NCBI GenBank assembly: GCA_015059945.1
Contig: SUZJ01000008.1
Span: 1 to 64,000 of the forward strand
DNA length: 64,000 nucleotides
From: Rikenellaceae bacterium
Lineage (GTDB): Bacteria; Bacteroidota; Bacteroidia; Bacteroidales; Rikenellaceae
Reading direction: 5' to 3'
The position numbers and the translations under genes were made by a program. The notes below the pieces were generated by a model that did not search any database, was not told where the DNA came from, and was given only the letters and a program-made list of their open reading frames with translations. This document shows, one piece after another, positions 1-64,000 of the stretch. The stretch's first letter is position 1. Every line of letters starts with the position of its first letter.

Positions 1-79
1 GTGCGTTTGCAAGATCCTCGCACGAAGTCAGAGATGTTAGCATCAACATCGGTAGCAAATATCTGAAAATTGCTTTCAT
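1..79 (-). CDS. Lipoprotein, N-terminal fragment (cut by window edge)
   Basis: Read from position 79 on the minus strand, the DNA encodes 26 residues beginning MKAIFRYLLPMLML and reaching a lipobox LTSC at residues 16-19, so this is the export signal of an outer-surface lipoprotein. The rest of the gene lies outside the window. Its ATG is only three bases after the stop of the next gene upstream (83-424), so the two are almost certainly co-transcribed. The function cannot be told from 26 residues. The signal peptide and lipobox are seen directly; that it is a real gene is a strong inference from the tight spacing. Confidence 0.6.
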   Translation of the reverse strand, partial: MKAIFRYLLPMLMLTSLTSCEDLANA

Positions 80-82
80 ACA

Positions 83-424
83 CTATTCTTTTGATTGGTT
101 GTTGTATTCAGTTGCCAAGTTGAGATAGAAATCGTACATGGATTCGCTAACGCCAAGAAAAAGCGCATCTTGTCGCTTAATTGCAAGAACATAGTTGCCA
201 TCTTTCTGTACAATACGGCTCAACATAAACAAATCTAAATCAGACTGTTGTTTACTCTTAATAGAGATACTATCGTCTGGAATTGTAGGAACACTACGAG
301 TCGTTAGCGAATGCAGAGTACGATTCCCCTCTGAACGCTCTACAATGGGAGTATCCAACGTGCTATTAAGACATGATGTCATTAACAACATGATTAAAAA
401 TATTGTAAGTGTTTTGTATTTCAT
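83..424 (-). CDS. Small lipoprotein, function unknown
   Basis: This 113-residue protein starts MKYKTLTIFLIMLLMTSC, a lysine-rich n-region, a hydrophobic stretch and a lipobox (MTSC, Cys18), so it should be lipidated and exported. The mature part is polar and ends with an acidic/aromatic region and NNQSKE. I do not recognise a family. A longer reading frame runs upstream to 511, but its extra residues overlap the end of dnaE and look unlike protein, so the start at 424 before the signal peptide is preferred. It is followed after three bases by a second lipoprotein start. The DNA is AT-richer than the neighbourhood and carries CATG sites, which suggests transfer. Confidence 0.65.
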   Translation of the reverse strand: MKYKTLTIFLIMLLMTSCLNSTLDTPIVERSEGNRTLHSLTTRSVPTIPDDSISIKSKQQSDLDLFMLSRIVQKDGNYVLAIKRQDALFLGVSESMYDFYLNLATEYNNQSKE

Positions 425-449
425 AAATGCAAAGTTTTTTATGCTATTA

Positions 450-3400
450 TCATTTGCCCAGCGAGTAGCGCAGCCCCTTCTCATCGAGCCAGTCGAGCAG
501 CGATTGGTCAACCTTCACCTTCAACTTCTTGGGTAGCAAATCTACTGCCACTTCGTTCTGGGGGTCGCTAAGACGTATGCGCAGGGGTGTGGTGCCCTTC
601 GACTGCTTCATCTTCTTGCTGAAATCTTTCACAAAGGCCTCGTCGAGTTCATCGAGGGTGATGTTCACAAAGACAAACTTTATCAGCTCGTCCTGCATAT
701 CTCCCAGCTGTCCCATCGAGGTTATGCGCACCTCCATCTCCCCTGGTCTATACGCTCTCTCCCTGACGCTACCCCTAATCAGCAGGCAATAATTCTCAAA
801 CAGATAGGGCCTAAACTGCTCGTACTCTTTGCTCCACATCATAAACTCGTACTCGCCCGAGTAGTCCTCCAACACAAAGCGGCCATAGGGTTTGCCATCT
901 TTGGTCATAAGGTTTGTAACCTTGGTGACCATACCTGCAATGGTGAACTCTTGGTCTTTGAGCGTGGTGAGGTTGGCGAACTGGGTGAGCTGGTGAGTGC
1001 AGACCAGCCTCATCACTATCTTGTGGTCATCGAGCGGGTGCGACGAGAGATACATACCCGTCATTTCGCGCTCGCGGGCCAGTGTTTCGAGCTTGCTCCA
1101 TTCGTTTACGATAGGCACCACGGGGCGCTGAACGCTGGTATCGACCTCGCCGCCAAAGAGGCTCTGCTGGGCATTGTTCTTGTCGCTCTGGAACTTCGAG
1201 CCGTAGCGCAGTAGCGCATCCAGATAAGGCAATGCTCCCGGGTCGCGCAGGTCGGTAGCAAAGAGTTTGCTGCGGTGGAAGCCAAGTATCGAGTCGAAGG
1301 CACCTGCCAAGGCCATATTCTCCACACACTTGCGGTTTACGGCTTGGAAGTTTATGCGCTCCATAAAGTCGTAGACATCAACAAATTCGCCCCCTCGTTC
1401 GCGCTCCTCGACGAGCTCCATAACGGCCGCCTCGCCCACTCCCTTTATACCTGCCAGACCAAAGCGAATGTTGCCCTCTTTGTCGGCCGAGAAGGTGTGG
1501 ATACTCTTGTTCACATCGGGGCCCAGAACGCTCAGGCGCATCTTGCGACACTCGTCCATAAAGACCGACAGTTTGTCCATATTCGACAGGTTACGGCTCA
1601 GCAGTGCAGCCATAAACTCGGCGGGATAGTGAGCTTTCAGATAGGCGGTCTGGTAGGCCACATAGGCGTAGCAGGTGGCGTGCGACTTGTTGAAGGCATA
1701 CGATGCAAAAGCCTCCCACTCGCCCCAAATCTTCTCGAGCGTGGGCACATCGTGTCCCCTCTCAACGGCACCCTCAATAAATTTGGGTTTCATCTTGTCC
1801 AGCACCGCTTTCTGCTTCTTACCCATAGCCTTACGCAGCGTATCGGCCTCACCTCCCGTAAAGCCTGCCAGCAGCTGCGAGAGCAACATCACCTGCTCCT
1901 GATAGACGGTAATGCCATAGGTGTCGGCCAAGTACTTCTCCATCTCGGGGAAGTCGTAAGTGATAGCCTCCTTGCCCTGCTTACGGGCAATGAAGTTGGG
2001 GATTTTATCCATTGGGCCGGGGCGGTAGAGGGCGTTCATAGCGATAAGGTCCTCCAAACGTGTGGGTTTAAGTGCGCGCAGGTGCTTTTTCATACCCGGC
2101 GACTCGAACTGGAACACACCCGTAGTGTCGCCACGGCTGAAGAGTTCGTAGGTCTTTTTGTCATCGAGCGGTATGGCGTCGATATCTATCACTCGGCCGG
2201 TTGTGCGCCTTATGTTTTCGAGCGCATCCTTAATAATCGACAATGTTTTGAGCCCCAAGAAGTCCATCTTTATAAGGCCCACACTCTCTACAAACTTGCC
2301 CTCGAACTGCACCACGTTCAGGTCGGCATCTTTGGCCGTAGCAATGGGTGCAAACTTCTCCAAGTCATCTTTGCCGATAATCACACCGCAGGCGTGAACA
2401 CCCGTCTGGCGCACCGAGCCTTCGAGCTTCTCGGCATAGAGCAGCGTGTCGCGAATGGTCTTGTTCTCCGACTCGCGCTCGGCAGCAAACTCGCTCTGCG
2501 TAGCATAGAGCCACTCAAAGGGGGTTTGTCCCTTTTTGTTCTCGATCTTGTCGGGGATTAGTTTGGTGAGTCGGTCGCTCTCCGAGAGGGGCAACTTCTG
2601 CACCCTTGCCACATCCTTAACCGCCATCTTGGGGGCCATAGTACCGAAGGTAACAATCTGAGCCACCCTCTTGCGGCCATACTTTTCGATAACATAGTTG
2701 AGCACGTCGGCCCTACCGTCCTCATCGAAGTCCACATCGACATCGGGCATAGAGATACGGTCGGGATTCAAGAAACGCTCAAACAGCAGGTCGTACTTTA
2801 TGGGGTCGATGTTGGTAATCTTCAAGGCATAGGCCACCACCGAGCCGGCAGCCGAGCCACGGCCCGGGCCTACCGACACACCCAACTCGCGCGCGGCACG
2901 AATGTAGTCCCACACAATGAGGAAGTAGCCTGGGAAGCCCATATTCTCGATTACCGACAGCTCATAGTCGATACGCTTTACGATAGCCTCGTCAATCTGC
3001 TGACCATAGCGCACCTTGGCACCCTCGTAGACCAGGTAGGTGAGGTACTGGAACTGCTTGGCCACCATAAGCCTCTCTTGCACCTCGGGGTGCTCGTCGG
3101 CATAGACATAAATCGACTCGGCAGCCTCAATGGCGCTTTTTTCGGCCTCGTCGGTGCTCTTTTTCAGCACACTTGCTTTGAGCTTCTGCTCATCGAGCTG
3201 CAAGGTTGCGGGCACCTCGAAGTCGGGCATCAGAGGACCTCGGTCGAGCTTGTAGACCTCTACCTTGTCGGCAATCTCCACGGTTGTTTCGAGCGCTTCG
3301 GGATAGTCGGCAAACAGCTCGGCCATCTCGTCGGGACTCTTGAAGTACTCCTCGCCCGTATAGCGCATACGGTTTGGATCGTCGTAGTCTTTGCCCGTAT

Positions 3401-4097
3401 TCAGACAGATAAGGTGGTCGTGGGCATTGGCATCATCTGCATCGGTAAAGTGCACATCGTTTGAGCAGATGTACTTTACACCGTGCTTGCGGGCCAACTC
3501 TACCAACACCTTGTTGGCTATATTTTGTTTTTCGATTACATCACGGGGCCTTGTGGGGTCCTTTGGATTGTGACGCTGCAACTCTAAGTAGTAATCCTCG
3601 CCAAAGAGCCCTTTGTACCACAGCAGCCTCTTCTCGGCCTCCTCCACATCACCATTGAGGATAGCCCTTGGCACCTCGCCTGCAATACAGGCCGAGCAGC
3701 AGATGATACCCTCGTGATACTCTTTGAGTAGTTTGTGGTCAATACGGGCACGCCCATCGAACATACCCTCCGTAAAGCCCAGCGACACGAGTTTTATCAG
3801 GTTGCGATAGCCCTGTTCGTTCTTGGCGAGCAGCACCAGGTGGTATCGCCTCTCCTCTTTTTTGTTGCGGTTTGCGCGGTCGGCCACAATGTAGGTTTCG
3901 CAGCCGAGGATGGGTTTTAGTCCCGCCTTGGTCATAGCATCGTAAAACTCCTTTGCGCCATACATATTACCGTGGTCGGTAATTGCCACAGCGGGCATAC
4001 CATACTCACCCGCACGCTTTACGAGCGACGAGATAGAGGCAGCTCCATCGAGGATTGAGTATTGTGTATGTACGTGTAGATGAACAAATTGTGGCAT
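450..4097 (-). CDS. dnaE: DNA polymerase III alpha subunit DnaE
   Basis: This is the replicative DNA polymerase catalytic subunit, about 1215 residues, the usual size for Bacteroidetes DnaE. An N-terminal PHP domain begins HLHVHTQYSILDGA (residues ~6-20). The polymerase active site has PDVDVDFDEDGR at about 451-462, with the two metal-binding aspartates, and KMDFLGL near 610 supplies the third. A helix-hairpin-helix region and an OB-fold (from ~1045, FTIAGMVTKV) follow. The start at 4097 (MPQFVHLHV) is preferred over one 11 codons upstream because DnaE proteins begin directly with the PHP histidines and a -7 promoter box lies just beyond, at 4128-4135. No unusual residues were seen. Confidence 0.96.
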   Translation of the reverse strand: MPQFVHLHVHTQYSILDGAASISSLVKRAGEYGMPAVAITDHGNMYGAKEFYDAMTKAGLKPILGCETYIVADRANRNKKEERRYHLVLLAKNEQGYRNLIKLVSLGFTEGMFDGRARIDHKLLKEYHEGIICCSACIAGEVPRAILNGDVEEAEKRLLWYKGLFGEDYYLELQRHNPKDPTRPRDVIEKQNIANKVLVELARKHGVKYICSNDVHFTDADDANAHDHLICLNTGKDYDDPNRMRYTGEEYFKSPDEMAELFADYPEALETTVEIADKVEVYKLDRGPLMPDFEVPATLQLDEQKLKASVLKKSTDEAEKSAIEAAESIYVYADEHPEVQERLMVAKQFQYLTYLVYEGAKVRYGQQIDEAIVKRIDYELSVIENMGFPGYFLIVWDYIRAARELGVSVGPGRGSAAGSVVAYALKITNIDPIKYDLLFERFLNPDRISMPDVDVDFDEDGRADVLNYVIEKYGRKRVAQIVTFGTMAPKMAVKDVARVQKLPLSESDRLTKLIPDKIENKKGQTPFEWLYATQSEFAAERESENKTIRDTLLYAEKLEGSVRQTGVHACGVIIGKDDLEKFAPIATAKDADLNVVQFEGKFVESVGLIKMDFLGLKTLSIIKDALENIRRTTGRVIDIDAIPLDDKKTYELFSRGDTTGVFQFESPGMKKHLRALKPTRLEDLIAMNALYRPGPMDKIPNFIARKQGKEAITYDFPEMEKYLADTYGITVYQEQVMLLSQLLAGFTGGEADTLRKAMGKKQKAVLDKMKPKFIEGAVERGHDVPTLEKIWGEWEAFASYAFNKSHATCYAYVAYQTAYLKAHYPAEFMAALLSRNLSNMDKLSVFMDECRKMRLSVLGPDVNKSIHTFSADKEGNIRFGLAGIKGVGEAAVMELVEERERGGEFVDVYDFMERINFQAVNRKCVENMALAGAFDSILGFHRSKLFATDLRDPGALPYLDALLRYGSKFQSDKNNAQQSLFGGEVDTSVQRPVVPIVNEWSKLETLAREREMTGMYLSSHPLDDHKIVMRLVCTHQLTQFANLTTLKDQEFTIAGMVTKVTNLMTKDGKPYGRFVLEDYSGEYEFMMWSKEYEQFRPYLFENYCLLIRGSVRERAYRPGEMEVRITSMGQLGDMQDELIKFVFVNITLDELDEAFVKDFSKKMKQSKGTTPLRIRLSDPQNEVAVDLLPKKLKVKVDQSLLDWLDEKGLRYSLGK

Positions 4098-4127
4098 AGT
4101 GGCGTATAGTTTTAGTCTGTCAGTAGA

Positions 4128-4135
4128 CAAAGATA
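4128..4135 (-). promoter_or_regulatory. -7 promoter box for dnaE
   Basis: On the minus strand this reads TATCTTTG, matching the Bacteroidetes TAnnTTTG box. It would start transcription about 25 nt before the dnaE ATG at 4097. No good -33 TTTG is at the ideal distance; a CAA lies 23 bp upstream. Confidence 0.5.
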
Positions 4136-4160
4136 CGTTATATTATTCGGATAAAAAACA

Positions 4161-4188
4161 ATTTTGAATTTGGAATTCTGAATTTTGA
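4161..4188. repeat. Heptamer array, unit ATTTTGA, 4 copies
   Basis: Four consecutive 7-bp units of the form ATTyTGA/ATTTGGA run up to two bases before the mnmA stop codon (4190-4192). It is one of many period-7 arrays in this window; see findings. Confidence 0.7.
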
Positions 4189-4189
4189 T

Positions 4190-5383
4190 TTATTTATCAA
4201 TCACGCCCGAGCCAACCAGCTCGTCGCCATCATACCAAGCGGCAAATTGACCTGCGGTGATACCCCTCTGGGGCTCGTCAAACAACAGGTAAGCCCCTTG
4301 CTCACGACGGTAGAGGGTTGCCCCTTGCAAGGGTTGGCGGTAACGTATGCGGGCCGAGTAGCGACGGGGCTCCTCATCAACCCCCTGCGCCAAGTCCTCT
4401 CTTACCCAGTGAATCTCCTCGGGCCTGATGCTCAACGCCCTACGCAGCAAACCCGGGTGGTTGTGGCCCTGACCAACGTAGACAATATTGCGCACCACGT
4501 CGGTTGCAATCACAAACAGGGGCAGAGCGGTACCGCCCACACCCAGGCCGTGACGCTGACCAATGGTATAGAAGTGAGCTCCGCTGTGAGTACCCACCTT
4601 GCGTCCATCGGCGGGCTCGTAGGTATAGGGGGTTGCAAGCTGTTGCAAATCGGCCTTGGCGACAAGTTCGGCCTCCTGCTCGGCAGTGCGATACCCCTCC
4701 CAATCGGCCGCAATCTCTATGATACGCCCCTTCTTGGCAGCGAGTTTCTGCTGCAAAAATACGGGCAGGTCTACCTTGCCCACAAAGCAGATGCCCTGCG
4801 AGTCTTTGCGCTTGGCGGTGGCCAGATGTTGCTCTTCGGCAATGGCCCTCACCTCGGGTTTGAGCATATCGCCTACGGGGAAGAGTGCGCGCGAGAGCTG
4901 CTCCTGGCTGAGCTGACAGAGGAAGTAGCTCTGGTCTTTGTTGCCATCGCTGCCTGCCAGCAGTCGGTGGGTGCCATCGGCCCTGTGCTCCACACGGCAA
5001 TAGTGGCCCGTAGCTACCCAGTCGGCCCCCAGTTTGAGCGCCTCTTTCAGAAAGACGTCAAACTTTATCTCTCGGTTACACAACACATCAGGATTTGGGG
5101 TGCGCCCTTTTTCGTACTCGGCAAACATATAGTCCACCACCCTCTGGCGGTACTGCTCGCTGAGGTCTACCATACGGAAGGGTATGTCGAGCCTTTTGGC
5201 CACCAGCTCGGCAAACAGACGGTCATCCTCCCAGGGACATTCGCCACTGAGAGTGCCCACCGTATCGTGCCAATTGACCATAAAGAGGCCCACCACGTCG
5301 TAGCCCTGCTGTTTCAGCAACCAGGCGGCCACCGACGAGTCTACACCTCCCGAGAGGCCTACCACTACTCGCTCTTTTTTCAT
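4190..5383 (-). CDS. mnmA: tRNA-uridine 2-sulfurtransferase MnmA
   Basis: MnmA makes 2-thiouridine at the wobble position 34 of tRNA-Lys, -Glu and -Gln, taking sulfur from a persulfide relay. The 397-residue protein has the ATP-pyrophosphatase P-loop SGGVDSS at residues 11-17. The nucleophile is Cys102 in NPDVLCNRE and the second catalytic cysteine is Cys199 in GICFVGK. The C-terminal beta-barrel follows, with the YTIGQRHGLGV motif. All catalytic residues are present and the length is typical. It lies downstream of its own -7 box (5414-5421) in a divergent arrangement with a membrane protein gene. Confidence 0.96.
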   Translation of the reverse strand: MKKERVVVGLSGGVDSSVAAWLLKQQGYDVVGLFMVNWHDTVGTLSGECPWEDDRLFAELVAKRLDIPFRMVDLSEQYRQRVVDYMFAEYEKGRTPNPDVLCNREIKFDVFLKEALKLGADWVATGHYCRVEHRADGTHRLLAGSDGNKDQSYFLCQLSQEQLSRALFPVGDMLKPEVRAIAEEQHLATAKRKDSQGICFVGKVDLPVFLQQKLAAKKGRIIEIAADWEGYRTAEQEAELVAKADLQQLATPYTYEPADGRKVGTHSGAHFYTIGQRHGLGVGGTALPLFVIATDVVRNIVYVGQGHNHPGLLRRALSIRPEEIHWVREDLAQGVDEEPRRYSARIRYRQPLQGATLYRREQGAYLLFDEPQRGITAGQFAAWYDGDELVGSGVIDK

Positions 5384-5413
5384 ACTCTTTGGAGTGCTTT
5401 GAAATTATTTCGA

Positions 5414-5421
5414 CAAATATA
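5414..5421 (-). promoter_or_regulatory. -7 promoter box for mnmA
   Basis: The minus strand reads TATATTTG, about 30 bp before the mnmA ATG. It sits 24 bp from an oppositely oriented box for the gene at 5526. No clear -33 element was seen. Confidence 0.45.
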
Positions 5422-5445
5422 CAACAATTCTTCTGAAAAAGTGTT

Positions 5446-5453
5446 TACCTTTG
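5446..5453 (+). promoter_or_regulatory. -7 promoter box for the YqaA-type gene
   Basis: TACCTTTG matches TAnnTTTG. Transcription would begin near 5460, giving a leader of about 65 nt that contains a short hairpin (TACCC, loop TATT, GGGTA at 5465-5478). Confidence 0.45.
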
Positions 5454-5525
5454 CAGCGACATTTTACCCTATTGGGTAATTATCAGGTTAGCAGTTAAGT
5501 AGTAACGAAAATAAAAGATTTAACT

Positions 5526-6161
5526 ATGACAGATAATACAACCACCGCACAGCCACAGGAGAAGAAACCAGGCATTGTGCGTCGCCTTTATGATTGGATG
5601 CTTTCGTGGGCCGAGAGCAAATGGGGTGCCGTTGCGCTCTTTCTGTTTGCTATGTGCGAGAGTATCTTCTTTCCCGTACCCCCCGATGTGCTGCTCATTG
5701 CACTCTGTATCGGCTGCGTGAGCAAGTCGTTCAAGTACGCAGCCATTTGTACTGCGGGCTCGGTACTTGGTGCCATTGTGGGCTTTGGCTTGGGTGCCTT
5801 CTGCTGGGAGTTGGTAGACAGTTGGTTTATCCCTTCGATTTTCTCGCAAGAGGCCTTTGACAATGTGGGCCTCAAATACTCGGAGTGGAACTTCTGGCTG
5901 GTATTCACCGCGGGCTTTACCCCCATACCCTATAAGCTGATTACCATCTCGGCTGGCGTATTCTTGGGTGTTGCCGACTTTTGGATTTTCATCATTGCCT
6001 CGTTGGTGAGCCGTGGTGCAAGGTTTGTGCTGGTTGCAGGCCTCATCTACAAGTTTGGCGCTCCAATCAAGAAGTTCATCGACAAGTACTTCAACCTCTG
6101 CGCACTGGCCTTTACGGTGCTGCTCATTGGCGGCTTTGTGCTGATAAAATACGTTCTGTAA
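5526..6161 (+). CDS. YqaA/DedA-type (SNARE-associated/VTT) inner-membrane protein
   Basis: This 211-residue integral membrane protein has a short charged N-terminus and several hydrophobic segments. FPVPPDVLLIA at about residues 50-60 is the re-entrant proline/acidic motif typical of the DedA superfamily. A second conserved part, TAGFTPIPYKLITI, lies near 135-148. Such proteins are thought to scramble or transport lipid carriers and support envelope homeostasis; the YqaA branch has no settled substrate. It is a single-gene unit followed at once by a perfect bidirectional terminator. The family call is firm and the role is general. Confidence 0.85.
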   Translation: MTDNTTTAQPQEKKPGIVRRLYDWMLSWAESKWGAVALFLFAMCESIFFPVPPDVLLIALCIGCVSKSFKYAAICTAGSVLGAIVGFGLGAFCWELVDSWFIPSIFSQEAFDNVGLKYSEWNFWLVFTAGFTPIPYKLITISAGVFLGVADFWIFIIASLVSRGARFVLVAGLIYKFGAPIKKFIDKYFNLCALAFTVLLIGGFVLIKYVL

Positions 6162-6184
6162 AGACGTCTAATGCTTAACGACAC

Positions 6185-6220
6185 AAAAAAGGCTTTTAGC
6201 GGTTGCTAAAAGCCTTTTTT
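6185..6220. terminator. Bidirectional rho-independent terminator
   Basis: A perfect 16-bp stem (arm AAAAAAGGCTTTTAGC) with a GGTT loop ends in T-runs on both strands. It separates the convergent YqaA-type gene and aroE. Confidence 0.93.
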
Positions 6221-6234
6221 ATTTGATTATCAGA

Positions 6235-6978
6235 TTATCCCCAGATTTTCCACGATGCTTCGGCTTGTCCCTCGAACATAGCCTGACCGCCACATACCCT
6301 GGCCCCCTGCTGGGCACCTCGGCGCATAAACTCGGTTACCGCAGGATTGTAGACCAGGTCAAAGAGGTAGTGGTCGGCCGTAAGCGCCTGGTAGGGCAAC
6401 TCGGGGGCCTCGGCACAACGTGGGCTCATACCCAGCGGAGTGGTGTTCACTATCAGCTTGTGGGCCCCAACCACCTCGGGGGTAACCTCTTCGTAGCTCA
6501 ACTCGCCCACCCCACTATGCGACACTCGCTTGTAGGCTATGCCGTTGTCGGTCAGCCAAGTACACACCGCCCTTGATGCTCCGCCCGTACCCAGCACCAA
6601 TGCCCCAGTGGGCTTGTCGCCACCGAGCAGCGCGGTAAGCGACCGGCCAAAGCCTATGTAGTCGGTATTGTAGCCTGTCAGAGTGCCATCGGCCTCGCGA
6701 CGTATGCAGTTTACGGCACCTATGCGCTCGGCCTCGGTCGATAGGCGGTCGAGCAGTGGAATGACGGCTGTTTTGTAGGGGATAGTTACGTTCAGCCCCA
6801 CTATATTGGGGTTGTCGGCCAATAGGCGGTGCAACTCGTCGATGGCCCCGAGCTCAAAGAGTCGGTAGTCGCACACCCCAACGAGCCCCAACTGCTCGAA
6901 CTTGCGAGCAAAGTAGGCAGCCGACTGCGAGTGCCCTAATGGGCGCCCTATAAGACCAAACAGTTTTTCAGCCAACAA
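6235..6978 (-). CDS. aroE: Shikimate dehydrogenase AroE
   Basis: AroE reduces 3-dehydroshikimate to shikimate with NADPH in aromatic amino acid synthesis. The 247-residue protein has the substrate serines in GHSQSA (15-20), the catalytic lysine in NVTIPYKT (Lys69), the catalytic aspartate in NTDYIGF (Asp106) and the NADP glycine loop VLGTGGASRAV (~128-138). It is slightly shorter than E. coli AroE but complete. It lies 17 bp downstream of meaB and may be the last gene of a redoxin-meaB-aroE transcript. Confidence 0.95.
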   Translation of the reverse strand: MLAEKLFGLIGRPLGHSQSAAYFARKFEQLGLVGVCDYRLFELGAIDELHRLLADNPNIVGLNVTIPYKTAVIPLLDRLSTEAERIGAVNCIRREADGTLTGYNTDYIGFGRSLTALLGGDKPTGALVLGTGGASRAVCTWLTDNGIAYKRVSHSGVGELSYEEVTPEVVGAHKLIVNTTPLGMSPRCAEAPELPYQALTADHYLFDLVYNPAVTEFMRRGAQQGARVCGGQAMFEGQAEASWKIWG

Positions 6979-6995
6979 ATCTTAAATTTTGAATT

Positions 6996-8105
6996 CTACT
7001 TGTTGTATATGTCGAGCAGGTTTTTGGCCGCAACGAACGAGCTGATGCGGTCGGCCAACACGTCGGCCTCATACTGCGCCAACAGAGGGGCTATAATGTC
7101 GTTGTTGTAGAAGTCGCTCTTGAGGGCCTCGTTTATGCTCTCGTACATCCAGTATTTGCTCTGGCGGTTGCGGTTAGACTGGAAGAAGCCGTTGGCTTTG
7201 GTGTGGGCAATGAAGTCCTCGACCGCGTTCCACACATCGCCAATGCCCTTGCCCGTAAGGCTCGAACAGGTGAGCACCTGAGGGCTCCACTGCGACTCGG
7301 TTGGGGGAAAGAGCTTCAAGGCGTTGAAAATCTGGGCTCTGGCCAACTCAGCACGGTGGCGGTTGTCGCCATCGGCCTTGGTGATTGCCACCAGGTCGGC
7401 CATCTCCATAATGCCTCGCTTGATGCCCTGCAACTCGTCGCCTGCACCCGAAATTTGGAGCAGCATAAATATATCTACCATCGAGTGTACGGCCGTTTCG
7501 CTCTGGCCCACACCCACCGTTTCGATAAATATCACGTCGAAGCCCGCAGCCTCGCACAGCACCACGCTCTCTCTGGTCTTGCGAGCTACGCCACCCAACG
7601 AGCCTGCACTTGGCGAGGGGCGCACAAATGCCGAGGGGTTGTTGCAGAGCGTCTCCATACGTGTCTTGTCGCCCAATATTGAGCCGCCACTACGCTCCGA
7701 CGAGGGGTCAATAGCCAGCACTGCCAACTTGTGGCCCAACTCGGTAACCGTACCACCTACAGCCTCGATGAACGTAGACTTGCCCGCACCCGGCACACCC
7801 GTAATACCAATACGCATAGAGTTACCGGCATAGGGCAGACAGCGCTCAATAATCTCTTGTGCCTGGGCATAGTGGTCACGGTTGTTGCTCTCGATGAGGG
7901 TAATGGCCTGCGAGAGTATGGTAATGTTGCCCGCCAAGATGCCCTCGACATACTCGTCGGTCGTCAGCGAGCGACGTTTGCGACGCTTGTAGTAGGGGTT
8001 TACGACGGGTTGGTCTTCCACACCGCTGGTTACGTTCAGGGCACTATCTTCGTGCTCGGCGCGGTGGTGAAATTCGTAGTGGTCTATGTTATTGGTTGAG
8101 CTCAT
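6996..8105 (-). CDS. meaB: MeaB/ArgK-type G3E GTPase, methylmalonyl-CoA mutase chaperone
   Basis: MeaB gates loading and protects the adenosylcobalamin of methylmalonyl-CoA mutase using GTP. The 369-residue protein has the P-loop GVPGAGKS at residues 103-110, a Walker-B-like FIETVGVGQSE, and the NKxD-equivalent TKAD. Its N-terminal ~50 residues (His/Asp-rich, then KRRKRR) are an extension not needed by the fold. The mutase genes lie 50 kb away in this window. The start codon overlaps the stop of the upstream redoxin-like gene as ATGA, implying translational coupling. Confidence 0.93.
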   Translation of the reverse strand: MSSTNNIDHYEFHHRAEHEDSALNVTSGVEDQPVVNPYYKRRKRRSLTTDEYVEGILAGNITILSQAITLIESNNRDHYAQAQEIIERCLPYAGNSMRIGITGVPGAGKSTFIEAVGGTVTELGHKLAVLAIDPSSERSGGSILGDKTRMETLCNNPSAFVRPSPSAGSLGGVARKTRESVVLCEAAGFDVIFIETVGVGQSETAVHSMVDIFMLLQISGAGDELQGIKRGIMEMADLVAITKADGDNRHRAELARAQIFNALKLFPPTESQWSPQVLTCSSLTGKGIGDVWNAVEDFIAHTKANGFFQSNRNRQSKYWMYESINEALKSDFYNNDIIAPLLAQYEADVLADRISSFVAAKNLLDIYNK

Positions 8106-8587
8106 TTTGTGGTAAAGAATTTGTCCAAAGTTTTGCTGTCGAGCAGAGCCGAGTTGCCCGTCCAGAGAATCACCCCTTTGCGGTCGGCCAGCACCGAGAA
8201 TGGAACATAGCGCACCTCGAACTGACCGAACACACTACCCGGCTCATCAATGGCAACGTAGACGTGTTGGTATTCGTGGAGCATCATTTCGGCAATCTGC
8301 TCGCGTGGTTCGCGGGCCACCACAACCACATTGAGCACCTCTTTGTAGTTGTCGGCCAGTTGGTTTAGTTGGTCTATGCGCTCGCGACAGGCGGGGTTTG
8401 TCGAGTGGAAAAACTCCACCAGCAGGGCCTTGCCCCTGAGCGAGGGCTTGTCGGTGAGCCACTCGGAGGCCTCGATGCGTGGCGCACGTGCCCCCACCGA
8501 TATATACTGTCCGTAGGAGGTAGCCACACCTGCCAGCAGTGCCCACACGAGCACCACTGCGGCCTTTATGATATTGTTCTGTTTCAT
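8102..8587 (-). CDS. Secreted thioredoxin-fold (redoxin/TlpA-like) protein with one cysteine
   Basis: This 161-residue protein starts MKQNNIIKAAVVLVWALLAG, an export signal probably cleaved near GQYIS. The mature part follows the TlpA/thioredoxin pattern: GKALLVEFFHSTNPACRERI, then VVVARE and a cis-Pro strand VRYVPFSVL. The usual WCxxC is replaced by TNPAC, so only one catalytic cysteine remains and a dithiol redox cycle is unlikely. The start at 8587 is fixed by a promoter whose -7 box ends five bases upstream, which rules out a longer start at 8632. The stop overlaps the meaB start. The fold is likely; the function is unknown. Confidence 0.75.
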   Translation of the reverse strand: MKQNNIIKAAVVLVWALLAGVATSYGQYISVGARAPRIEASEWLTDKPSLRGKALLVEFFHSTNPACRERIDQLNQLADNYKEVLNVVVVAREPREQIAEMMLHEYQHVYVAIDEPGSVFGQFEVRYVPFSVLADRKGVILWTGNSALLDSKTLDKFFTTK

Positions 8588-8592
8588 CACTA

Positions 8593-8623
8593 CAAATATA
8601 CTATTATTGCCCCGAAAAACCAA
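8593..8623 (-). promoter_or_regulatory. Promoter for redoxin-meaB-aroE, probably leaderless
   Basis: On the minus strand TTG (8623-8621) is followed after 20 bp by TATATTTG (8600-8593), an excellent Bacteroidetes -33/-7 pair. The ATG at 8587 comes only five bases later, so the transcript should begin at or next to the start codon. Confidence 0.75.
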
Positions 8624-8720
8624 CTCCCCCACCCAAATTAGGGCACAAATGGTAACAACTTATTAGTAGCGCCCCCTCGAAAGGGCACTCAGAGCAGAAA
8701 AAACTACCCAACTTTGGGGA

Positions 8721-8751
8721 TTGACACCCACGCCAAAAAACGCTATTTTTG
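8721..8751 (+). promoter_or_regulatory. Promoter for feoAB
   Basis: TTG (8721-8723) and TATTTTTG (8744-8751) are 20 bp apart, matching the Bacteroidetes consensus. The leader to the ATG at 8799 would be about 40 nt. No iron-regulator box was identified with confidence. Confidence 0.75.
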
Positions 8752-8798
8752 TACCCTCAAAAATAGACCACAACCAAGGAATTTTACTCCTCTCATAT

Positions 8799-11180
8799 AT
8801 GAAATTATCGGAACTCAGGGAAGGGCAGTCGGCAGTGATTGTAAAAGTAGCGGGCCACGGTGGTTTTCGCAAGCGCATTATGGAGATGGGCTTTGTGCGA
8901 GGCCAGCAGGTGCGCACTGTGCTCGATTCGCCCCTCAAAGACCCCGTAAAATATACCGTTATGGGCTACAACGTGTCGCTGCGTCGTGCCGAGGCCGCTA
9001 TGATTGAGGTACTGCCCCCAAGCGAGGCCGACAAGCTCCACACCGAGCCTGTGAGCACCTTTGGTTGCTCGACCTCGTGCGACAGCTGCACCATAGCCTC
9101 GTGTGGCCGCAAGGTGGGCTCAACCCTACGTCGCAACGAGATAAACGTGGCTCTGGTGGGCAACCCCAACAGTGGCAAGACATCGCTCTTCAACGCCCTT
9201 TCGGGCAGCAGCGAGCACGTGGGCAATTACAGTGGCGTAACCGTCGATGCCAAGTTTGGCAAGCTCAACTATCGCGGCTACCGCATCAACCTCACCGACC
9301 TGCCCGGCACCTACTCGCTCTCGGCCTACACCCCCGAGGAGGTCTATGTGCGCGAACACCTCTACGAGAAGATGCCCGACGTGATTATCAATGCCGTAGT
9401 GGCCTCGAACCTCGAGCGCAACCTCTACCTGACGAGCGAACTGATTGACCTCAACCAACGTACCGTAGTGGCACTGAATATGTACGACGAGTTGGAGCGC
9501 AGCGGTGCCAAGTTTGACTATGCCCAGATGGGTGCAATGGTGGGCATACCCTTTATACCTACCATCGCCAAGAGCGGCTACGGCTTGGAGGAGCTGCTCG
9601 ACACCGTCATCGAGCTCCTCGAGGGGCGCAACAAGGTGGCTCGCCACGTTCATATCAACTACGGCCCACAGATGGAGGAGGTCATACGCCAACTCTCTGA
9701 CCAGTTGCGCGAGGCAGATGACGTGCCACGCCAATTCCCCATTCGCTACTGGGCAGCCAAACTGATCGAGGGCGACAAAGAGGCAGAGCGCATACTCTCT
9801 GGCTGCAAAGATTTCGACAAGTGGCACCAAATGGCCCGCCAATCGGCCGAGCGCATAGAGCGCGAACTGAAAAACGATGTCGAGAGCATCATCAGCGACT
9901 ACAAGTATGGCTTCATTGCGGGTGCTTTGGAGGAGACCTTGAGCGAGGGGGGCGTGGACATAAACCTGCGCTCGCGTCGCATCGACCGCCTTGTGGCCAA
10001 CAAGTGGCTCGGCTTCCCGATATTTATCCTGCTGGTGTGGCTTATGTTCTACGCCACCTACGCCTTGGGCTCCTATCCGCAGGGGTGGATCGAGAGCGGC
10101 TTTGGTCTGCTGGGCGAGTGGCTGTGGGGCCTGATGCCCGACGGAGCCCTGCGCGACCTGGTCGTAAACGGCATAATCGGTGGCGTGGGCAGCGTGGCAG
10201 TATTCCTGCCTAACATACTGATACTCTATCTGTTCATATCGCTTATGGAAGATAGCGGCTATATGGCTCGCGCAGCCTTCATTATGGACAGGCTTATGCA
10301 CCGAATGGGCCTACACGGCAAGTCGTTCATACCGCTCATTATGGGCTTCGGTTGCAACGTGCCCGCCATTATGGCTACGCGCACCATCGAGAGCCACAGC
10401 AGCCGACTTATTACCATACTGGTTACACCCTTTATGTCGTGTAGCGCACGCCTGCCCGTATTCTTGCTGCTGGCCGGCACCTTCTTCCCGCGCCACGCCG
10501 CAACGGTGCTGATTGCACTCTACCTGCTGGGCATATTGGTGGCCTTCGCTACGGCCCGACTGCTGCGCCGCACCAAGTTCAAGAGGGATGAAACCCCATT
10601 TGTTATGGAGCTGCCCCCCTACCGCTGGCCCACCGCCAAGATGACCCTGCGACACATGTGGGACAAGTGCGCACAGTATATCAAAAAGATTGGTACGACC
10701 ATACTGCTGGCCACGGTGGTCATCTGGTTTTTCAGCTACTACCCCCGCCCCGAGGTGAGCGAGGTGGCTGCCGAGGTTGCTACGACCGAGAGCGTTGCTT
10801 CGACCACCAACGACAACTCGTATATGGCTCGCATAGGCCACTTCATCGAGCCCGCAATGCGCCCTCTGGGACTCGATTGGAGAGCAGGTATGGCTCTGGT
10901 GACCAGCATCCCTGCAAAGGAGTTGGTCGTAAGCACAATGGCTGTGCTCTATGGTGGCGACGACATAGCCTCGCTGTCGGACAACATACTCACCCAGAGC
11001 AATATGACTCCCTCGTCGGCCATAGCCTTTATGGTCTTTATACTGCTCTTCTTCCCCTGCATTGCTACCCTTTCGACGGTGCGTAGCGAGACTGGCAGTC
11101 GTGGGTGGATGTGGTTTACGATTATCTACAATACCGGCATTGCGTGGCTGTTGGCTTGGCTGGCCCACCTTATATTTTAA
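8799..11180 (+). CDS. feoB: Fused FeoA-FeoB ferrous iron transporter
   Basis: This 793-residue protein imports Fe(II) across the inner membrane. Residues 1-75 are an SH3-like FeoA domain (MKLSELREGQSAVIVKVAG). A cysteine-rich linker (Cys90, 94, 97, 102) follows. The G-domain comes next, with G1 GNPNSGKTS (121-129), G2 around GVTVD and G3 DLPG (167-170). The C-terminal half is the FeoB membrane domain with two gate regions. The start at 8799 is chosen because FeoA domains begin MKLSEL and the promoter -7 box ends at 8751. FeoA-FeoB fusions are usual in Bacteroidetes. Confidence 0.95.
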   Translation: MKLSELREGQSAVIVKVAGHGGFRKRIMEMGFVRGQQVRTVLDSPLKDPVKYTVMGYNVSLRRAEAAMIEVLPPSEADKLHTEPVSTFGCSTSCDSCTIASCGRKVGSTLRRNEINVALVGNPNSGKTSLFNALSGSSEHVGNYSGVTVDAKFGKLNYRGYRINLTDLPGTYSLSAYTPEEVYVREHLYEKMPDVIINAVVASNLERNLYLTSELIDLNQRTVVALNMYDELERSGAKFDYAQMGAMVGIPFIPTIAKSGYGLEELLDTVIELLEGRNKVARHVHINYGPQMEEVIRQLSDQLREADDVPRQFPIRYWAAKLIEGDKEAERILSGCKDFDKWHQMARQSAERIERELKNDVESIISDYKYGFIAGALEETLSEGGVDINLRSRRIDRLVANKWLGFPIFILLVWLMFYATYALGSYPQGWIESGFGLLGEWLWGLMPDGALRDLVVNGIIGGVGSVAVFLPNILILYLFISLMEDSGYMARAAFIMDRLMHRMGLHGKSFIPLIMGFGCNVPAIMATRTIESHSSRLITILVTPFMSCSARLPVFLLLAGTFFPRHAATVLIALYLLGILVAFATARLLRRTKFKRDETPFVMELPPYRWPTAKMTLRHMWDKCAQYIKKIGTTILLATVVIWFFSYYPRPEVSEVAAEVATTESVASTTNDNSYMARIGHFIEPAMRPLGLDWRAGMALVTSIPAKELVVSTMAVLYGGDDIASLSDNILTQSNMTPSSAIAFMVFILLFFPCIATLSTVRSETGSRGWMWFTIIYNTGIAWLLAWLAHLIF

Positions 11181-11204
11181 CCTCTAAGATTTGACTAAAT
11201 ACAT

Positions 11205-11234
11205 CGAGGGCTCCTGCGGTTGCAGGAGCCCTCG
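11205..11234. terminator. Hairpin 3' of feoAB, possible terminator
   Basis: A perfect 13-bp GC-rich stem (arm CGAGGGCTCCTGC) with a GGTT loop lies 24 bp after the feoAB stop. There is no T-run, so it may stabilise the 3' end rather than terminate on its own. Confidence 0.6.
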
Positions 11235-11294
11235 ACGCCCATATAAGAACTTAAACTTTATTTGTTCTTGCTCTTTTATTTCATTAGCACCCAA

Positions 11295-12119
11295 CTATTG
11301 CAACATAGGCACTCGCAGCGTTGTAGTAGTGTCGCTCTCGTTGTAGACCGAGCCATAGGGGGTAGGCTCAATCGAGCCCACAAACTCATCGACCTTGCCG
11401 GCCTCGTTCCACCAATACCAATTGAACACAACGTAAAGGTTGTAGATAACCCCACTATCGTCGTCATCGCGGTTGTAAATATCCTGAATATCCTCGGTCA
11501 GGCGGAACGATACCCACTCGTAGATACCCTCGCACTTGTCGGTCGAGGCGTTGGTGCCGTCGCCCTTGTGGCGCAACATCAGCGCCATAGTGTTGTCCGA
11601 CGAGCTTGCATCATCAAAGATAAGGTCAATGTCGTGAACAAAATCTTTGGGGGTATTGAGCCCCTCGACATAGCATATCTGCACATTCACATAGCCACCC
11701 GACACAGTTGCCTGAACAGGCGACACAGGGTCGGTGCCAAGGGCCTTCTTCTCCTCTTCGGTCATCTGCGAGAGCATCTTCATATCCTCGATGTGGAGGG
11801 GGTAGATGCAGTTCAGTCGGATGTCGAAGGTGCTGCCACCTCGGTTTTTCAGCACCGTATAGTTGTAGAATATGCGGCCACTGAGAGCCTTCACCTCATC
11901 CTCGCTCAGCTGTGCGCCCAGCTCGGTGATGTAGAGCAGATCGCCCGAGTCCTCGCTAATTGTGCCTGCTACCCCATCAATCGTGCCAAAAGCTGTGTAG
12001 GCATTCATATTTTCATCGGCCCCATCCAGGTCGGCCGAACACGCAGCCACTACAACTGCCAGAGCAGCCACCATAGCCACCCTGAGAAAACTAACCACCT
12101 TGTTGTTAATAAACTTCAT
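11295..12119 (-). CDS. NigD-like lipoprotein
   Basis: This 274-residue protein has a signal peptide ending in the lipobox VVAAC (Cys27), so it is exported and lipidated. The mature protein is acidic and strand-rich. It ends with a region with two aromatic clusters (VFNWYWW) and YNESDTTTTLRVPML. The overall layout resembles the NigD-like lipoproteins common in Bacteroidales, whose role is unclear; this is a family-level guess. It lies 39 bp downstream of the barrel protein gene in a sigma factor locus, so it may be a surface or regulatory component of that system. Confidence 0.6.
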   Translation of the reverse strand: MKFINNKVVSFLRVAMVAALAVVVAACSADLDGADENMNAYTAFGTIDGVAGTISEDSGDLLYITELGAQLSEDEVKALSGRIFYNYTVLKNRGGSTFDIRLNCIYPLHIEDMKMLSQMTEEEKKALGTDPVSPVQATVSGGYVNVQICYVEGLNTPKDFVHDIDLIFDDASSSDNTMALMLRHKGDGTNASTDKCEGIYEWVSFRLTEDIQDIYNRDDDDSGVIYNLYVVFNWYWWNEAGKVDEFVGSIEPTPYGSVYNESDTTTTLRVPMLQ

Positions 12120-12158
12120 CTTTATACCTTTAATATATATTCGTTTCTACTATTATAT

Positions 12159-13535
12159 TTACCTAAATGCAAACCTCAAGCCCGCCATAAGCGAGAAGCC
12201 CAGCGGGTGCTCCGAGCGCCACGACGAGGGTTGTGGCTTGGTAGCGGTCCAATAGCCCACACCTGCCTCGGCAAAGAGCCCCCAGTTATCCACCAGCCTG
12301 TAATTCACACCTGCCGCTGCGTTAAGGCCAATCTGCACACCCTCGGTAGCTATATCCTCTACCAAGTTGATAGCGCCGTCGATGTACTGCCTCTTCTTGG
12401 CAGCCACACAGAACTCGATCGAACTGCCCGCCTTGCCGTAGATAGAGAGCGAGCCAAAGTCTACGAGGTTGATGTTTACGGCCAATGGGATACCGATATA
12501 GTGCAGATTTTGGGTGTAGTGATAGTTGCTCATCTTGCCCGAGTTGTCGCTCTTTGAGTAGAGGTTGGTATAGGTCAAACCGCTCTCTAATGCGAGCCAC
12601 TCGCCCAAAGCAAAACTTGCGCTCAGGCCCACCGATACGGGCATATAGTGCTTCAGCTCCGACACCTCTTTGCGGGGCGCCTTCATAAAGGTAGGCGTTC
12701 CTGCCAGAGTGGCATCATTGCCCGAAGCGACCATTTCGTTTATCATCATCTCGCTGTTGGCCAGGTTATTGACTTGGATGTGGCCCTGATTGAAGCCCAC
12801 ATTGGTAGCATAGAGGCTCACGTCGGTAGGGCTCAGGAGCCTCAATCCCTCTTGCTGCTCGTCATAAAACTCCTCTTGGCCGAGCACATTGCGCCAGTAC
12901 TCCTCAATCTCGGCATTGCTCTTGCGCTGTACTTTGCGCTTGGTGCGCTTGACGGAGGTCGATTTAGCCGCATCGGCGCTCTTCTTCGAGTTGTCGGCCA
13001 CCACTTCGGTCATCTGCTTGATGCTCTCGGCCTCGCCCTCATCGACAACGCTCTCGCCTGCGGCCTTAACCGATGCGGGTAGCTGCTGCGATGCCGAAGT
13101 GAGCAGATTGCTGGATGTAGCTGCTGCCAACCACTCCTCTACGCTTGGCTGCTCGCCTTGTATCTCTACTTCGGGCTGCTGTTCGGACTGTGTGATCTGC
13201 TCGGGCTGTGCCACGGCCACCACAACCTCTTCGGGGGCGCTCTGGTCGGTCACAACCACCACACCCACAAAGAGGGCAATGGCAGCTGCCACAGCAACGC
13301 TTGCGCGCACCCACTGGCGGCTCCACAGGGGCACCACGCGCTTGGGCTGCTGCTCCACAACCTCGGGAGCCTCAGCCTCCTGCTGCTCGGCCTCTTGTGT
13401 GGCGGCAGGGGTGGCTTGGCCCATTGCGGCGAGTGTAGCCTCAATGCGGTCGAAGAGCCCCTCGGATGGCATCTCGCGCATCTCGGAGAGCTTGTCGCCC
13501 AGCAGTTGGTCAAATATATCTCGTTTGTCGTTCAT
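12159..13535 (-). CDS. Membrane protein with anti-sigma-like N-terminus, one TM and C-terminal outer-membrane beta-barrel domain
   Basis: The 458 residues fall into four parts. A cytoplasmic-looking N-terminus (1-75, IFDQLLGDKLSEM) resembles the start of Bacteroidetes anti-sigma proteins. One hydrophobic segment spans about 77-96. A long Gln/Glu/Ser/Lys-rich linker runs to about 280. The C-terminal region has alternating hydrophobic strands (MPVSVGLSASFALGEWLAL onward) and ends in FRFAFR-like aromatics, as in OMP_b-brl proteins. The gene follows an ECF sigma gene on the same strand, which supports a sensor/anti-sigma role. An inner-membrane helix joined to a porin-like domain is topologically odd. 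Function is inferred. Confidence 0.7.
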   Translation of the reverse strand: MNDKRDIFDQLLGDKLSEMREMPSEGLFDRIEATLAAMGQATPAATQEAEQQEAEAPEVVEQQPKRVVPLWSRQWVRASVAVAAAIALFVGVVVVTDQSAPEEVVVAVAQPEQITQSEQQPEVEIQGEQPSVEEWLAAATSSNLLTSASQQLPASVKAAGESVVDEGEAESIKQMTEVVADNSKKSADAAKSTSVKRTKRKVQRKSNAEIEEYWRNVLGQEEFYDEQQEGLRLLSPTDVSLYATNVGFNQGHIQVNNLANSEMMINEMVASGNDATLAGTPTFMKAPRKEVSELKHYMPVSVGLSASFALGEWLALESGLTYTNLYSKSDNSGKMSNYHYTQNLHYIGIPLAVNINLVDFGSLSIYGKAGSSIEFCVAAKKRQYIDGAINLVEDIATEGVQIGLNAAAGVNYRLVDNWGLFAEAGVGYWTATKPQPSSWRSEHPLGFSLMAGLRFAFR

Positions 13536-13543
13536 ACTTTTTT

Positions 13544-13578
13544 GTGTCTAACGTCTGGCGTCGAGCGTCTAACGTCTT
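13544..13578. repeat. Heptamer array, units of the ACGTCTA type, 5 copies
   Basis: Five 7-bp units (GTGTCTA, ACGTCTG, GCGTCGA, GCGTCTA, ACGTCTT) lie just upstream of the barrel-protein start. The reverse complement is the same GACGTTA heptamer found in arrays at 29505 and 38097. Confidence 0.75.
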
Positions 13579-13615
13579 TTTTCTTTTCATTAGGGGCCTT
13601 AAAGCCAAATCTATA

Positions 13616-13699
13616 AAAGCACCTCAGCCCCATTCCAAAAGCCCTCGGCCCTCAACTTTCAAAAGCCACTCGGCCCCATCTCAAAAACCTCGGCCCCTC
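13616..13699. repeat. Imperfect ~22-bp tandem repeat, about 4 copies
   Basis: Units of about 20-24 bp share AAAAGC followed by CCTCGGCCCC (one copy has CTCAG). They fill the gap between the sigma factor gene and the heptamer array. No coding or promoter signal was seen. Confidence 0.55.
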
Positions 13700-14251
13700 T
13701 TAAAATTCGCCCTCTTCGTAGGAGTGCCGCAGCTTTTCGGCAAGCCGCTGCTTGGCGCGGAGGTATTGGCTGCGACTGGTGGCCTCGTTTATGCCGAGCA
13801 TTTGGCCTATCTCGGCGTGGCTGTAACCCTCGACGGCATAGAGGTTGAGCACCATTCGGTATCCTTCGGGCAGCTCCTCGATAGCCTTGCGCAGGTCGGC
13901 CGCCCCTATTTGGGCCAGTGCATCGGGTGGGGCTCCTCCTGTGCGCCTGGGCGGCAAGTCGCCCACATCTTCGTCTACCACCCCCAGCGGATTGGCCTTG
14001 CGCAGGTGAGTAAGTGCGGTGTTCACAAATATGCGCCTACACCAAGCGTCAAAAACTCCCTCGCCTCGCCAGTCGCCTATTTTGGTAAAGAGGGTTATAA
14101 ATCCGTCGTGGAGCAGGTCTTCGGCGGTGGCCTTGTCGGTCACATAGCGCCTGATGACGGCAAACATAAGGGGTGCGTAGTGGTCGTATAAGGCCCTACG
14201 AGCTTGGCTATCGCCCTTGCGACAACCCTCTATGATACCAATCTCTATCAA
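13700..14251 (-). CDS. ECF-type RNA polymerase sigma-70 factor
   Basis: This 183-residue sigma factor has region 2 at about 15-90 (EDLLHDGFITLFTKIGDW, then VFDAWCRRIFVNTALTHLRK) for core and -10 binding. Region 4 lies at about 115-175 (LPEGYRMVLNLYAVEGYSH and a helix-turn-helix with EATSRSQYLRAKQRL). The best start is TTG at 14251; an ATG at 14267 is out of frame and the in-frame path upstream is stopped. The next gene on the strand encodes a membrane protein with anti-sigma-like N-terminus, the usual partner arrangement. No -7 box of the housekeeping type was found upstream, so it may be autoregulated. Confidence 0.9.
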   Translation of the reverse strand: MIEIGIIEGCRKGDSQARRALYDHYAPLMFAVIRRYVTDKATAEDLLHDGFITLFTKIGDWRGEGVFDAWCRRIFVNTALTHLRKANPLGVVDEDVGDLPPRRTGGAPPDALAQIGAADLRKAIEELPEGYRMVLNLYAVEGYSHAEIGQMLGINEATSRSQYLRAKQRLAEKLRHSYEEGEF

Positions 14252-14336
14252 CGTCTGACTTGCTCATACATTGGTATGACGCAAAACGGGGGTAAAACGT
14301 TGCATCGTACCACTGAAAAAAGTGAAAAATTTTTTG

Positions 14337-15074
14337 CTACCTGCCTCGCTGGGCAATTACGAACTCGACCTCTTTGAACAGATAGTGGTGCAACTGGCCG
14401 TCGGCCTTGTGGCGCAGGGCCAGCTCTCCCGAGGGCTTAACCCCCTCGAGGGTGGCCACAAACTCCTCGCCCGAGGGGAGCTTGTAGGTATGCTCGCTCG
14501 CCAAGCGGTAGAGGTGCGAGTGGTAGTCGGCCTGCAACCTCTCGGGCTCGCTCTTCAACATTTTATAGCGGGCCTCCAACGAGTCGTACAACTTCTCGAA
14601 CACCTCGTTGATGTTGTGCTCACTGCCCGTAAGCAGGGCCAGCGATGTTGGGTTGGGCACCCACTCGGCAAACTCCTTCTGGTTGATATTCAGACCAATG
14701 CCTACTATTGTGCGGGCCAACTTACCCTCGGCACCCAAGTCGTGCTCTATGAGCACTCCACACACCTTGTCGTCGCCCACATATATATCGTTTGTCCACT
14801 TGATGGTGGCCTCGACCTTGTACTGCGCCAGTGTATCGACCAGTGCCAGAGCCACAGCCTCGGAGAGCAGAAACTGCTCTTTGGCGGGCAGGAAATCGGG
14901 CTTCCAGATGAGCGAGAGGGTGAGGTTTTGCCCTGCGGCACTATCCCACTTGTTGCCCCTCTGACCTCGGCCTGCGGTCTGTTCGAGTGCTACCACCACA
15001 TCGCCGTGAGCATAGCAGGGGTTTTTGGCCTCTGCATTGGTCGATGTCATCTTTTTGAAAACAAAAACAGCCAT
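14337..15074 (-). CDS. birA: Biotin-[acetyl-CoA-carboxylase] ligase (BirA, catalytic form)
   Basis: The enzyme activates biotin as biotinyl-AMP and attaches it to carrier lysines of carboxylases. At 245 residues it lacks the DNA-binding domain of E. coli BirA and is the monofunctional type. Key motifs are STNAEAK (11-17), the biotin loop GRGQRG (35-40), KWTNDIYV and the VGIGLNIN segment. It lies near mutA/mutB and meaB functions in the same window, in keeping with biotin-dependent carboxylation in propionate metabolism. It is preceded by an array-rich 210-bp gap, so it probably has its own promoter, not recognised. Confidence 0.93.
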   Translation of the reverse strand: MAVFVFKKMTSTNAEAKNPCYAHGDVVVALEQTAGRGQRGNKWDSAAGQNLTLSLIWKPDFLPAKEQFLLSEAVALALVDTLAQYKVEATIKWTNDIYVGDDKVCGVLIEHDLGAEGKLARTIVGIGLNINQKEFAEWVPNPTSLALLTGSEHNINEVFEKLYDSLEARYKMLKSEPERLQADYHSHLYRLASEHTYKLPSGEEFVATLEGVKPSGELALRHKADGQLHHYLFKEVEFVIAQRGR

Positions 15075-15083
15075 ATATTTTTT

Positions 15084-15179
15084 GTCGACCGTCGACCGTC
15101 AACCGTCGACCGTCTAAATGAATTGAAAATTGAAAGTTGAAAGTTCCCTAAATTCCCTAAACTCCCTAACTTCCCTAAT
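15084..15179. repeat. Three abutting tandem arrays: 7-bp, 7-bp and 9-bp units
   Basis: Positions 15084-15114 hold four GTCGACC heptamers plus a partial one. Positions 15123-15143 hold three TTGAAAR heptamers. Positions 15144-15179 hold four nonamers (TTCCCTAAA type). Three different short-period arrays lie side by side within 100 bp between birA and dapD. Confidence 0.85.
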
Positions 15180-15196
15180 TAAAATTTTGAATCTTG

Positions 15197-15278
15197 GCAA
15201 ATGCGAGTAAGCGAGGGCAGAGCGCACTTGTGCACTATGCCGAGCGAGAGCATTTTAGAGCAACCAAAGGTTGGTCAA
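15197..15278. repeat. 82-bp structured dispersed repeat, copy 1
   Basis: This 82-bp sequence matches 29332-29413 closely, with the same length. GGCAGAG (15216-15222) can pair with CTATGCC (15235-15241). Inside it GCA-CTTG-TGC forms a small hairpin, and at 15261-15273 CAACC-AAA-GGTTG forms another. In the other copy these arms have changed on both sides while pairing is kept. It ends eight bases before the dapD stop. Confidence 0.8.
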
Positions 15279-15285
15279 TTTTGAA

Positions 15286-16107
15286 TTATACCGATAGGTC
15301 GAACTCGCGCAAAGCGTCGTTGAGCGAGGTCTTTTTGTCGGTAGACTCTTTGCGCTGGCCGATAATCAGGGCGCAGCTCACCTGGTAGTCGCCCGCAGGA
15401 TAGTGGCGCGTGTAGCTGCCGGGGATGACCACCGAGCGTGGAGGAACATAGCCCTTATACTCAACAGGCTCCGCTCCCGTAACGTCTATAATCTTGGTCG
15501 ATGCGGTAATGACCGTATTGGCACCCAGCACCGCCTCGCGGCCAATGTGAGCACCCTCAACCACAATACACCTCGAGCCAATGAAGCAGTTGTCCTCGAT
15601 GATTACTGGGGCTGCCTGCACGGGCTCCAACACTCCGCCAATGCCCACACCACCGCTCAGGTGTACACCCTTACCAATCTGGGCACACGAGCCTACGGTG
15701 GCCCAAGTGTCTACCATAGTGCCGCTATCTACGTAGGCTCCAATGTTTACATACGAGGGCATAAGAATTGTACCCTTGGCCAAGTAGGCGCCATAGCGAG
15801 CCACAGCGTGGGGCACCACCCTCACGCCCAACTGCTCGTAGCCGTGTTTGAGAGGCATCTTGTCGTAAAACTCCAAGTCGCCTGCGTGCGAGGTTTTCAT
15901 ACCGTGGGTGGGGAAGTAGAGAATTACGGCCTTCTTTACCCACTCGTTCACCTGCCACTTGCCCTCGGCGGTGGGCTCGGCCACGCGCAGGGTGCCCTTG
16001 TCGAGCAGGTCTACCACCTCTTCGATGGCGGCCAGAGTTGCAGGGTTGTGGAGCTGCTCGGCATCGGCCCAAGCAGCCTCGATTTTGGTTTTCAATTCGC
16101 TATACAT
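15286..16107 (-). CDS. dapD: 2,3,4,5-tetrahydropyridine-2,6-dicarboxylate N-succinyltransferase DapD
   Basis: DapD succinylates tetrahydrodipicolinate in the lysine/meso-diaminopimelate pathway. The 273-residue protein has the N-terminal helical region (MYSELKTKIEAAWADA) and KAVILYFPTHGM. The left-handed beta-helix follows, with hexapeptide repeats such as IGAYVDSGTMVDTWATVGS, and the C-terminal GSYTRHYPAG. Length and motifs are typical of the succinyltransferase class. Its 3' side is bordered by repeat copy 1. Confidence 0.95.
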   Translation of the reverse strand: MYSELKTKIEAAWADAEQLHNPATLAAIEEVVDLLDKGTLRVAEPTAEGKWQVNEWVKKAVILYFPTHGMKTSHAGDLEFYDKMPLKHGYEQLGVRVVPHAVARYGAYLAKGTILMPSYVNIGAYVDSGTMVDTWATVGSCAQIGKGVHLSGGVGIGGVLEPVQAAPVIIEDNCFIGSRCIVVEGAHIGREAVLGANTVITASTKIIDVTGAEPVEYKGYVPPRSVVIPGSYTRHYPAGDYQVSCALIIGQRKESTDKKTSLNDALREFDLSV

Positions 16108-16194
16108 ATCTATTAAAATTTGCTTAATTTGTCATAATTGGCGCTTAAAAAGGGCGCATTATGCAAAGATGCAAAAAATAGTGGAGATTTGTAT

Positions 16195-16202
16195 TATATT
16201 TG
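16195..16202 (+). promoter_or_regulatory. -7 promoter box for the acyltransferase gene
   Basis: TATATTTG matches the -7 consensus; the leader to 16251 would be about 42 nt. A -33 TTG is not evident. Confidence 0.45.
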
Positions 16203-16250
16203 CGCCGTTTTGGACAGAAAATTACACAGCAAACAGACTTTTATACATTT

Positions 16251-17534
16251 ATGAGCACTACTCACAACAAAGAAAACCAAACCTCAATGCCCCTGCCCGA
16301 GGTCAAACGCCTCGATATGGCCGCCAAACCACGTCGAGTTGCGTGGTGGCTCAGGCCCATTATGTGGCTCGCCTCGTTTCCCGTGACGTGGCTACACCGC
16401 ACCCGCATTGAGCGCGTAAATATGGAGGGCGTCAAGAGGCCCTACCTGTTGCTCTGCAACCACAACGCCTTCTACGACTTTATGGTGGCAGTCAAGGCAA
16501 CCTTCCCCAACCAAGCCTACTACATTGTGGCCATCGACGGCTTCGTTGGCATTGGCGGACTGCTCCACTGGCTTATGGCCCGCGTGGGCTGCATACCCAA
16601 GCGCAAGTTTACGAGCGACACCCGTCTGGTGAGGCAGCTGCGCGAGGTGGCCGACAAGAAGAAGATTGTGGCCTTCTATCCCGAGGCTCGCTACTCGCTC
16701 TGCGGCACCAACGCCATTCTGCCACCCTCGCTGGGTAAGCTGGTAAAGATGCTCAAACTGCCCGTCGTAACCCTCATCACCCAGGGTAACCACATCAACT
16801 CGCCCTTCTGGCACACCGGCGACCGTCTGATTAAGACCAAAGCCACGATGAAAAAAATCCTCACAGCCGAGCAGGTCGAGCAGATGGACTACAACCAGAT
16901 TATGGAGGTCATCGACCGCGAGTTCTACTACGACGACTTTGCTTGGCAGCGCGACAACCAGATACGTATGGTCAAGAAGAATCGTGCCGAGGGGCTGCAC
17001 CGCGTTCTCTACCAGTGCCCCCACTGCGGCAAAGAGTATCGTATGGCCTCTGAGGGTGCCGAGTTGTGGTGTAAAGAGTGTGGCCACCGCTGGTGGATGA
17101 ACGAGTATGGCCAGTTGGAGGCTACCGAGGGCGAGAGCTACTATCCCCACATTCCCAACTGGTACGAGTGGCAGCGCCAAAATGTGCGCCGCGAGGTCGA
17201 TGCAGGTACCTATGGCATCACCGTCAAGGCCGATGTGCGCTCGCTGCCCAACCCTCGCAGGTTTATCGACGTTGGCGAGGCAACTTTTACCCACGATATG
17301 AAGGGATTTAGGCTCGATGGCGACTTCGATGGTATGGAGTACAACCTGACCATCCCTGCCAAAGCTCGCTACTCGATACACATCGAGTACGACTACCGCA
17401 AGTGGCACCGCGACTGCATCGACCTGAGCACCCTTACGGATACTATGTTTGTATTCCCTCAGGGCGAGGACTTCTCGGTTACGAAGATGTCGCTTGCGTG
17501 CGAAGAGATTTACAAGAAGCTCAACAACGAGTAG
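16251..17534 (+). CDS. PlsC-family acyltransferase with C-terminal zinc ribbon
   Basis: This 427-residue protein has the acyltransferase active site H(x4)D in NHNAFYDF (His71, Asp76) and the glycerol-phosphate motif FYPEARYS (Glu145; PEG[ST] in most PlsC). It probably moves an acyl group to a lipid or sugar acceptor at the inner membrane. After about residue 250 a zinc ribbon follows (Cys256, 259, 274, 277), and then a beta-rich tail of about 150 residues. The tail is not part of standard lysophosphatidate acyltransferases, which are near 250 residues. The start at 16251 is chosen because it follows the -7 box and the preceding residues look untranslated. The substrate is unknown. Confidence 0.8.
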   Translation: MSTTHNKENQTSMPLPEVKRLDMAAKPRRVAWWLRPIMWLASFPVTWLHRTRIERVNMEGVKRPYLLLCNHNAFYDFMVAVKATFPNQAYYIVAIDGFVGIGGLLHWLMARVGCIPKRKFTSDTRLVRQLREVADKKKIVAFYPEARYSLCGTNAILPPSLGKLVKMLKLPVVTLITQGNHINSPFWHTGDRLIKTKATMKKILTAEQVEQMDYNQIMEVIDREFYYDDFAWQRDNQIRMVKKNRAEGLHRVLYQCPHCGKEYRMASEGAELWCKECGHRWWMNEYGQLEATEGESYYPHIPNWYEWQRQNVRREVDAGTYGITVKADVRSLPNPRRFIDVGEATFTHDMKGFRLDGDFDGMEYNLTIPAKARYSIHIEYDYRKWHRDCIDLSTLTDTMFVFPQGEDFSVTKMSLACEEIYKKLNNE

Positions 17535-17544
17535 CATCACCCAC

Positions 17545-17586
17545 ACAAGAGAGGCTCGGCAAGTGTGATTGCCGAGCCTCTCTTGT
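17545..17586. terminator. Bidirectional terminator hairpin
   Basis: A perfect stem of about 18 bp (arm containing AGAGAGGCTCGGC) with a 6-nt loop lies between the convergent acyltransferase and nucleoside kinase genes. The 3' arm runs into a T-rich tail. Confidence 0.85.
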
Positions 17587-17590
17587 TCTT

Positions 17591-17635
17591 TCACTAAGGT
17601 CATTAAGGCCCCTAAAATCCTTAAAACCCCTAATA
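17591..17635. repeat. Nonamer array, 5 units, overlapping a stop codon
   Basis: Five 9-bp units (TCACTAAGG, TCATTAAGG, CCCCTAAAA and two variants) run into the TAG stop of the nucleoside kinase gene (17630-17632). The first units match those opening the arrays at 29425, 46896 and 62445. Confidence 0.75.
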
Positions 17636-19297
17636 GGTAAAGCTACTGCCACCGATAAACTCTCTCAGCAGCGAGGTGGGCGGAATCTCCTCGGTGCGGA
17701 ACTCGGTAAAGTTGTCGAGGAATTTGAGCAGTCGCTGCGCCTCGCCATACTCCTCCATAGTGTCGGGCACCTCGTGCAGCAGTGGCTCGACAAACCTTTT
17801 CAGCACGGGTATCTCATAGAAGAGCGACGAGTTGAACATCACATCGGCATTCTCCTGATAGGGGAATATATGCTTCTCCTCGCCCCTGCGCACACTCTGC
17901 CAGCGTTTAAGGGTAGCCCCTGCCGAGGTGCCACGATAGGCGTTGTCGCGCACGATGCGTCGAATAAGGCGGTTGTCGGTGGTGGGGATACGCGAGAGGT
18001 TGTCCATCGAAATGGAGGTAAAGCACGACAGGTAAATCTTAAATTTGTAATGCTCCGAAATCTCGGCCGTAAGGCGTGGATTGAGTCCGTGTATGCCCTC
18101 AACCACAAGTATTGAGTTGGGCCCCAGAGTGAGGGGCTTGTCGTGCCATTGGCGACGACCGGTTATGAAGTCATAGCGGGGTATGTCTACGGTCTTGCCC
18201 GCAAACAGCGCAGTCAGGTGCTCGTTGAAGGTCTTGATGTCCAGAGCATCGATACTCTCAAAGTCGTAGTCGCCATTGCTGTCGCGCGGGGTATTCTCGC
18301 GGTCTACAAAGTAGTCGTCGAGCGAAATCATAACGGGTTGCAGACCAAGTATTCGTAGCTGTATACCCAGTCGCTTGGAGAAGGTGGTCTTGCCACTCGA
18401 TGAGGGTCCCGAAACGAGCACCAGTTTGGTGCCACGATGGCGATGTGCCTCGGCCACGCGGTCGGCCACCTCGGCCAGCTTCTTCTCGTGGAAAGCCTCG
18501 GCAACCTTAATCAGGTCGCTACCGTCGCCCTCGGCAATCTTGCGGTTCAGTTGGCCTATGTGGGCCACACCCATAACCTCTACCCAATCTTTGAACTGCT
18601 GGAATACGTCGAACATCTTGTCCTGCGCAATCATAGGCTCCAACTTGTCGGGCGAGGTGCGCTGGGGTATGGCAATGTAGATACCGTTGTAATATACGGC
18701 CAGGTCGTAGAGGTGCAAGTAGCCCGTCGAGGGGGCCAGAGCACCATAGAAGTAGCCCGCCATATCGTCAATCTTGTAGACCGTAACGTAGAGGTGGGGG
18801 CGCGAAGAGAGAATCTCAATCTTGTCCTCAAACCCCAAGTTGCGATATGTTTCGATGGCCTCGTCGTGCAACATCTTGTGGCGCACAATGGGCAGGTTGG
18901 CAGCAATCAGCTCGTCCATACGTCGCTTAATCGAGGCAACCACCTCGGGCGTAGAGACAATGCCCTCAATCTCGCAATAGAAGCCTCTCGATACCGACTG
19001 GGTAATCTTGAAGGTGTGGTCGGGATAGAGGTCGTGCACAGCCTTGTGCAGCGTAATGAACAGGGTGCGCTGATACACCCTCATACCCGCAAAGTGGGTT
19101 ATGTCGATGAACTTTACCGACACAGGGTCGGCAATCCTATAGTCCAGCTCTCGGATTGAGTTATTTACATAGGCCGCCAGATAGGGGTGCCCATTTTCGT
19201 TACCAATTTGCGCTGCCACCTCGGCCAGCGAGGTGCCCCACGCCACTTCCAATGTGCCCTGAATGTTTTGGCACACTATCTTTACTCTCTTGTCCAT
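17630..19297 (-). CDS. TGS-domain nucleoside (uridine-type) kinase
   Basis: The 555-residue protein has three parts. A TGS-like domain (1-65) resembles that of threonyl-tRNA synthetase. Next is a region like the ThrRS second additional domain (~70-200, with HKAVHDLYPDHTFKI). The C-terminal part is a uridine-kinase fold with P-loop GPSSSGKTT (297-305) and SLDDYF. It should phosphorylate a nucleoside or related metabolite; these architectures are annotated as nucleoside kinases in many anaerobes but the substrate is not settled. It is a single gene, divergent from the 5'-nucleotidase gene, with a -7 box at 19338-19345. Confidence 0.88.
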   Translation of the reverse strand: MDKRVKIVCQNIQGTLEVAWGTSLAEVAAQIGNENGHPYLAAYVNNSIRELDYRIADPVSVKFIDITHFAGMRVYQRTLFITLHKAVHDLYPDHTFKITQSVSRGFYCEIEGIVSTPEVVASIKRRMDELIAANLPIVRHKMLHDEAIETYRNLGFEDKIEILSSRPHLYVTVYKIDDMAGYFYGALAPSTGYLHLYDLAVYYNGIYIAIPQRTSPDKLEPMIAQDKMFDVFQQFKDWVEVMGVAHIGQLNRKIAEGDGSDLIKVAEAFHEKKLAEVADRVAEAHRHRGTKLVLVSGPSSSGKTTFSKRLGIQLRILGLQPVMISLDDYFVDRENTPRDSNGDYDFESIDALDIKTFNEHLTALFAGKTVDIPRYDFITGRRQWHDKPLTLGPNSILVVEGIHGLNPRLTAEISEHYKFKIYLSCFTSISMDNLSRIPTTDNRLIRRIVRDNAYRGTSAGATLKRWQSVRRGEEKHIFPYQENADVMFNSSLFYEIPVLKRFVEPLLHEVPDTMEEYGEAQRLLKFLDNFTEFRTEEIPPTSLLREFIGGSSFTY

Positions 19298-19337
19298 AGG
19301 GTAAGGTTGTTATAGTTTTAATCGGGTAGTCTTGTCC

Positions 19338-19345
19338 CAAAGTTA
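19338..19345 (-). promoter_or_regulatory. -7 promoter box for the nucleoside kinase
   Basis: The minus strand reads TAACTTTG, about 40 bp before the ATG at 19297. It lies only 12 bp from the opposite-facing box at 19358, so the two promoters overlap. Confidence 0.45.
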
Positions 19346-19357
19346 AAAAAATAATAG

Positions 19358-19365
19358 TAATTTTG
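19358..19365 (+). promoter_or_regulatory. -7 promoter box for the 5'-nucleotidase
   Basis: TAATTTTG fits TAnnTTTG. A TTG at 19332-19334 is 23 bp upstream, slightly long. The leader to 19400 would be about 28 nt. Confidence 0.45.
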
Positions 19366-19399
19366 TGCTATTGTTAACGATTTTATTTCAACCTACACT

Positions 19400-20830
19400 A
19401 TGCGTACCAACCGTTTTTCACTTTTTGCAACACTTTTTGCGACAATTTTCGCCATCAGCAGTTGCGCCCCCAAGAGCCAAAATCTGATTATTATCTCTAC
19501 CAGCGACATCCACTCGGCCATAGACCGACTGCCCCAGTTGGCTACGCTCATTGACCAGGCCCACGCCCAAGATACGGCCCAGGTGTTTGTGGTCGATGCG
19601 GGCGACCGCTGGACTGGCAACGCCTATGTTGATATGGCTACCCACGCAGGTCAGCCCATAATCGAGCAGATGAACCGCCTCGGTTATGACGTCGCTACCA
19701 TAGGCAACCACGAGTTCGATATGGGCCTCGACACCCTGCAAGCACGCATAGATGATGCCGAGTTTGACGTGGTGCTGGCCAACGTAAACACCGGCACTAC
19801 CCCCCTCAAACAGCCCAAACCCTACGTTATCAAACGTGCAAGGGGCGTGAAGGTGGGCTTCTTGGGCATAGTGACCAACTACGCCAACGGCCACCCCGAC
19901 GGCGACGATCCAACATTTGTCGGCACCGAGTTCTACTCGCCCGAGCAGACTGCCGAGCGCTATGGTGCCGAGCTGCGTAGCAAGAGCGATGTTATGGTGG
20001 TCATCTCGCACTGCGGCCTCGACCGCGACACTACCAACGTGGCCAGCTCGTTCCCCTATGCCGACCTTATCATCAGCGGCCACACCCACGAGTGCTACGA
20101 CGGCAAGGCCGAGGGTGTACAGGTAATCCAGGGTAACAACAAACTCCGCGCCGTAGGCCTTACGACCATCAAGGTCGAGAAGGGCAAGGTAGTAGACATC
20201 CAGAGCCGCTTCATCGACCTGCCCGCCGAGGGCAAGGCCAGCGTGGCTGCCGAGGTTGAGGCTTACAAACAAGCCCCCTACCTTATCGAGAGCATCGGTA
20301 CCCTCACTGCCGAGGCTAACAAAACAGGCCTTGCACAACTGATGACCGACACCGGTCGCCAAACCGTAGGCACCGACTTGGGCTTCTACCACATTGGCGG
20401 CACCCGCATAGGCCACCTTCCTGCAGGCGAGGTCAAGAGGGCTACAATATACGAGCTCGAGCCCTTCAAGAGTTATCTGGTCATTACCAAGATGACACTG
20501 GCCCAGATTGAGGAGATGATTATCAACAAGTTCAACGACACGACCAACTACAAAGAGTCGCACCGCGTAGACCTCATACCCTCGGGCCTCACATATACTA
20601 TCTATACCGATGCCAAGGGCGATGCCGTAAGGGTTGACCTGCGCCCCGAGGTCAAAAAGGAAGTCTATACCGTAGCCATATCGGACTACGTCTACGGCAA
20701 TAAGACCTATAAGTACACCCGCCAACCCGAGGATGGTCGCACCGAACTGGTCACCGACTACCTTATCGACCTCTTCTCACGTGGCCCCGTAACCCCCGAC
20801 AACGCCCCCCGCGGCTTCATCGCCCGATAA
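19400..20830 (+). CDS. 5'-nucleotidase / metallophosphatase lipoprotein
   Basis: This 476-residue exported enzyme has a signal peptide with lipobox AISSC (Cys22). The calcineurin-like metal motifs follow in order: STSDIHS, DAGDRWTGN, GNHEFDMG, SHCGLDRD and SGHTHE. The C-terminal half is the 5'-nucleotidase substrate domain (GTRIGHLPAG, then YELEPFKSYLV). It probably removes phosphate from nucleotides or related compounds outside the inner membrane. It is slightly shorter than typical UshA but both domains are present. Its neighbours are a nucleoside kinase and ndk, which suggests a nucleotide-salvage grouping. Confidence 0.9.
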   Translation: MRTNRFSLFATLFATIFAISSCAPKSQNLIIISTSDIHSAIDRLPQLATLIDQAHAQDTAQVFVVDAGDRWTGNAYVDMATHAGQPIIEQMNRLGYDVATIGNHEFDMGLDTLQARIDDAEFDVVLANVNTGTTPLKQPKPYVIKRARGVKVGFLGIVTNYANGHPDGDDPTFVGTEFYSPEQTAERYGAELRSKSDVMVVISHCGLDRDTTNVASSFPYADLIISGHTHECYDGKAEGVQVIQGNNKLRAVGLTTIKVEKGKVVDIQSRFIDLPAEGKASVAAEVEAYKQAPYLIESIGTLTAEANKTGLAQLMTDTGRQTVGTDLGFYHIGGTRIGHLPAGEVKRATIYELEPFKSYLVITKMTLAQIEEMIINKFNDTTNYKESHRVDLIPSGLTYTIYTDAKGDAVRVDLRPEVKKEVYTVAISDYVYGNKTYKYTRQPEDGRTELVTDYLIDLFSRGPVTPDNAPRGFIAR

Positions 20831-20864
20831 GTGTGTTGGCCTTCGCCGCTCGGACTTTTTTGTC

Positions 20865-20899
20865 GCTTTTTTGTAAAAAAGGGACTGCACCACCTTTTG
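20865..20899. repeat. TTTTTGTAAAAA-type dispersed repeat, diverged copy
   Basis: This stretch has TTTTTTGTAAAAAA, then CTGCACCA and CCTTTT. It resembles the better-matched copies at 33501-33540 and (inverted) 47208-47244. It lies upstream of ndk. Confidence 0.5.
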
Positions 20900-20945
20900 G
20901 CTCAGAGTTTGCGTGGAGTGTTGGCAGACCAACAATCGACCAACT

Positions 20946-21356
20946 ATGAGAGAGCGCACTTTTGCCATAATAAAGCCCGATGCTGTGGCCGACCGCAAGG
21001 TAGGCAAGATTATAGATGCCCTACTGAGCGAGGGGTTTGACATCGTAGAGATGCGCCAAGTGGTGCTCGACCGTCCCTCGGCCGAGAGGTTCTATGCCAC
21101 CCACGCGGGCAAGCGTTTCTATGCCGACTTGGTCGATTTTATGACCAGTGGCCCCATTGTGGCCCTGCAAGTCGAGGGCGAAGATGCCGTGGCCCACTTG
21201 CGCAACTTTGTGGGCACCACAAATCCGCGCACAGCAGCACGTGGCACCCTGCGTCGTCGCTTTGGCACCTCGTCGCTCCGCAACGCCATTCACGCCAGCG
21301 ACTCTCCGGGCAATGCAGCATTGGAGGCGGCTCAGTTCTTTGCGCCCCCAAAATAA
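20946..21356 (+). CDS. ndk: Nucleoside diphosphate kinase
   Basis: Ndk equilibrates nucleoside di- and triphosphates by a phosphohistidine. The 136-residue protein starts MRERTFAIIKPDAV, has the conserved NPRTAARGTLR and the active-site histidine in NAIHASDSP (His116). The start at 20946 matches the family N-terminus; upstream in-frame residues do not. The gap to the preceding 5'-nucleotidase gene is 115 bp and contains a dispersed repeat. Confidence 0.96.
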   Translation: MRERTFAIIKPDAVADRKVGKIIDALLSEGFDIVEMRQVVLDRPSAERFYATHAGKRFYADLVDFMTSGPIVALQVEGEDAVAHLRNFVGTTNPRTAARGTLRRRFGTSSLRNAIHASDSPGNAALEAAQFFAPPK

Positions 21357-21377
21357 AAATCAGATATTTAAGGCAGA

Positions 21378-22514
21378 TTATCGCCCCATAAGGTTGGCCC
21401 CAAAGAAGGCGGCCACTTGGGCTTGCATCTGCTTGCCAAAGTAGTGGGGCGAGTCGGGATAGATTGTGCAAGTAAGTCGGTCGGTAGCCCCCTGCGAGCT
21501 CCACACCCTCTGCATCTTGTCGTAGGCCTCCGCAACCCCTGCGGGGAAGAGTTTGTCCTTGGCGCCTGAGATGAAGAGTGCCGCCCCAGGGCAGGCAAGC
21601 GAAGCCACATCGGGATTGTCGAGCCAGCGGCTGAGCATTGGCACCTGCATCGTAAAGGCCGAGCCACCTTTGAGTTCGTTATTTCCGGCCGCCAGTAGTG
21701 CATCGCTTGTGGCCATCCAGCAGATAGAGGCTACGGCTGCAACCTTGTCGCTCAGGGCTGCGGCCATCCAAGCCCTATGACCACCCATCGAGTGGCCGTA
21801 GAGGCCAATGCGCTCGGGGTCTACAAACTCTTGTGCGGCCAGAAAGTCGATACTCCTAAGGTCATCCCAAGTAATTATGCCACACAGCGTTGTACCCATT
21901 TTCAGGCAGTTACTCGCCAGGGCTTGCTGGGTATTGTAGCGTGTCTGTCGGCCATCGGCTCCCTCGCCACGATTGCCCCACAGCAGTGCATCAATGGCCA
22001 GCACCACATAGCCCTGCTGGGCAAACCAGTCGCCCGTATATACTCCGTCGTAGCACTTTGTGAGCCACTCGTTGGCCTCGGCCACCACCTCGGCACTCTC
22101 GCCAATGGGCCTAATCATCTTCTCCTTGCCTATCGAGAACTTGGCTCCGTGGTCGTGCAGAGCCACCAATGCGGGGTGAGGCCCCTCTGTATCGGGTACC
22201 AGCAGGTAGGCCACAATGTGGTTGTCGGCCGACACCTCAAAGCTTATCTTGTGGGCCTTATAGCCTGTGCGCTGCTCGGTGCAGAGCACTTGGTAGGTGG
22301 TCGATGTTGGGGCCTCGGGTGCAATACCCATCAGCTCCGTAACCTTGGCCCTCGCCTCGGCTCGCCACTGGTCAAAGTCGCCCTCGCCACTCCACGCCAG
22401 GGGGTAGTCGGTCAGCGGCTCCCACCCTCGCGGCAGCAGTCCCACGACCTCTTGGGCCGCAGCACCGCCACACATCCATAGCGTAGCAACCAGTATGGCA
22501 AGCAGGCGTTTCAA
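21378..22514 (-). CDS. Secreted alpha/beta hydrolase (dienelactone hydrolase / acetyl xylan esterase-like)
   Basis: The 378-residue protein has a Sec signal peptide (MKRLLAILVATLWMCGGAAA) and an alpha/beta hydrolase core. The nucleophile elbow is GHSMGGH (Ser242); the acid is probably Asp320 in SGAKDKLF and the base His357 in DSPHYF. The N-terminal part (FDQWRAEARAKVTELMG) is like that of large-subunit esterases acting on carbohydrates. It likely deacylates a glycan or other ester in the periplasm; the substrate is not evident. The gene is 14 bp from the GT117 gene upstream and is probably in the same operon. Confidence 0.8.
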   Translation of the reverse strand: MKRLLAILVATLWMCGGAAAQEVVGLLPRGWEPLTDYPLAWSGEGDFDQWRAEARAKVTELMGIAPEAPTSTTYQVLCTEQRTGYKAHKISFEVSADNHIVAYLLVPDTEGPHPALVALHDHGAKFSIGKEKMIRPIGESAEVVAEANEWLTKCYDGVYTGDWFAQQGYVVLAIDALLWGNRGEGADGRQTRYNTQQALASNCLKMGTTLCGIITWDDLRSIDFLAAQEFVDPERIGLYGHSMGGHRAWMAAALSDKVAAVASICWMATSDALLAAGNNELKGGSAFTMQVPMLSRWLDNPDVASLACPGAALFISGAKDKLFPAGVAEAYDKMQRVWSSQGATDRLTCTIYPDSPHYFGKQMQAQVAAFFGANLMGR

Positions 22515-22528
22515 CTCGAACAGCTGTT

Positions 22529-25500
22529 CTATTCGTTATACGAGGGGTTTATGACTGTTTCGACCTCGGCCTCGGCGGGAACAATGAAGATGCCCTCTAT
22601 ACTGTCGAGGAATTCATCGCGTGTGCCGTCGTGAACGGGGGTAATGTTGCTCTCGGGGGTACCCTGCTCGTTGCGAGTCATACCGAGGAACAGCTCGGCA
22701 ATCTCCAAGCTCTTGTCGCACTCGGCCACCAACTCCATACGGTCGTTGGGCAACAGCAGTGAGTAGGTCAGGTGTTCGAGGTACTTAAACTCATCGAGCA
22801 ACTCATCGGTGATGTAGTCCTGCTTGTTGTCGGGGAAGGTGAAGTAGTAGTAGAGCTTCTGGGTGATGTCGTGTGCAAAATGACGTGCCAGAGCGTCGCC
22901 CTTGTCGGTAGCCCCTGCCATATAGTAGGCGTCAATCAGGGGGAACGACTGGTAGTTGTGGGGCATTTGCGAGAGTGGCAGCTCTTCCATCACTCGGTCG
23001 AGTACCTCAACAGCCTTGTCGTTCTTGCCTTCGAGAGCCAACTGCTCGGCCAGGCGTGCAAAGCCGCCACGCACCTGGGTAGAGTTGATGTTGTAGCGCG
23101 AGAAGTTGTCGATATAAACGCTCTCGTCCTTCACATTACCATAGCGGGCGCGATTCATAAACACGTCGTAGAGGTAGTCGCTGTCGATGCGGCCAATCTC
23201 GGTTGCGCTCTCGTACTTGGTCTTGATAGGCACAAGTCGGTAGGCAAAGCCGTCGAACTGCAAGTAGTCGAGTATGCCTATATTTTTGAGCAGCGTGGGC
23301 TGAACAAAGTATATGGGCCTCTCCCAGTTGAAGTTAGCCAGCAGGTCGAGAATCATAAACTCGGGCTTCTCGAGGGTATTGCCCTTGATGTCGAGGTCGA
23401 TACTATCGAGAATAAGGGCCTCATCTTTGGGGTCTACGATGCCCGATTTGAGCACATTCTCCTTATTTACGGGCAGCGAGAGCTCGTGCTGGGGCAGGAA
23501 GTCGAACGAGAGGTCCTCGTCGTAGAAAATCTTGGTACCCTCGGCCTCGCTGCGCACAATGGCCATAGCCTGCTGGATGGGCACGCGGTAGTCTACCACA
23601 TCCTCAACAAAGATATAGTCGTTGGCATAGATATACTTCTCCTTAGGGAACGAGAATGGCACGGGCTCGCTGTCGTTGTACTTGTACTTCATCTCATCGA
23701 CATACCAGCCGCCACCCAAGTAGCTCTGGTTCATAATCCTCACGTCGGGCCTAATACCCTCAACCTCTTGGTTGTACCAGAGTGGGAAGGTGTCGTTGTC
23801 GCCAAAGTTGATGACTATCGAGTTGGGCAACATACAGTTCAGGTAGCTGTAACCCATATCCCTCATAACATAGCGGCCGCTGCGGTCGTGGTCGTCCCAG
23901 TTCTCGGCACAGAGTATGGTGGGCACGCTCAGGCAGAGCACCGTTGCCACCACTGCGGGCACCGCCTCGTTCTTCTTGCGGCCCAAGCGCTCAATCCACT
24001 CCTTCACAGCCACCACGCCCAAGCCAATCCACATACAGAAGGCATAGAACGAGCCTGCGTAGACGTAGTCCCTCTCGCGAGGCTCTCCTGGGGGCGAGTT
24101 GAAGTACACCACCAGCGCCACGCCCATCATCACAAACAGCCAAGCCACCACCGTAAAGTACCTCGGATTGCGGCCCAACTGCCACAGCAGACCTGCCAAG
24201 CCAAGCAGCAGAGGCAGGAAGTAGTAGTGGTTGCGCCCCTTGTTGTTGGCCATCTCATCGGGCAGGTTGTCCTGAGGGCCAATCATTGCCTCATCAAAGG
24301 GTTTTATGCCCGACATCCACTGTCCGTCGGTAATCTCGCCCACCGACTGGTTGTCGCTCTGGCGCCCTACGAAGTTCCACAAGAAGTAGCGCCAGTACAT
24401 AAAGCCCAGCTGGTAGTTGATGAAGTAGCGCACATTTTCGCCAAACGTGGGCACCTCGTAGACTTGGCCCTCGTGGCGAATCTTCTTGTTGCCCTTGACT
24501 CCGCCCCACGACTTGTAACCCTCGATGTGGTGCTCTTTGCTCGACCACATACGGGGGAAGATGCTCTTGAACTCATCGGGATAGGTATAGCCACTTACCA
24601 CCTTCTCGCCCACATACTTGCCCTTGTCATTGACATAGTATTTGGTCTTGTAGGTAACGTCCTCAATGGGGGCCGAGTAGGGCACGCCCGAGAGGATTGG
24701 TTGAGCCTCGTACTGCTCGCGGTTCAGCAGGTAGAGCAGCGAGTATGGGTTGTCGGGGTCGTTGGAGTTCATAGGAGGGTTGGCTGCCGCACGAATCAGC
24801 ACCGAGGCGTAGCTCGAGTAGCCAATGAGTATTACCGTCAGGCAGGTAACCAACAGGTTTGCCAGCTTGAGCCCCCTCTTTTGGGTGAGGTAGATGCCCA
24901 CGCCCAGAGCGCCAAACAGCAGCACCACATATATCGCAAAGCCTGCGTTTACGGGCAGCCCAATGCCGTTGAGCATACGGTCAAACCAAGCGCCCACCTG
25001 TGTAGTGTAGGGTATGATGATGCTATTGACAAACAGAATGAGCACACCACTCAGTGCGGTCATACCCAGCAGCCCCTTCCAACTGACCTTGGCTGTCTTG
25101 CGGAAGTAGTAGACAAATGCCAGCGCGGGGATGGTGAGCAGGTTGAGGATGTGGACACCAATCGATAGGCCCATCAGGTAGGCAATCAGCACCAACCAGC
25201 GCTCGTTGCCGGGCTCGTCGGCCACCTCTTCCCACTTGAGTATGGCCCAAAAGACCACCGCCGTCATCAGAGATGATAGGGCATAGACCTCGGCCTCGAC
25301 TGCCGAGAACCAGAAGGTGTCGGTAAAGGCGTAGGCCATAGCACCCACCAGGCCTGCACCTATGATGGTTATGGTCTGTCCTTTGGTAGGCACAGCACCC
25401 CTACGCACCAACATACGCAGTGCAATGTGGGTAATGGCCCAGAAGAGGAACATAATCGTGGCTGCCGCAGCCGTACACGACATAATGTTCACCATCAGCG

Positions 25501-25726
25501 CCACCTTCGTAACATCGCCAAAGGCAAACTGGGTAAAGAAGTTCGCAATCATCATAAAGAGGGGTGCCCCTGGGGGGTGACCAACCTCCAATTTGTACGA
25601 TGTGGGGATAAACTCGCCGCAGTCCCAAAAGCTGGCACTCGGCTCGGTGGTGAGAATGTAGACCAAGAGCGACACAAGGAATGTGCCCCAGCCCACGAGA
25701 TTGTTGATTTTCCTATACTGCTTCAT
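22529..25726 (-). CDS. DUF2723 / GT117-family polytopic membrane protein
   Basis: This 1065-residue protein starts with a multi-helix membrane domain (WGTFLVSLLVYILTTEPSASFWDCGEF). The signature ends with GHPPGAPLF at about residues 51-59 and is typical of the DUF2723 family, classed as glycosyltransferase family 117 and related to protein O-mannosyltransferases. About 10-12 hydrophobic segments are followed by a periplasmic region of about 450 residues ending in VINPSYNE. It may glycosylate exported proteins with a lipid-linked sugar; that is family-level knowledge, not shown here. It heads a likely two-gene unit with the esterase. Confidence 0.88.
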   Translation of the reverse strand: MKQYRKINNLVGWGTFLVSLLVYILTTEPSASFWDCGEFIPTSYKLEVGHPPGAPLFMMIANFFTQFAFGDVTKVALMVNIMSCTAAAATIMFLFWAITHIALRMLVRRGAVPTKGQTITIIGAGLVGAMAYAFTDTFWFSAVEAEVYALSSLMTAVVFWAILKWEEVADEPGNERWLVLIAYLMGLSIGVHILNLLTIPALAFVYYFRKTAKVSWKGLLGMTALSGVLILFVNSIIIPYTTQVGAWFDRMLNGIGLPVNAGFAIYVVLLFGALGVGIYLTQKRGLKLANLLVTCLTVILIGYSSYASVLIRAAANPPMNSNDPDNPYSLLYLLNREQYEAQPILSGVPYSAPIEDVTYKTKYYVNDKGKYVGEKVVSGYTYPDEFKSIFPRMWSSKEHHIEGYKSWGGVKGNKKIRHEGQVYEVPTFGENVRYFINYQLGFMYWRYFLWNFVGRQSDNQSVGEITDGQWMSGIKPFDEAMIGPQDNLPDEMANNKGRNHYYFLPLLLGLAGLLWQLGRNPRYFTVVAWLFVMMGVALVVYFNSPPGEPRERDYVYAGSFYAFCMWIGLGVVAVKEWIERLGRKKNEAVPAVVATVLCLSVPTILCAENWDDHDRSGRYVMRDMGYSYLNCMLPNSIVINFGDNDTFPLWYNQEVEGIRPDVRIMNQSYLGGGWYVDEMKYKYNDSEPVPFSFPKEKYIYANDYIFVEDVVDYRVPIQQAMAIVRSEAEGTKIFYDEDLSFDFLPQHELSLPVNKENVLKSGIVDPKDEALILDSIDLDIKGNTLEKPEFMILDLLANFNWERPIYFVQPTLLKNIGILDYLQFDGFAYRLVPIKTKYESATEIGRIDSDYLYDVFMNRARYGNVKDESVYIDNFSRYNINSTQVRGGFARLAEQLALEGKNDKAVEVLDRVMEELPLSQMPHNYQSFPLIDAYYMAGATDKGDALARHFAHDITQKLYYYFTFPDNKQDYITDELLDEFKYLEHLTYSLLLPNDRMELVAECDKSLEIAELFLGMTRNEQGTPESNITPVHDGTRDEFLDSIEGIFIVPAEAEVETVINPSYNE

Positions 25727-25750
25727 AACTTACATATTCATATATCCGTT

Positions 25751-25784
25751 CAAAAATACGGCCTTACAAGTCAATAACGGCAAA
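25751..25784 (-). promoter_or_regulatory. Promoter for the GT117-type gene
   Basis: The minus strand has TATTTTTG (25758-25751) with TTTG (25784-25781) 22 bp upstream. Transcription would start near 25745, giving a leader of about 19 nt. Confidence 0.6.
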
Positions 25785-25793
25785 TAGTCATTA

Positions 25794-25801
25794 TAATTTT
25801 G
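25794..25801 (+). promoter_or_regulatory. -7 promoter box for cysS
   Basis: TAATTTTG matches the consensus, with a leader of about 58 nt to the ATG at 25867. It is divergent from the promoter at 25751-25784. Confidence 0.45.
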
Positions 25802-25866
25802 CAAAGTTAAGAAAATTATGAGTACTTTTACAACCTGAAAAGAACCATTTTTTACCCCAAATAACT

Positions 25867-27336
25867 ATGGCAACAAAGTTAATGCTATACAACACACTCA
25901 CTCGCCGCAAAGAGGAGTTTGTACCAATCAGCGCCGAACACGTAGGTATGTATGTGTGCGGCCCCACCGTATATGGCGATCCCCACCTGGGCCACACTCG
26001 CCCCGCCATTACCTTCGACCTGCTATTCCGCCACCTGAGGGCCCTGGGCTACAAGGTGCGCTACGTGCGTAACATCACCGACGTGGGCCACCTCGAGCAC
26101 GATGCCGACGAGGGCGAGGACAAAATCGCCAAGAAGGCTCGCCTCGAACAGCTCGAGCCTATGGAGGTTGCGCAGTACTACACCAACCGCTACCATACTT
26201 TTATGGACAAGCTGGGTGTACTGCCCCCCTCGATTGAGCCCCACGCAAGCGGCCACATCATCGAGCAGATAGAGCTGGTGAAGAAAATTCTCGACGCAGG
26301 CTATGCCTACGAGAGCAACGGCTCGATCTATTTCGACGTAGCCAAGTATAACCAAAAGTTCCACTACGGCAAACTCTCGGGCCGCAACCTCGACGATGTG
26401 CTTGTTGGCACTCGCGATATCGATGGTCAGGGCGACAAGACCAACTCCTACGACTTTGCCCTCTGGAAAAAGGCTCAGCCCGAGCACATTATGCGTTGGC
26501 CCTCGCCTTGGAGCGACGGTTTCCCAGGCTGGCACTTGGAGTGTACGGCTATGAGTACCAAATATTTGGGCGAGAAGTTCGACATCCACGGTGGCGGTAT
26601 GGACCTTATGTTCCCCCACCACGAGTGCGAGATTGCCCAGTCGTGTGCATCGCTGGGCCACGACTCGGCCAACTACTGGATTCACAACAATATGATTACC
26701 ATAGGCGGGCAGAAGATGGGTAAGTCGCTCGGCAACTTCATCACCCTCGAACAGTTGTTCAGTGGTACTCACGACAAGTTGGAGCAGGCCTACTCGCCTA
26801 TGACCGTCAGGTTCTTCATCCTGCAAGCCCACTACCGCTCGACCCTCGACTTCTCTAACGAGGCTCTGCAAGCAGCCGAGAAGGGATACGACAGGCTGAT
26901 GAAGGCCGTAGATACACTCGCCAAGTTGAAACCCTCGGAGAGTTCGACCGTCGATGTGGCCGACCTTGCAAGGCGTTGCGAAGAGGCTATGAACGACGAC
27001 CTCTCGTCGCCAATGGTCATAAGCGCCCTGTTCGACTGGGTACGCATAATCAACTCTATTGCCGACGGCAAAGAGCAGATTACGGCTGCCGACCTGGAGA
27101 GTCTGAAAGCTACCATTCAGCTCTATGTATTTGACATCCTGGGCCTGCGCAACGAAAAGGCCGACGATGCCGACGACAAACTGTCGCCCCTGATGGATAT
27201 GCTTCTCGAGGTGCGTCGCAACGCCAAAGCCAACAAGGATTGGGCCACGAGCGATATGATTCGCAACCGCCTCAGCGAGATTGGCATACGTGTCAAAGAC
27301 AACAAAGACGGCTCGATGGATTGGGAAATGCAATAG
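25867..27336 (+). CDS. cysS: Cysteinyl-tRNA synthetase
   Basis: CysS charges tRNA-Cys. The 489-residue class I enzyme has the zinc cysteine in [10 protein letters not shown] (Cys31) and the HIGH-equivalent HLGH (40-43). Further zinc ligands are in WHLECTAMS and HHECEIAQ. The KMSKS loop reads KMGKS near residue 283, and the C-terminal anticodon domain follows. Length and layout are typical. cdaA follows after 45 bp on the same strand, so co-transcription is likely. Confidence 0.96.
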
Positions 27337-27381
27337 TAGCACCAAGCACACCCCACCACCACAAATAAAACAAGCAAAACT

Positions 27382-28248
27382 ATGGGCTTCATTAAGATTA
27401 CACTCGTCGACATAATAGATATACTGATGGTTGCGACCATTATGTACTATATCTACAAGCTGATACGCGGCACCAATGCCACCAGTATCCTCACCGGTAT
27501 TGTGCTCATCTATTTCAGTTGGGTTGTGGCCAGGGCGCTGAATATGGAGCTTATGAGTGGCATCCTGGGCGACGTGGTAAGCGTAGGTCTGATTGCGCTA
27601 ATCGTAATCTTCCAGGCCGAGATTCGCAAGTTCCTGCAATCTATTGGCGACAGAGGTCAGCAGTCGGGCCCACTGAATATGTTGCGTAAGTTGCTATACC
27701 CCAAGCAGGCAGCCAAACACGTTGATATCGAGGCGAGTATCAACCCCATAGTGAAGGCTTGCGGCGATATGAGCGCCACTCTTACGGGTGCGCTGATTGT
27801 TATCAAGCAGGCAGGTAGCCTCGACGATGTGGTGGCCAGTGGTGTGGAGGTTGATGCAAGGATTAGCGACTCGCTTGTGCGCAACATTTTCTTCAAGAAC
27901 TCGCCACTGCACGACGGTGCAATGGTAATCGAGAATGGTCGCATCAGGGCCGCCAAGTGTGTGCTTCCCTCGACCAAGAGCGAGGTGCCTCTGTCGTTCG
28001 GTATGCGCCACAGGGCCGCTATGGGCCTTTGCGAGGAGAGCGATGCCATAGTGATTGTGGTGTCGGAAGAGACGGGGGGCATATCAGTGGCCCACAATGG
28101 CAAGATACGTCGAGGACTGTCGGCCATTGAGCTCAAGGCCGAACTGATACGCCTCAACCACGAGCACATTCAGCCCACCGAGGAAAACCCACAGCCCGAA
28201 GAAAATGCCCAAGGCGACGAGCCAACCGCTCCCGAAGAGAAACAATAG
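27382..28248 (+). CDS. cdaA: Diadenylate cyclase CdaA
   Basis: CdaA makes the second messenger c-di-AMP from two ATP. The 288-residue protein has three N-terminal hydrophobic helices (~5-80) and the DAC domain with LHDGAMV (~175) and RHRAAMG (~209). A Pro/Glu-rich tail (EENPQPEENAQGD) ends it. Membrane-anchored CdaA is the usual Bacteroidetes form and controls potassium and osmotic balance in other bacteria. A K+/H+ antiporter and an MscS channel are encoded elsewhere in the window; a regulatory link is only a possibility. Confidence 0.93.
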   Translation: MGFIKITLVDIIDILMVATIMYYIYKLIRGTNATSILTGIVLIYFSWVVARALNMELMSGILGDVVSVGLIALIVIFQAEIRKFLQSIGDRGQQSGPLNMLRKLLYPKQAAKHVDIEASINPIVKACGDMSATLTGALIVIKQAGSLDDVVASGVEVDARISDSLVRNIFFKNSPLHDGAMVIENGRIRAAKCVLPSTKSEVPLSFGMRHRAAMGLCEESDAIVIVVSEETGGISVAHNGKIRRGLSAIELKAELIRLNHEHIQPTEENPQPEENAQGDEPTAPEEKQ

Positions 28249-28279
28249 TACAACCCACCTTATTCATACCTTATTTGTT

Positions 28280-29263
28280 ATGAGCTTCAACATTCGACGT
28301 GCCTTTACAACCGTAGCCATAGCACTGGCAATGGTCATCACAGCCACAAGCTGCGCCAAGAAAGAGGACAACAAACCAGAGATTTGCCCCACAGCAGAGT
28401 ATTTCACCTTCGATATAACCGACATCAGCCACAATGGTGCCAAAATCACTGTTACTGCTTCCGACGAGCTGCCCGTAGACTGGTACTGGGGTGTTGCCTA
28501 TGCCGAGGAGGGCGAGGATAGCCTCGACAACAACGACGTGGCCGACCTGATGCAGGAGTCGTGGGAACTGATGGTTGAGTACTACGAAACCACCAAAGAG
28601 GAGTACCCTTATGTAGACTTTGTGAGCTCGCTGCTGCTGCCCGCAAATAGCTCGGACAGCTACACCTTCGACTACCTCGACCCTGCCACCCGCTACTTTG
28701 TGTGGGCTTGCGGCCTGAATGCCGAGGGCGAGGTGGTGACCACCGTAGAGTACACCACCTTCACCACCGATGAACTTGCATTCGACTCGGTAACTTGCTA
28801 CAACTTTGGCGATTTCTACTACAATGGTACCACCAACTTCCTCATTGACTTCTATGCCGGCAACCACGTTTACACCTTAGAGCTGATAGCCCCCGCAGGC
28901 TCTGTCACCCCCGTAGGCGAGTATAGCATAGATGGCACACAGTATGCACTTCTGCCCGGTGGCGAGGAGGAGGATGAGGAGGGCGCCTACCTGGTGGGTA
29001 GCTACCACGGCACACTCGACGAGGATGACTACTTTATCGACTACGGACTGATTACCGAGGGCACTGTGAGCATCAAACGCACCAATGCCAAATACCAGAT
29101 TGCTGTTAGGTGTACCGACGACTACGGAGTGCCGGTAGTGCTTGACTACGTGGGTGATATGGAGATTGTCGATGCCAGCGAAGACTACGCTGCTGCGGCC
29201 AAGAGTGGCAGCAGGGCTGTTGTAACCCCCAACCACTTCCGCAGGGTACGCACCGCCAAATAA
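28280..29263 (+). CDS. Lipoprotein with FnIII-like domain, function unknown
   Basis: The 327-residue protein has a signal peptide with lipobox TATSC (Cys25). A fibronectin-III-like stretch (~40-160) has the pattern DISHNGAKITVTASDE ... YLDPATRYFVWACGLNAEG. An acidic loop (GGEEEDEEG) and a beta-rich C-terminal half follow. Such proteins are common surface lipoproteins in Bacteroidales; no catalytic motif was seen. The start at 28280 is the Met before the signal peptide. The upstream frame overlaps the end of cdaA and is unlikely to be translated. The gap to cdaA is 31 bp. Confidence 0.8.
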   Translation: MSFNIRRAFTTVAIALAMVITATSCAKKEDNKPEICPTAEYFTFDITDISHNGAKITVTASDELPVDWYWGVAYAEEGEDSLDNNDVADLMQESWELMVEYYETTKEEYPYVDFVSSLLLPANSSDSYTFDYLDPATRYFVWACGLNAEGEVVTTVEYTTFTTDELAFDSVTCYNFGDFYYNGTTNFLIDFYAGNHVYTLELIAPAGSVTPVGEYSIDGTQYALLPGGEEEDEEGAYLVGSYHGTLDEDDYFIDYGLITEGTVSIKRTNAKYQIAVRCTDDYGVPVVLDYVGDMEIVDASEDYAAAAKSGSRAVVTPNHFRRVRTAK

Positions 29264-29285
29264 CGATTGAGCCCCAAAGAAACAG

Positions 29286-29318
29286 AGAGAGCCGACTTTT
29301 GCAGTCGGCTATCTTTTT
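29286..29318 (+). terminator. Terminator of the cysS-cdaA-lipoprotein unit
   Basis: A stem of AGCCGACT with its complement (plus GAGA/TCT extension with one mismatch) and loop TTTGC is followed by a T-run at 29314-29318. Confidence 0.85.
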
Positions 29319-29331
29319 CTTGTCGAACGTC

Positions 29332-29413
29332 GCAAATGCGAGTAAGCGAGGGCAGAGGCTGCTTGCAGACTATGCCGAGCGTGAGCATTTTAGAGCAAGC
29401 GAAGCTTGGTCAA
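29332..29413. repeat. 82-bp structured dispersed repeat, copy 2
   Basis: This is the partner of 15197-15278, also 82 bp. The outer arms GGCAGAG/CTATGCC and the loop CTTG are kept, while the inner stem is CTG/CAG instead of GCA/TGC. The second hairpin is CAAGC-GAA-GCTTG instead of CAACC-AAA-GGTTG. These are compensatory double changes. Confidence 0.8.
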
Positions 29414-29424
29414 ACCGACCTAAG

Positions 29425-29451
29425 TCATTAAGGACCTTAAAGGCCTAAAAA
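29425..29451. repeat. Nonamer array, 3 units
   Basis: TCATTAAGG, ACCTTAAAG and GCCTAAAAA are three 9-bp units of the same type as those at 17591, 46896 and 62445. Confidence 0.6.
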
Positions 29452-29457
29452 ACTATA

Positions 29458-29539
29458 CCTCCCCTAAGTTAGGGGAGGTGCCCGAAGGGCGGAGGGGTCT
29501 GTCTGACGTTAGACGCTCGACGTTAGACGTTAGACACAA
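29458..29539. repeat. Composite module A, left part: palindrome pair plus GACGTTA heptamers
   Basis: Positions 29458-29478 form a 10-bp-arm palindrome (CCTCCCCTAA with its complement around one G). GCCC-GAA-GGGC follows (29480-29490), then AGGGGTCTGTC. Five heptamers (GACGTTA type, 29505-29539) complete it. The same order is found at 38048-38124. Confidence 0.8.
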
Positions 29540-29664
29540 AAAAGCTCAAATAGCGGAGGGATTTTTGTGCCAAACGAGAAGGCGAGTCCGCAGCATAGTA
29601 GACCTATGTGAGGAATTCGCCTATCGAAGTGCGGTGCAAAAAGCACCCGTTTTGTGAGCTTTTT
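29538..29664 (-). ncRNA. Composite module A, right part: A/T-capped structured element at the infC 3' end
   Basis: Outer arms AAAAAGCTCA (29539-29548) and TGAGCTTTTT (29655-29664) close a roughly 125-nt structure. Inside are CAAACG/CGTTTTG, a hairpin GGTGC-AAAAA-GCACC, GGCGA/TCGCC, and a hairpin CATAG-TAGAC-CTATG flanked by GCAG and TGAGGA. CCGCA (29588-29592) could also pair with TGCGG (29630-29634), which would cross the GGCGA pairing. The outer arm reaches into the infC stop codon (29663-29665), so it probably forms the infC 3' end. It may be a terminator or a structured 3' UTR. Confidence 0.5.
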
Positions 29665-30253
29665 ACTGTTTTTTGGGTTTGGGAGCCAACATCATCGTCA
29701 TCCTCTTACCCTCGAGCTTGGGCATCATCTCTACCTTGCCGTACTCCTCCAAGTCGGTGGCAAAGCGCAGCAGCAAAATCTGTCCCTGCTCGCTGAACAC
29801 AATCGAGCGACCACGGAAAAATACATAAGCCTTGACCTTGGCACCCTCCTGCAAGAAGTTCTGGGCGTGGCGCAGCTTGAAGTTATAGTCGTGGTCGTCG
29901 GTCTGGGGGCCAAAACGTATCTCCTTGATTACCACTTTGGTCTGCTTTGCCTTTATCTCCTTTGCCTTTTTCTTCTGCTGATAGAGGAATTTCTGATAGT
30001 CGGCAATGCGGCACACTGGGGGATCGGCCTTGGGCGAAATCTCAATCAGGTCGAGCTCCATCTGGTCGGCGAGGTTAAGCGCATCGCGGATAGACATAAC
30101 CTGTGCGCCCTCAATCTCGTCGCTCACTACGCGCACCTGGGGTGCGGTAATCTCGTTATTGATGCGCAATTCGCCCTCTTTTTTCTGTTGGCCACCCTGC
30201 TGTGGGCGTGGCTTTGGGGGATAGGTTGGTTTTGGTCTGTAAGGTACTGCCAT
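29663..30253 (-). CDS. infC: Translation initiation factor IF-3
   Basis: IF-3 binds the 30S subunit and checks initiator tRNA and start codon. The 196-residue protein has a Pro/Lys-rich N-terminal extension, the N-domain motif LRINNEIT, and the linker lysines. The C-domain follows, with [20 protein letters not shown] and the KAYVFFRGR strand. It starts with a normal ATG, unlike the AUU of E. coli. It follows thrS by 53 bp as expected, but rpmI and rplT, which normally come next, are absent and a repeat-filled gap follows. Confidence 0.96.
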
Positions 30254-30306
30254 TCTCTACTATTATAATAATAAGTGTTAGATTGTGTTCTTTTTTGTTT
30301 GTCTGC

Positions 30307-32250
30307 TTACTGTTTCTCAATCTCCTCGGCAACTTTCTGCTTGATGAGCTCGACAAAGTTGTCGGCGCTCATCTGGCCCATATCGCCTACGCCCTGCTGG
30401 CGCACCGAGATAAGGTTGTCGCTTGCCTCTTTCTCGCCAACGATAATCAGGTAGGGGATACGTTTGAGCTCATTGTCGCGTATCTTGCGACCAATCTTCT
30501 CGTTACGGAGGTCTAACTCGCTGCGAATATCGCAATTATTTAGATATTTTGAAACTTTTTCGGCATAATCGTTGAATTTTTCGCTAATTGGCAGCACAAC
30601 GCACTGGGTAGGTGCCAGCCACAAGGGGAACTTACCGCCGGTGTGCTCCAACAATACTGCCACAAACCTCTCCATCGAGCCGAAGGGGGCGCGGTGAATC
30701 ATAATGGGCCTGTGGGGTTTATCATCGGCGCCAGTGTAGGTCAGGTCAAACCTCTCGGGCAGGTTGTAGTCTACCTGGATGGTACCCAACTGCCACTTAC
30801 GACCGATAGCGTCTTTGACCATAAAGTCCAACTTGGGACCATAGAATGCTGCCTCGCCATACTCGACAACGGTTTTGAGGCCCTTCTCGGCCGAGGCTTT
30901 GATGATTGCCGACTCGGCTTTCTCCCAGTTCTCATCGGTACCGATGTACTTCTCTTTGTTGTTGGGGTCGCGGAGCGAAATCTGAGCGGTGAACTCGTCG
31001 AACTTCAAGGTCTTGAAGATGTAGAGCACGATGTCGATTACGTTCTCGAACTCCTCCAACAGCTGGTCGGGGCGAACAAACAGGTGGGCATCATCCTGAG
31101 TAAATCCCCTCACGCGGGTCAAGCCGTGCAGCTCACCACTCTGCTCGTAGCGGTAAACGGTACCAAACTCGGCAAAACGCAGAGGCAGATCTTTGTACGA
31201 GCGGGGTTTGAACTTGTAGATCTCGCAGTGGTGGGGGCAGTTCATAGGTTTCAGCAAGAACTCCTCGCCCTCATAGGGGGTGTGGATAGGCTGGAACGAG
31301 TCTTTGCCATACTTGGCATAGTGGCCCGAGGTTACGTAGAGCTCTTTCTGGCCGATGTGGGGCGAGATAACGGGCTCATAACCATAGCGTTTCTGAACGG
31401 TGCGGAGGAAGTTCTCCAGACGCATCCTCAACTCGGCACCCTTAGGCAGCCACATAGGCAGGCCCTGACCTACCCTCTGCGAGAAGGTGAAGAGCTCCAA
31501 CTCTTTGCCCAGCTTGCGGTGGTCGCGTTTTTTTGCCTCCTCGAGCATAGCCAGGTGCTCATCGAGCATCGATTTTTTGGGGAACGAGATACCATAGATA
31601 CGGGTGAGCATCTTGTTCTTCTCGTCGCCACGCCAGTAGGCACCAGCCACGCTGGTCAGCTTGATAGCTTTGATAGCACCGGTGTTGGGCAGGTGAGGAC
31701 CGCGACACAGGTCGGTAAATGAGCCGTTGGTGTAGAAGCTGATTTTGCCATCCTCGAGTGCCTCGATAAGCTCTACTTTATACTGGTCGCCCTTGGCCTT
31801 GAAGGTCTCGAGAGCCTCGGCTTTGGGCACCTCGCGGCGCTCTACGGGCTCTTTTGTGCGAGCGAGTTCTTCCATCTTCTTCTCAATCTTCACCAGGTCG
31901 CCCTCGGTGATGGGGGTTGGCGAATCTACATCGTAGTAGAAGCCATTCTCGATGCTGGGGCCGATACCGAACTTGATACCGGGGTAGAGCTCTTGGAGAG
32001 CCTCGGCCAGCAAGTGCGACGAGGTGTGCCAGAAGGTGCGGCGACCATCCTCATCGTCCCATTTGTTGAGTTTAACGGTTGCATCTGCCACGATGGGGGC
32101 GGTCAGGTCTACCACCTCGCCATTGACAGTTGCTGACAGTACATCGGCCGCCAGTCGGGGGCTGATGCTCTCGGCAATAGCCATTGCCGAAGTTCCCTGG
32201 GCATACTCACGAACGCTGCCATCAGGGAAAGTAATCTTGATGTTTTCCAT
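30307..32250 (-). CDS. thrS: Threonyl-tRNA synthetase
   Basis: ThrS charges tRNA-Thr and edits Ser-tRNA-Thr. The 647-residue protein has the TGS domain (1-62, [16 protein letters not shown]). The editing domain carries [11 protein letters not shown], and the class II catalytic core has [11 protein letters not shown] and the [12 protein letters not shown] motif. The C-terminal anticodon domain ends it. All parts are present at normal length. It forms a unit with infC. Confidence 0.96.
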
Positions 32251-32376
32251 AATAGTTTTTAGTTACAGTTTGTGGGGCACCGCAATACGACCTGCGGCCT
32301 ACCGCCCCGATTATCTATTTTTTATATCGTATCTTCTCTCTATCGTTGTCTTGGTTGTGAGCCAAAACACCTACAC

Positions 32377-33468
32377 CTATGAGTGTTTCTCGTCTTTGAA
32401 CTCCTTGAGGTCCTTGACGTTCATATCGCGGCCACCCCTCTCGCGCTCATAATGCTTCAGGGGGTTTGCGGCATACTCCTTCTCGCGAGTGCGACTGCGC
32501 AGAATGTCTATGGCCATATATATAGCGTTGCGCATCGAGCTCTCGTCGGCCACGCCCTTGCCTGCAATATCATAACCTACACCGTGGTCGGGCGAGGTGC
32601 GCACCACCGACAAGTTGGCCGTCACGTTCACACCCGCAGGGGTGAGGGTCTTGAAGGGTGCCAAGCCTTGGTCGTGGTACATTGCCAACACAGCATCGTA
32701 GCTCTTGAACTTGCCTGCTGCAAAGAACCCGTCGGCAGCAAAGGGGCCAAAGGCCAACTTGCCCTCATCATAAGACTCTACAATTGCGGGGCGAATAATC
32801 TCCTGCTCCTCGCCACCCAGCAGACCTCCGTCGCCCGCGTGGGGGTTGAGTGCCAACACCGCAATGCGGGGCGAGCGGACACCGAAGTCGTTCCTGAGCG
32901 AATCGTTCAGCTGAGCTATGCGCTCCTTGATTAACTCTTTCGACAGCGCCCCTGCAACCTCGGCTACGGGCAGGTGGATAGTAGCCAAGCCCACCTTCAT
33001 AACCTCGCTACACATAAGCATCAGTGGCGAGCCGCCAAACTCCTGGGCCAAAAACTCGGTGTGGCCCGTTGCGCCAAAGCCCTCGGCATTCATCGAGTTT
33101 TTGTTTATGGGTGCCGTAACAATAACGTCGAGCGCCCCAGCCTTAATATCTTGTGCAGCCTTGCGCAGCGACTCGATAGCCACCACCCCTGCCTCGGCCG
33201 AGGCCTCACCCGGGGTAATGCGCATATCGTTCTTGCCACACTCAACGATGTTGAGCTTGCGGGGTGCAGCCTCGGCAGCCGAGCGCACCACGTTGTAGGC
33301 CACAGCCTCGCCACCCTCGACCGTAGGTTTGTAGAACGAGAGTGCCTTGGTTGCGCCATAGAGCACAAAGGTTGCCAGCTCGTGCATACGGCTGTCGCGG
33401 AAAATCTTTATCACGCTCTCGGGACCCACTCCATTCGAGTCACCCAGCGTTATACCAATCTTTATCAT
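32377..33468 (-). CDS. pdxA: 4-hydroxythreonine-4-phosphate dehydrogenase PdxA
   Basis: PdxA oxidises 4-phosphohydroxy-threonine in the DXP-dependent route to pyridoxal phosphate. The 363-residue protein starts MIKIGITLGDSNGVGPES and has the metal ligand region GATGHTEFLAQ, the LNPHAGDGGLLG loop, and MYHDQGLAPFK with the third histidine. The start at 33468 fits the family; the 12 upstream residues are Lys/Thr/Asn-rich and unlikely. Its stop is 126 bp from the thrS start. The upstream DNA carries a dispersed repeat rather than a recognisable promoter. Confidence 0.94.
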   Translation of the reverse strand: MIKIGITLGDSNGVGPESVIKIFRDSRMHELATFVLYGATKALSFYKPTVEGGEAVAYNVVRSAAEAAPRKLNIVECGKNDMRITPGEASAEAGVVAIESLRKAAQDIKAGALDVIVTAPINKNSMNAEGFGATGHTEFLAQEFGGSPLMLMCSEVMKVGLATIHLPVAEVAGALSKELIKERIAQLNDSLRNDFGVRSPRIAVLALNPHAGDGGLLGGEEQEIIRPAIVESYDEGKLAFGPFAADGFFAAGKFKSYDAVLAMYHDQGLAPFKTLTPAGVNVTANLSVVRTSPDHGVGYDIAGKGVADESSMRNAIYMAIDILRSRTREKEYAANPLKHYERERGGRDMNVKDLKEFKDEKHS

Positions 33469-33500
33469 TTTTTCTTTTGTTGTTGTTCTTTTGTTGTTTT

Positions 33501-33540
33501 GCACCTTTTTGTAAAAAGCTGCACCAAAAACTTTTAGGAG
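33501..33540. repeat. TTTTTGTAAAAA-type dispersed repeat, copy in the pdxA upstream region
   Basis: The core is CTTTTTGTAAAAAGC, then GCACCAAAAACTTTTAG. Its reverse complement recurs at 47208-47244 with few changes. Two further hairpins follow: GAGATA/TATCTC (33538-33562) and CTGAG-TTTG-CTCAG (33567-33580). Confidence 0.7.
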
Positions 33541-33599
33541 ATACTCGCTACGCTCATATCTCTATACTGAGTTTGCTCAGAACCACTAATACACTCGGT

Positions 33600-33634
33600 G
33601 TGCCCGACGGCACTTTTCAATTTTCAATTTTATA
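33600..33634. repeat. Hairpin plus TTTTCAA heptamers at the trmB stop
   Basis: GTGCC-CGAC-GGCAC (33600-33613) is followed by three 7-bp units TTTTCAA, TTTTCAA and TTTTATA that abut the trmB stop codon (33635-33637). Confidence 0.65.
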
Positions 33635-34336
33635 CTACTCTTCTTTCTCCTCGTAGCCAAACTCGCTCTTGCCACCCAAGCCAAAGCGCAGGTAGGTGAT
33701 AGGCATACCTTGTGCCAAGAACTTGGTCTCATAGGCGGTCTTGACCGACAGCACCTCGTCAGCATAGCCACTGCCATAAATATCGTTGTTAGCAACCTCT
33801 ACGGGCAGCTCATTCTGGGCAATGACCTCTTTGGTGTACTCGTGCAGGAACTGCGAGTCGGTTTTGAGGTTAATCCACCCGTCGGGGCGCAATATCTTGG
33901 CATAGCGAGCCAAGAACAGCGGGCCCGTAAGGCGGTGTTTGGCCCTCTGCTTGGGCATCTGTGGGTCGGGGAAGGTAATCCATATCTCGCTCACCTCGCC
34001 CTCGGCAAAGAGCGAAGCGATAAACTCGATGCGGGTGCGCAGAAAGCCCGCATTGAGAATACCCTTCTCGGTTACGGTCTTGGCACCGCGCCACATACGG
34101 GCACCCTTGATGTCTACGCCAATGAAGTTTTTGTCGGGGTTGCGCTCGGCCAGAGCCACGGTATACTCGCCGCGACCACAGCCCAACTCCAACACTATGG
34201 GGTTGTTGTTGCCAAAAAACTCGTGCCACTTGCCCTTCATAGGGTGGTCTTTGTCAAAGACCTCCTCAAATGCGGGCTGCACCAAACACTCGAAGGTCAA
34301 ATTCTCGGCAAAACGCCTTATCTTATCTTTTCCCAT
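33635..34336 (-). CDS. trmB: tRNA (guanine-N7-)-methyltransferase TrmB
   Basis: TrmB makes m7G46 in tRNA with S-adenosylmethionine. The 233-residue protein has the SAM motif VLELGCGRGEYT (~48-59), the acidic FIGVDIKGARMW, and the family motif WITFPDPQMPKQRAKHRL. A C-terminal region with YGSGYADEVLSVKTAYETKF completes it. Length and motifs are normal. It is 69 bp from gldH on the same strand. Confidence 0.95.
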   Translation of the reverse strand: MGKDKIRRFAENLTFECLVQPAFEEVFDKDHPMKGKWHEFFGNNNPIVLELGCGRGEYTVALAERNPDKNFIGVDIKGARMWRGAKTVTEKGILNAGFLRTRIEFIASLFAEGEVSEIWITFPDPQMPKQRAKHRLTGPLFLARYAKILRPDGWINLKTDSQFLHEYTKEVIAQNELPVEVANNDIYGSGYADEVLSVKTAYETKFLAQGMPITYLRFGLGGKSEFGYEEKEE

Positions 34337-34405
34337 TCTGCTTGTTATAGTTTTTTTCTCGTTTCTTACACTCTTTAATTGTTCGTGCTACCGCTCGGCC
34401 CTCTC

Positions 34406-34852
34406 CTACTCGACCTCTATGCCTACGCTCCAAAGCTGCTCTATGGGCTCGGGCTCGGTGTGTCCGAGGGTGAACAGATAGTCGCCTTTTAGAGCAGGAA
34501 CGGCCTGGTCAATCCACAGCCCTCGCAACTCCACAAACGACCCTCCGCGGTGCTTGGTGGGCATTAGCACCACACTGCCCCTCAACTGGGCCGAGTCGGG
34601 CGCCACGCACCCTACATCTACCCTCAGTGGGCTGTGGGCGTGGTCGGCCTCGGCTCGTGCCACCACCCATATACGGCGTTTGGTAAGACTGTCGAGGTTG
34701 TGGTAACGGAGTTCAACAGTCTGGTCGGCACTCCACCCTGCGGGCGACACGTCGGCCACCACTGCCCCGTTGTGCTTGGGCTCACACGCCATCGCCACAA
34801 GGGCCACAAGGGCTACTGCCACCCCCCGAAAGTTACTCCTGCCAGACCTCAT
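34406..34852 (-). CDS. gldH: GldH-type gliding motility lipoprotein
   Basis: The 148-residue protein has a signal peptide with lipobox VAMAC (Cys23) and a GldH-like body (PAGWSADQTVELRYHN near residues 38-53, and the C-terminal GDYLFTLGHTEPEPIEQL). In gliding Flavobacteria GldH supports motility and secretion; non-gliding Bacteroidales keep it for an unknown envelope task. It begins three bases after the ricT stop, the same gene order as in other Bacteroidetes. The family call leans on both sequence pattern and neighbour. Confidence 0.75.
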   Translation of the reverse strand: MRSGRSNFRGVAVALVALVAMACEPKHNGAVVADVSPAGWSADQTVELRYHNLDSLTKRRIWVVARAEADHAHSPLRVDVGCVAPDSAQLRGSVVLMPTKHRGGSFVELRGLWIDQAVPALKGDYLFTLGHTEPEPIEQLWSVGIEVE

Positions 34853-34855
34853 AGC

Positions 34856-36319
34856 CTACTCCTGCTGGGGATTGTTGCCACCACCTTTGGGGGCACCCTC
34901 ATTGCCAGAGCCACCCTCGCGATTGTGGCGGTTGTTATTGTTGCGACCACCTCGGTTATTGCCGTGACGGCCACCGCGATTGTTGCGGTGCCTATCGCCC
35001 TGCTGAGGTTTGTTCTCGCCTTTGGGCTTATCGCCACCCGCCTGCTGCTGGGGTTTTTCGGCCTTGTCGCTCTTGTCGGTTTTCTCTACTTTATCGGCCT
35101 TGGGTTGCTGCTCAGCCTGCTGCTCTTTGGCGCGCTGGTCGCCACCCTTGTTGTTCTTGTTTTTGCGTTTTTTGTTGCGCTTGGCCTTGTCGAAGCGGGT
35201 GATGCTGTCCTCGCCAATGACGTTTACGTAGGTGGGCTCATCGCCAGTGACATCCACCACCGTATCGGAGGTAATCTTCTCGGGCTTCTTGCCCTCGGCG
35301 TTCAGGCGCATAATCTCCCTCACCCTGCCAATCGACAGAGTAACCAGACCTGCCATCGAGCCGGGCTGGGTACTAAAACTCATTGTGCGGGCCAAGATAT
35401 CGTTCTTGACGTGGAAGTAGTCGGCATCCAGAGCCTGCAAGGGGCCATTCAGACGTGGGAACTCCTTGCGAGCGTCGATGTAGTCGTCGAGCTCGTAGGT
35501 CAGACAGCATTTAAGCTTGCTGCACTGGCCAGCCAACTTCTGGGGGTTGAGCGAGAGGTCCTGAGTACGGGCAGCGTTGGTCGTTACCGAGTTGAAGCTG
35601 CTAATCCACGATGCGCAGCACAACTGGCGACCACAAGCACCCAGACCACCAATGCGGCCGGCCTCTTGACGTGCACCAATCTGCTTCATCTCAATACGGA
35701 TGCGGAACTGGTCGGCAAAGACCTTTATCAGCTCGCGGAAGTCTACCCTCTCGTCGGCAATGTAGTAGAAGATGGCCTTGATGCCGTCGCCCTGGAACTC
35801 CACGTCGCCAATCTTCATATCCAACCCCATATCGGCTGCAATCTGGCGCGAGCGAATCATCACCTCGTGCTCGCGGCCCACAGCCTCGTGCCACTTCTCT
35901 ATGTCGTAGGGCCTTGCCTTGCGGTAGACCTTGCGGAATTCGCCATTCTGGGGATTGAAGCCCACACGCTTCATCTGCCTGGCGACCATATCGCCTGTGA
36001 GCGACACGATGCCAATATCGTGGCCGGGCGAAGCCTCAACAGCCACAATGTCGCCAATAGCCAACGGAAGGTTGTTCACATTGGCGTAGTAGCTGCGGTG
36101 GGTATTCTTAAACCTCACCTCCACAATGTCGGTGGGGCCATTATCGGGATAGGGGGCCAGCCAGTCGTACTCGTGCAGCTTGTAGCACCCCTCTTTGGCG
36201 GTTGCGCACATATCCTGCCCCTCGCAGTGGCAGAACTCGCAGCCGTGGCCTATCGAAAGCTCGCATCGGCGGCTCTCGGGAACAATAGTTTCGTCTATGA
36301 TGATATTTGGTTCGTTCAT
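34856..36319 (-). CDS. ricT: RicT/PSP1-domain protein with RG-rich tail
   Basis: RicT-like proteins (PSP1 domain) belong to the Fe-S-containing RicT/RicA/RicF system that tunes RNase Y activity in Bacillus. This 487-residue protein has a Cys/His cluster near the N-terminus (CEFCHCEG, MCATAKEGC). The PSP1 core follows, with GIGGLGACGRQLCCASW and GQCSKLKCCLTYE. From about residue 350 there is a low-complexity tail: Lys/Asn, then Gln/Lys/Asp repeats, then NNRGGRHGNNRGG-like arginine-glycine runs. rny is encoded in the same window. The tail is likely RNA-binding; that is inference. Confidence 0.88.
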   Translation of the reverse strand: MNEPNIIIDETIVPESRRCELSIGHGCEFCHCEGQDMCATAKEGCYKLHEYDWLAPYPDNGPTDIVEVRFKNTHRSYYANVNNLPLAIGDIVAVEASPGHDIGIVSLTGDMVARQMKRVGFNPQNGEFRKVYRKARPYDIEKWHEAVGREHEVMIRSRQIAADMGLDMKIGDVEFQGDGIKAIFYYIADERVDFRELIKVFADQFRIRIEMKQIGARQEAGRIGGLGACGRQLCCASWISSFNSVTTNAARTQDLSLNPQKLAGQCSKLKCCLTYELDDYIDARKEFPRLNGPLQALDADYFHVKNDILARTMSFSTQPGSMAGLVTLSIGRVREIMRLNAEGKKPEKITSDTVVDVTGDEPTYVNVIGEDSITRFDKAKRNKKRKNKNNKGGDQRAKEQQAEQQPKADKVEKTDKSDKAEKPQQQAGGDKPKGENKPQQGDRHRNNRGGRHGNNRGGRNNNNRHNREGGSGNEGAPKGGGNNPQQE

Positions 36320-36339
36320 AACAAAATCGTTTTAACCTA

Positions 36340-36347
36340 CAAAGATA
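36340..36347 (-). promoter_or_regulatory. -7 promoter box for ricT-gldH
   Basis: The minus strand reads TATCTTTG, about 20 bp before the ricT ATG at 36319. The position expected for a -33 element lies inside the heptamer array at 36356-36397. Confidence 0.5.
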
Positions 36348-36355
36348 CATTATTA

Positions 36356-36397
36356 AATTGAGAATTGGGAATTGAGAATTGATAATTTTCAATTTCT
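36356..36397. repeat. Heptamer array, unit AATTGAG, 6 copies
   Basis: Six 7-bp units (AATTGAG, AATTGGG, AATTGAT and variants) lie between the divergent ricT and GH28 promoters. Confidence 0.75.
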
Positions 36398-36447
36398 CTA
36401 TGTTTTTTCCGCAAAACGGCTCTTACCACTGCGACAAATAGCTCCAC

Positions 36448-36480
36448 TTTGCAATTTTTCTAAAATTTATTTTACCTTTG
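36448..36480 (+). promoter_or_regulatory. Promoter for the GH28 gene, probably leaderless
   Basis: TTTG (36448-36451) and TACCTTTG (36473-36480) are 21 bp apart. The ATG at 36486 comes five bases after the -7 box, so the transcript should have almost no leader. Confidence 0.75.
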
Positions 36481-36485
36481 GGGAT

Positions 36486-37895
36486 ATGAAACGATTTATC
36501 ACCCTCGCACTCGTTTTTGCGGCCTCGATTTTGGCCCTCGGTGCACAGCAAACAGCAGACTCCTACAACCACTATTACACCAACCTGCCCGTAGAGATTG
36601 AGGCCCCCACCCTGGCCACCTTTCCCGACAACAGCGTCGTACTGACCGACTTTGGCGGCGTAGGCAACGGCTTGGAGCTCAACACCGAGCCCTTCCGCAA
36701 GGCCATCAGTGCCCTCGAAAAGCTCGGCGGCGGCCACCTTGTTGTCCCCGCAGGCATCTGGCTCACAGGCCCTATCTCGCTCAAAGACAACATCGATCTT
36801 CACCTCGAGAGGGGTGCTGTAATCGTGGCCACCCACGACCGTTCGCAGCACCTGAAAGGCTCCAAACCCACAACCCTCATCAGCGCCAGCAAGCGCACCA
36901 ACGTAGCTATCACCGGTGAGGGTACCATCGACGGCAATGGCCACTGGTGGCGAGCCGTCAAGCGCGACAAGGTGAGCGACACCGAGTGGAAACGTTTCCT
37001 CGCTATGGGCGGCACCGTCAGCGACGACGGCAAGCTGTGGTATCCCTACGACCTGCACCACTCGGCCAACATTGCCGACAGCCCCGAGGCACAGGAGAAA
37101 TTGCGTACCCATCTGGTACGCTTCACCGACTGCAACCAGGTGTTAGTCAGTGGCGTAACCCTGCAAAACGCACCCAAATTCCACCTCATACCTACCCGTT
37201 GCACCAATGTGGTAATTGACGGAGTGACTGTGCGCTGCCCCTGGAACGCCCAAAATGGCGACGGCATAGATTTGAGCAGTTGTCGCAAGGTGCTGGTAGT
37301 AAACAACACCGTTGATGTTGGCGACGACGGTATCTGTATGAAGGCAGGAGCTGGCGAGAGTGGTGTTAAGTATGGCCCCTGCGAGAACATACTCATACAA
37401 GACAATACCGTCTATCACGCCCACGGAGGCTTTGTTATTGGCTCGGAATTTTCGGGCGGTATGCGCAACATTGTGGTGCGCGACAACCTCTTTTCGGGCA
37501 CCGATACGGGCTTGCGCTTCAAGAGTGGCGTGGGCCGAGGCGGCAAGTGCGAAGGGCTATATATCAGCAACATAGTTATGACCGACATTGTTGGCGAGGC
37601 TATAGTTTTTGAGTGCACATATCAAGATAAGGCCGTAGGTGCCAAGGTCAAGGACCAAGCCGAGATGTTGAAGGCGGCACCCTTTGCGCCCGAGTTTTGC
37701 GACATCCACATCAGCGACGTTGTGTGCCGTGGTTGCGCTACGGCAATCGAGGCTGCGGGCATCCCCTCGCTGCGCACCATCTACGACGTAGAGGTCAGCG
37801 ACTCGGTCTTCTTCTACCACCAGAGCGCCACCGCCATCGACGACCACTCGGAGATTACGACCACCAACTGCACGTTTGCAACCTTTGAGAATTGA
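36486..37895 (+). CDS. Glycoside hydrolase family 28 (polygalacturonase-like)
   Basis: The 469-residue exported enzyme (signal MKRFITLALVFAASILALGA) should cleave pectic galacturonan or a related uronate glycan in the periplasm or at the surface. The right-handed beta-helix carries the GH28 catalytic set: NGDGIDLSS, VGDDGICMKAG, AHGGFVIGSE and RFKSGVGRGG. These correspond to the NTD, GDD, GHG and RIK motifs. The second and third are slightly altered, as in the exo/rhamnogalacturonan branches. It stands alone, without SusCD-like genes. Its stop codon is inside a heptamer array. Confidence 0.9.
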   Translation: MKRFITLALVFAASILALGAQQTADSYNHYYTNLPVEIEAPTLATFPDNSVVLTDFGGVGNGLELNTEPFRKAISALEKLGGGHLVVPAGIWLTGPISLKDNIDLHLERGAVIVATHDRSQHLKGSKPTTLISASKRTNVAITGEGTIDGNGHWWRAVKRDKVSDTEWKRFLAMGGTVSDDGKLWYPYDLHHSANIADSPEAQEKLRTHLVRFTDCNQVLVSGVTLQNAPKFHLIPTRCTNVVIDGVTVRCPWNAQNGDGIDLSSCRKVLVVNNTVDVGDDGICMKAGAGESGVKYGPCENILIQDNTVYHAHGGFVIGSEFSGGMRNIVVRDNLFSGTDTGLRFKSGVGRGGKCEGLYISNIVMTDIVGEAIVFECTYQDKAVGAKVKDQAEMLKAAPFAPEFCDIHISDVVCRGCATAIEAAGIPSLRTIYDVEVSDSVFFYHQSATAIDDHSEITTTNCTFATFEN

Positions 37896-37916
37896 GAGTT
37901 GAAAGTTGAAAATTAA
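37889..37916. repeat. Heptamer array overlapping the GH28 stop codon
   Basis: GAATTGA, GAGTTGA, AAGTTGA and AAATTAA are 7-bp units; the TGA stop (37893-37895) is the last part of the first. Confidence 0.7.
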
Positions 37917-37925
37917 CACACGCCC

Positions 37926-38082
37926 CCGCCCTTCGGGCACCCCCTCTAACTTAGAGGGGGAATGTGCGCGAGGACGCGCACGCAATTTCGACCACCCCTC
38001 GGCCCTAATGGGCCACTCCCCTGTCGTAGGGGAGATTTCAAAACACTCCTCCCCTAAGTTAGGGGAGGTGCCCCAACGGGGC
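37926..38082. repeat. Cluster of seven hairpins in 157 bp
   Basis: In order: GCCC-TTC-GGGC (37928-37938); CCCCCTCTAA with its complement (37940-37960); GTGCGCG-AGGA-CGCGCAC (37964-37981); GGCCC-TAAT-GGGCC (38001-38014); CTCCCCT-GTCGT-AGGGGAG (38016-38034); CCTCCCCTAA with its complement (38048-38068); and GCCCC-AAC-GGGGC (38070-38082). The last two, with the following AGGGGTCTGTC, are the left part of composite module B. No gene was seen here. Confidence 0.85.
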
Positions 38083-38096
38083 GGAGGGGTCTGTCA

Positions 38097-38124
38097 GGCG
38101 CTCGACGTTAGACGTCAGACACAA
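38097..38124. repeat. Composite module B, heptamer part
   Basis: Four units of the GACGTTA type (GGCGCTC, GACGTTA, GACGTCA, GACACAA) link the hairpin pair to the A/T-capped element, as in module A. Confidence 0.75.
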
Positions 38125-38251
38125 AAAAAACGCAAATAATTAGGCGAGTACAAGGCGCACAAGAAAACGCCCTCCGCAGTTTACTTTGACGTAAATGAGG
38201 AGGGCGTTTATCGCAGTGCAACGACGTAATCGTCAATTATTTGCGTTTTTT
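38125..38251 (-). ncRNA. Composite module B, A/T-capped structured element at a ligase 3' end
   Basis: Perfect 17-bp outer arms (38125-38141 and 38235-38251) close the element. Inside are an 11-bp stem (38165-38175 with 38199-38209), a hairpin TTTAC-TTTGAC-GTAAA flanked by GCAG and TGAGGA, and GACG-TAAT-CGTC. GGCGAGT, CCGCAG, TGAGGA and TATCGnAGTGC are shared with module A in the same order, while the stems differ in sequence but still pair. The outer arm covers part of the ligase stop codon (38250-38252). Confidence 0.55.
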
Positions 38252-39860
38252 ATTTGTCGCGTTTGTAGAGGAATCGCTTAATCTTTTGTGTGGGGGTCTT
38301 TTCGAAACCATCTTTCTGCTCCTCGACCTGCGACACACGAGCAAACTTGCCTACACGGCTATTCACATACTCGCGAATCTCTTTCATCAGCTCGTCATAT
38401 TTGTTCGACACGTTGTCCTTGAACTCCGACAACGCCTCTTCGAGTTTTTCTTTATCAAGCGTTACCAATGCCACCAACGTACCTTTGTCGGCCACAACTA
38501 TCGACTCAGTAACCAGTCGGTGTGTATTGATAACGCTCTCTATCTCTTCGGGATATATATTCTCGCCGGTAGCGCCCACAATCATATTGTTGGCTCTACC
38601 TTTGATTACCAGATAGCCACTCTTCTTGTCAAAGACGCAGAGGTCTTTGGTGCGGAACCAACCATCCTCGGTGAACGCCTCGGCCGTAGCCTCGGGATTC
38701 TTGAAGTAACCCTCCATAACACAAGGAGTCTTTACGACCAGCTCGCCCTCGCCCGTTTCGAGATTTACATCAATCAGCTTGCCCTCGACCTCAACTGCGG
38801 GTTTACCGACCATTTGCAACTTGGTATCACGGGGAGCCGAGCCATAGATTAGGGGTGCTGTTTCGGTCAGGCCATAGCCGATAGCATAGGGGAAGTGGGC
38901 CTCACGCATAAAGCGCTCGGTCTCGCGGTCTACCTTGGCGCCACCGATGCCGAAGAAGTGTACACGGCCGCCAAAGAGTTTCTTCATAGCCACACCTGCA
39001 ATGCGGTGGAGCAGTCGTCGCATAAGGCCCTGCGAGTAGAGCCACGACATAAATTTGGTCTTGGTAAACTTGGCCTTCACCTGGCTGCGGTAGACTTTTT
39101 CCATAATCAGGGGCACCGACAGGATGATGGTGGGGCGCACGCCACGAAATGCGGGCATCAGCGCCGAGGCCGTAGGTGGACGGTCGAGATATACCACCTG
39201 TGCACCGTAGGCCAAGGGTAGCAGCAGGCCCAGCGAGCACTCATAGGTGTGTGCCAGGGGCAGGATGCTCAAGAATACATCTTTCTCATCGACATACTGC
39301 ATCGAGAAGCAGAGGTAGACCTGGGTAGCCAGGGCGTAGTGGGTGAGCATAACGCCTTTGGGGGTAGAGGTGGTACCCGAGGTATAGATAATTGCGGCCA
39401 GGTCTTTGGGCTCGGGCACTTTGATTTCGCCCTTGTCGGTACAGGTCTGGCTGATTACGCCCAGGTTCTTGGTGCGGATAACCACATTCATCGAGTTGAC
39501 GGTGGCCTCCGACAGCTTGGTGTAGAGCTTGTCGCTCACACAGAGCGCCTTTGCCTCGGAGTGGGCAATAATTTTGTCGAGCTCGGGACCCGAGAAGTCG
39601 GGCAAGATGGGTACAATAACCATACCTGCGCAGGTAGCCGCGAAATAGCATACACCCCAGTTGGGCATACTGCCACTCAGTAGGGCCACCTTGTCGCCGG
39701 GCCTCAGGCCGCTATCGACGAGCAGTTGCTGGACATACTTTACCCTCTCGCCAAACTCGCTGTAGGTCATACTCTCGCGCTCGAACATCGACAGGGCGGT
39801 ATTCTTGGCGAACTGCTTGACGCTATTATCGAATAGTTGTTTTAGTGTCTGAAATCTCAT
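38250..39860 (-). CDS. AMP-binding (long-chain acyl-CoA ligase-like) enzyme, first of two
   Basis: The 536-residue ANL-family enzyme has the ATP loop IYTSGTTSTPKG (~175-186), the A5 motif GYGLTETAPL, the D-containing hinge WFRTKDLC, and the C-terminal lysine region FEKTPTQKIKRFLY. It should activate a fatty or other carboxylic acid as an acyl-adenylate. A second enzyme of similar layout and the same C-terminal motif is at 54960-56624. The substrate is unknown. The gene has its own -7 box at 39937-39944 with a leader of about 70 nt. Its stop codon lies in the arm of structured element B. Confidence 0.88.
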   Translation of the reverse strand: MRFQTLKQLFDNSVKQFAKNTALSMFERESMTYSEFGERVKYVQQLLVDSGLRPGDKVALLSGSMPNWGVCYFAATCAGMVIVPILPDFSGPELDKIIAHSEAKALCVSDKLYTKLSEATVNSMNVVIRTKNLGVISQTCTDKGEIKVPEPKDLAAIIYTSGTTSTPKGVMLTHYALATQVYLCFSMQYVDEKDVFLSILPLAHTYECSLGLLLPLAYGAQVVYLDRPPTASALMPAFRGVRPTIILSVPLIMEKVYRSQVKAKFTKTKFMSWLYSQGLMRRLLHRIAGVAMKKLFGGRVHFFGIGGAKVDRETERFMREAHFPYAIGYGLTETAPLIYGSAPRDTKLQMVGKPAVEVEGKLIDVNLETGEGELVVKTPCVMEGYFKNPEATAEAFTEDGWFRTKDLCVFDKKSGYLVIKGRANNMIVGATGENIYPEEIESVINTHRLVTESIVVADKGTLVALVTLDKEKLEEALSEFKDNVSNKYDELMKEIREYVNSRVGKFARVSQVEEQKDGFEKTPTQKIKRFLYKRDK

Positions 39861-39879
39861 TTGTTTCGGAAAAAATTTC

Positions 39880-39887
39880 TACCTTTG
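39880..39887 (+). promoter_or_regulatory. -7 promoter box for queG
   Basis: TACCTTTG matches the consensus. Transcription near 39893 would give a leader of about 97 nt that is antisense to part of the leader of the neighbouring ligase transcript. The TTTG at 39860-39863 is only 16 bp upstream. Confidence 0.4.
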
Positions 39888-39936
39888 GTTGGCTGTTTAT
39901 AGTGTGTTGCTTGTGTGTGTTTGCAAAAACTTTGCG

Positions 39937-39944
39937 CAAAGGTA
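39937..39944 (-). promoter_or_regulatory. -7 promoter box for the ligase at 38250-39860
   Basis: The minus strand reads TACCTTTG, about 77 bp before the ATG at 39860. TTTG (39971-39968) is 23 bp upstream. Confidence 0.5.
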
Positions 39945-39989
39945 AACCTTGCACCAAATAATTTTCACAAATATACAAATTTCTTTGGG

Positions 39990-40880
39990 ATGTTCAAAAT
40001 GGAAAAAATATCTGCCTCAATGTCCAAATGTGGATTTGATGCTTGGGGTGTGGTGCGCATCGAGGGTGGTTTGCTCTCCGATGCCAAAAGCCATTTTGAG
40101 CAGTGGTTGGCCGAGGGCAATGGCGAGGGGCTCGACTACCTGGGGCGCAATGTCGAAAAACGGTTTGCCCCCGAGCTGCTTTTCGAGGGGGCCAAGACGG
40201 TTATTGTGGGTGCCGTAAGCTACAAAAACGACCTTTCGATGGGCTACGGGGCCGATTTCGGTGCCAAGATTGCATCCTACGCCCACGCCACCGACTACCA
40301 CACCGTAATAAAGGATATGTTGCACCAAGTGGCTGCCGAACTGGGCCTTACCAACCCTCGCGACTACAAGGTGTGTGTAGATAGTGTGCCACTGGCCGAG
40401 AAGAGCCTGGCCCGATTGGCAGGCATAGGTTGGCAGGGGCGCAACTCACTGATTATAAGTCCTTCGCTCGGCTCATTCATCCACTTGGGCGAGCTCATAG
40501 TGCGCCACGAGGTAGATACATACAGCACCCCGCTCGGAAAAGACGGATGCGTAGGATGCAAACGCTGTTTGCTACGATGCCCAACGGGCGCAATTAACCC
40601 AAATCGCACCATAAACGCCACCCTCTGCATATCAAATCGCACCATCGAGCAGGGCCAATCGGATTTCGATTCGCACGGCTGGATTTTTGGCTGCGACGAG
40701 TGTCAGAGTTGCTGTCCGCACAACTCGGTGGCCCCTCTGGCGGTAAATCCACGCCTGCAACCCACCTTCAATCCCCTCGACTACGACCGCCACTTTTGGG
40801 ACACCCTTGCGCCCGAGGAGGCACAAAAACAGTTTGGTCACACCGCCATTGCGAGGAAATTTCGGAAAATTGCGAAATAG
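39990..40880 (+). CDS. queG: Epoxyqueuosine reductase QueG
   Basis: QueG reduces epoxyqueuosine to queuosine in tRNA, using cobalamin and two [4Fe-4S] clusters. The protein of about 296 residues has both ferredoxin-type motifs (CVGCKRCLLRCP and CDECQSCCPHN). The catalytic aspartate is probably in VCVDSVPLAEK, in the conserved core KSLARLAGIGWQGRNS. The start is either 39990 (MFKMEK) or 39999 (MEKISA); both are plausible. It is shorter than E. coli QueG, lacking the C-terminal HEAT extension, as is common in this group. It depends on cobalamin, like the mutase encoded nearby. Confidence 0.93.
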   Translation: MFKMEKISASMSKCGFDAWGVVRIEGGLLSDAKSHFEQWLAEGNGEGLDYLGRNVEKRFAPELLFEGAKTVIVGAVSYKNDLSMGYGADFGAKIASYAHATDYHTVIKDMLHQVAAELGLTNPRDYKVCVDSVPLAEKSLARLAGIGWQGRNSLIISPSLGSFIHLGELIVRHEVDTYSTPLGKDGCVGCKRCLLRCPTGAINPNRTINATLCISNRTIEQGQSDFDSHGWIFGCDECQSCCPHNSVAPLAVNPRLQPTFNPLDYDRHFWDTLAPEEAQKQFGHTAIARKFRKIAK

Positions 40881-40884
40881 GTAG

Positions 40885-40892
40885 TATCTTTG
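40885..40892 (+). promoter_or_regulatory. -7 promoter box for the Sel1-repeat gene
   Basis: TATCTTTG lies 4 bp after the queG stop, with a leader of about 38 nt to the ATG at 40937. Confidence 0.45.
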
Positions 40893-40936
40893 CCGAAAGT
40901 AAGAAGTTTATATACAAACCAAAAAACAGACAGACT

Positions 40937-41560
40937 ATGACAATCGACGAGAAAAATAGAGGTCAGGTAACCCCCGAGCAGATGTACCAGCTGGGCAACT
41001 GCTACTACCACGGCGAAAACGGCTTTGCCAAAGACAGGGCCGAGGCTTACTTTTGGTGGCGCAAGGCTGCCGAGCAGGGTGTTGTAAAGGCACAGGTCCT
41101 CTTGGGCCACCTCTACAATGATGGCACCATTGTGCAGCAGAATTACAACGAGGCCTACTGGTGGTGGGAAAAAGCGGCCGAAAGCGGCGACCTTGAGGCC
41201 CTGCACCAGATTGGCTGGTGCTATGCCGAGGGCCACGGAGTAGAGGCCAACCTTGCGACCGCAGTTAAGTACTACCACCACTGCGCCAAGAACGGTTTTA
41301 CTATGTCGCAGCTAAATCTGGCCAACTGCTACCTCGAAAGCAGGGGCGTTGAGAAAAATGTAAACGAGGCCTACTACTGGTGGCTCAAAGCTGCCGAGCA
41401 GGGCGACGCACAGGCACAGTTCAACGTGGCTGTGTGCTATCTGAAAGGTATTGCCGTCGAGAAGAACACCCAAGAGGCCACCAAGTGGTTACGCGAGGCC
41501 GCCAAAAAGGGATATGCCGACGCACAGGAGTACCTCAAAAAACACAACATCGAGTGGTAA
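40937..41560 (+). CDS. Sel1-like (SLR) repeat protein
   Basis: The 207-residue protein consists of about five Sel1-like repeats of ~36 residues (e.g. LGNCYYHGENGFAKDRAEA, AYWWWEKAAESGDLEALH). Each has the AxxxGxxxAxxxL pattern and aromatic WWxKAA helices. There is no signal peptide, so it is probably cytoplasmic and works by protein-protein contacts. The partner is unknown. The start at 40937 is preceded by a -7 box; upstream residues in the same frame belong to the queG region in another frame. ftsY follows after 44 bp. Confidence 0.85.
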   Translation: MTIDEKNRGQVTPEQMYQLGNCYYHGENGFAKDRAEAYFWWRKAAEQGVVKAQVLLGHLYNDGTIVQQNYNEAYWWWEKAAESGDLEALHQIGWCYAEGHGVEANLATAVKYYHHCAKNGFTMSQLNLANCYLESRGVEKNVNEAYYWWLKAAEQGDAQAQFNVAVCYLKGIAVEKNTQEATKWLREAAKKGYADAQEYLKKHNIEW

Positions 41561-41604
41561 CGCAAAGCCACCCGTAGAAAAACCACAGACACAAAAAGAG
41601 AGAA

Positions 41605-42678
41605 ATGGCACTTTTTGATATTTTCAGACGTAAGAAGGCCGAGCCCGCCGCCACCGATCAGGCTCAGCCACAGCAACCCACAACCAACACCGAGCAGCAC
41701 ACTACCACCCCAGCCGAGGAGGCTACTCCTGCACCACAGGAGCCCTCGTCGCAGGAGGAGGTTACGCGCGGATTGGCCAAGACCAAAGAGGGTTTCTTTG
41801 GCAAGCTGGCCCGAGCCGTAGCTGGTCGCTCGCAGGTAGATGCCGAGGTGCTCGACGAGTTGGAGGAGGTACTGATTACCAGCGATGTGGGCGTAGAGAC
41901 CACCGTCAAGATTATCGAGAACATCGAGCGCAGGGTGGCCAAAGACAAATATATGAACACTGCCGAGCTGAACTCGATTTTGCGAGGTGAGATTGAGGCC
42001 CTGCTGCAAGAGTGCGAAGAGAAGAACAACAACTTCGGGCTGAACATCACCGAGGGTGTCCCCTATGTGGTGATGGTAGTGGGCGTAAATGGTGCGGGCA
42101 AGACCACCACCATCGGCAAGTTGGCCGCTCAGCTCAAAAAGGCGGGCAAGAAGGTCTACATCGGTGCTGCCGACACCTTCCGCGCAGCCGCCATCGACCA
42201 GTTGCAGGTGTGGGCCGATAGGGCCGGTGCTACGATGATTAGGCAGGATATGGGCTCGGACCCCGCATCGGTTGCCTTCGACACGCTCAAATCGGCTGTT
42301 GCAAACCAAGCCGACGTGGTACTGATTGACACCGCGGGCAGGTTGCACAACAAGATTGGACTGATGAACGAGCTCTCGAAAATCCGCAACGTGATGGCCA
42401 AGATTATTCCCGATGCGCCCCACGAGGTGATGTTGGTGCTCGACGGTTCGACGGGCCAGAACGCCTTTGAGCAGGCACGCCAATTCACAGCCGCCACACA
42501 GGTCAATTCGTTGGCTATCACCAAGCTCGACGGCACTGCCAAGGGTGGTGTGGTGATTGGCATCAGCGACCAATTCCAGATACCCGTACACTACATTGGC
42601 GTAGGCGAGGGCATAGACCAGCTGAAGGTCTTTGACCGCCACGAGTACGTAAACGCCCTCTTTGGCGAGAAGAAGTAG
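41605..42678 (+). CDS. ftsY: Signal recognition particle receptor FtsY
   Basis: FtsY docks SRP-ribosome complexes at the membrane through GTP-dependent pairing with Ffh. The 357-residue protein has an N-terminal membrane-binding segment (MALFDIFRRKK), a Pro/Glu/Thr-rich linker (~15-55), and the N domain. The G domain carries GVNGAGKTTT, DTFRAAA, DTAGR, TKLDGTAKGG and the closing GEGIDQLKVF. All G motifs are intact. It is followed by rimO after 35 bp, as in other Bacteroidetes. Confidence 0.97.
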   Translation: MALFDIFRRKKAEPAATDQAQPQQPTTNTEQHTTTPAEEATPAPQEPSSQEEVTRGLAKTKEGFFGKLARAVAGRSQVDAEVLDELEEVLITSDVGVETTVKIIENIERRVAKDKYMNTAELNSILRGEIEALLQECEEKNNNFGLNITEGVPYVVMVVGVNGAGKTTTIGKLAAQLKKAGKKVYIGAADTFRAAAIDQLQVWADRAGATMIRQDMGSDPASVAFDTLKSAVANQADVVLIDTAGRLHNKIGLMNELSKIRNVMAKIIPDAPHEVMLVLDGSTGQNAFEQARQFTAATQVNSLAITKLDGTAKGGVVIGISDQFQIPVHYIGVGEGIDQLKVFDRHEYVNALFGEKK

Positions 42679-42713
42679 CCCCCTACCCCAACCACAAGAA
42701 CAAAACTGACGCT

Positions 42714-44009
42714 ATGAGCAAAAAAATAAACGTCATAACCCTCGGTTGCTCGAAAAACTTGGTAGACAGCGAGCACCTGATGGCCCAGCTTGACGAGGCG
42801 GGCTATGAGATTGTTACCGACTCGAACGACACCGATGCCAAGGTGGTGGTAATCAACACCTGCGGCTTCATTGGCGATGCCAAAGAGGAGGCCATACAGA
42901 CCATCTTGGAGTGTGCCCAGGCCAAGGCCGACGGCCGCATCGAGAGGTTGTTTGTTATGGGCTGCTTGAGCGAGCGCTATGCCGACGAGCTCAGGAGCGA
43001 GATTCCCGAGGTTGATGACTACTTTGGCGCACGCTCACTTAAAGAGGTTGTCGAGGCTCTGGGGGCCGACTATCTGCCCGAGCTCGAAACCGAGCGACTG
43101 CTCACCACTCCCGACCACTACGCCTATCTGAAAATTGGCGAGGGTTGCAACTGGCACTGCGCCTACTGCGCCATTCCGCTCATCAGGGGCAACCACCGCA
43201 GCGTACCTATGGAGAAAGTGTTGGAGGAGGCCGAGGGACTGGTGGCTGTGGGCGTAAAGGAGATTATTGTAATCGCCCAAGACACCACCTACTATGGCAA
43301 AGACCTCTACGGCAAGCGTATGTTGGCCGAGCTGCTGCGCAAGTTGTGCGCCATTGAGGGGGTTGAGTGGGTGAGGCTGCACTACGCCTACCCGACCGAC
43401 TTCCCACAAGAGGTTATTGAGGTTATGCGCGACGAGCCCAAGATTTGCAAGTACCTCGACATACCCTTGCAGCACATATCGGACAACCAACTCTCGGCAA
43501 TGCGTCGTCGCATCACCAAGGCCGAGACCGAGGCTCTGGTCGCAAGGTTGCGTAGCGAGATACCCGACATAGCCCTCAGGACAACAATGTTGGTGGGCTT
43601 CCCGGGCGAGACCGAGGAGGACTTTGAGGAGTTGTGCGACTTTGTGCGCAAGGTGCGCTTCGAGCGTCTGGGCGCCTTTGCCTACTCGGAGGAGGAGGGC
43701 ACCCCGAGTGCGCTGACAATGGAGGACAACGTGCCCGAGGAGGTCAAAGAGAGCCGCGTGGAGCGACTGATGCAGATACAAAAGCGCATATCGCTCGCAC
43801 TGAATGCCGAGAGGGTTGGCAAAACTATGAGGGCCATAATAGACCGCACCGAGGGCGACTACTACATCGGTCGCTCGCAGTACGACTCGCCCGAGGTTGA
43901 TGAAGAGATACTTATCACCTCGGCCAAGGAGCTCGAAATGGGCCAGATGGTAGACGTGCTCATCACCGACTGCGAAGAGTACGACCTCTATGGCAAGGTG
44001 GTGGAGTAG
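42714..44009 (+). CDS. rimO: Ribosomal protein S12 methylthiotransferase RimO
   Basis: RimO adds a methylthio group to an aspartate of ribosomal protein S12 by radical SAM chemistry. The 431-residue protein has the N-terminal UPF0004 cysteines (TLGCSKN, NTCGFIG, MGCLSE). The radical SAM motif is CNWHCAYC, followed by the core GFPGETEEDF, and a TRAM domain closes the C-terminus. All six cluster cysteines are present. It shares the ftsY transcript, probably, and is followed by a new promoter at 44040-44071. Confidence 0.97.
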   Translation: MSKKINVITLGCSKNLVDSEHLMAQLDEAGYEIVTDSNDTDAKVVVINTCGFIGDAKEEAIQTILECAQAKADGRIERLFVMGCLSERYADELRSEIPEVDDYFGARSLKEVVEALGADYLPELETERLLTTPDHYAYLKIGEGCNWHCAYCAIPLIRGNHRSVPMEKVLEEAEGLVAVGVKEIIVIAQDTTYYGKDLYGKRMLAELLRKLCAIEGVEWVRLHYAYPTDFPQEVIEVMRDEPKICKYLDIPLQHISDNQLSAMRRRITKAETEALVARLRSEIPDIALRTTMLVGFPGETEEDFEELCDFVRKVRFERLGAFAYSEEEGTPSALTMEDNVPEEVKESRVERLMQIQKRISLALNAERVGKTMRAIIDRTEGDYYIGRSQYDSPEVDEEILITSAKELEMGQMVDVLITDCEEYDLYGKVVE

Positions 44010-44039
44010 CCCTCGTGGGCAAATTCTTTTGGCCGATTG

Positions 44040-44071
44040 TTTGGTACAAGAGAATAAATTTGCTATTTTTG
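44040..44071 (+). promoter_or_regulatory. Promoter for the coiled-coil/zapA unit
   Basis: TTTG (44040-44043) and TATTTTTG (44064-44071) are 20 bp apart, an ideal Bacteroidetes promoter. The leader to 44123 would be about 45 nt. Confidence 0.75.
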
Positions 44072-44122
44072 TAGTGATTTGACAAAATAGGTAGACAAAA
44101 CAGACAAGACCGAGCAACAGTT

Positions 44123-44419
44123 ATGGCTAAGCAGCAAGTAGTAAACTCACTGATTGAGAAAGTGGGGCGAGTGATTGAAGAGAACACCCGCCTACAAGCC
44201 ACTGCGGCCAAAGCGCTCGGCGAACGCGACAAACTGCGCAACGAGAACAAGGAGCTCAAAGCACGTATCGACCAGCTCGAAGCACGCCTCAAACTCCTCG
44301 AACTCGGCGAAGGCCTTGCCGGTGGAGCAAACACCGAAGAGAGCCGCAAGAGAGCCCGCGCACAGGTCAATCGTCTTATGCGGGAGATTGACGGGTGCAT
44401 AGCACTGATGAACCGTTAG
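44123..44419 (+). CDS. Small coiled-coil protein upstream of zapA, function unknown
   Basis: The 98-residue protein is nearly all coiled coil (~5-65: VNSLIEKVGRVIEENTRL, then RNENKELKARIDQLEARL). A short basic tail ends it. It has no signal or membrane segment. It begins a two-gene unit with zapA, 53 bp downstream, under a strong promoter. By position and shape it may be a division-associated partner similar in style to ZapB, but sequence alone does not show that. Confidence 0.75.
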   Translation: MAKQQVVNSLIEKVGRVIEENTRLQATAAKALGERDKLRNENKELKARIDQLEARLKLLELGEGLAGGANTEESRKRARAQVNRLMREIDGCIALMNR

Positions 44420-44472
44420 TGGCAGCGCAGCACTACACCACATACACACACCAACGCACAACCAACAACACA

Positions 44473-44760
44473 ATGGCAGACACCCTGAAAATACACCTCG
44501 ACATTGCGGGACACAAGTACCCAATGATGATTGAGCGCTCGAAAGAGGAACTCTACCGCAAGGCCGAGAAAGAGGTAAACGCTTGGGTGTCTACCATCGA
44601 GTCGAGATACCGTATGGACAAAGAAGGCTGTCTGGCTATGGCCGCCCTGCAATTGGCCATACAAAACGTCGAGCGCACCACCGCTCGCAACATCGACGAC
44701 GACCTCGAAGAGCTCACCAAGCTCGAGCGCACCATCGATGCCCACCTGGCAAAGTTATAG
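44473..44760 (+). CDS. zapA: Cell division protein ZapA
   Basis: ZapA bundles FtsZ filaments at the division site. The 95-residue protein has the N-terminal beta part (LKIHLDIAGHKYPMMIERSKEELYRKAEKEVN). A long helix follows that forms the tetramer coiled coil (DDDLEELTKLERTIDAHLAKL). The start at 44473 is the Met opening the conserved fold; the frame upstream overlaps the previous gene and looks untranslated. A 6S-like RNA follows, the conserved zapA-ssrS-type neighbourhood. Confidence 0.88.
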   Translation: MADTLKIHLDIAGHKYPMMIERSKEELYRKAEKEVNAWVSTIESRYRMDKEGCLAMAALQLAIQNVERTTARNIDDDLEELTKLERTIDAHLAKL

Positions 44761-44787
44761 CGTTTGTAGATTAGTGGTTGTTCAATA

Positions 44788-44842
44788 GGGAGAGGGCCGA
44801 AGGATTGATCGGAGGGGCCGAAGGATTGGTTAGGAGAGGGGC
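44788..44842. repeat. Imperfect 22-bp tandem repeat, 2.5 copies
   Basis: Two 22-bp units with GGGCCGAAGGATTG and a partial third lie between zapA and the 6S-like RNA. The rest of 44843-44927 shows no gene. Confidence 0.65.
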
Positions 44843-44927
44843 AAGTGTTATTATGTAATGCTTCTCAGACCCCGACAAGTAAAGCGACACGTTCTTACAC
44901 ATATATATTATTGGAACAAAAGACTTA

Positions 44928-45149
44928 TACCCGCATAGATTCCATTAAGATTTGCGAAACTCAACACTTAAAAAATTGAGAGTTACTCGTAGTATCAAAA
45001 ACAGGCCTAGGTGACCCCGCAAGGGGGAGTGTCCGAAGGTAACCCTTTCCGATGCCGTTGGACGTTTGCGATGCAAATACGGAGCTCTCACATATGACGA
45101 TTCGGTAGTTTCGTCAAACAATTCATGGAACTCTATGTGGGATTTTTTT
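44928..45149 (+). ncRNA. ssrS: Probable 6S RNA (Bacteroidales type)
   Basis: The RNA would run about 220 nt. A closing stem pairs 44930-44945 (CCCGCATAGATTCCAT) with 45125-45141 over 16 bp with one bulge and one G-U, and a T-run follows at 45144-45149. Inside are CCCC-GCAA-GGGG, ACTCAA/TTGAGAGT, TTTGC-GAT-GCAAA and TGACGA/TCGTCA hairpins. Its place between zapA and rny, its length and the long closing stem fit 6S RNA, which mimics an open promoter and binds RNA polymerase. No primary-sequence consensus was checked. It contains a rare CATG (45124-45127). Confidence 0.65.
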
Positions 45150-45260
45150 ATTTATACCACACACCAAAAGAAAATAAACACATTTAACAAAACATTAAAA
45201 TACAGACAAAACAAACCATAGAAACAAACTAAAACACACCAACAAACAAGTAAGACAATT

Positions 45261-46808
45261 ATGTTAGCAATAGTATTATCAGCCGTTATCTCAGCCACTG
45301 TGGGCATTGGCACCTACATTGTGGTTACAAATGCGATAACCAAAAGCACCGTTCGCAAGCGCCGCGAAGCCCTCATCAAAGAGGCCGAGGCCGAGGGCGA
45401 AATGATTAAGAAGGAGAAAATCCTCCAAGCAAAAGAGAAATTTATCCAACTCAAAAGCGAGCACGACCGCACCGTAAACGAGCGCAACCAAAAGCTCAAC
45501 CAGCGCGAGCAGGGCATCAAGCAGGTCGAGAACAACCTCAACCAGCAGCGCTCGGAGCTCGACAAGAAGAACAACGAGGTGGAGAAGTTGCGCGAGCAGT
45601 TGGGTGGCCAGCTTGCACAAATCGAAAAGCGCAAAGAGGAGGCCGACCGCATCATCAAAGAGCAGAACATCAAGCTCGAGCAGATTGGCGGTATGAGTGC
45701 CGATGAGGCCAAAGCCGTACTGATGGAGAATATGAAGGCTGAGGCCGAGCAAGAGGCCCAGACCTACATCAGCGACACCATCGAGGAGGCCAAGCTGACC
45801 GCAAGCAAAGAGGCCAAGCGCATCGTTATCCAGACCATCCAGAGGGTTGCCGTAGAGACCGCTATCGAGAACTCGGTAACCGTATTCAACATCGACAGCG
45901 ACGAGGTCAAAGGCCGCATCATCGGTCGCGAGGGCCGCAACATCCGCGCTTTGGAGGCCGCAACAGGTGTGGAGATTATTGTCGATGACACCCCAGATGC
46001 AATCATCCTCTCGGGCTTCGACCCCGTACGCAGGGAGATTGCACGTCTGTCGCTCCACCAGCTCGTAACCGACGGCCGTATCCACCCCGCACGTATCGAG
46101 GAGGTTGTGGCAAAGGTCAAGAAACAGATCGAGGAGGAGATTGCCGAGGTGGGCAAACGCACCACTATCGACCTGGGCATCCACAATATGCACCCCGAGT
46201 TGGTAAGGCTTATCGGTAAGATGAAGTACCGCTCGTCGTATGGCCAGAACCTGTTGCAACACGCTCGCGAGACCGCAAACCTGTGTGGCATTATGGCTGC
46301 CGAGCTGGGCCTCAATGTGAAGGCTGCTCGCAGGGCAGGTCTGCTGCACGATATTGGCAAGGTACCCGATGACGAGCCCGAGCTGCCACACGCAATGATT
46401 GGTATGAAACTCTGCGAGAAGTACAAAGAGAAACCCGATGTTTGCAACGCCGTAGGCTCGCACCACGAGGAGATGGAGATGACCTCGCTCATCGCCCCCA
46501 TCGTTCACGTCTGCGATGCTATTTCGGGTGCCCGCCCTGGTGCACGTAGCGAGATTGTAGAGAGCTATATCAAACGTCTGAAAGAGATGGAGGATATTGC
46601 CCTTTCGTACCCTGGTGTTATGAAGACCTACGCAATTCAGGCAGGTCGCGAGCTGAGGGTTATCGTAGGTGCCGAGAAGATTAGCGATATGGAGAGCGAG
46701 CAGCTCAGCCGCGATATTGCCAAGAAGATTCAGGACGAGATGACCTACCCAGGTCAGGTTAAGATTACCGTCATCCGCGAGACTCGCGCCGTAGCCTACG
46801 CCAAGTAG
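45261..46808 (+). CDS. rny: Ribonuclease Y
   Basis: RNase Y is the membrane-anchored endonuclease that starts mRNA decay in many bacteria. The 515-residue protein has an N-terminal membrane segment (~1-25), a long charged coiled coil (~30-175) and a KH domain ([19 protein letters not shown]). The HD domain carries [11 protein letters not shown] and SHHEEMEM. Length and order are typical. ricT, whose relatives modulate RNase Y, is encoded at 34856-36319. Confidence 0.97.
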
Positions 46809-46836
46809 CCCTCCGAGCCGCGAACGCAACGAAGAG

Positions 46837-46875
46837 AGAGAGCCGCCCCACAAACGGGAGCGGCTCTCTATTTTT
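46837..46875 (+). terminator. rny terminator
   Basis: The stem AGAGAGCCGC with its complement has an inner CCC/GGG and is followed by a T-run (46871-46875). Confidence 0.85.
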
Positions 46876-46895
46876 ATCGACCAACACCGACAAAG

Positions 46896-46994
46896 TCATT
46901 AAGGGCTTTAAGGACCTTGGGGGCCTTAAATAAAATCATAGAACTCCTATTGCTCTTATATCTCTTATAGGACTAATAAGAGATATAGGAGATT
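46896..46994. repeat. Nonamer array, 11 units
   Basis: Eleven 9-bp units run in register: the first four are TCATTAAGG/GCTTTAAGG-like and the later ones CTCCTA, CTCTTA and TAGGAnnnn-like. It parallels the array at 62445-62534 unit by unit, and both follow a strong terminator. Confidence 0.85.
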
Positions 46995-47007
46995 TACAGA
47001 CCCCCTC

Positions 47008-47040
47008 CCCCTTCGGGGACTCCCCCTAACTCAGGGGGAG
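47008..47040. repeat. C-rich double hairpin
   Basis: CCCC-TTC-GGGG (47008-47018) and CTCCCCCT-AACTC-AGGGGGAG (47020-47040) resemble the palindrome pair of the composite modules but in shorter form. Confidence 0.7.
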
Positions 47041-47099
47041 AGTGGTGGTGGTTCTTTTCTCGGTGAGAATGGGAATGGGAGGCATCCGAATAGGATGCA

Positions 47100-47159
47100 A
47101 AAATATAAGAGTAGCGACTGCGCAAGTTCACTTGCAAGCAGTTGCTACTCTTGTATTTT
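47100..47159. terminator. 60-nt near-perfect hairpin between rny and lpxA
   Basis: The stem of about 28 bp pairs 47100-47121 with 47138-47159 (two G-U pairs). An inner GCAAGT-TC-ACTTGC extends it. A- and T-runs at the ends would allow termination on both strands of these convergent genes. Confidence 0.75.
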
Positions 47160-47207
47160 AACAGCCCGTTAGGGCACCACGCCCAGCCTCAGCGCAAAGG
47201 CAATACA

Positions 47208-47244
47208 CTAAAAGTTTTTGGTGCCGCTTTTTACAAAAAGGGGC
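47208..47244. repeat. TTTTTGTAAAAA-type dispersed repeat, inverted copy
   Basis: Read on the minus strand it is CTTTTTGTAAAAAGC, then GGCACCAAAAACTTTTAG, nearly the same as 33505-33537. It lies 83 bp beyond the lpxA stop. Confidence 0.7.
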
Positions 47245-47327
47245 AGTTTCAGGCGGCACACGCTCGGAAGAACCACAACAAATGACAAATGCATCGTTAC
47301 GATGCCGCCAAAGGCCTCCCGCAAAGG

Positions 47328-48128
47328 CTACTCGTCGGCAGCCACAGCGGTGGTGTTGTAGGGCTTGAGGATGCCACGTTTCGACGAGCGGATGAACTCA
47401 ACCACTTGGTTGCGGATTTCGCTCTCGGGGAACTGGGCCATCACAATATCGCAAGCGGCCGAGTAGGTGTGGCCGTCCTGGAACAGCACGCGGAAGATGT
47501 CCTGAATCTGGCCAATCTGCTCGGGGGTAAAGCCTCTGCGGCGCAGGCCCAAGAAATTGGCACCAACGTAGGTGATAGGTGTGTGGGCAGCCTTGACGTA
47601 TGGGGGTACATCTTTATTAACATAGGTGTTGGCGGCAATCATTGCGTGGTCGCCAATGCGGCTGAACTGGTGGGCACCGCTGTGGCCACCGAACACTACC
47701 CAGTTACCCAGCTCGACCTCGCCTGCCAGCGACACGTTATTTACGATAACGCAGTTGTTGCCGATGATGCAGTCGTGGGCTATGTGTGCGTAGGCCATCA
47801 CGAGGTTGTTGTTGCCCATAACGGTTTTGCCCTTAGCATCGGTGCCTCGGTTGACGGTGCAGCACTCGCGGAAGGTGTTGTTGTCGCCAATCTCGCAGGT
47901 AGTATACTCGCCGTGGAATTTCAAATCTTGGGGCACACCACCGATAACTGCGCCACTGTGAACCTTGCAGTTTTTACCCATACGGGTACCGCTCATAACG
48001 CTTGCGTGGGGGCCGATCCAGCTGCCATCGCCAATCACCACATCATCCTCGATGTAGGCAAAGGGCTCGACAGTTACATTCTCGCCCAACTGTGCGCCGG
48101 GCGCAATATAAGCCAATTTGCTAATCAT
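47328..48128 (-). CDS. lpxA: UDP-N-acetylglucosamine acyltransferase LpxA
   Basis: LpxA transfers a hydroxyacyl chain to UDP-GlcNAc, the first step of lipid A. The 266-residue protein is a left-handed beta-helix of hexapeptide repeats with the catalytic histidine region YAHIAHDC. The C-terminal helical domain begins VGANFLGLRRRGF. Length is normal. It lies 34 bp after lpxC on the same strand. Confidence 0.95.
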   Translation of the reverse strand: MISKLAYIAPGAQLGENVTVEPFAYIEDDVVIGDGSWIGPHASVMSGTRMGKNCKVHSGAVIGGVPQDLKFHGEYTTCEIGDNNTFRECCTVNRGTDAKGKTVMGNNNLVMAYAHIAHDCIIGNNCVIVNNVSLAGEVELGNWVVFGGHSGAHQFSRIGDHAMIAANTYVNKDVPPYVKAAHTPITYVGANFLGLRRRGFTPEQIGQIQDIFRVLFQDGHTYSAACDIVMAQFPESEIRNQVVEFIRSSKRGILKPYNTTAVAADE

Positions 48129-48162
48129 AATCTCTTTGTCAGTTTTAATATGGGGAAAGTTT

Positions 48163-49068
48163 TTATATTGTTTTCTCTATCAGTTTTGCCGTCTCGGTGT
48201 TGGCCAAGTGGCCGGGGCGCAGGGCGGTAACCTTGCCATTTATGCGCCTACCGATGAGTGCCAAGTCACCCAGTATGTCGAGCAGTTTGTGGCGTGCAAT
48301 CTCGTTCTCGAAGCGGAGGGCCAAGTGGTTAAGGTAGCCGTTCTCGACCTCGATATCCTCTTTGTTGAAGGCCTTGCAAATAGCCCTCTTCGAGCGGTCA
48401 GAGATGGGTTTTTCGACCACCACGATAGCGCTCTCGACCGAGCCACCCTTGATAAGCCCAAGTTTGAGCAGCAGCTCAATCTCGTGCAGGAATACAAAGG
48501 TACGGCAGGGTGCTATGTTGGTCACAAAGTCGTCGCCGAGGCGGTACGAGGCGGTCTGGCGCCCCACAACCTGCGAGTTGTAATCGACCGTTACGTCTAC
48601 CGAGTAGCTCTCGGCAGGCTCTACTACAACTTCCACGCCTTTTTTGTCAATAGCCCACCTTACGGGCTCCTTTATGTCGAGCACCTTGCGCTCGGCCTCG
48701 AGCTCGCAGATGCCCACGCGGTTAATTTCGGCCGCATACTCTCTGGCCGAGCCATCCATAATAGGCGTTTCGGGAGCATTGATGTCTACAACAGCGTTGT
48801 CGACACCCATAGTCCACAAGGCAGCCATCAGGTGTTCGATAGTCGATACCTTTGCCTTGCCGAGTTTGATAGTAGTGCCACGTGCGGTATCGACCACATA
48901 GCGGGCCAGTGCGGGTACCTCGGGGGCCCCTTTTATGTCGGTGCGTCTGAAAACAATGCCCCTATCGGCCTCGGCAGGGTTTACGACCATCGTAACGATA
49001 GCCCCTGTGTGCAACCCTTTGCCCGAAAAACTGATAGGTGAGCAAATTGTGGTTTGTTTGTTAGACAT
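48163..49068 (-). CDS. lpxC: UDP-3-O-acyl-N-acetylglucosamine deacetylase LpxC (not fused to FabZ)
   Basis: LpxC is the zinc deacetylase that commits to lipid A. The 301-residue protein has the zinc histidine in STIEHLMAAL, the C-terminal zinc pair and base region RHKLLDILGDLAL, and PAEADRGIVF near the N-terminus. In most Bacteroidetes LpxC is joined to FabZ in one protein of about 460 residues. Here the reading frame stops after the LpxC domain and lpxA follows, so FabZ is separate or elsewhere. A -7 box lies at 49098-49105. Confidence 0.94.
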   Translation of the reverse strand: MSNKQTTICSPISFSGKGLHTGAIVTMVVNPAEADRGIVFRRTDIKGAPEVPALARYVVDTARGTTIKLGKAKVSTIEHLMAALWTMGVDNAVVDINAPETPIMDGSAREYAAEINRVGICELEAERKVLDIKEPVRWAIDKKGVEVVVEPAESYSVDVTVDYNSQVVGRQTASYRLGDDFVTNIAPCRTFVFLHEIELLLKLGLIKGGSVESAIVVVEKPISDRSKRAICKAFNKEDIEVENGYLNHLALRFENEIARHKLLDILGDLALIGRRINGKVTALRPGHLANTETAKLIEKTI

Positions 49069-49097
49069 ACTCTTCCGGTTTTCACATTTTTAGTCTA

Positions 49098-49105
49098 CAA
49101 AGATA
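49098..49105 (-). promoter_or_regulatory. -7 promoter box for lpxC-lpxA
   Basis: The minus strand reads TATCTTTG, about 30 bp before the ATG at 49068. Confidence 0.5.
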
Positions 49106-49128
49106 ATTATTTTTTCAAATAAAAGCAC

Positions 49129-49136
49129 TACCTTTG
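49129..49136 (+). promoter_or_regulatory. -7 promoter box for the TonB-like gene
   Basis: TACCTTTG gives a leader of about 30 nt to the ATG at 49173; it faces away from the lpxC box. Confidence 0.45.
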
Positions 49137-49172
49137 TATGAAAATGAGATTTATTGCGTTTAGCAACTAACA

Positions 49173-50003
49173 ATGGCAGAGCAAAAACCACAAAATAAGC
49201 CCCCACAACGCCCCGCGCAGGGTGCCCCTATGCAGCCCCAGCGCAAGCCGCGCCTCGACTTGCCCTTCCGCCGTCGCAAGTTCGATGCTGCCGAGTGGGC
49301 CTATGACCACCGCGTGGCCATACTGGCAACGGTGGTGGCCTATGTGATTTTTGGCGTTACGTTTGTTACTGCCGACATTGTTGTCAGCCAGCGCCAAACG
49401 CAGAGCGAGATATTGCTCGATTTGACCGACCTGGCCGAGTTGCAGGAGGAGCTCAGGCGTGCCCAAGAGCTCAACGACCTGCTGAACGAGCAGTACGACA
49501 ACCAGCCTGCCGAGAACCGAGTATCGAACGAGAACGCTCTGGATGAGAACCTCGAAGACCACCGCACCAACGCCTCGGAAATCTACTCCGAGGCCGACAA
49601 GGTACAAGAGCGCCTGCGCCAAAATGCCGACGACTATGCCGCAGGGTTGAGGGCCGAGCAGGAGATACTCGACCGCCGCTATGAGGGCGAGGATAACCTG
49701 AAAAGCGAGCGCGTGAGGGGTAAGGTTACGGTGTCGTACTCGTTGAGCAGCCCCGTGCGCCACGCGCGAGTGATGCCTGTACCGTCGTATATGTGCGAGG
49801 GTGGTGGCTCGGTGGTGGTGAAAATTACGGTCGACCGCGACGGCTATGTACTATCGGCCAAGGTTGATGACCGCCGCTCGGAAAAGAATGCCTGCCTGCG
49901 CGAGGCGGCGCTGCAAAAGGCCGAGGAGTCGGTGTTCAATGCCGACGTGGCGGCCCCTGCCAAACAGCACGGCACAATCGAGTACCTCTTCATCTCGCAG
50001 TAG
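49173..50003 (+). CDS. TonB-like energy transducer or envelope protein
   Basis: The 276-residue protein has a Pro/Gln/Arg-rich cytoplasmic N-terminus (1-45) and one membrane helix (~48-66). A Glu/Asn-rich coiled periplasmic stretch follows (~75-175). The C-terminal domain is close to the TonB pattern: VVVKITVDRDGYVLSAKVDD, then CLREAALQKAEESVF. It may link the proton gradient to an outer-membrane receptor, but no ExbB/ExbD or receptor genes are adjacent, so a structural role is possible. It heads a likely run with the antiporter gene 33 bp downstream. Confidence 0.6.
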   Translation: MAEQKPQNKPPQRPAQGAPMQPQRKPRLDLPFRRRKFDAAEWAYDHRVAILATVVAYVIFGVTFVTADIVVSQRQTQSEILLDLTDLAELQEELRRAQELNDLLNEQYDNQPAENRVSNENALDENLEDHRTNASEIYSEADKVQERLRQNADDYAAGLRAEQEILDRRYEGEDNLKSERVRGKVTVSYSLSSPVRHARVMPVPSYMCEGGGSVVVKITVDRDGYVLSAKVDDRRSEKNACLREAALQKAEESVFNADVAAPAKQHGTIEYLFISQ

Positions 50004-50036
50004 CAGAGGTGTAAAACCACACAAAAACCATCATAT

Positions 50037-51614
50037 ATGATACTTAGCACCGAAAATATACTCTTTATCGGCTCGATAATCTTCTTCGTGGCTATTGTGG
50101 CCGGCAAGGTGAGCAACCGCTTTGGCACACCTATGCTGTTGCTGTTCTTGTTGGTGGGAATGTTGTTCGGCACCGACGGCTTGGGTATCGAGTTCGACAA
50201 CTTTGCCTCGGCCCAGTTTATCGGTATGATAGCGCTGAGTGTAATCCTCTTCTCGGGCGGTATGGATACCGACTTCAAGGAGATTAAGCCGGTGATGAAG
50301 GAGGGCTTGGTGCTCTCGACGGTGGGGGTGCTGCTTACGGCTGCCTTTACGGGGCTGTTTATCTACTTCGTAGGCGGAGCCCTCGGCAAGCACGTTGCAC
50401 TACCCGTAGCTCTGCTTACGGCGGCAGTTATGTCGTCGACCGACTCGGCCTCGGTCTTTGCCATACTGAGGGCCAAAAAGCAGGGGCTCAAACACAACCT
50501 GCGCCCATTGCTGGAGCTCGAGAGCGGTAGTAACGACCCTATGGCCTACATACTCACCATTCTGCTCATACAGATTGTAAGTGGCAGTGGCGCAGAGGCT
50601 TCGGCAGGTCAAGTGGCCCTCACATTCTTGAAACAGATGGGCATTGGTGCACTGGCGGGATGGCTGCTCGGCTTGGGGGCGATAGAGGTCATCAACCGAC
50701 TGAACATTGGCAACAAGTCGCTCTACTCGATACTGCTGTTGAGCGTGATTTTCTTTATCTCGTCGTTCACCAATATGATTGAGGGCAACGGCTTCTTGGC
50801 GGTATACATTGCGGGTATAGTTATGGGTAATCAGCGCCTGAGCTACAAACACTCGCTGCGCACATTCTTCGACGGCATAACCTGGCTGGTGCAGATAGTT
50901 ATGTTCTTGATGCTGGGATTGTTGGTCAATCCCCACGAGCTGGTAGATATTGCTCTGTTGGGTGTGTTGGTGGGCGTCTTTATGATTGTGATTGCAAGGC
51001 CCCTGGCGGTGCATCTTTCGCTGCTGCCGCTGGGTAGCAAGCTGCCCCGCAACGCTCGCCACTACATATCGTGGGTGGGCCTGAGGGGTGCGGCACCCAT
51101 TTTGTTTGCCACCTACCCCAAGCTGGCAGGCCTCGACCCCAACAATACCATCTTCAACCTGGTATTCTTCATCACCATCTTCTCGCTGGTGGTGCAGGGC
51201 ACTACCGTAAGCAGTATGGCCAACGTGATGGGTGTGAGCGACAAGAGCCCCCAAGAGGGCTTCGACATCGACCTGCCCGACGAGGTTAGGGCGGCGCTGA
51301 CCGAGGTAGAGATTACCTCCAACGCCTCGGTGGGTAAGACTCTCAAAGAGATAACCCTGCCCCCCAAGACGCTCGTTATGATGATTCGCCGCGATGGGCA
51401 CTACATCATCCCCAACGGCCAGACCGAGATCCACAAGGGCGACCGCCTGCTGCTGATATCCGAGGAGGAGGCCCACGACCCACAGAGGCCCATCAAACAC
51501 CGTGGCCACATTGCCCGATTTGAGAGTGTGAAGAGCTTTATCGAAAGCGTGTCGCACAAGGGGCATCACCACAAGGATGAGCACTCCGCCGAGGAGAGTA
51601 AGAGCGAGGAATAA
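50037..51614 (+). CDS. K+/H+ antiporter, CPA1 family (NhaP2/CvrA-type)
   Basis: The 525-residue protein has about 12 hydrophobic segments with the CPA1 signature (ALSVILFSGGMDTDFKEI, SSTDSASVFAIL, ELESGSNDPMAYIL). A cytoplasmic RCK_C/TrkA-C domain follows (~400-490: VGKTLKEITLPPKTLVMMIRR) and a His/Lys/Glu tail. It should export K+ (or Na+) in exchange for protons. RCK_C domains often bind c-di-AMP in other bacteria and cdaA is present in the window; a link is speculation. mscS follows after 34 bp. Confidence 0.88.
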   Translation: MILSTENILFIGSIIFFVAIVAGKVSNRFGTPMLLLFLLVGMLFGTDGLGIEFDNFASAQFIGMIALSVILFSGGMDTDFKEIKPVMKEGLVLSTVGVLLTAAFTGLFIYFVGGALGKHVALPVALLTAAVMSSTDSASVFAILRAKKQGLKHNLRPLLELESGSNDPMAYILTILLIQIVSGSGAEASAGQVALTFLKQMGIGALAGWLLGLGAIEVINRLNIGNKSLYSILLLSVIFFISSFTNMIEGNGFLAVYIAGIVMGNQRLSYKHSLRTFFDGITWLVQIVMFLMLGLLVNPHELVDIALLGVLVGVFMIVIARPLAVHLSLLPLGSKLPRNARHYISWVGLRGAAPILFATYPKLAGLDPNNTIFNLVFFITIFSLVVQGTTVSSMANVMGVSDKSPQEGFDIDLPDEVRAALTEVEITSNASVGKTLKEITLPPKTLVMMIRRDGHYIIPNGQTEIHKGDRLLLISEEEAHDPQRPIKHRGHIARFESVKSFIESVSHKGHHHKDEHSAEESKSEE

Positions 51615-51648
51615 CAATTGGTAAGAGAGAAAAAAGAACTGAAATACT

Positions 51649-52875
51649 ATGGATAAAAGCTTTTTGCTGCGCTGGATGGACGGCCTGCTTACGCTGATGG
51701 GGCTCGACTCGACCGACGGAGGCTACAAATCGTTGTTGGCATCGCTGGTGGTGGTGCTCTGTTGCTTGGTTTTGTGGTGGGCACTGCGCAAGGCCCTGAT
51801 GCGCCTCACCAAACTGACCAACCACATACCCGGCAAGCTCGACGACGTAATACTCACCCCCTCGAATGTGAAGAAGATAGCAATGGGGGTAACAATGATT
51901 GTCTTTTATATATTGTTGCCACTGGCCTTTGACCCCGCTTCGGAGATTGGGCGCATAGTCAAGACCGCGCTCGATATTGCCCTGGTGTGGATGTTTACGG
52001 TGGCCATAAATGCGGTGGTCAAGACCGTATTTGCGGTTGTGGGCAACCACAAAAAGACCATTGTGCCGCTAAAAGGCATTATGCAGGTGATTCAGATTAT
52101 CGTGTGGGGTGTGGCCATTATCCTCATCATCAGCATCATCATCCACAAGTCGCCAATGAAGCTCTTTACCGGTCTGGGTGCCAGCTTGGCAGTGCTGAGC
52201 TTTGTGTTCAAGGATAGCATCCTCAACCTGGTGTCGGGCCTACTGCTGTCGGGCGACAAGATTGTGAAGGTGGGCGACTGGATAGAGATGCCCTCGGCAG
52301 GCATTGACGGCACGGTTATAGATATGACACTCAACACCGTAAAGGTCAGGGGGTGGGACAATACTATATCCAATGTAAGCCCCTATACGCTCACCTCGGG
52401 CACCTTCAAGAACTGGCACGGTATGTTCGCCTCGGGTGGCCGACGCATTGCTCGCTATGTAGAGATTGACATCAACACCGTCAAATTCTGCTCGCCCGAG
52501 CTGTTGGAGCGCATAGCCAAGCTGCCCCTGATGGCCGACTATGTGGCCTCGTTGCCCGAGCCCCGCACCCAACAGACCAACTTGGGCCTATTCCGCAAGT
52601 ACATAATCCTCTACCTCGAAAAGCAGCCTTGGCTAAATCGCCAAATGACCTATATGGTGCGCCATCTCCAATCGAGCGATACGGGTGTACCACTGCAAAT
52701 CTATGCCTTCTCGAAAGATACTGCGTGGGTTGATTATGAGGGCATACAAGCCGATTTGTTTGAGCATATTATGGCTGTGGCGCCACTATTTGACATAAAG
52801 ATATTCCAACGCCCCTCGGGTGCCGACCTCGACAAGCGCGGCATCGTCGAACTAATAGACCAAGACAGTGTCTAA
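51649..52875 (+). CDS. Mechanosensitive ion channel, MscS family (YbdG/MscM-like)
   Basis: The 408-residue protein has about five N-terminal hydrophobic segments and the MscS pore-lining/beta domain (LGASLAVLSFVFKDSILNLVSG, then GDWIEMPSAGIDGTVIDM). A C-terminal domain of about 200 residues is typical of the YbdG branch. It should release solutes during osmotic downshift. Its last eight bases overlap the next gene. Together with the antiporter it forms an ion/osmotic pair. Confidence 0.88.
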   Translation: MDKSFLLRWMDGLLTLMGLDSTDGGYKSLLASLVVVLCCLVLWWALRKALMRLTKLTNHIPGKLDDVILTPSNVKKIAMGVTMIVFYILLPLAFDPASEIGRIVKTALDIALVWMFTVAINAVVKTVFAVVGNHKKTIVPLKGIMQVIQIIVWGVAIILIISIIIHKSPMKLFTGLGASLAVLSFVFKDSILNLVSGLLLSGDKIVKVGDWIEMPSAGIDGTVIDMTLNTVKVRGWDNTISNVSPYTLTSGTFKNWHGMFASGGRRIARYVEIDINTVKFCSPELLERIAKLPLMADYVASLPEPRTQQTNLGLFRKYIILYLEKQPWLNRQMTYMVRHLQSSDTGVPLQIYAFSKDTAWVDYEGIQADLFEHIMAVAPLFDIKIFQRPSGADLDKRGIVELIDQDSV

Positions 52876-53401
52876 CCCTATCTGCCGAGTGAGTTTCACG
52901 GGCCACCGCCCAGACAAGATTGCGGGGTGGGCTGCGGCCCCCACAGCTACGGAGTGCTCCATCAGGGGTGCCCTGCGTGGGGCCATTGTTGCCGCTGCGG
53001 CCGAAGGGGCCGAGGTGTTCAATAGCGGAGCCGCCCCTGGCATAGACTTGTGGGCCGCCGACGAGGTGTTGCGCCTACGGGCCGAGGGGACAATTCCAAA
53101 TACAACGAGGCTAATCTTGTGGCTCCCTTACAGCGACTTTTCGGGCTCGTTCGGGGCCGAGGATAGGGCCCTCTACGACTCTATTGTAGAGCGACTTGGC
53201 GAGGGCGACGAGGTGGTCAGCCTGGCCGACCACTACCACCACGGCTGCTACAATGTGCGCAACGACCGCTTGGCCACCGAGTGCGACCTGATGGTGGCAT
53301 ACTACGAGGGGACAGCAGGGGGCACGCGCTATACCCTGCGCAGCGCTCGCAAACAGGGGTGCCAAATCATCAATCTCTTTGAGGGCGAACTGTTCGGTTA
53401 G
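52868..53401 (+). CDS. DUF1273/YpsA-type SLOG-fold protein
   Basis: The 177-residue protein starts with GTG, overlapping the MscS stop by eight bases. It opens with VSFTGHRPDKI and has FNSGAAPGIDLWAADEVL and YEGTAGGTRYTLRSARKQG. These are features of the SLOG superfamily (YpsA branch) that binds nucleotide-like ligands. Whether it senses or processes a ligand is unknown. The GTG start is supported by the direct junction to the family N-terminus. Confidence 0.75.
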   Translation: MSNPICRVSFTGHRPDKIAGWAAAPTATECSIRGALRGAIVAAAAEGAEVFNSGAAPGIDLWAADEVLRLRAEGTIPNTTRLILWLPYSDFSGSFGAEDRALYDSIVERLGEGDEVVSLADHYHHGCYNVRNDRLATECDLMVAYYEGTAGGTRYTLRSARKQGCQIINLFEGELFG

Positions 53402-53462
53402 CCCCTCGCCCGCTCTGGCAAATAGTTTCTATATTTCGCATAAAACATCCAAAAATAGAACT

Positions 53463-53485
53463 AAATGGCATCTAAAATGCCATTT
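53463..53485. terminator. Perfect 9-bp hairpin, terminator or operator
   Basis: AAATGGCAT-CTAAA-ATGCCATTT lies between the SLOG gene and the next promoter. The T-run is short (TTT), so it may instead be a binding site. Confidence 0.5.
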
Positions 53486-53496
53486 GTGCCAATCGA

Positions 53497-53528
53497 TTGC
53501 TCTGTTTCCAACTAATTTCGTATATTTG
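53497..53528 (+). promoter_or_regulatory. Promoter for the PHP phosphatase-plsY unit
   Basis: TTG (53497-53499) and TATATTTG (53521-53528) are 21 bp apart. The leader to 53567 would be about 32 nt. Confidence 0.7.
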
Positions 53529-53566
53529 TATATTGGAGATTAGGCTCACAAACAACAAAGGACACT

Positions 53567-54304
53567 ATGTTTGGCATTTTCAAAAAGAAAAACTATCTGG
53601 TAGACCTGCTGGGCGACTTCCACGACGTACACAGCCACCTGCTCTGGGGCGTAGACGACGGATGCGCCGACCAAACTGCCACAGACCATCTGGCCGACCG
53701 TTTGGCCGAACTGGGTTTCACACACGTCTATCTCACCCCCCACGTTATCTACGGACTCTACGACAACCAAGACGAGAAGAGTCTGAGGGCTCGCTATGCC
53801 CAAATGGCACCCCACTCGAAGGTTGAGTATCGGCTTGGGGCAGAGTACTTTCTCGACGAAAACTTTATCAACCACGTCAATTCCGACCAGCCACTGCTCA
53901 CTATGGGCGACAACTGGGTGCTGACCGAGTATGGCTTGGGGGCGTCGCACGTTATGCAGCTTGATGCCTTGTTTGAGGTGCAGATGAGTGGCCACAACAT
54001 CATCATCGCCCACCCCGAAAGGTACGCCTTTATGTCTGAGGGCCACAACCACCACGAGCTCGAAAAGCTGACCAACCGCAAGTGCGCCCTGCAACTCAAC
54101 CTACTCTCCTTAATCGGCAGTCACGGCGACAAGGTGCGCAAAGTGGCCGAAGAGTTGCTCTTGGAGGGCAAATATACCTTTGTGGGCAGCGACAGTCACT
54201 CGCCTCGCTACCCCGATGCATTCAAAGAGGCTACCATCGGTACAAAGATGGTCGAACCCCTCAAACGACTGATTGAGAACAACAAAAAGATACTATGGAA
54301 ATAA
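53567..54304 (+). CDS. PHP-domain tyrosine phosphatase-like (CpsB/YwqE) protein
   Basis: The 245-residue protein has the PHP metal site: FHDVHSHLLWGVDDG (~18-32), then YLTPHVI, GAEYFLD, IIIAHPERYAF and VGSDSHSPR. Relatives dephosphorylate the capsule tyrosine kinases. No kinase or capsule gene is nearby, so the target is uncertain. Its last 10 bases overlap the start of plsY, so translation is probably coupled. Confidence 0.8.
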   Translation: MFGIFKKKNYLVDLLGDFHDVHSHLLWGVDDGCADQTATDHLADRLAELGFTHVYLTPHVIYGLYDNQDEKSLRARYAQMAPHSKVEYRLGAEYFLDENFINHVNSDQPLLTMGDNWVLTEYGLGASHVMQLDALFEVQMSGHNIIIAHPERYAFMSEGHNHHELEKLTNRKCALQLNLLSLIGSHGDKVRKVAEELLLEGKYTFVGSDSHSPRYPDAFKEATIGTKMVEPLKRLIENNKKILWK

Positions 54305-54942
54305 TCAACATAATAGCCGTACTGATTGGAGCCTATCTGCTCGGGTCGATACCCAGCGCTGTGTGGATTGGCAAAGCCTTCTATGGCGTAGATGTGCGCC
54401 AACACGGTAGCGGCAACGCCGGCACAACCAACGTGATGCGCGTGTTGGGCAAAAAGGCCGCCCTGCCCGTCTTTATTATAGACGGCTTGAAAGGCTACTT
54501 GGCCGTAGCCCTGGTGGGTTGGAGTGGCTTGCAGGCCGAGAGTCCCGAATGGCTCTATCTGAAAATGGCCCTCTGTCTGACGGCCGTTGTGGGCCATATG
54601 TTCCCCATCTTTGCGGGGTTCAAAGGTGGCAAGGGCGTCGCTACACTGGTGGGCGCAATGTTTGGCTTCTCGGTAGGCGGCATACTGCTCTGCTTGGCCA
54701 CGTTTGTAGTACTGGTGGCCTACACCAAGTATGTGTCGGTAGGCTCGATGGTGGGCGGACTGCTGCTGCCCTTCTACTCGGCCCTGTGTGGTCAGAGCGA
54801 CTGGCGACTGATGGTATTCTTCGGCGTGGTGTCGGCTCTGATATTCTACACCCACCGCTCGAACATAGGCCGACTGCTTCACGGCACCGAGAACAAAACT
54901 TACCTCTTTGGTAAGGGCAAAAATGCATCAAAAGAACTATAA
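54295..54942 (+). CDS. plsY: Glycerol-3-phosphate acyltransferase PlsY
   Basis: PlsY transfers an acyl group from acyl-phosphate to glycerol-3-phosphate, the first step of phospholipid synthesis. The 215-residue inner-membrane protein has the family loops GSIPSAVWIGKAFYGVD, HGSGNAGTTNVMRVLG and FKGGKGVATLVG. It overlaps the upstream phosphatase gene by 10 bp and is followed after 17 bp by an acyl-activating enzyme, so the three are likely one transcript linked to acyl metabolism. Confidence 0.93.
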   Translation: MEIINIIAVLIGAYLLGSIPSAVWIGKAFYGVDVRQHGSGNAGTTNVMRVLGKKAALPVFIIDGLKGYLAVALVGWSGLQAESPEWLYLKMALCLTAVVGHMFPIFAGFKGGKGVATLVGAMFGFSVGGILLCLATFVVLVAYTKYVSVGSMVGGLLLPFYSALCGQSDWRLMVFFGVVSALIFYTHRSNIGRLLHGTENKTYLFGKGKNASKEL

Positions 54943-54959
54943 CATATAACGAAAGTATT

Positions 54960-56624
54960 ATGCTACAAGAAAACCTTATCAGAATTTATCAGGAGAGCTT
55001 CCGCAACAACCGCGAGCTGCCCGCTCTGACCGACTATTTCAAGAAGGAGACCTTCTCGTACTACGAGATGGCCAAAGAGATTGCCAAACTGCATATGCTC
55101 TTTGAGCACTGCGGCATTGCCAAAGGCGACAAAATTGCCCTGATTGGTCGTAACAACCCCCGTTGGGTGATTGCCTACATTGCAACTATCACCTATGGTG
55201 CCGTTATCGTTCCCATTCTCCAAGACTTCAACCCCAACGACATCAACCACATCATCAACCACTCGGAGTCGAAGCTTCTCTTCCTGGGCGACAACTTCTG
55301 GGATGTGATTGACGAAGACCGAGTAGTGGGCATCAAGGCAGCTTTCTCGCTCACCGACTACAAGTGTATGTTCGAGCGCGAGGGCACTGAGATTGGCGAC
55401 TTCCAGCGCAACATCGTTAAGCACTACCGCACACGCTATGCTCACGGCTTCTCGGCCGACGACATTGTCTACCCCGAGGTGGGCAACGACGAGGTGTGCC
55501 TTTTGAGCTACACCAGCGGCTCGACAGGTTTCAGCAAGGGCGTAATGCTCACCGTAAACAACCTGACCACACAGCTGATGTACGTTCTGCCCAAGAAGTA
55601 CCACTTCCGCGGCTCGCGAGTGCTCTGCTTCCTGCCCTTGGCCCACGCCTACGGCTGCGCAATCGATATGCTCTGCTCGCTCGGTGCAGGTACACACGTA
55701 ACCCTGCTGGGTAAGATTCCCTCGCCCAAAATCCTCATCGAGGCGCTGGCCGAGGTGCGCCCCCACATTATCTGCTCGGTACCTATGATTATCGAAAAGG
55801 TGGTCAAAAAACAGATATTCCCCATCCTCGGTAGCGGCCTGATGAAAACCGCCCTGCAGATTCCTCTGATTGACAGCGTCGTATACGCCCAGATTCGCAA
55901 AAAACTGGTTGCCACAATGGGTGGCGAGTTCTTGGAGTTTATCGTAGGTGGCGCTGCGCTGAACGCCGAAGTTGAGGAGTTCCTCCACCGCATCAAATTC
56001 CCCATCACCGTAGGCTACGGTATGACCGAGTGCGGCCCCCTTATCAGCCACCGCCTCTACGCCGACGGCTACATCCCCGGCTCGGCAGGCCGACTGCTCA
56101 GCGACTTCTGCGAGTGCAAAATCCTCTCGCCCGACCCACAGAATATCCCCGGCGAGATTCTGATTCGTGGCGAGCAGGTGATGAAGGGCTACTACAAGAA
56201 TCCCGAGGCCACCGCACAAGCTATCGACGAGGAGGGTTGGTTGCACACCGGTGATATGGGTACCATCGATGCCGACAACAACATCTTCCTCAGCGGTCGC
56301 TGCAAGACTATGATTCTGCGCAGTGGCGGTCAGAACATCTACCCCGAGCAGATTGAGGCCAAGCTGAACAACCTGCCCTACGTCTTGGAGAGCCTTATCA
56401 TCGAGCGCGATGACAAACTGGTGGCACTGGTGGTGCCCGACTTTGAACAGGTCGATGCTGCCAACATAGCCCCCGACCAGCTGCAAGACGTAATCGGAGA
56501 GACTATCAAGGAGCTCAACTCGCTGGTTGCCCCCTACGAGCAGATAAGCCGCTTTGTGGTACAACCCACCGAGTTCGAGAAAACCCCCAAGAAGTCAATC
56601 AAACGCTTCTTGTACACCAACTAA
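54960..56624 (+). CDS. AMP-binding (long-chain acyl-CoA ligase-like) enzyme, second of two
   Basis: The 554-residue ANL enzyme has the ATP loop YTSGSTGFSKG (~184-194), GYGMTECGPL, LHTGDMGTI and the terminal FEKTPKKSIKRFLYTN. It should activate an acid as acyl-AMP, probably a fatty acid. It is in a likely operon with plsY, which suggests its product feeds envelope lipid synthesis. Its architecture and C-terminal motif match the other copy at 38250-39860, so they are paralogues. A terminator follows at 56655. Confidence 0.88.
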   Translation: MLQENLIRIYQESFRNNRELPALTDYFKKETFSYYEMAKEIAKLHMLFEHCGIAKGDKIALIGRNNPRWVIAYIATITYGAVIVPILQDFNPNDINHIINHSESKLLFLGDNFWDVIDEDRVVGIKAAFSLTDYKCMFEREGTEIGDFQRNIVKHYRTRYAHGFSADDIVYPEVGNDEVCLLSYTSGSTGFSKGVMLTVNNLTTQLMYVLPKKYHFRGSRVLCFLPLAHAYGCAIDMLCSLGAGTHVTLLGKIPSPKILIEALAEVRPHIICSVPMIIEKVVKKQIFPILGSGLMKTALQIPLIDSVVYAQIRKKLVATMGGEFLEFIVGGAALNAEVEEFLHRIKFPITVGYGMTECGPLISHRLYADGYIPGSAGRLLSDFCECKILSPDPQNIPGEILIRGEQVMKGYYKNPEATAQAIDEEGWLHTGDMGTIDADNNIFLSGRCKTMILRSGGQNIYPEQIEAKLNNLPYVLESLIIERDDKLVALVVPDFEQVDAANIAPDQLQDVIGETIKELNSLVAPYEQISRFVVQPTEFEKTPKKSIKRFLYTN

Positions 56625-56654
56625 AAGTTGGCCCCGCCGGCACAGGTCGGCAAA

Positions 56655-56695
56655 ACAAAAGCGAGATTACCAAATCGGTAATCTCGCTTTTTTGT
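56655..56695. terminator. Terminator between the ligase and rpsU
   Basis: A 15-bp stem (GCGAGATTACC with its complement and flanking A/T pairs) with a 5-nt loop ends in T-runs on the plus strand and A-runs on the 5' side, so it can serve both convergent genes. Confidence 0.88.
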
Positions 56696-56720
56696 GGGTT
56701 GAAAGTCAAACGTCTATTGA

Positions 56721-56915
56721 CTACTCCTCCTCCATACGGTGCAGCTGCTCAACGTAGATAGCGTGCTGCATCTTCTCACGTTTTGCCCAGCTGGGTTTGG
56801 TGAAGTACTGACGTGCGCGGAGCTCTTTCAAAACACCGGTACGCTCATATTTACGTTTGAATTTCTTCAGAGCGCGCTCAATGTTCTCGCCCTCTTTAAC
56901 TGGCATAATAATCAT
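56721..56915 (-). CDS. rpsU: 30S ribosomal protein S21
   Basis: The 64-residue protein starts MIIMPVKEGENIERALKKFK and continues with the basic S21 core KRKYERTGVLKELRARQ. S21 sits on the 30S platform near the anti-Shine-Dalgarno region; in Bacteroidetes it helps hide that sequence. The length is normal. The 179-bp gap upstream holds no gene I can recognise. Confidence 0.95.
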   Translation of the reverse strand: MIIMPVKEGENIERALKKFKRKYERTGVLKELRARQYFTKPSWAKREKMQHAIYVEQLHRMEEE

Positions 56916-57094
56916 AGTTGTAATCTTTTTTTTGTTATTATTTTTCGTGTTTTGTCTTTTTTAGGTGGTGCCTTTTGCAGTTCTACAAGGCCCCTGGCCC
57001 TTAGCTCTGCCCCCAAGCACCTGCGGGGTGGCTACATATGTGTTGTTATCAAATACTCTCGACGGGGTTGTACTGAGGGGCACACGCGCATAAA

Positions 57095-58180
57095 CTACTC
57101 ATTGTCAGCCGGAAACCTCAAATAAGGGATAATTCTTGCGGCCTCGTCTGCGCTCAATATGTCGTCTGCCAAAAATTCCTCAGCGTTACTCCAACCTCCT
57201 TTCAATTGTCGATGTTTGATAATCTTTCTAACCCTCGATGGCGTCATATACGGATGACGAGCCAACTCTTTTGGGGCCACAAAGTTAATATCAATTTTTT
57301 GAATTTTGCAACTGTCGCACCAAATTTCTTTCTCAAAGAGCTCATAATTCTTGGGTTGCACCACCGCAAGGTCAAAGAGTTGGCGTGTCGAGTGGTAGCC
57401 TCCGAGCCTTTGGCGGTAGAGCAGAATGTCGTGGGCCGTAGCGGGGCCTATACCCCTGATGCTCACCAGCGTAAGCGAGTCGGCCGAGTTAAGGTCGATG
57501 AGTACTTTTTCGGGCTCGGGCAGGGGCGAGAGGGTTATATATTCGCTCATCTCGGCGTAGAGTGCCTCGCCAATCAGATAGCAGTCGCGGAATTGCAGCA
57601 GCGAGCCAAAGCCACCTATGCGGGTGCGATACTCGACCAACGCCTCGGCTTGGCGGGCGGTAAAGCAGCCCAACTCGTAGAACCCCTCGGCATCGAGCAC
57701 ATTGGGGTCGAACATCACCTTGCGGAATACTCGCTCGCGAGGGGCAAAGCGTGTCGAGTCGGCCTGCGAAGTTGCACTATGAGAGTAGTGGGCCGAAGGT
57801 TTAATCTTAAACTCGTCGGCAATGGCAATGTAGGGTTTTAGCTCGGCATAGAGCGAGTCGCTAAGGCCGTAGACTATGGCCACATCTTCGGGGATGGAGT
57901 AGCGGCGACCACCCTGACGGTACTTGACGATGTTGCGGGCCACAAACTTGTCGATACCCATAGCTCTCAGCTGCTCGAAAGTGACAGTATTGGGATCGAA
58001 CTTTTCGAGTCGGAGCACGGGGCCTTTATCCTTGGCAACCAACAGAGAGTCAGCAGCTTCAATATGGAGCACATCGTTCTTGGAGGGTGTCCTGAAAGCC
58101 TCTACCGCAATCCATACCAACACCACAAAAAATGGCAGCAAAAATGCCAAAGCTCTTATTTCTCGCCTACCGAAAATCAT
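57095..58180 (-). CDS. ComEA-like helix-hairpin-helix membrane protein
   Basis: The 361-residue protein has one N-terminal membrane segment (~10-28). Three helix-hairpin-helix units follow: FDPNTVTFEQLRAMGI, FDPNVLDAEGFYELGC and DLNSADSLTLVSIRGIGP. A fourth, weaker region is at the C-terminus (NFVAPKELARHPY). Such proteins bind double-stranded DNA at the cell surface, in some bacteria during uptake. The start at 58180 (MIFGRREIR) is favoured over 58216 because a -7 box (58201-58208) would place transcription start between them. No competence genes are nearby. Confidence 0.75.
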   Translation of the reverse strand: MIFGRREIRALAFLLPFFVVLVWIAVEAFRTPSKNDVLHIEAADSLLVAKDKGPVLRLEKFDPNTVTFEQLRAMGIDKFVARNIVKYRQGGRRYSIPEDVAIVYGLSDSLYAELKPYIAIADEFKIKPSAHYSHSATSQADSTRFAPRERVFRKVMFDPNVLDAEGFYELGCFTARQAEALVEYRTRIGGFGSLLQFRDCYLIGEALYAEMSEYITLSPLPEPEKVLIDLNSADSLTLVSIRGIGPATAHDILLYRQRLGGYHSTRQLFDLAVVQPKNYELFEKEIWCDSCKIQKIDINFVAPKELARHPYMTPSRVRKIIKHRQLKGGWSNAEEFLADDILSADEAARIIPYLRFPADNE

Positions 58181-58200
58181 ACCTGCGAATAATTGTTTTG

Positions 58201-58208
58201 CAAAAGTA
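58201..58208 (-). promoter_or_regulatory. -7 promoter box for the ComEA-like gene
   Basis: The minus strand reads TACTTTTG. Transcription near 58195 would start downstream of the alternative ATG at 58216, supporting the start at 58180. Confidence 0.5.
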
Positions 58209-58252
58209 GAAAACATTCTCGAAAAAATGAGAGCTATTTGATTAGAATTTAG

Positions 58253-58260
58253 TATATTTG
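58253..58260 (+). promoter_or_regulatory. -7 promoter box for mutA-mutB
   Basis: TATATTTG gives a leader of about 52 nt to the ATG at 58319. The -33 is not at the ideal distance. No cobalamin riboswitch is visible in the leader. Confidence 0.5.
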
Positions 58261-58276
58261 CGACGCTTAAAAGTAT

Positions 58277-58297
58277 GACTTACGACTAACAACTAAC
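58277..58297. repeat. Heptamer array in the mutA leader, 3 units
   Basis: GACTTAC, GACTAAC and AACTAAC lie within the transcribed leader, 20-40 bp before the ATG. Confidence 0.55.
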
Positions 58298-58318
58298 TAT
58301 AAATTCACAATTAAAGTT

Positions 58319-60172
58319 ATGGCAAACAACAAGTATGAAAGGTTGTTTGATGAGTTCCCAGCAGTCTCGACCGAGGCTTGGGAGGCTGTCATCAACACCG
58401 ACCTCAAAGGTGCCGACTACCAGAAAAAGCTGGTTTGGCGCACAGCAGAGGGCTTTAATGTCCGCCCCTACTACCGTGCAGAGGACCTGGCAAATGTGCA
58501 GTTCCTCGGTGCATCGGCAGGTGAGTTCCCCTATGTTCGTGGTGTAAAGAACTGCAACAAGTGGAAAGTATTCCAGACCATTTGCGTGAACGATGCAGCC
58601 GAGGCTAACGCAAAGGCTCTCCGCGCAATCGAAAGCGGTGTGTGCAGCGTTGGCTTCCACATCGAAAACGAGCTCTCCGCAGAGCAAGTAAATGTTCTGT
58701 TGGCAGGTATCGACCCCACCAAAAACGAGGTTGTATTCTGCTCGGAGAACGAGTGGTGGATTGTTGAGCCCGTGATGGCTTGGGCCGCACAGTTCAGCAA
58801 AGAGGACACCCGCATCGCGTTCAACTTCGACCCCATTATGTGGGGCCTTTCGGCCTACGGCACCTTCTGCTGCGGTTGCGACAAGGGCACTCCCTGCTTC
58901 GAGAAACTCGCAGGCTACATCAAGGAGTATGCCGAGTGGAAACACGTTCGCTTTGTGGGCGTTGATGGCTCGCTGCTGGGCAACAGTGGCTCGACCATCG
59001 TTGAGGAGTTGGGTTATATGCTGGCCGCAGGCCACGACTACGTGGTTAGGCTTATGGAGCAGGGCGTGAGCGCAACTGCTGCCGCAAAGAGCATCCGCTT
59101 CACCACCTCGATTACCTCGAACTACTTTATGGAGATTGCAAAACTCCGTGCAGCACGTATGCTGTGGGCCAACATCGTTAGCGCCTACGAGCCCGAGTGC
59201 AAGTGTGCCGAGAAGATCTACCTCCACGCTGTTACCTCGATGTGGAACCAGACCGTCTACGATTCCTATGTGAATATGCTCCGCGGTACCACCGAGGCTA
59301 TGAGTGCCGCCATCGCAGGTGTACACTCGCTGGAGGTTCGTCCCTTCAACAACGCCTACGCTTGTGGCGACGAGTTCGCAGAGCGCATCGCTCGCAACGT
59401 GCAGCTCTTGCTCAAGAACGAGGCCCACTTCGACAACGTGGTGGACCCCGCAGGTGGCTCCTACTACATCGAGAACCTCACCGCAAGCATCGCACAGGAG
59501 GCTTGGAAACTCTTCCTCGAGGTTGAGAACGATGGTGGCTACATTGAGTCCTACGAGAAGGGCACCATCGCTGCAAGGGTGAACGCTTCGGCCGAGAAGA
59601 AGAACAAAGAGGTGGCTACCCGCCGCATCACCCTGCTTGGTACCAACCAGTTCCCCAACTTCGGCGAGACTCTTGGTGCCGACGTTAAGGCTTGGAAGTT
59701 TGACAACACCTGCTGCGAGGCCAAATTCCCCGCACTGAAGCCCTACCGTGGTGGCGAGGCATTTGAGGCTATGCGTCAGGCCGTTGATTTGAGTGGCAAG
59801 GCTCCTAAGGCATTTATGCTCACTTGTGGCAACCTGGCTATGGCAAGGGCAAGGGCTCAGTTCAGCTGCAACTTCTTTGCTTGCGCAGGCATCAAGGTAC
59901 AGGACAACACCTTCTTTGCTTCGGTTGAGGAGGGCGTTAAGGCTGCCAAAGAGGCCAAGGCCGAGATTGTTGTTGTATGCTCGTCGGACGACGACTATGC
60001 AACTCTGGCACCCGAGGTTGCAAAACTCATTGGCGACGAGGCTATCGTAGTAGTAGCCGGTGCACCCGCTTGCGCCGAGGAGCTCAAAGCACAGGGCATC
60101 ACCCACTTTATCAGCGTAAGGGACAACGTATTGGAGACCTTGGCTGCTTACCTTAAAGAGTTGGGAATTTAA
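58319..60172 (+). CDS. mutA: Methylmalonyl-CoA mutase small (beta) subunit
   Basis: MutA pairs with MutB to interconvert succinyl-CoA and (R)-methylmalonyl-CoA, the entry to propionate in Bacteroidales. The 617-residue protein keeps the TIM-barrel layout, but its C-terminal cobalamin fold lacks the DxHxxG motif. That part reads EIVVVCSSDDDYATLAPEV, as expected for the non-catalytic subunit. mutB begins 18 bp after the stop. Codon choice looks more biased than in neighbouring genes, fitting strong expression. Confidence 0.95.
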   Translation: MANNKYERLFDEFPAVSTEAWEAVINTDLKGADYQKKLVWRTAEGFNVRPYYRAEDLANVQFLGASAGEFPYVRGVKNCNKWKVFQTICVNDAAEANAKALRAIESGVCSVGFHIENELSAEQVNVLLAGIDPTKNEVVFCSENEWWIVEPVMAWAAQFSKEDTRIAFNFDPIMWGLSAYGTFCCGCDKGTPCFEKLAGYIKEYAEWKHVRFVGVDGSLLGNSGSTIVEELGYMLAAGHDYVVRLMEQGVSATAAAKSIRFTTSITSNYFMEIAKLRAARMLWANIVSAYEPECKCAEKIYLHAVTSMWNQTVYDSYVNMLRGTTEAMSAAIAGVHSLEVRPFNNAYACGDEFAERIARNVQLLLKNEAHFDNVVDPAGGSYYIENLTASIAQEAWKLFLEVENDGGYIESYEKGTIAARVNASAEKKNKEVATRRITLLGTNQFPNFGETLGADVKAWKFDNTCCEAKFPALKPYRGGEAFEAMRQAVDLSGKAPKAFMLTCGNLAMARARAQFSCNFFACAGIKVQDNTFFASVEEGVKAAKEAKAEIVVVCSSDDDYATLAPEVAKLIGDEAIVVVAGAPACAEELKAQGITHFISVRDNVLETLAAYLKELGI

Positions 60173-60190
60173 TCATCAGGAGGAAGAATT

Positions 60191-62323
60191 ATGAGAGCAC
60201 AGTTTACAGATATTAAATTTGCTGGCGCAGCCGAGGGTTGCTGCCAGAAACAGTGCGCCACTGCCGAGAAGGAGTGGATGACAGCCGAGCAGATTCCCGT
60301 TAAAGGCCTCTACAACGCAGAGGACTTGGAGGGTATGGAGCACCTGAACTATGCAGCAGGTGTGGCTCCCTTCTTGCGTGGCCCCTACAGCACTATGTAC
60401 GTTATGCGTCCCTGGACTATTCGCCAGTACGCAGGTTTCTCGACCGCCGAGGAGAGTAACGCATTCTACCGCCGTAACTTGGCTTCGGGCCAGAAAGGTC
60501 TGTCGGTAGCATTCGACTTGGCTACTCACCGTGGCTACGATGCCGACCACCCCAGGGTTGTGGGCGACGTAGGTAAAGCAGGTGTGAGCATCTGCTCGGT
60601 AGAGGATATGAAAGTTCTGTTCGACGGTATTCCACTGAACCAGATGTCGGTGTCGATGACCATGAACGGTGCAGTACTGCCCGTATTGGCATTCTACATC
60701 GTAGCAGGTTTGGAGCAGGGTTGCACCCTCGACCAGCTGGCCGGTACTATCCAGAACGATATCTTGAAAGAGTTTATGGTGCGTAACACCTATATCTATC
60801 CACCAGAATTCTCGATGCGTATCATTGCCGACATCTTTGAGTACACCTCGAAGAATATGCCCAAGTTCAACTCGATTTCTATCTCGGGTTACCACATGCA
60901 GGAGGCAGGTGCTACCGCCGACATCGAGTTGGCTTACACCTTGGCCGACGGTTTGGAGTACCTCCGCGCAGGTGTAAACGCAGGTATGAGCATCGACCAG
61001 TTTGCTCCCCGTCTGTCGTTCTTCTGGGCAGTTGGTATGAACCACTTTATGGAGATTGCCAAGATGAGGGCTGCACGTCTTCTGTGGGCCAAGATTGTTA
61101 AACAGTTCAACCCCAAGAACCCCAAATCGCTGGCTCTGCGTACTCACTGCCAGACTTCGGGTTGGTCGCTCACCGAGCAGGATCCTTTCAACAACGTAGG
61201 CCGTACCGCTATCGAGGCTATGGGCGCAGCTCTGGGCCACACCCAGTCGCTCCACACCAACGCACTCGACGAGGCTATCGCACTGCCTACCGACTTCTCG
61301 GCTCGTATTGCTCGTAACACCCAGATCTACATCCAGGAGGAGACCAACGTATGCCGCTCGGTTGATCCCTGGGCAGGTTCGTACTATGTAGAGAGCCTGA
61401 CCAACGAGATTGCTCACAAGGCTTGGGAGCACATCCAGGAGATCGAGAAACTTGGTGGTATGGCCAAAGCTATCGAGACCGGTATTCCAAAGATGCGTAT
61501 TGAGGAGGCTTCGGCCCGCAAACAGGCTCACATCGACTCGGGCGAGGAGATTATCGTAGGTCTGAACCGCTACCGCTTGGAGAAAGAGGCTCCTATCGAC
61601 ATCTTGGCTGTTGACAACACCGCTGTACGCGAGAGCCAGGTTAAACGTCTGAAAGAGCTCCGCGCAAACCGCGATGAGGCTGCCGTACAGAAAGCTCTGG
61701 CCGCTATTACCGAGGCTGTTAAGACCAAGACCGGCAACCTGCTGGAGCTGGCTGTCGAGGCTGCCAAAGTTAGGGCTACCTTAGGCGAGATTTCGGACGC
61801 TTGCGAGGTTGTCGTAGGTCGTTACAAAGCAGTTATTCGTTCAATCTCTGGTGTATATTCGAGCGCAATGAAAAACGATAGCGATTTTGCAAAAGCAAAA
61901 GATATGGTTGCCGAGTTCGCAAAACGCGAGGGCCGTCAGCCACGTATTATGATTGCCAAACTTGGTCAGGATGGTCACGACCGTGGTGCTAAGGTTGTAG
62001 CTACCGGTTATGCCGACCTGGGCTTCGACGTAGATATGGGTCCCTTGTTCCAGACTCCCGAGGAGGCTGCAAAACAGGCAGTGGAGAACGACGTTCACGT
62101 TGTAGGTGTATCGTCGCTGGCTGCTGGTCACTTGACCTTGGTGCCCCAGATTATCGCTGAGTTGGCCAAACTGGGCCGCGAGGATATCGTGGTAGTAGTA
62201 GGTGGTGTAATTCCTGCACAGGATTACGACCAGCTCTATAAAGATGGCGCTGCTGCTATCTTTGGCCCCGGTACTCCCGTTGCAACCGCTGCAATCAAGA
62301 TGTTGGAGATTCTGAGCGAGTAA
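60191..62323 (+). CDS. mutB: Methylmalonyl-CoA mutase large (alpha) subunit
   Basis: The catalytic, adenosylcobalamin-binding subunit, 710 residues. The TIM barrel carries TQKG-like substrate motifs and [19 protein letters not shown]. The C-terminal B12 domain has [13 protein letters not shown] (His ~597), the lower ligand of cobalt. Translation is likely coupled to mutA (18-bp gap). MeaB for loading is encoded at 6996-8105. The gene holds two of the rare CATG sites (60661 and 60895). A strong terminator follows at 62381. Confidence 0.96.
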
Positions 62324-62380
62324 TAACAACTTGCCACCGAAAGCCGCCACGTTGCCAGTGGGCAAGGTGAGAGGCTGTTG

Positions 62381-62420
62381 AAAAGAGGAGCCGCACCGAT
62401 TAGGGTGCGGCTCCTCTTTT
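62381..62420 (+). terminator. mutB terminator
   Basis: A perfect 17-bp stem (GAGGAGCCGCACC plus flanking A/T) with a 6-nt loop is followed by a run of T. Confidence 0.92.
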
Positions 62421-62444
62421 TTTGTCGACCGATAACCAACAAAG

Positions 62445-62534
62445 TCATTAAGGACTTTAAGGGCCTTAAAGAAAATCCTATAACTCCTATTTCTCTTATA
62501 GGATTTATAGGAGTAATAGGAGATATAGGACTGA
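62445..62534. repeat. Nonamer array, 10 units
   Basis: Ten 9-bp units in register: TCATTAAGG, ACTTTAAGG, GCCTTAAAG, then CTCCTA, CTCTTA and TAGGAnnnn types. It matches 46896-46994 in order. The following DNA to 62587 shows no gene. Confidence 0.88.
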
Positions 62535-62587
62535 TAACTGGTAACCCTTTCTCGGTGAGGGTGGAAGAACCTCAATAAATATCCAAA

Positions 62588-62602
62588 GTGGCGTTACGCC
62601 AC
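62588..62602. repeat. Short hairpin downstream of the porin gene
   Basis: GTGGCG-TTA-CGCCAC is a perfect 6-bp hairpin about 38 bp beyond the porin stop. Confidence 0.5.
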
Positions 62603-62639
62603 CCGAAAGGGGCAGTCCGAACGGCCGAGCCCAAAGCAC

Positions 62640-64000
62640 CTAAAACAGCAGTGTATAGGTGGCGGTGAAGGTGTTGCGGCGGAGTTTATTATTCTTAATC
62701 TCGGGGCTCTGTACCAGTATAGGGTCGCTACCTTCGGCCACGTTATCGGTGTAGTACTGGTAGAGGTAGTGGTTGGTATAGTTGGCCGTTGAGTTAATCC
62801 ACGCCACGTCGAGCATCGAGCCGCCCGCAAAGCGCCAGCCGAGGCCCAGCGAGTAGTTCTCGGTGGTGGTCTTGTAGTTGCCGTAGAAGGGTTTATCCTC
62901 CTTAACCAGCTCGGTCACCTCGTCGTTGAAGGGGCTGCCGTAGAGTGCGTAGCCGCCACGCAGGTAGAGGCGCGAGAGGGGGCGCATTTCGAGGCCCACG
63001 CGCAGGTTGTTAGCCTTACCGAGGTCGAGGTCTACCGACCTGTTCATAGCCTCGTTTATGTTGGTATAGCCAGTGTGGAACGAGATATTGTCGTACCAAA
63101 CCATATCGTAATCGACCGACAGCAGGGCCTTCTCGCCGAGCTGTACCGAGGCACCCAGCAGCAGTTTGTTGGGCGACGAGTAGTTGAGTCCGAACGAGTT
63201 GATGAGCGACTCGGCACCGTAGGCATCGCCATTGCCAAAGAGGGTATACATCGAGGTCTGGTAGTCGCGAATAATCTCCACCGAGGTAGAGGTGTGGTAG
63301 GCCACGCCAAAGCGCACAGCGGGAATGGGGCGCAGGATTGCACCAATCTTGAAGTTGATGCCCGAGCCATAGGTACTAACCTGTGGGGTGTAGCTCATAT
63401 AGCGAAGCACTGCGGCATCGTTTGACTCGGGGGTGTAGGTCTCGGCATACTTGTAATCCAACGAGTGCGAGATGTCCTGAATACCGATGGTTGCTCCCAC
63501 GTATAGTATGTTGGCAAAGTTCATACCGCCCGAGAAGGTGTACTCACCCACCGAGCCACGACTGCGGGCTACCATATGGGGATTGATAGACATATCCAGA
63601 GGTATGCTGGGCACAACGTACGAGGTATTGTTGTCGGCATCAACCACAGGGTCAATCAGATAGGTCTGATAGGCCAACACACCACCCCACTCATCGACGT
63701 TGATGTCGTTGTTGCGGAAGGGGTCGTTGTTGGTGCCAATCCACGACTCGGGCACACCCCACATCTGCTCGGCAAAGAACTCGCCAATGGTAACATTGTC
63801 GCCACTCCACGAGTAGTTCTGCACATAGTTCAGGTCGGCCAACTTGTTGTAGGCAAAGCCGAAGGTAAAGCTGGCCAGAGAGCCCGAGCCCTGATAGAGG
63901 TTGAGCGCCAAGCCCACCTGGTTGAACGCAAAGTCGGTGTCGGTGCTACCTGCTGCATTGTAGGCATTGGTTGTACGAGCCTTGTTAAAGCCAGCCGAAA
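62640..64000 (-). CDS. FadL/OMPP1-type outer-membrane transport protein, 5' end outside the window
   Basis: About 453 codons are present with no start; the frame is open to position 64000 (AGFNKARTTNAYNAAGSTD at the edge). A GTG at 63917 is internal, not the true start. The protein is strand-rich with alternating hydrophobic residues and ends in FTATYTLLF, a typical outer-membrane C-terminus. It carries YTFSGGMNFANILYVGATIG and YHTSTSVEIIRDY, as in FadL-type (hemin receptor-like) channels of Bacteroidetes that move hydrophobic molecules. The substrate is unknown. Confidence 0.78.
   Translation of the reverse strand, partial: SAGFNKARTTNAYNAAGSTDTDFAFNQVGLALNLYQGSGSLASFTFGFAYNKLADLNYVQNYSWSGDNVTIGEFFAEQMWGVPESWIGTNNDPFRNNDINVDEWGGVLAYQTYLIDPVVDADNNTSYVVPSIPLDMSINPHMVARSRGSVGEYTFSGGMNFANILYVGATIGIQDISHSLDYKYAETYTPESNDAAVLRYMSYTPQVSTYGSGINFKIGAILRPIPAVRFGVAYHTSTSVEIIRDYQTSMYTLFGNGDAYGAESLINSFGLNYSSPNKLLLGASVQLGEKALLSVDYDMVWYDNISFHTGYTNINEAMNRSVDLDLGKANNLRVGLEMRPLSRLYLRGGYALYGSPFNDEVTELVKEDKPFYGNYKTTTENYSLGLGWRFAGGSMLDVAWINSTANYTNHYLYQYYTDNVAEGSDPILVQSPEIKNNKLRRNTFTATYTLLF

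Follow-up and report, generated by a model that had tools for sequence, protein, structure and literature searches.

Near-absence of CATG from a Rikenellaceae genome and its likely tie to an NlaIII/IceA-family restriction-modification module

The avoidance of restriction sites in prokaryotic genomes is reportedly the subject of work by Karlin et al. in 1992 and by Gelfand and Koonin in 1997. In the available excerpts of Rusinov et al. 2015 (PMC4687349), the sites of orthodox Type II systems are described as avoided, with cutting at incompletely methylated self sites given as the usual explanation. The closest described systems to the case considered here are those of NlaIII and IceA; iceA1 and NlaIII share 52% identity according to the accessible part of PMC2749054, and the iceA system is described as a CATG system in the accessible part of PMC10423294. 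That same portion of text presents the CATG methyltransferase as universal in Helicobacter pylori and the endonuclease as facultative, with CATG being the densest motif and the frequency of the endonuclease having no significant link to CATG density. As H. pylori is CATG-rich despite the system, possession of an NlaIII/IceA-family system is not in itself enough to bring about a purge of the site.

We analyzed a stretch of 64,000 nucleotides (here, the window), which spans positions 1-64000 on contig 6 of a Rikenellaceae genome of 1.81 Mb, rated 93% complete (G000). The best named relatives of one protein from this genome are from metagenome-assembled genomes (MAGs) of Alistipes and of Tidjanibacter, a genus of the same family by name look-up, many of them named from herbivore cecum, colon, or rectum. 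The window (1..64000) is a core-genome stretch, with no tRNA and no Rfam match at the gathering score, and is almost devoid of two tetramers, possessing seven CATG and a single CTAG. An exact recount of CATG reproduces the positions given in a preliminary description of this DNA, namely, 137, 372, 389, 10655, 45124, 60661, and 60895, three of which fall within the first 400 bp. Its estimate of about 240 sites by chance is likewise close to the 247 that we obtain from base composition and the 212 from a maximal-order Markov model, the observed/expected ratio (O/E) being 0.033 by the latter. The deficit is also seen in a larger sample of the genome comprising the window and 19 other stretches (433,225 bp; 24% of the genome), where 67 CATG are observed against 1434 expected, giving a density of about 155 per Mb and a Karlin-type ratio of 0.078.

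In 45 predicted genes, which reflect our own greedy choice of open reading frames (ORFs) and cover 56,169 bp of the window, CATG occurs only 3 times, whereas permutation of synonymous codons within genes gives 187.8 ± 9.2 (200 shuffles, with a minimum of 165). All three codon frames are depleted, with 0, 0, and 3 sites against 7.4, 13.2, and 167.3 in the shuffled genes. The codons TAC, ATC, GGC, CGC, AAC, GAC, and TTC, though common elsewhere in these genes, never precede Met; their T-ending partners do occur in that position, and CAC does so twice. These counts confirm the earlier remark that Met codons are almost never preceded by C, T-ending codons being used instead, and the per-frame shuffle bears out the view that what is avoided is the tetramer itself rather than particular codons. 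CATG is under-represented beyond both composition and codon usage, the pattern by which restriction-site avoidance is recognized. Of the checks that had been suggested, comparison with a Markov model and with codon-shuffled genes both leave the depletion standing in the window.

A depletion confined to a particular sequence and present throughout the genome sample could, in principle, arise from a mutation or repair bias that destroys CATG, e.g., through deamination or very-short-patch-type repair. The gene dnaE, compared between CATG-poor and CATG-rich genomes, speaks against this by the way in which each frame has been emptied. The frame CAT-G is vacated via its T (CAT-G 4 versus CAC-G 152 in CATG-poor genomes; 20 versus 61 in CATG-rich ones), the frame xCA-TG via its A (0/482 in CATG-poor versus 9/209 in CATG-rich genomes), and the frame xxC-ATG via its C. 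In the last case, T-ending two-fold codons in pairs of CATG-poor genomes are C-ending in the partner in 4983 of 11087 comparisons elsewhere and in 0 of 592 comparisons before a conserved Met; in CATG-rich genomes, 22 of 28 are C-ending before Met (these pairs are not independent). A single chemical change would leave CATG in place wherever the base concerned cannot change silently, and it would hardly allow members of one genus to differ in CATG between almost 0 and about 1. Because each frame is emptied via a different silent base, the data argue for selection on the word itself; we rejected a mutational cause on these frame-specific exits and regard it as highly improbable.

The few sites that survive in the window are unevenly placed. 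Those at 137..140, 372..375, and 389..392 lie in a putative small AT-rich lipoprotein-like gene at the contig end (83..423, minus strand; listed as ORF 83-511 and read from an internal ATG), which is perhaps of foreign origin. The site at 10655..10658 occupies the codon-before-Met frame of ORF 8721-11180 (+), whereas that at 45124..45127 falls outside the predicted genes. The remaining two, at 60661..60664 (ACC ATG) and 60895..60898 (CAC ATG), are in ORF 60191-62323 (+), downstream of a methylmalonyl-CoA mutase ORF (58319-60172); this ORF retains both despite possible synonymous escape. In the own-genome sample, 28 residual CATG fall in 4 bins with a GC content below 0.47 and 37 in 81 other bins, and the low-GC stretches enriched in them look like recent acquisitions. 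A longer recognition word found no support, all ten flank classes being present among 115 residual CATG pooled over CATG-poor stretches. The occurrence of every class indicates that the tetramer itself seems to be avoided; relative to CATG-rich stretches, the flanks shift, with ACATGT up threefold, CCATGC down to about half, and GCATGC down to a third. The survival of only a few sites might also be read in terms of the second possibility raised in the preliminary description, a regulatory meaning of the site; on this view, CATG would be a regulatory or marker word whose scarcity lets the few remaining copies be read. Neither the spread of the residual sites, concentrated as they are in low-GC stretches, nor the diversity of their flanks lends this any support, and a congener (G007) has 228 CATG in 40 kb; we give this reading almost no credence.

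CATG is accompanied by other rare palindromes. In the window, CTAG is rarer still (1/140, observed/expected by the Markov model), followed by GATC (26/198) and CCGG (60/202), and the other 12 of the 16 palindromic tetramers have O/E values of 0.65-1.16. In the own-genome sample, the corresponding counts are 32/934 for CTAG, 254/1353 for GATC, and 465/1290 for CCGG, with Karlin-type ratios of 0.035, 0.247, and 0.487, respectively, and the two rarest tetramers of the genome are CTAG and CATG. Hence, the earlier remark that GATC looks uncommon, with a few dozen occurrences, was sound, but it overlooked the rarer CTAG and many other avoided palindromes. The median O/E is 0.43 for the 48 palindromic hexamers that contain none of the four main tetramers versus 1.02 for random other hexamers, and among those depleted in this genome are TTTAAA (2/71), AACGTT (5/65), CTRYAG (75/346), and CTYRAG (200/789). 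Furthermore, 54 of the 58 family genomes with a measurement are low in CTAG ("low" throughout being O/E < 0.25, a limit of our own choosing). The hexamers and the family-wide rarity of CTAG could suggest a general avoidance of palindromes with no CATG-specific cause. This would predict a similar depletion across palindromic tetramers, which is not found given the range of the 12 in the window, and different members of the family are without different words, e.g., GCGC (0/48 in G074), AGCT (1/44 in G095), CGCG (1/87 in G114), and GGCC (1/59 in G066), in a survey of stretches of 5 kb or more. We therefore consider general palindrome avoidance alone to be very unlikely. As to the outcome named beforehand as telling against a CATG-specific effect, equal depletion of tetramers of the same type, we found most of them unaffected, but CATG does share its rarity with CTAG, GATC, and CCGG.

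Several further observations concern these words. ACGT is absent from four relatives, G005 (0/33), G026 (0/53), G027 (0/28), and G038 (0/54), in stretches L137, L016, L017, and L028, respectively. A more distant Bacteroidales MAG, UBA1754 (L085), is without an ICEA match and has O/E values of 0.08 for CATG, 0.05 for GATC, and 0.16 for CCGG. In the own genome, a C5 methyltransferase gene is truncated by the end of contig 11 (L264:1417-2430); that it targets CCGG would be a guess.

A fitting enzyme for CATG is encoded in the same genome, on a contig other than that of the window. The cluster at G000:C8:78375-82016 includes a full-length match to the ICEA family (PF05315) at C8:79179-79844, within the enzyme gene at C8:79176-79856, recovered in the own-genome profile search with the complete profile (1-218/218; E 3.6e-112, 372.9 bits) and at 373.4 bits in a second scan. 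By family matches, this restriction endonuclease (REase) gene is directly preceded by an N6_N4-type methyltransferase (C8:78375-79172) and followed by a D12 methyltransferase (C8:81009-82016), with one gene between the latter two (C8:79866-81005) that combines a weak EVE-domain match (0.00014, just under the cut-off) with weak similarity to a NucS-like nuclease in its end part. The clustered DNA methyltransferase by which an NlaIII/IceA module is recognized is represented here by two genes. The D12 protein carries the FAGTG and DPPY motifs. In the REase, an HNH-like stretch (DHKDG) is almost invariant over 10 copies, with D115, H116, N145, and K148 invariant; this stretch is presumably the HNH site and these residues the catalytic ones. 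Given that the NlaIII/IceA family reads CATG, family membership suggests that the enzyme would cut CATG and that the module would methylate CATG in its own genome.

The module shows features of a mobile unit. The GC content of the 10 copies is 0.32-0.46, against 0.45-0.55 in the host stretches (0.36 versus 0.54 for the own copy), the neighboring genes differ among the four genomes inspected, and the own D12 enzyme is 92% identical to two copies from another genus versus 90% to that of a congener. Hence, the module looks to have moved recently, and the present copy may be younger than the CATG purge itself. The gene with EVE and NucS-like domains recurs inside the module in 3 of the 10 copies (L002:352-1491, L132:4864-6009, and L154:147-1274), and its product is perhaps a modification-dependent nuclease acting as a backup to the module. 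In another stretch (L091:1-18000), itself without CATG, a phage terminase, an S24-type repressor, and a muramidase adjoin the module. The terminase of this prophage-like stretch matches 39 viral contigs at 30 to 47% identity, which is too distant for an inference on CATG avoidance in the phages of this host; three of these contigs have CATG at 11/18, 39/53, and 12/19 (observed/expected). Searches for ICEA homologues gave no match in a phage collection, none that was confirmed in viral contigs, and one partial match among plasmids, from Priestia. Among solved structures, none related to the D12 enzyme was found, and the REase had only two chance-level matches.

The other of the two rarest tetramers has a comparable candidate. 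MjaI is presumed to cut CTAG, and contig 12 of the genome (L103:11248-13221) encodes an MjaI-family enzyme (PF09568, 4.1e-29) adjoining an N6_N4 methyltransferase; with the ICEA module also present, each of the two rarest tetramers has a fitting module, the cognate relation to CTAG being suggested by family membership. M.MjaI and M.BfaI are listed as homologues of a CTAG 4mC methyltransferase in the available part of PMC5867850. This second module lies in a low-GC stretch together with a saccharopine dehydrogenase and an astacin-type peptidase. The link between it and the rarity of CTAG is weak, because CTAG is low almost everywhere that it was measured in the family: it is low in 6 of 6 MjaI carriers and in 48 of 52 non-carriers, i.e., there is no association.

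For CATG, an association across the family is seen. The ICEA gene occurs in 10 of 268 family genomes, and all 10 carriers are low in CATG versus 17 of 55 non-carriers (p 4.7e-5, a statistic that ignores relatedness), the latter not being strictly two-state, as values between 0.3 and 0.8 also occur. This comparison started from 73 genomes, from which 8 with under 5 kb and, for each motif, those with <10 expected sites were dropped, and used 65 genomes for CATG and GATC and 58 for CTAG. The stretches were mixed, comprising random 20-kb pieces, enzyme contigs away from the enzyme, dnaE loci, and, for G000, the window; the carriers without a measurement are G285 (DpnII) and G202 and G247 (MjaI). 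A DpnII-family gene occurs in 18 of 268 genomes, and GATC is low in 15 of 17 measured carriers versus 13 of 48 non-carriers (p 2.2e-5, again ignoring relatedness), the two exceptions being G004 (0.38) and G219 (0.78), in which the gene runs into the contig end. Pooled CATG values differ little with DpnII, at 0.51 in carriers and 0.62 in non-carriers. Carriers of ICEA, however, have less GATC as well (pooled 0.20, versus 0.56 in non-carriers), so that they stand in part for a group that avoids palindromes in general. In the own genome, a search for DpnII-family genes found none, though GATC is at 0.19 there.

The proposal in the preliminary description of a nuclease of NlaIII-like specificity thus gains support from both sides: the search that it advised for a CATG-type endonuclease or methyltransferase gene yields a full-length family enzyme with two methyltransferases, and the comparison with related genomes finds every carrier CATG-poor in the stretches measured, along with poor relatives in which no enzyme is detectable. 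We consider it very likely that the CATG desert represents restriction-site avoidance tied to this Type II NlaIII/IceA-family restriction-modification module. In such a scenario, whenever the methyltransferase lags, as upon module loss or enzyme dilution, unmethylated chromosomal CATG would be cut, and over many generations selection would swap CATG for synonymous or neutral neighbors; the MjaI-family module in the same genome would be the counterpart for CTAG. Self-cutting as the selective force, and with it the exact cleavage specificity and the methylation of the host, is what we infer from the family to which the module belongs.

The situation within the genus is more complex. In the dnaE loci of 22 of its 23 genomes (G002, a mere fragment, was left out of the dnaE analyses), CATG has an O/E of <0.2 in 13, 0.29 in G010, and 0.82-1.34 in eight, i.e., it is mostly either low or normal; the value of 0.18 for the own genome reflects the inclusion of the three contig-end sites. 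Only 3 of the 14 CATG-poor or intermediate congeners possess an ICEA gene. In particular, six CATG-poor species (G005, G274, G276, G009, G275, and G270) form a sub-clade in whose genomes profile searches found neither an ICEA gene nor a D12 methyltransferase, and CATG is still kept out of them: in dnaE, T-to-C exchange at two-fold codons amounts to 972/2330 elsewhere versus 0/154 before a conserved Met, in a comparison of one gene with pairs that are not independent (G269 was left out for its wrong reading frame and branch length of 10).

One possibility is that another agent, either an unrecognized CATG nuclease or a system, strain-variable or plasmid-borne, that these bins lack, keeps CATG out of many relatives and perhaps did so originally in the present genome. 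The emptiness of the sub-clade before Met points this way, as does G005, which is rated 99% complete and yields no match in searches for D12, N6_N4, C5, and N6_Mtase families, so that incompleteness alone is an unlikely reason for its missing enzyme. Conversely, the other five genomes are drafts of 59-85% completeness, and binning readily drops mobile modules of low GC content; an N6_N4 match is present in G009 and N6_Mtase matches in G276 and, weakly, G275; the searches spanned four methyltransferase and three restriction-enzyme families, with C5 covered for G005 and G009 within the sub-clade; and a fitting enzyme is present in G000 itself. We regard such an agent as possible but doubtful; it is compatible with the module-based explanation, and the two are not exclusive. 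Avoidance of the G005 type may reflect a plasmid-borne, a strain-variable, or an unrecognized system. A more specific and rather unlikely version is that the sub-clade actively purges CATG (and G005 also CTAG, GATC, and ACGT) via an unrecognized site-reading restriction agent, which might possibly need no methyltransferase, as the chromosome is purged of its target word.

Alternatively, the avoidance in enzyme-less relatives could be the waning signature of modules that disappeared in the distant past, and traces of lost systems are reported as common in the excerpts of PMC4687349. The decay of avoidance after loss of a system is consistent with the intermediate state of G010 and with G273, which falls inside the CATG-poor clade (the seven-species group having 99/99 support) and in which CATG has returned to 0.82 in the dnaE locus (L236) and to 0.58 in another 6 kb (L203), with C before Met at many shared positions of dnaE. 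The sub-clade of six is not consistent with it: at about 42% T-to-C exchange elsewhere, a mere trace should have refilled, and since not one of 154 comparisons before Met shows this, modules would need to have been lost recently and more than once. We consider this account improbable for these relatives and retain restriction-site avoidance linked to the NlaIII/IceA-family module as the preferred explanation for the genome described here.

So understood, the case belongs to a familiar phenomenon, restriction-site avoidance, in an unusually strong form. Both this phenomenon, with the traces that it leaves in relatives, and the NlaIII family have been described before; what stands out is the extremity of the purge, together with one real puzzle, the CATG-poor sub-clade in which no enzyme was found. 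A literature search of partial coverage brought up no title that deals with such a purge in this clade. The purge is nearly complete, is borne by core genes, and changes within one genus, and the relatives show that such purges are gained, kept, and lost, sometimes with no visible enzyme. Thus, the clade offers a natural experiment on the strength of self-restriction, on the rate at which a lost word returns, and on the prediction of unseen defense systems from purged words, and it is relevant to the choice of DNA for transfer into these bacteria.

In comparison with known systems, the module resembles NlaIII and IceA1-HpyI in having a full-length PF05315 REase clustered with a D12 methyltransferase, and its extra methyltransferase gene before the REase recalls the gene set of Campylobacter jejuni ST-677, as given in the accessible part of PMC4687069. 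It differs from them in its host, whose CATG density contrasts with the 9036 per Mb stated for H. pylori in the available text of PMC10423294, in the EVE and NucS-like gene of some copies, and in having its specificity assigned by family. The second module is like the CTAG systems MjaI, BfaI, and MthZI in the pairing of a PF09568 REase with an N6_N4-type methyltransferase, and unlike them in that CTAG is low across the family nearly irrespective of the module. The DpnII-type systems of the family likewise go with low GATC in their carriers, whereas the own genome is poor in GATC with no such gene found on search. Finally, as in the restriction-site avoidance described in the excerpts of PMC4687349, a host palindrome is under-represented, also in relatives without the system; the difference lies in degree, the Karlin-type ratios of CATG and CTAG being far below the reporting limit of 0.78 used there, and in the division of a single genus into 13 of 22 genomes below 0.2, 8 of 22 at 0.82 or above, and one between.
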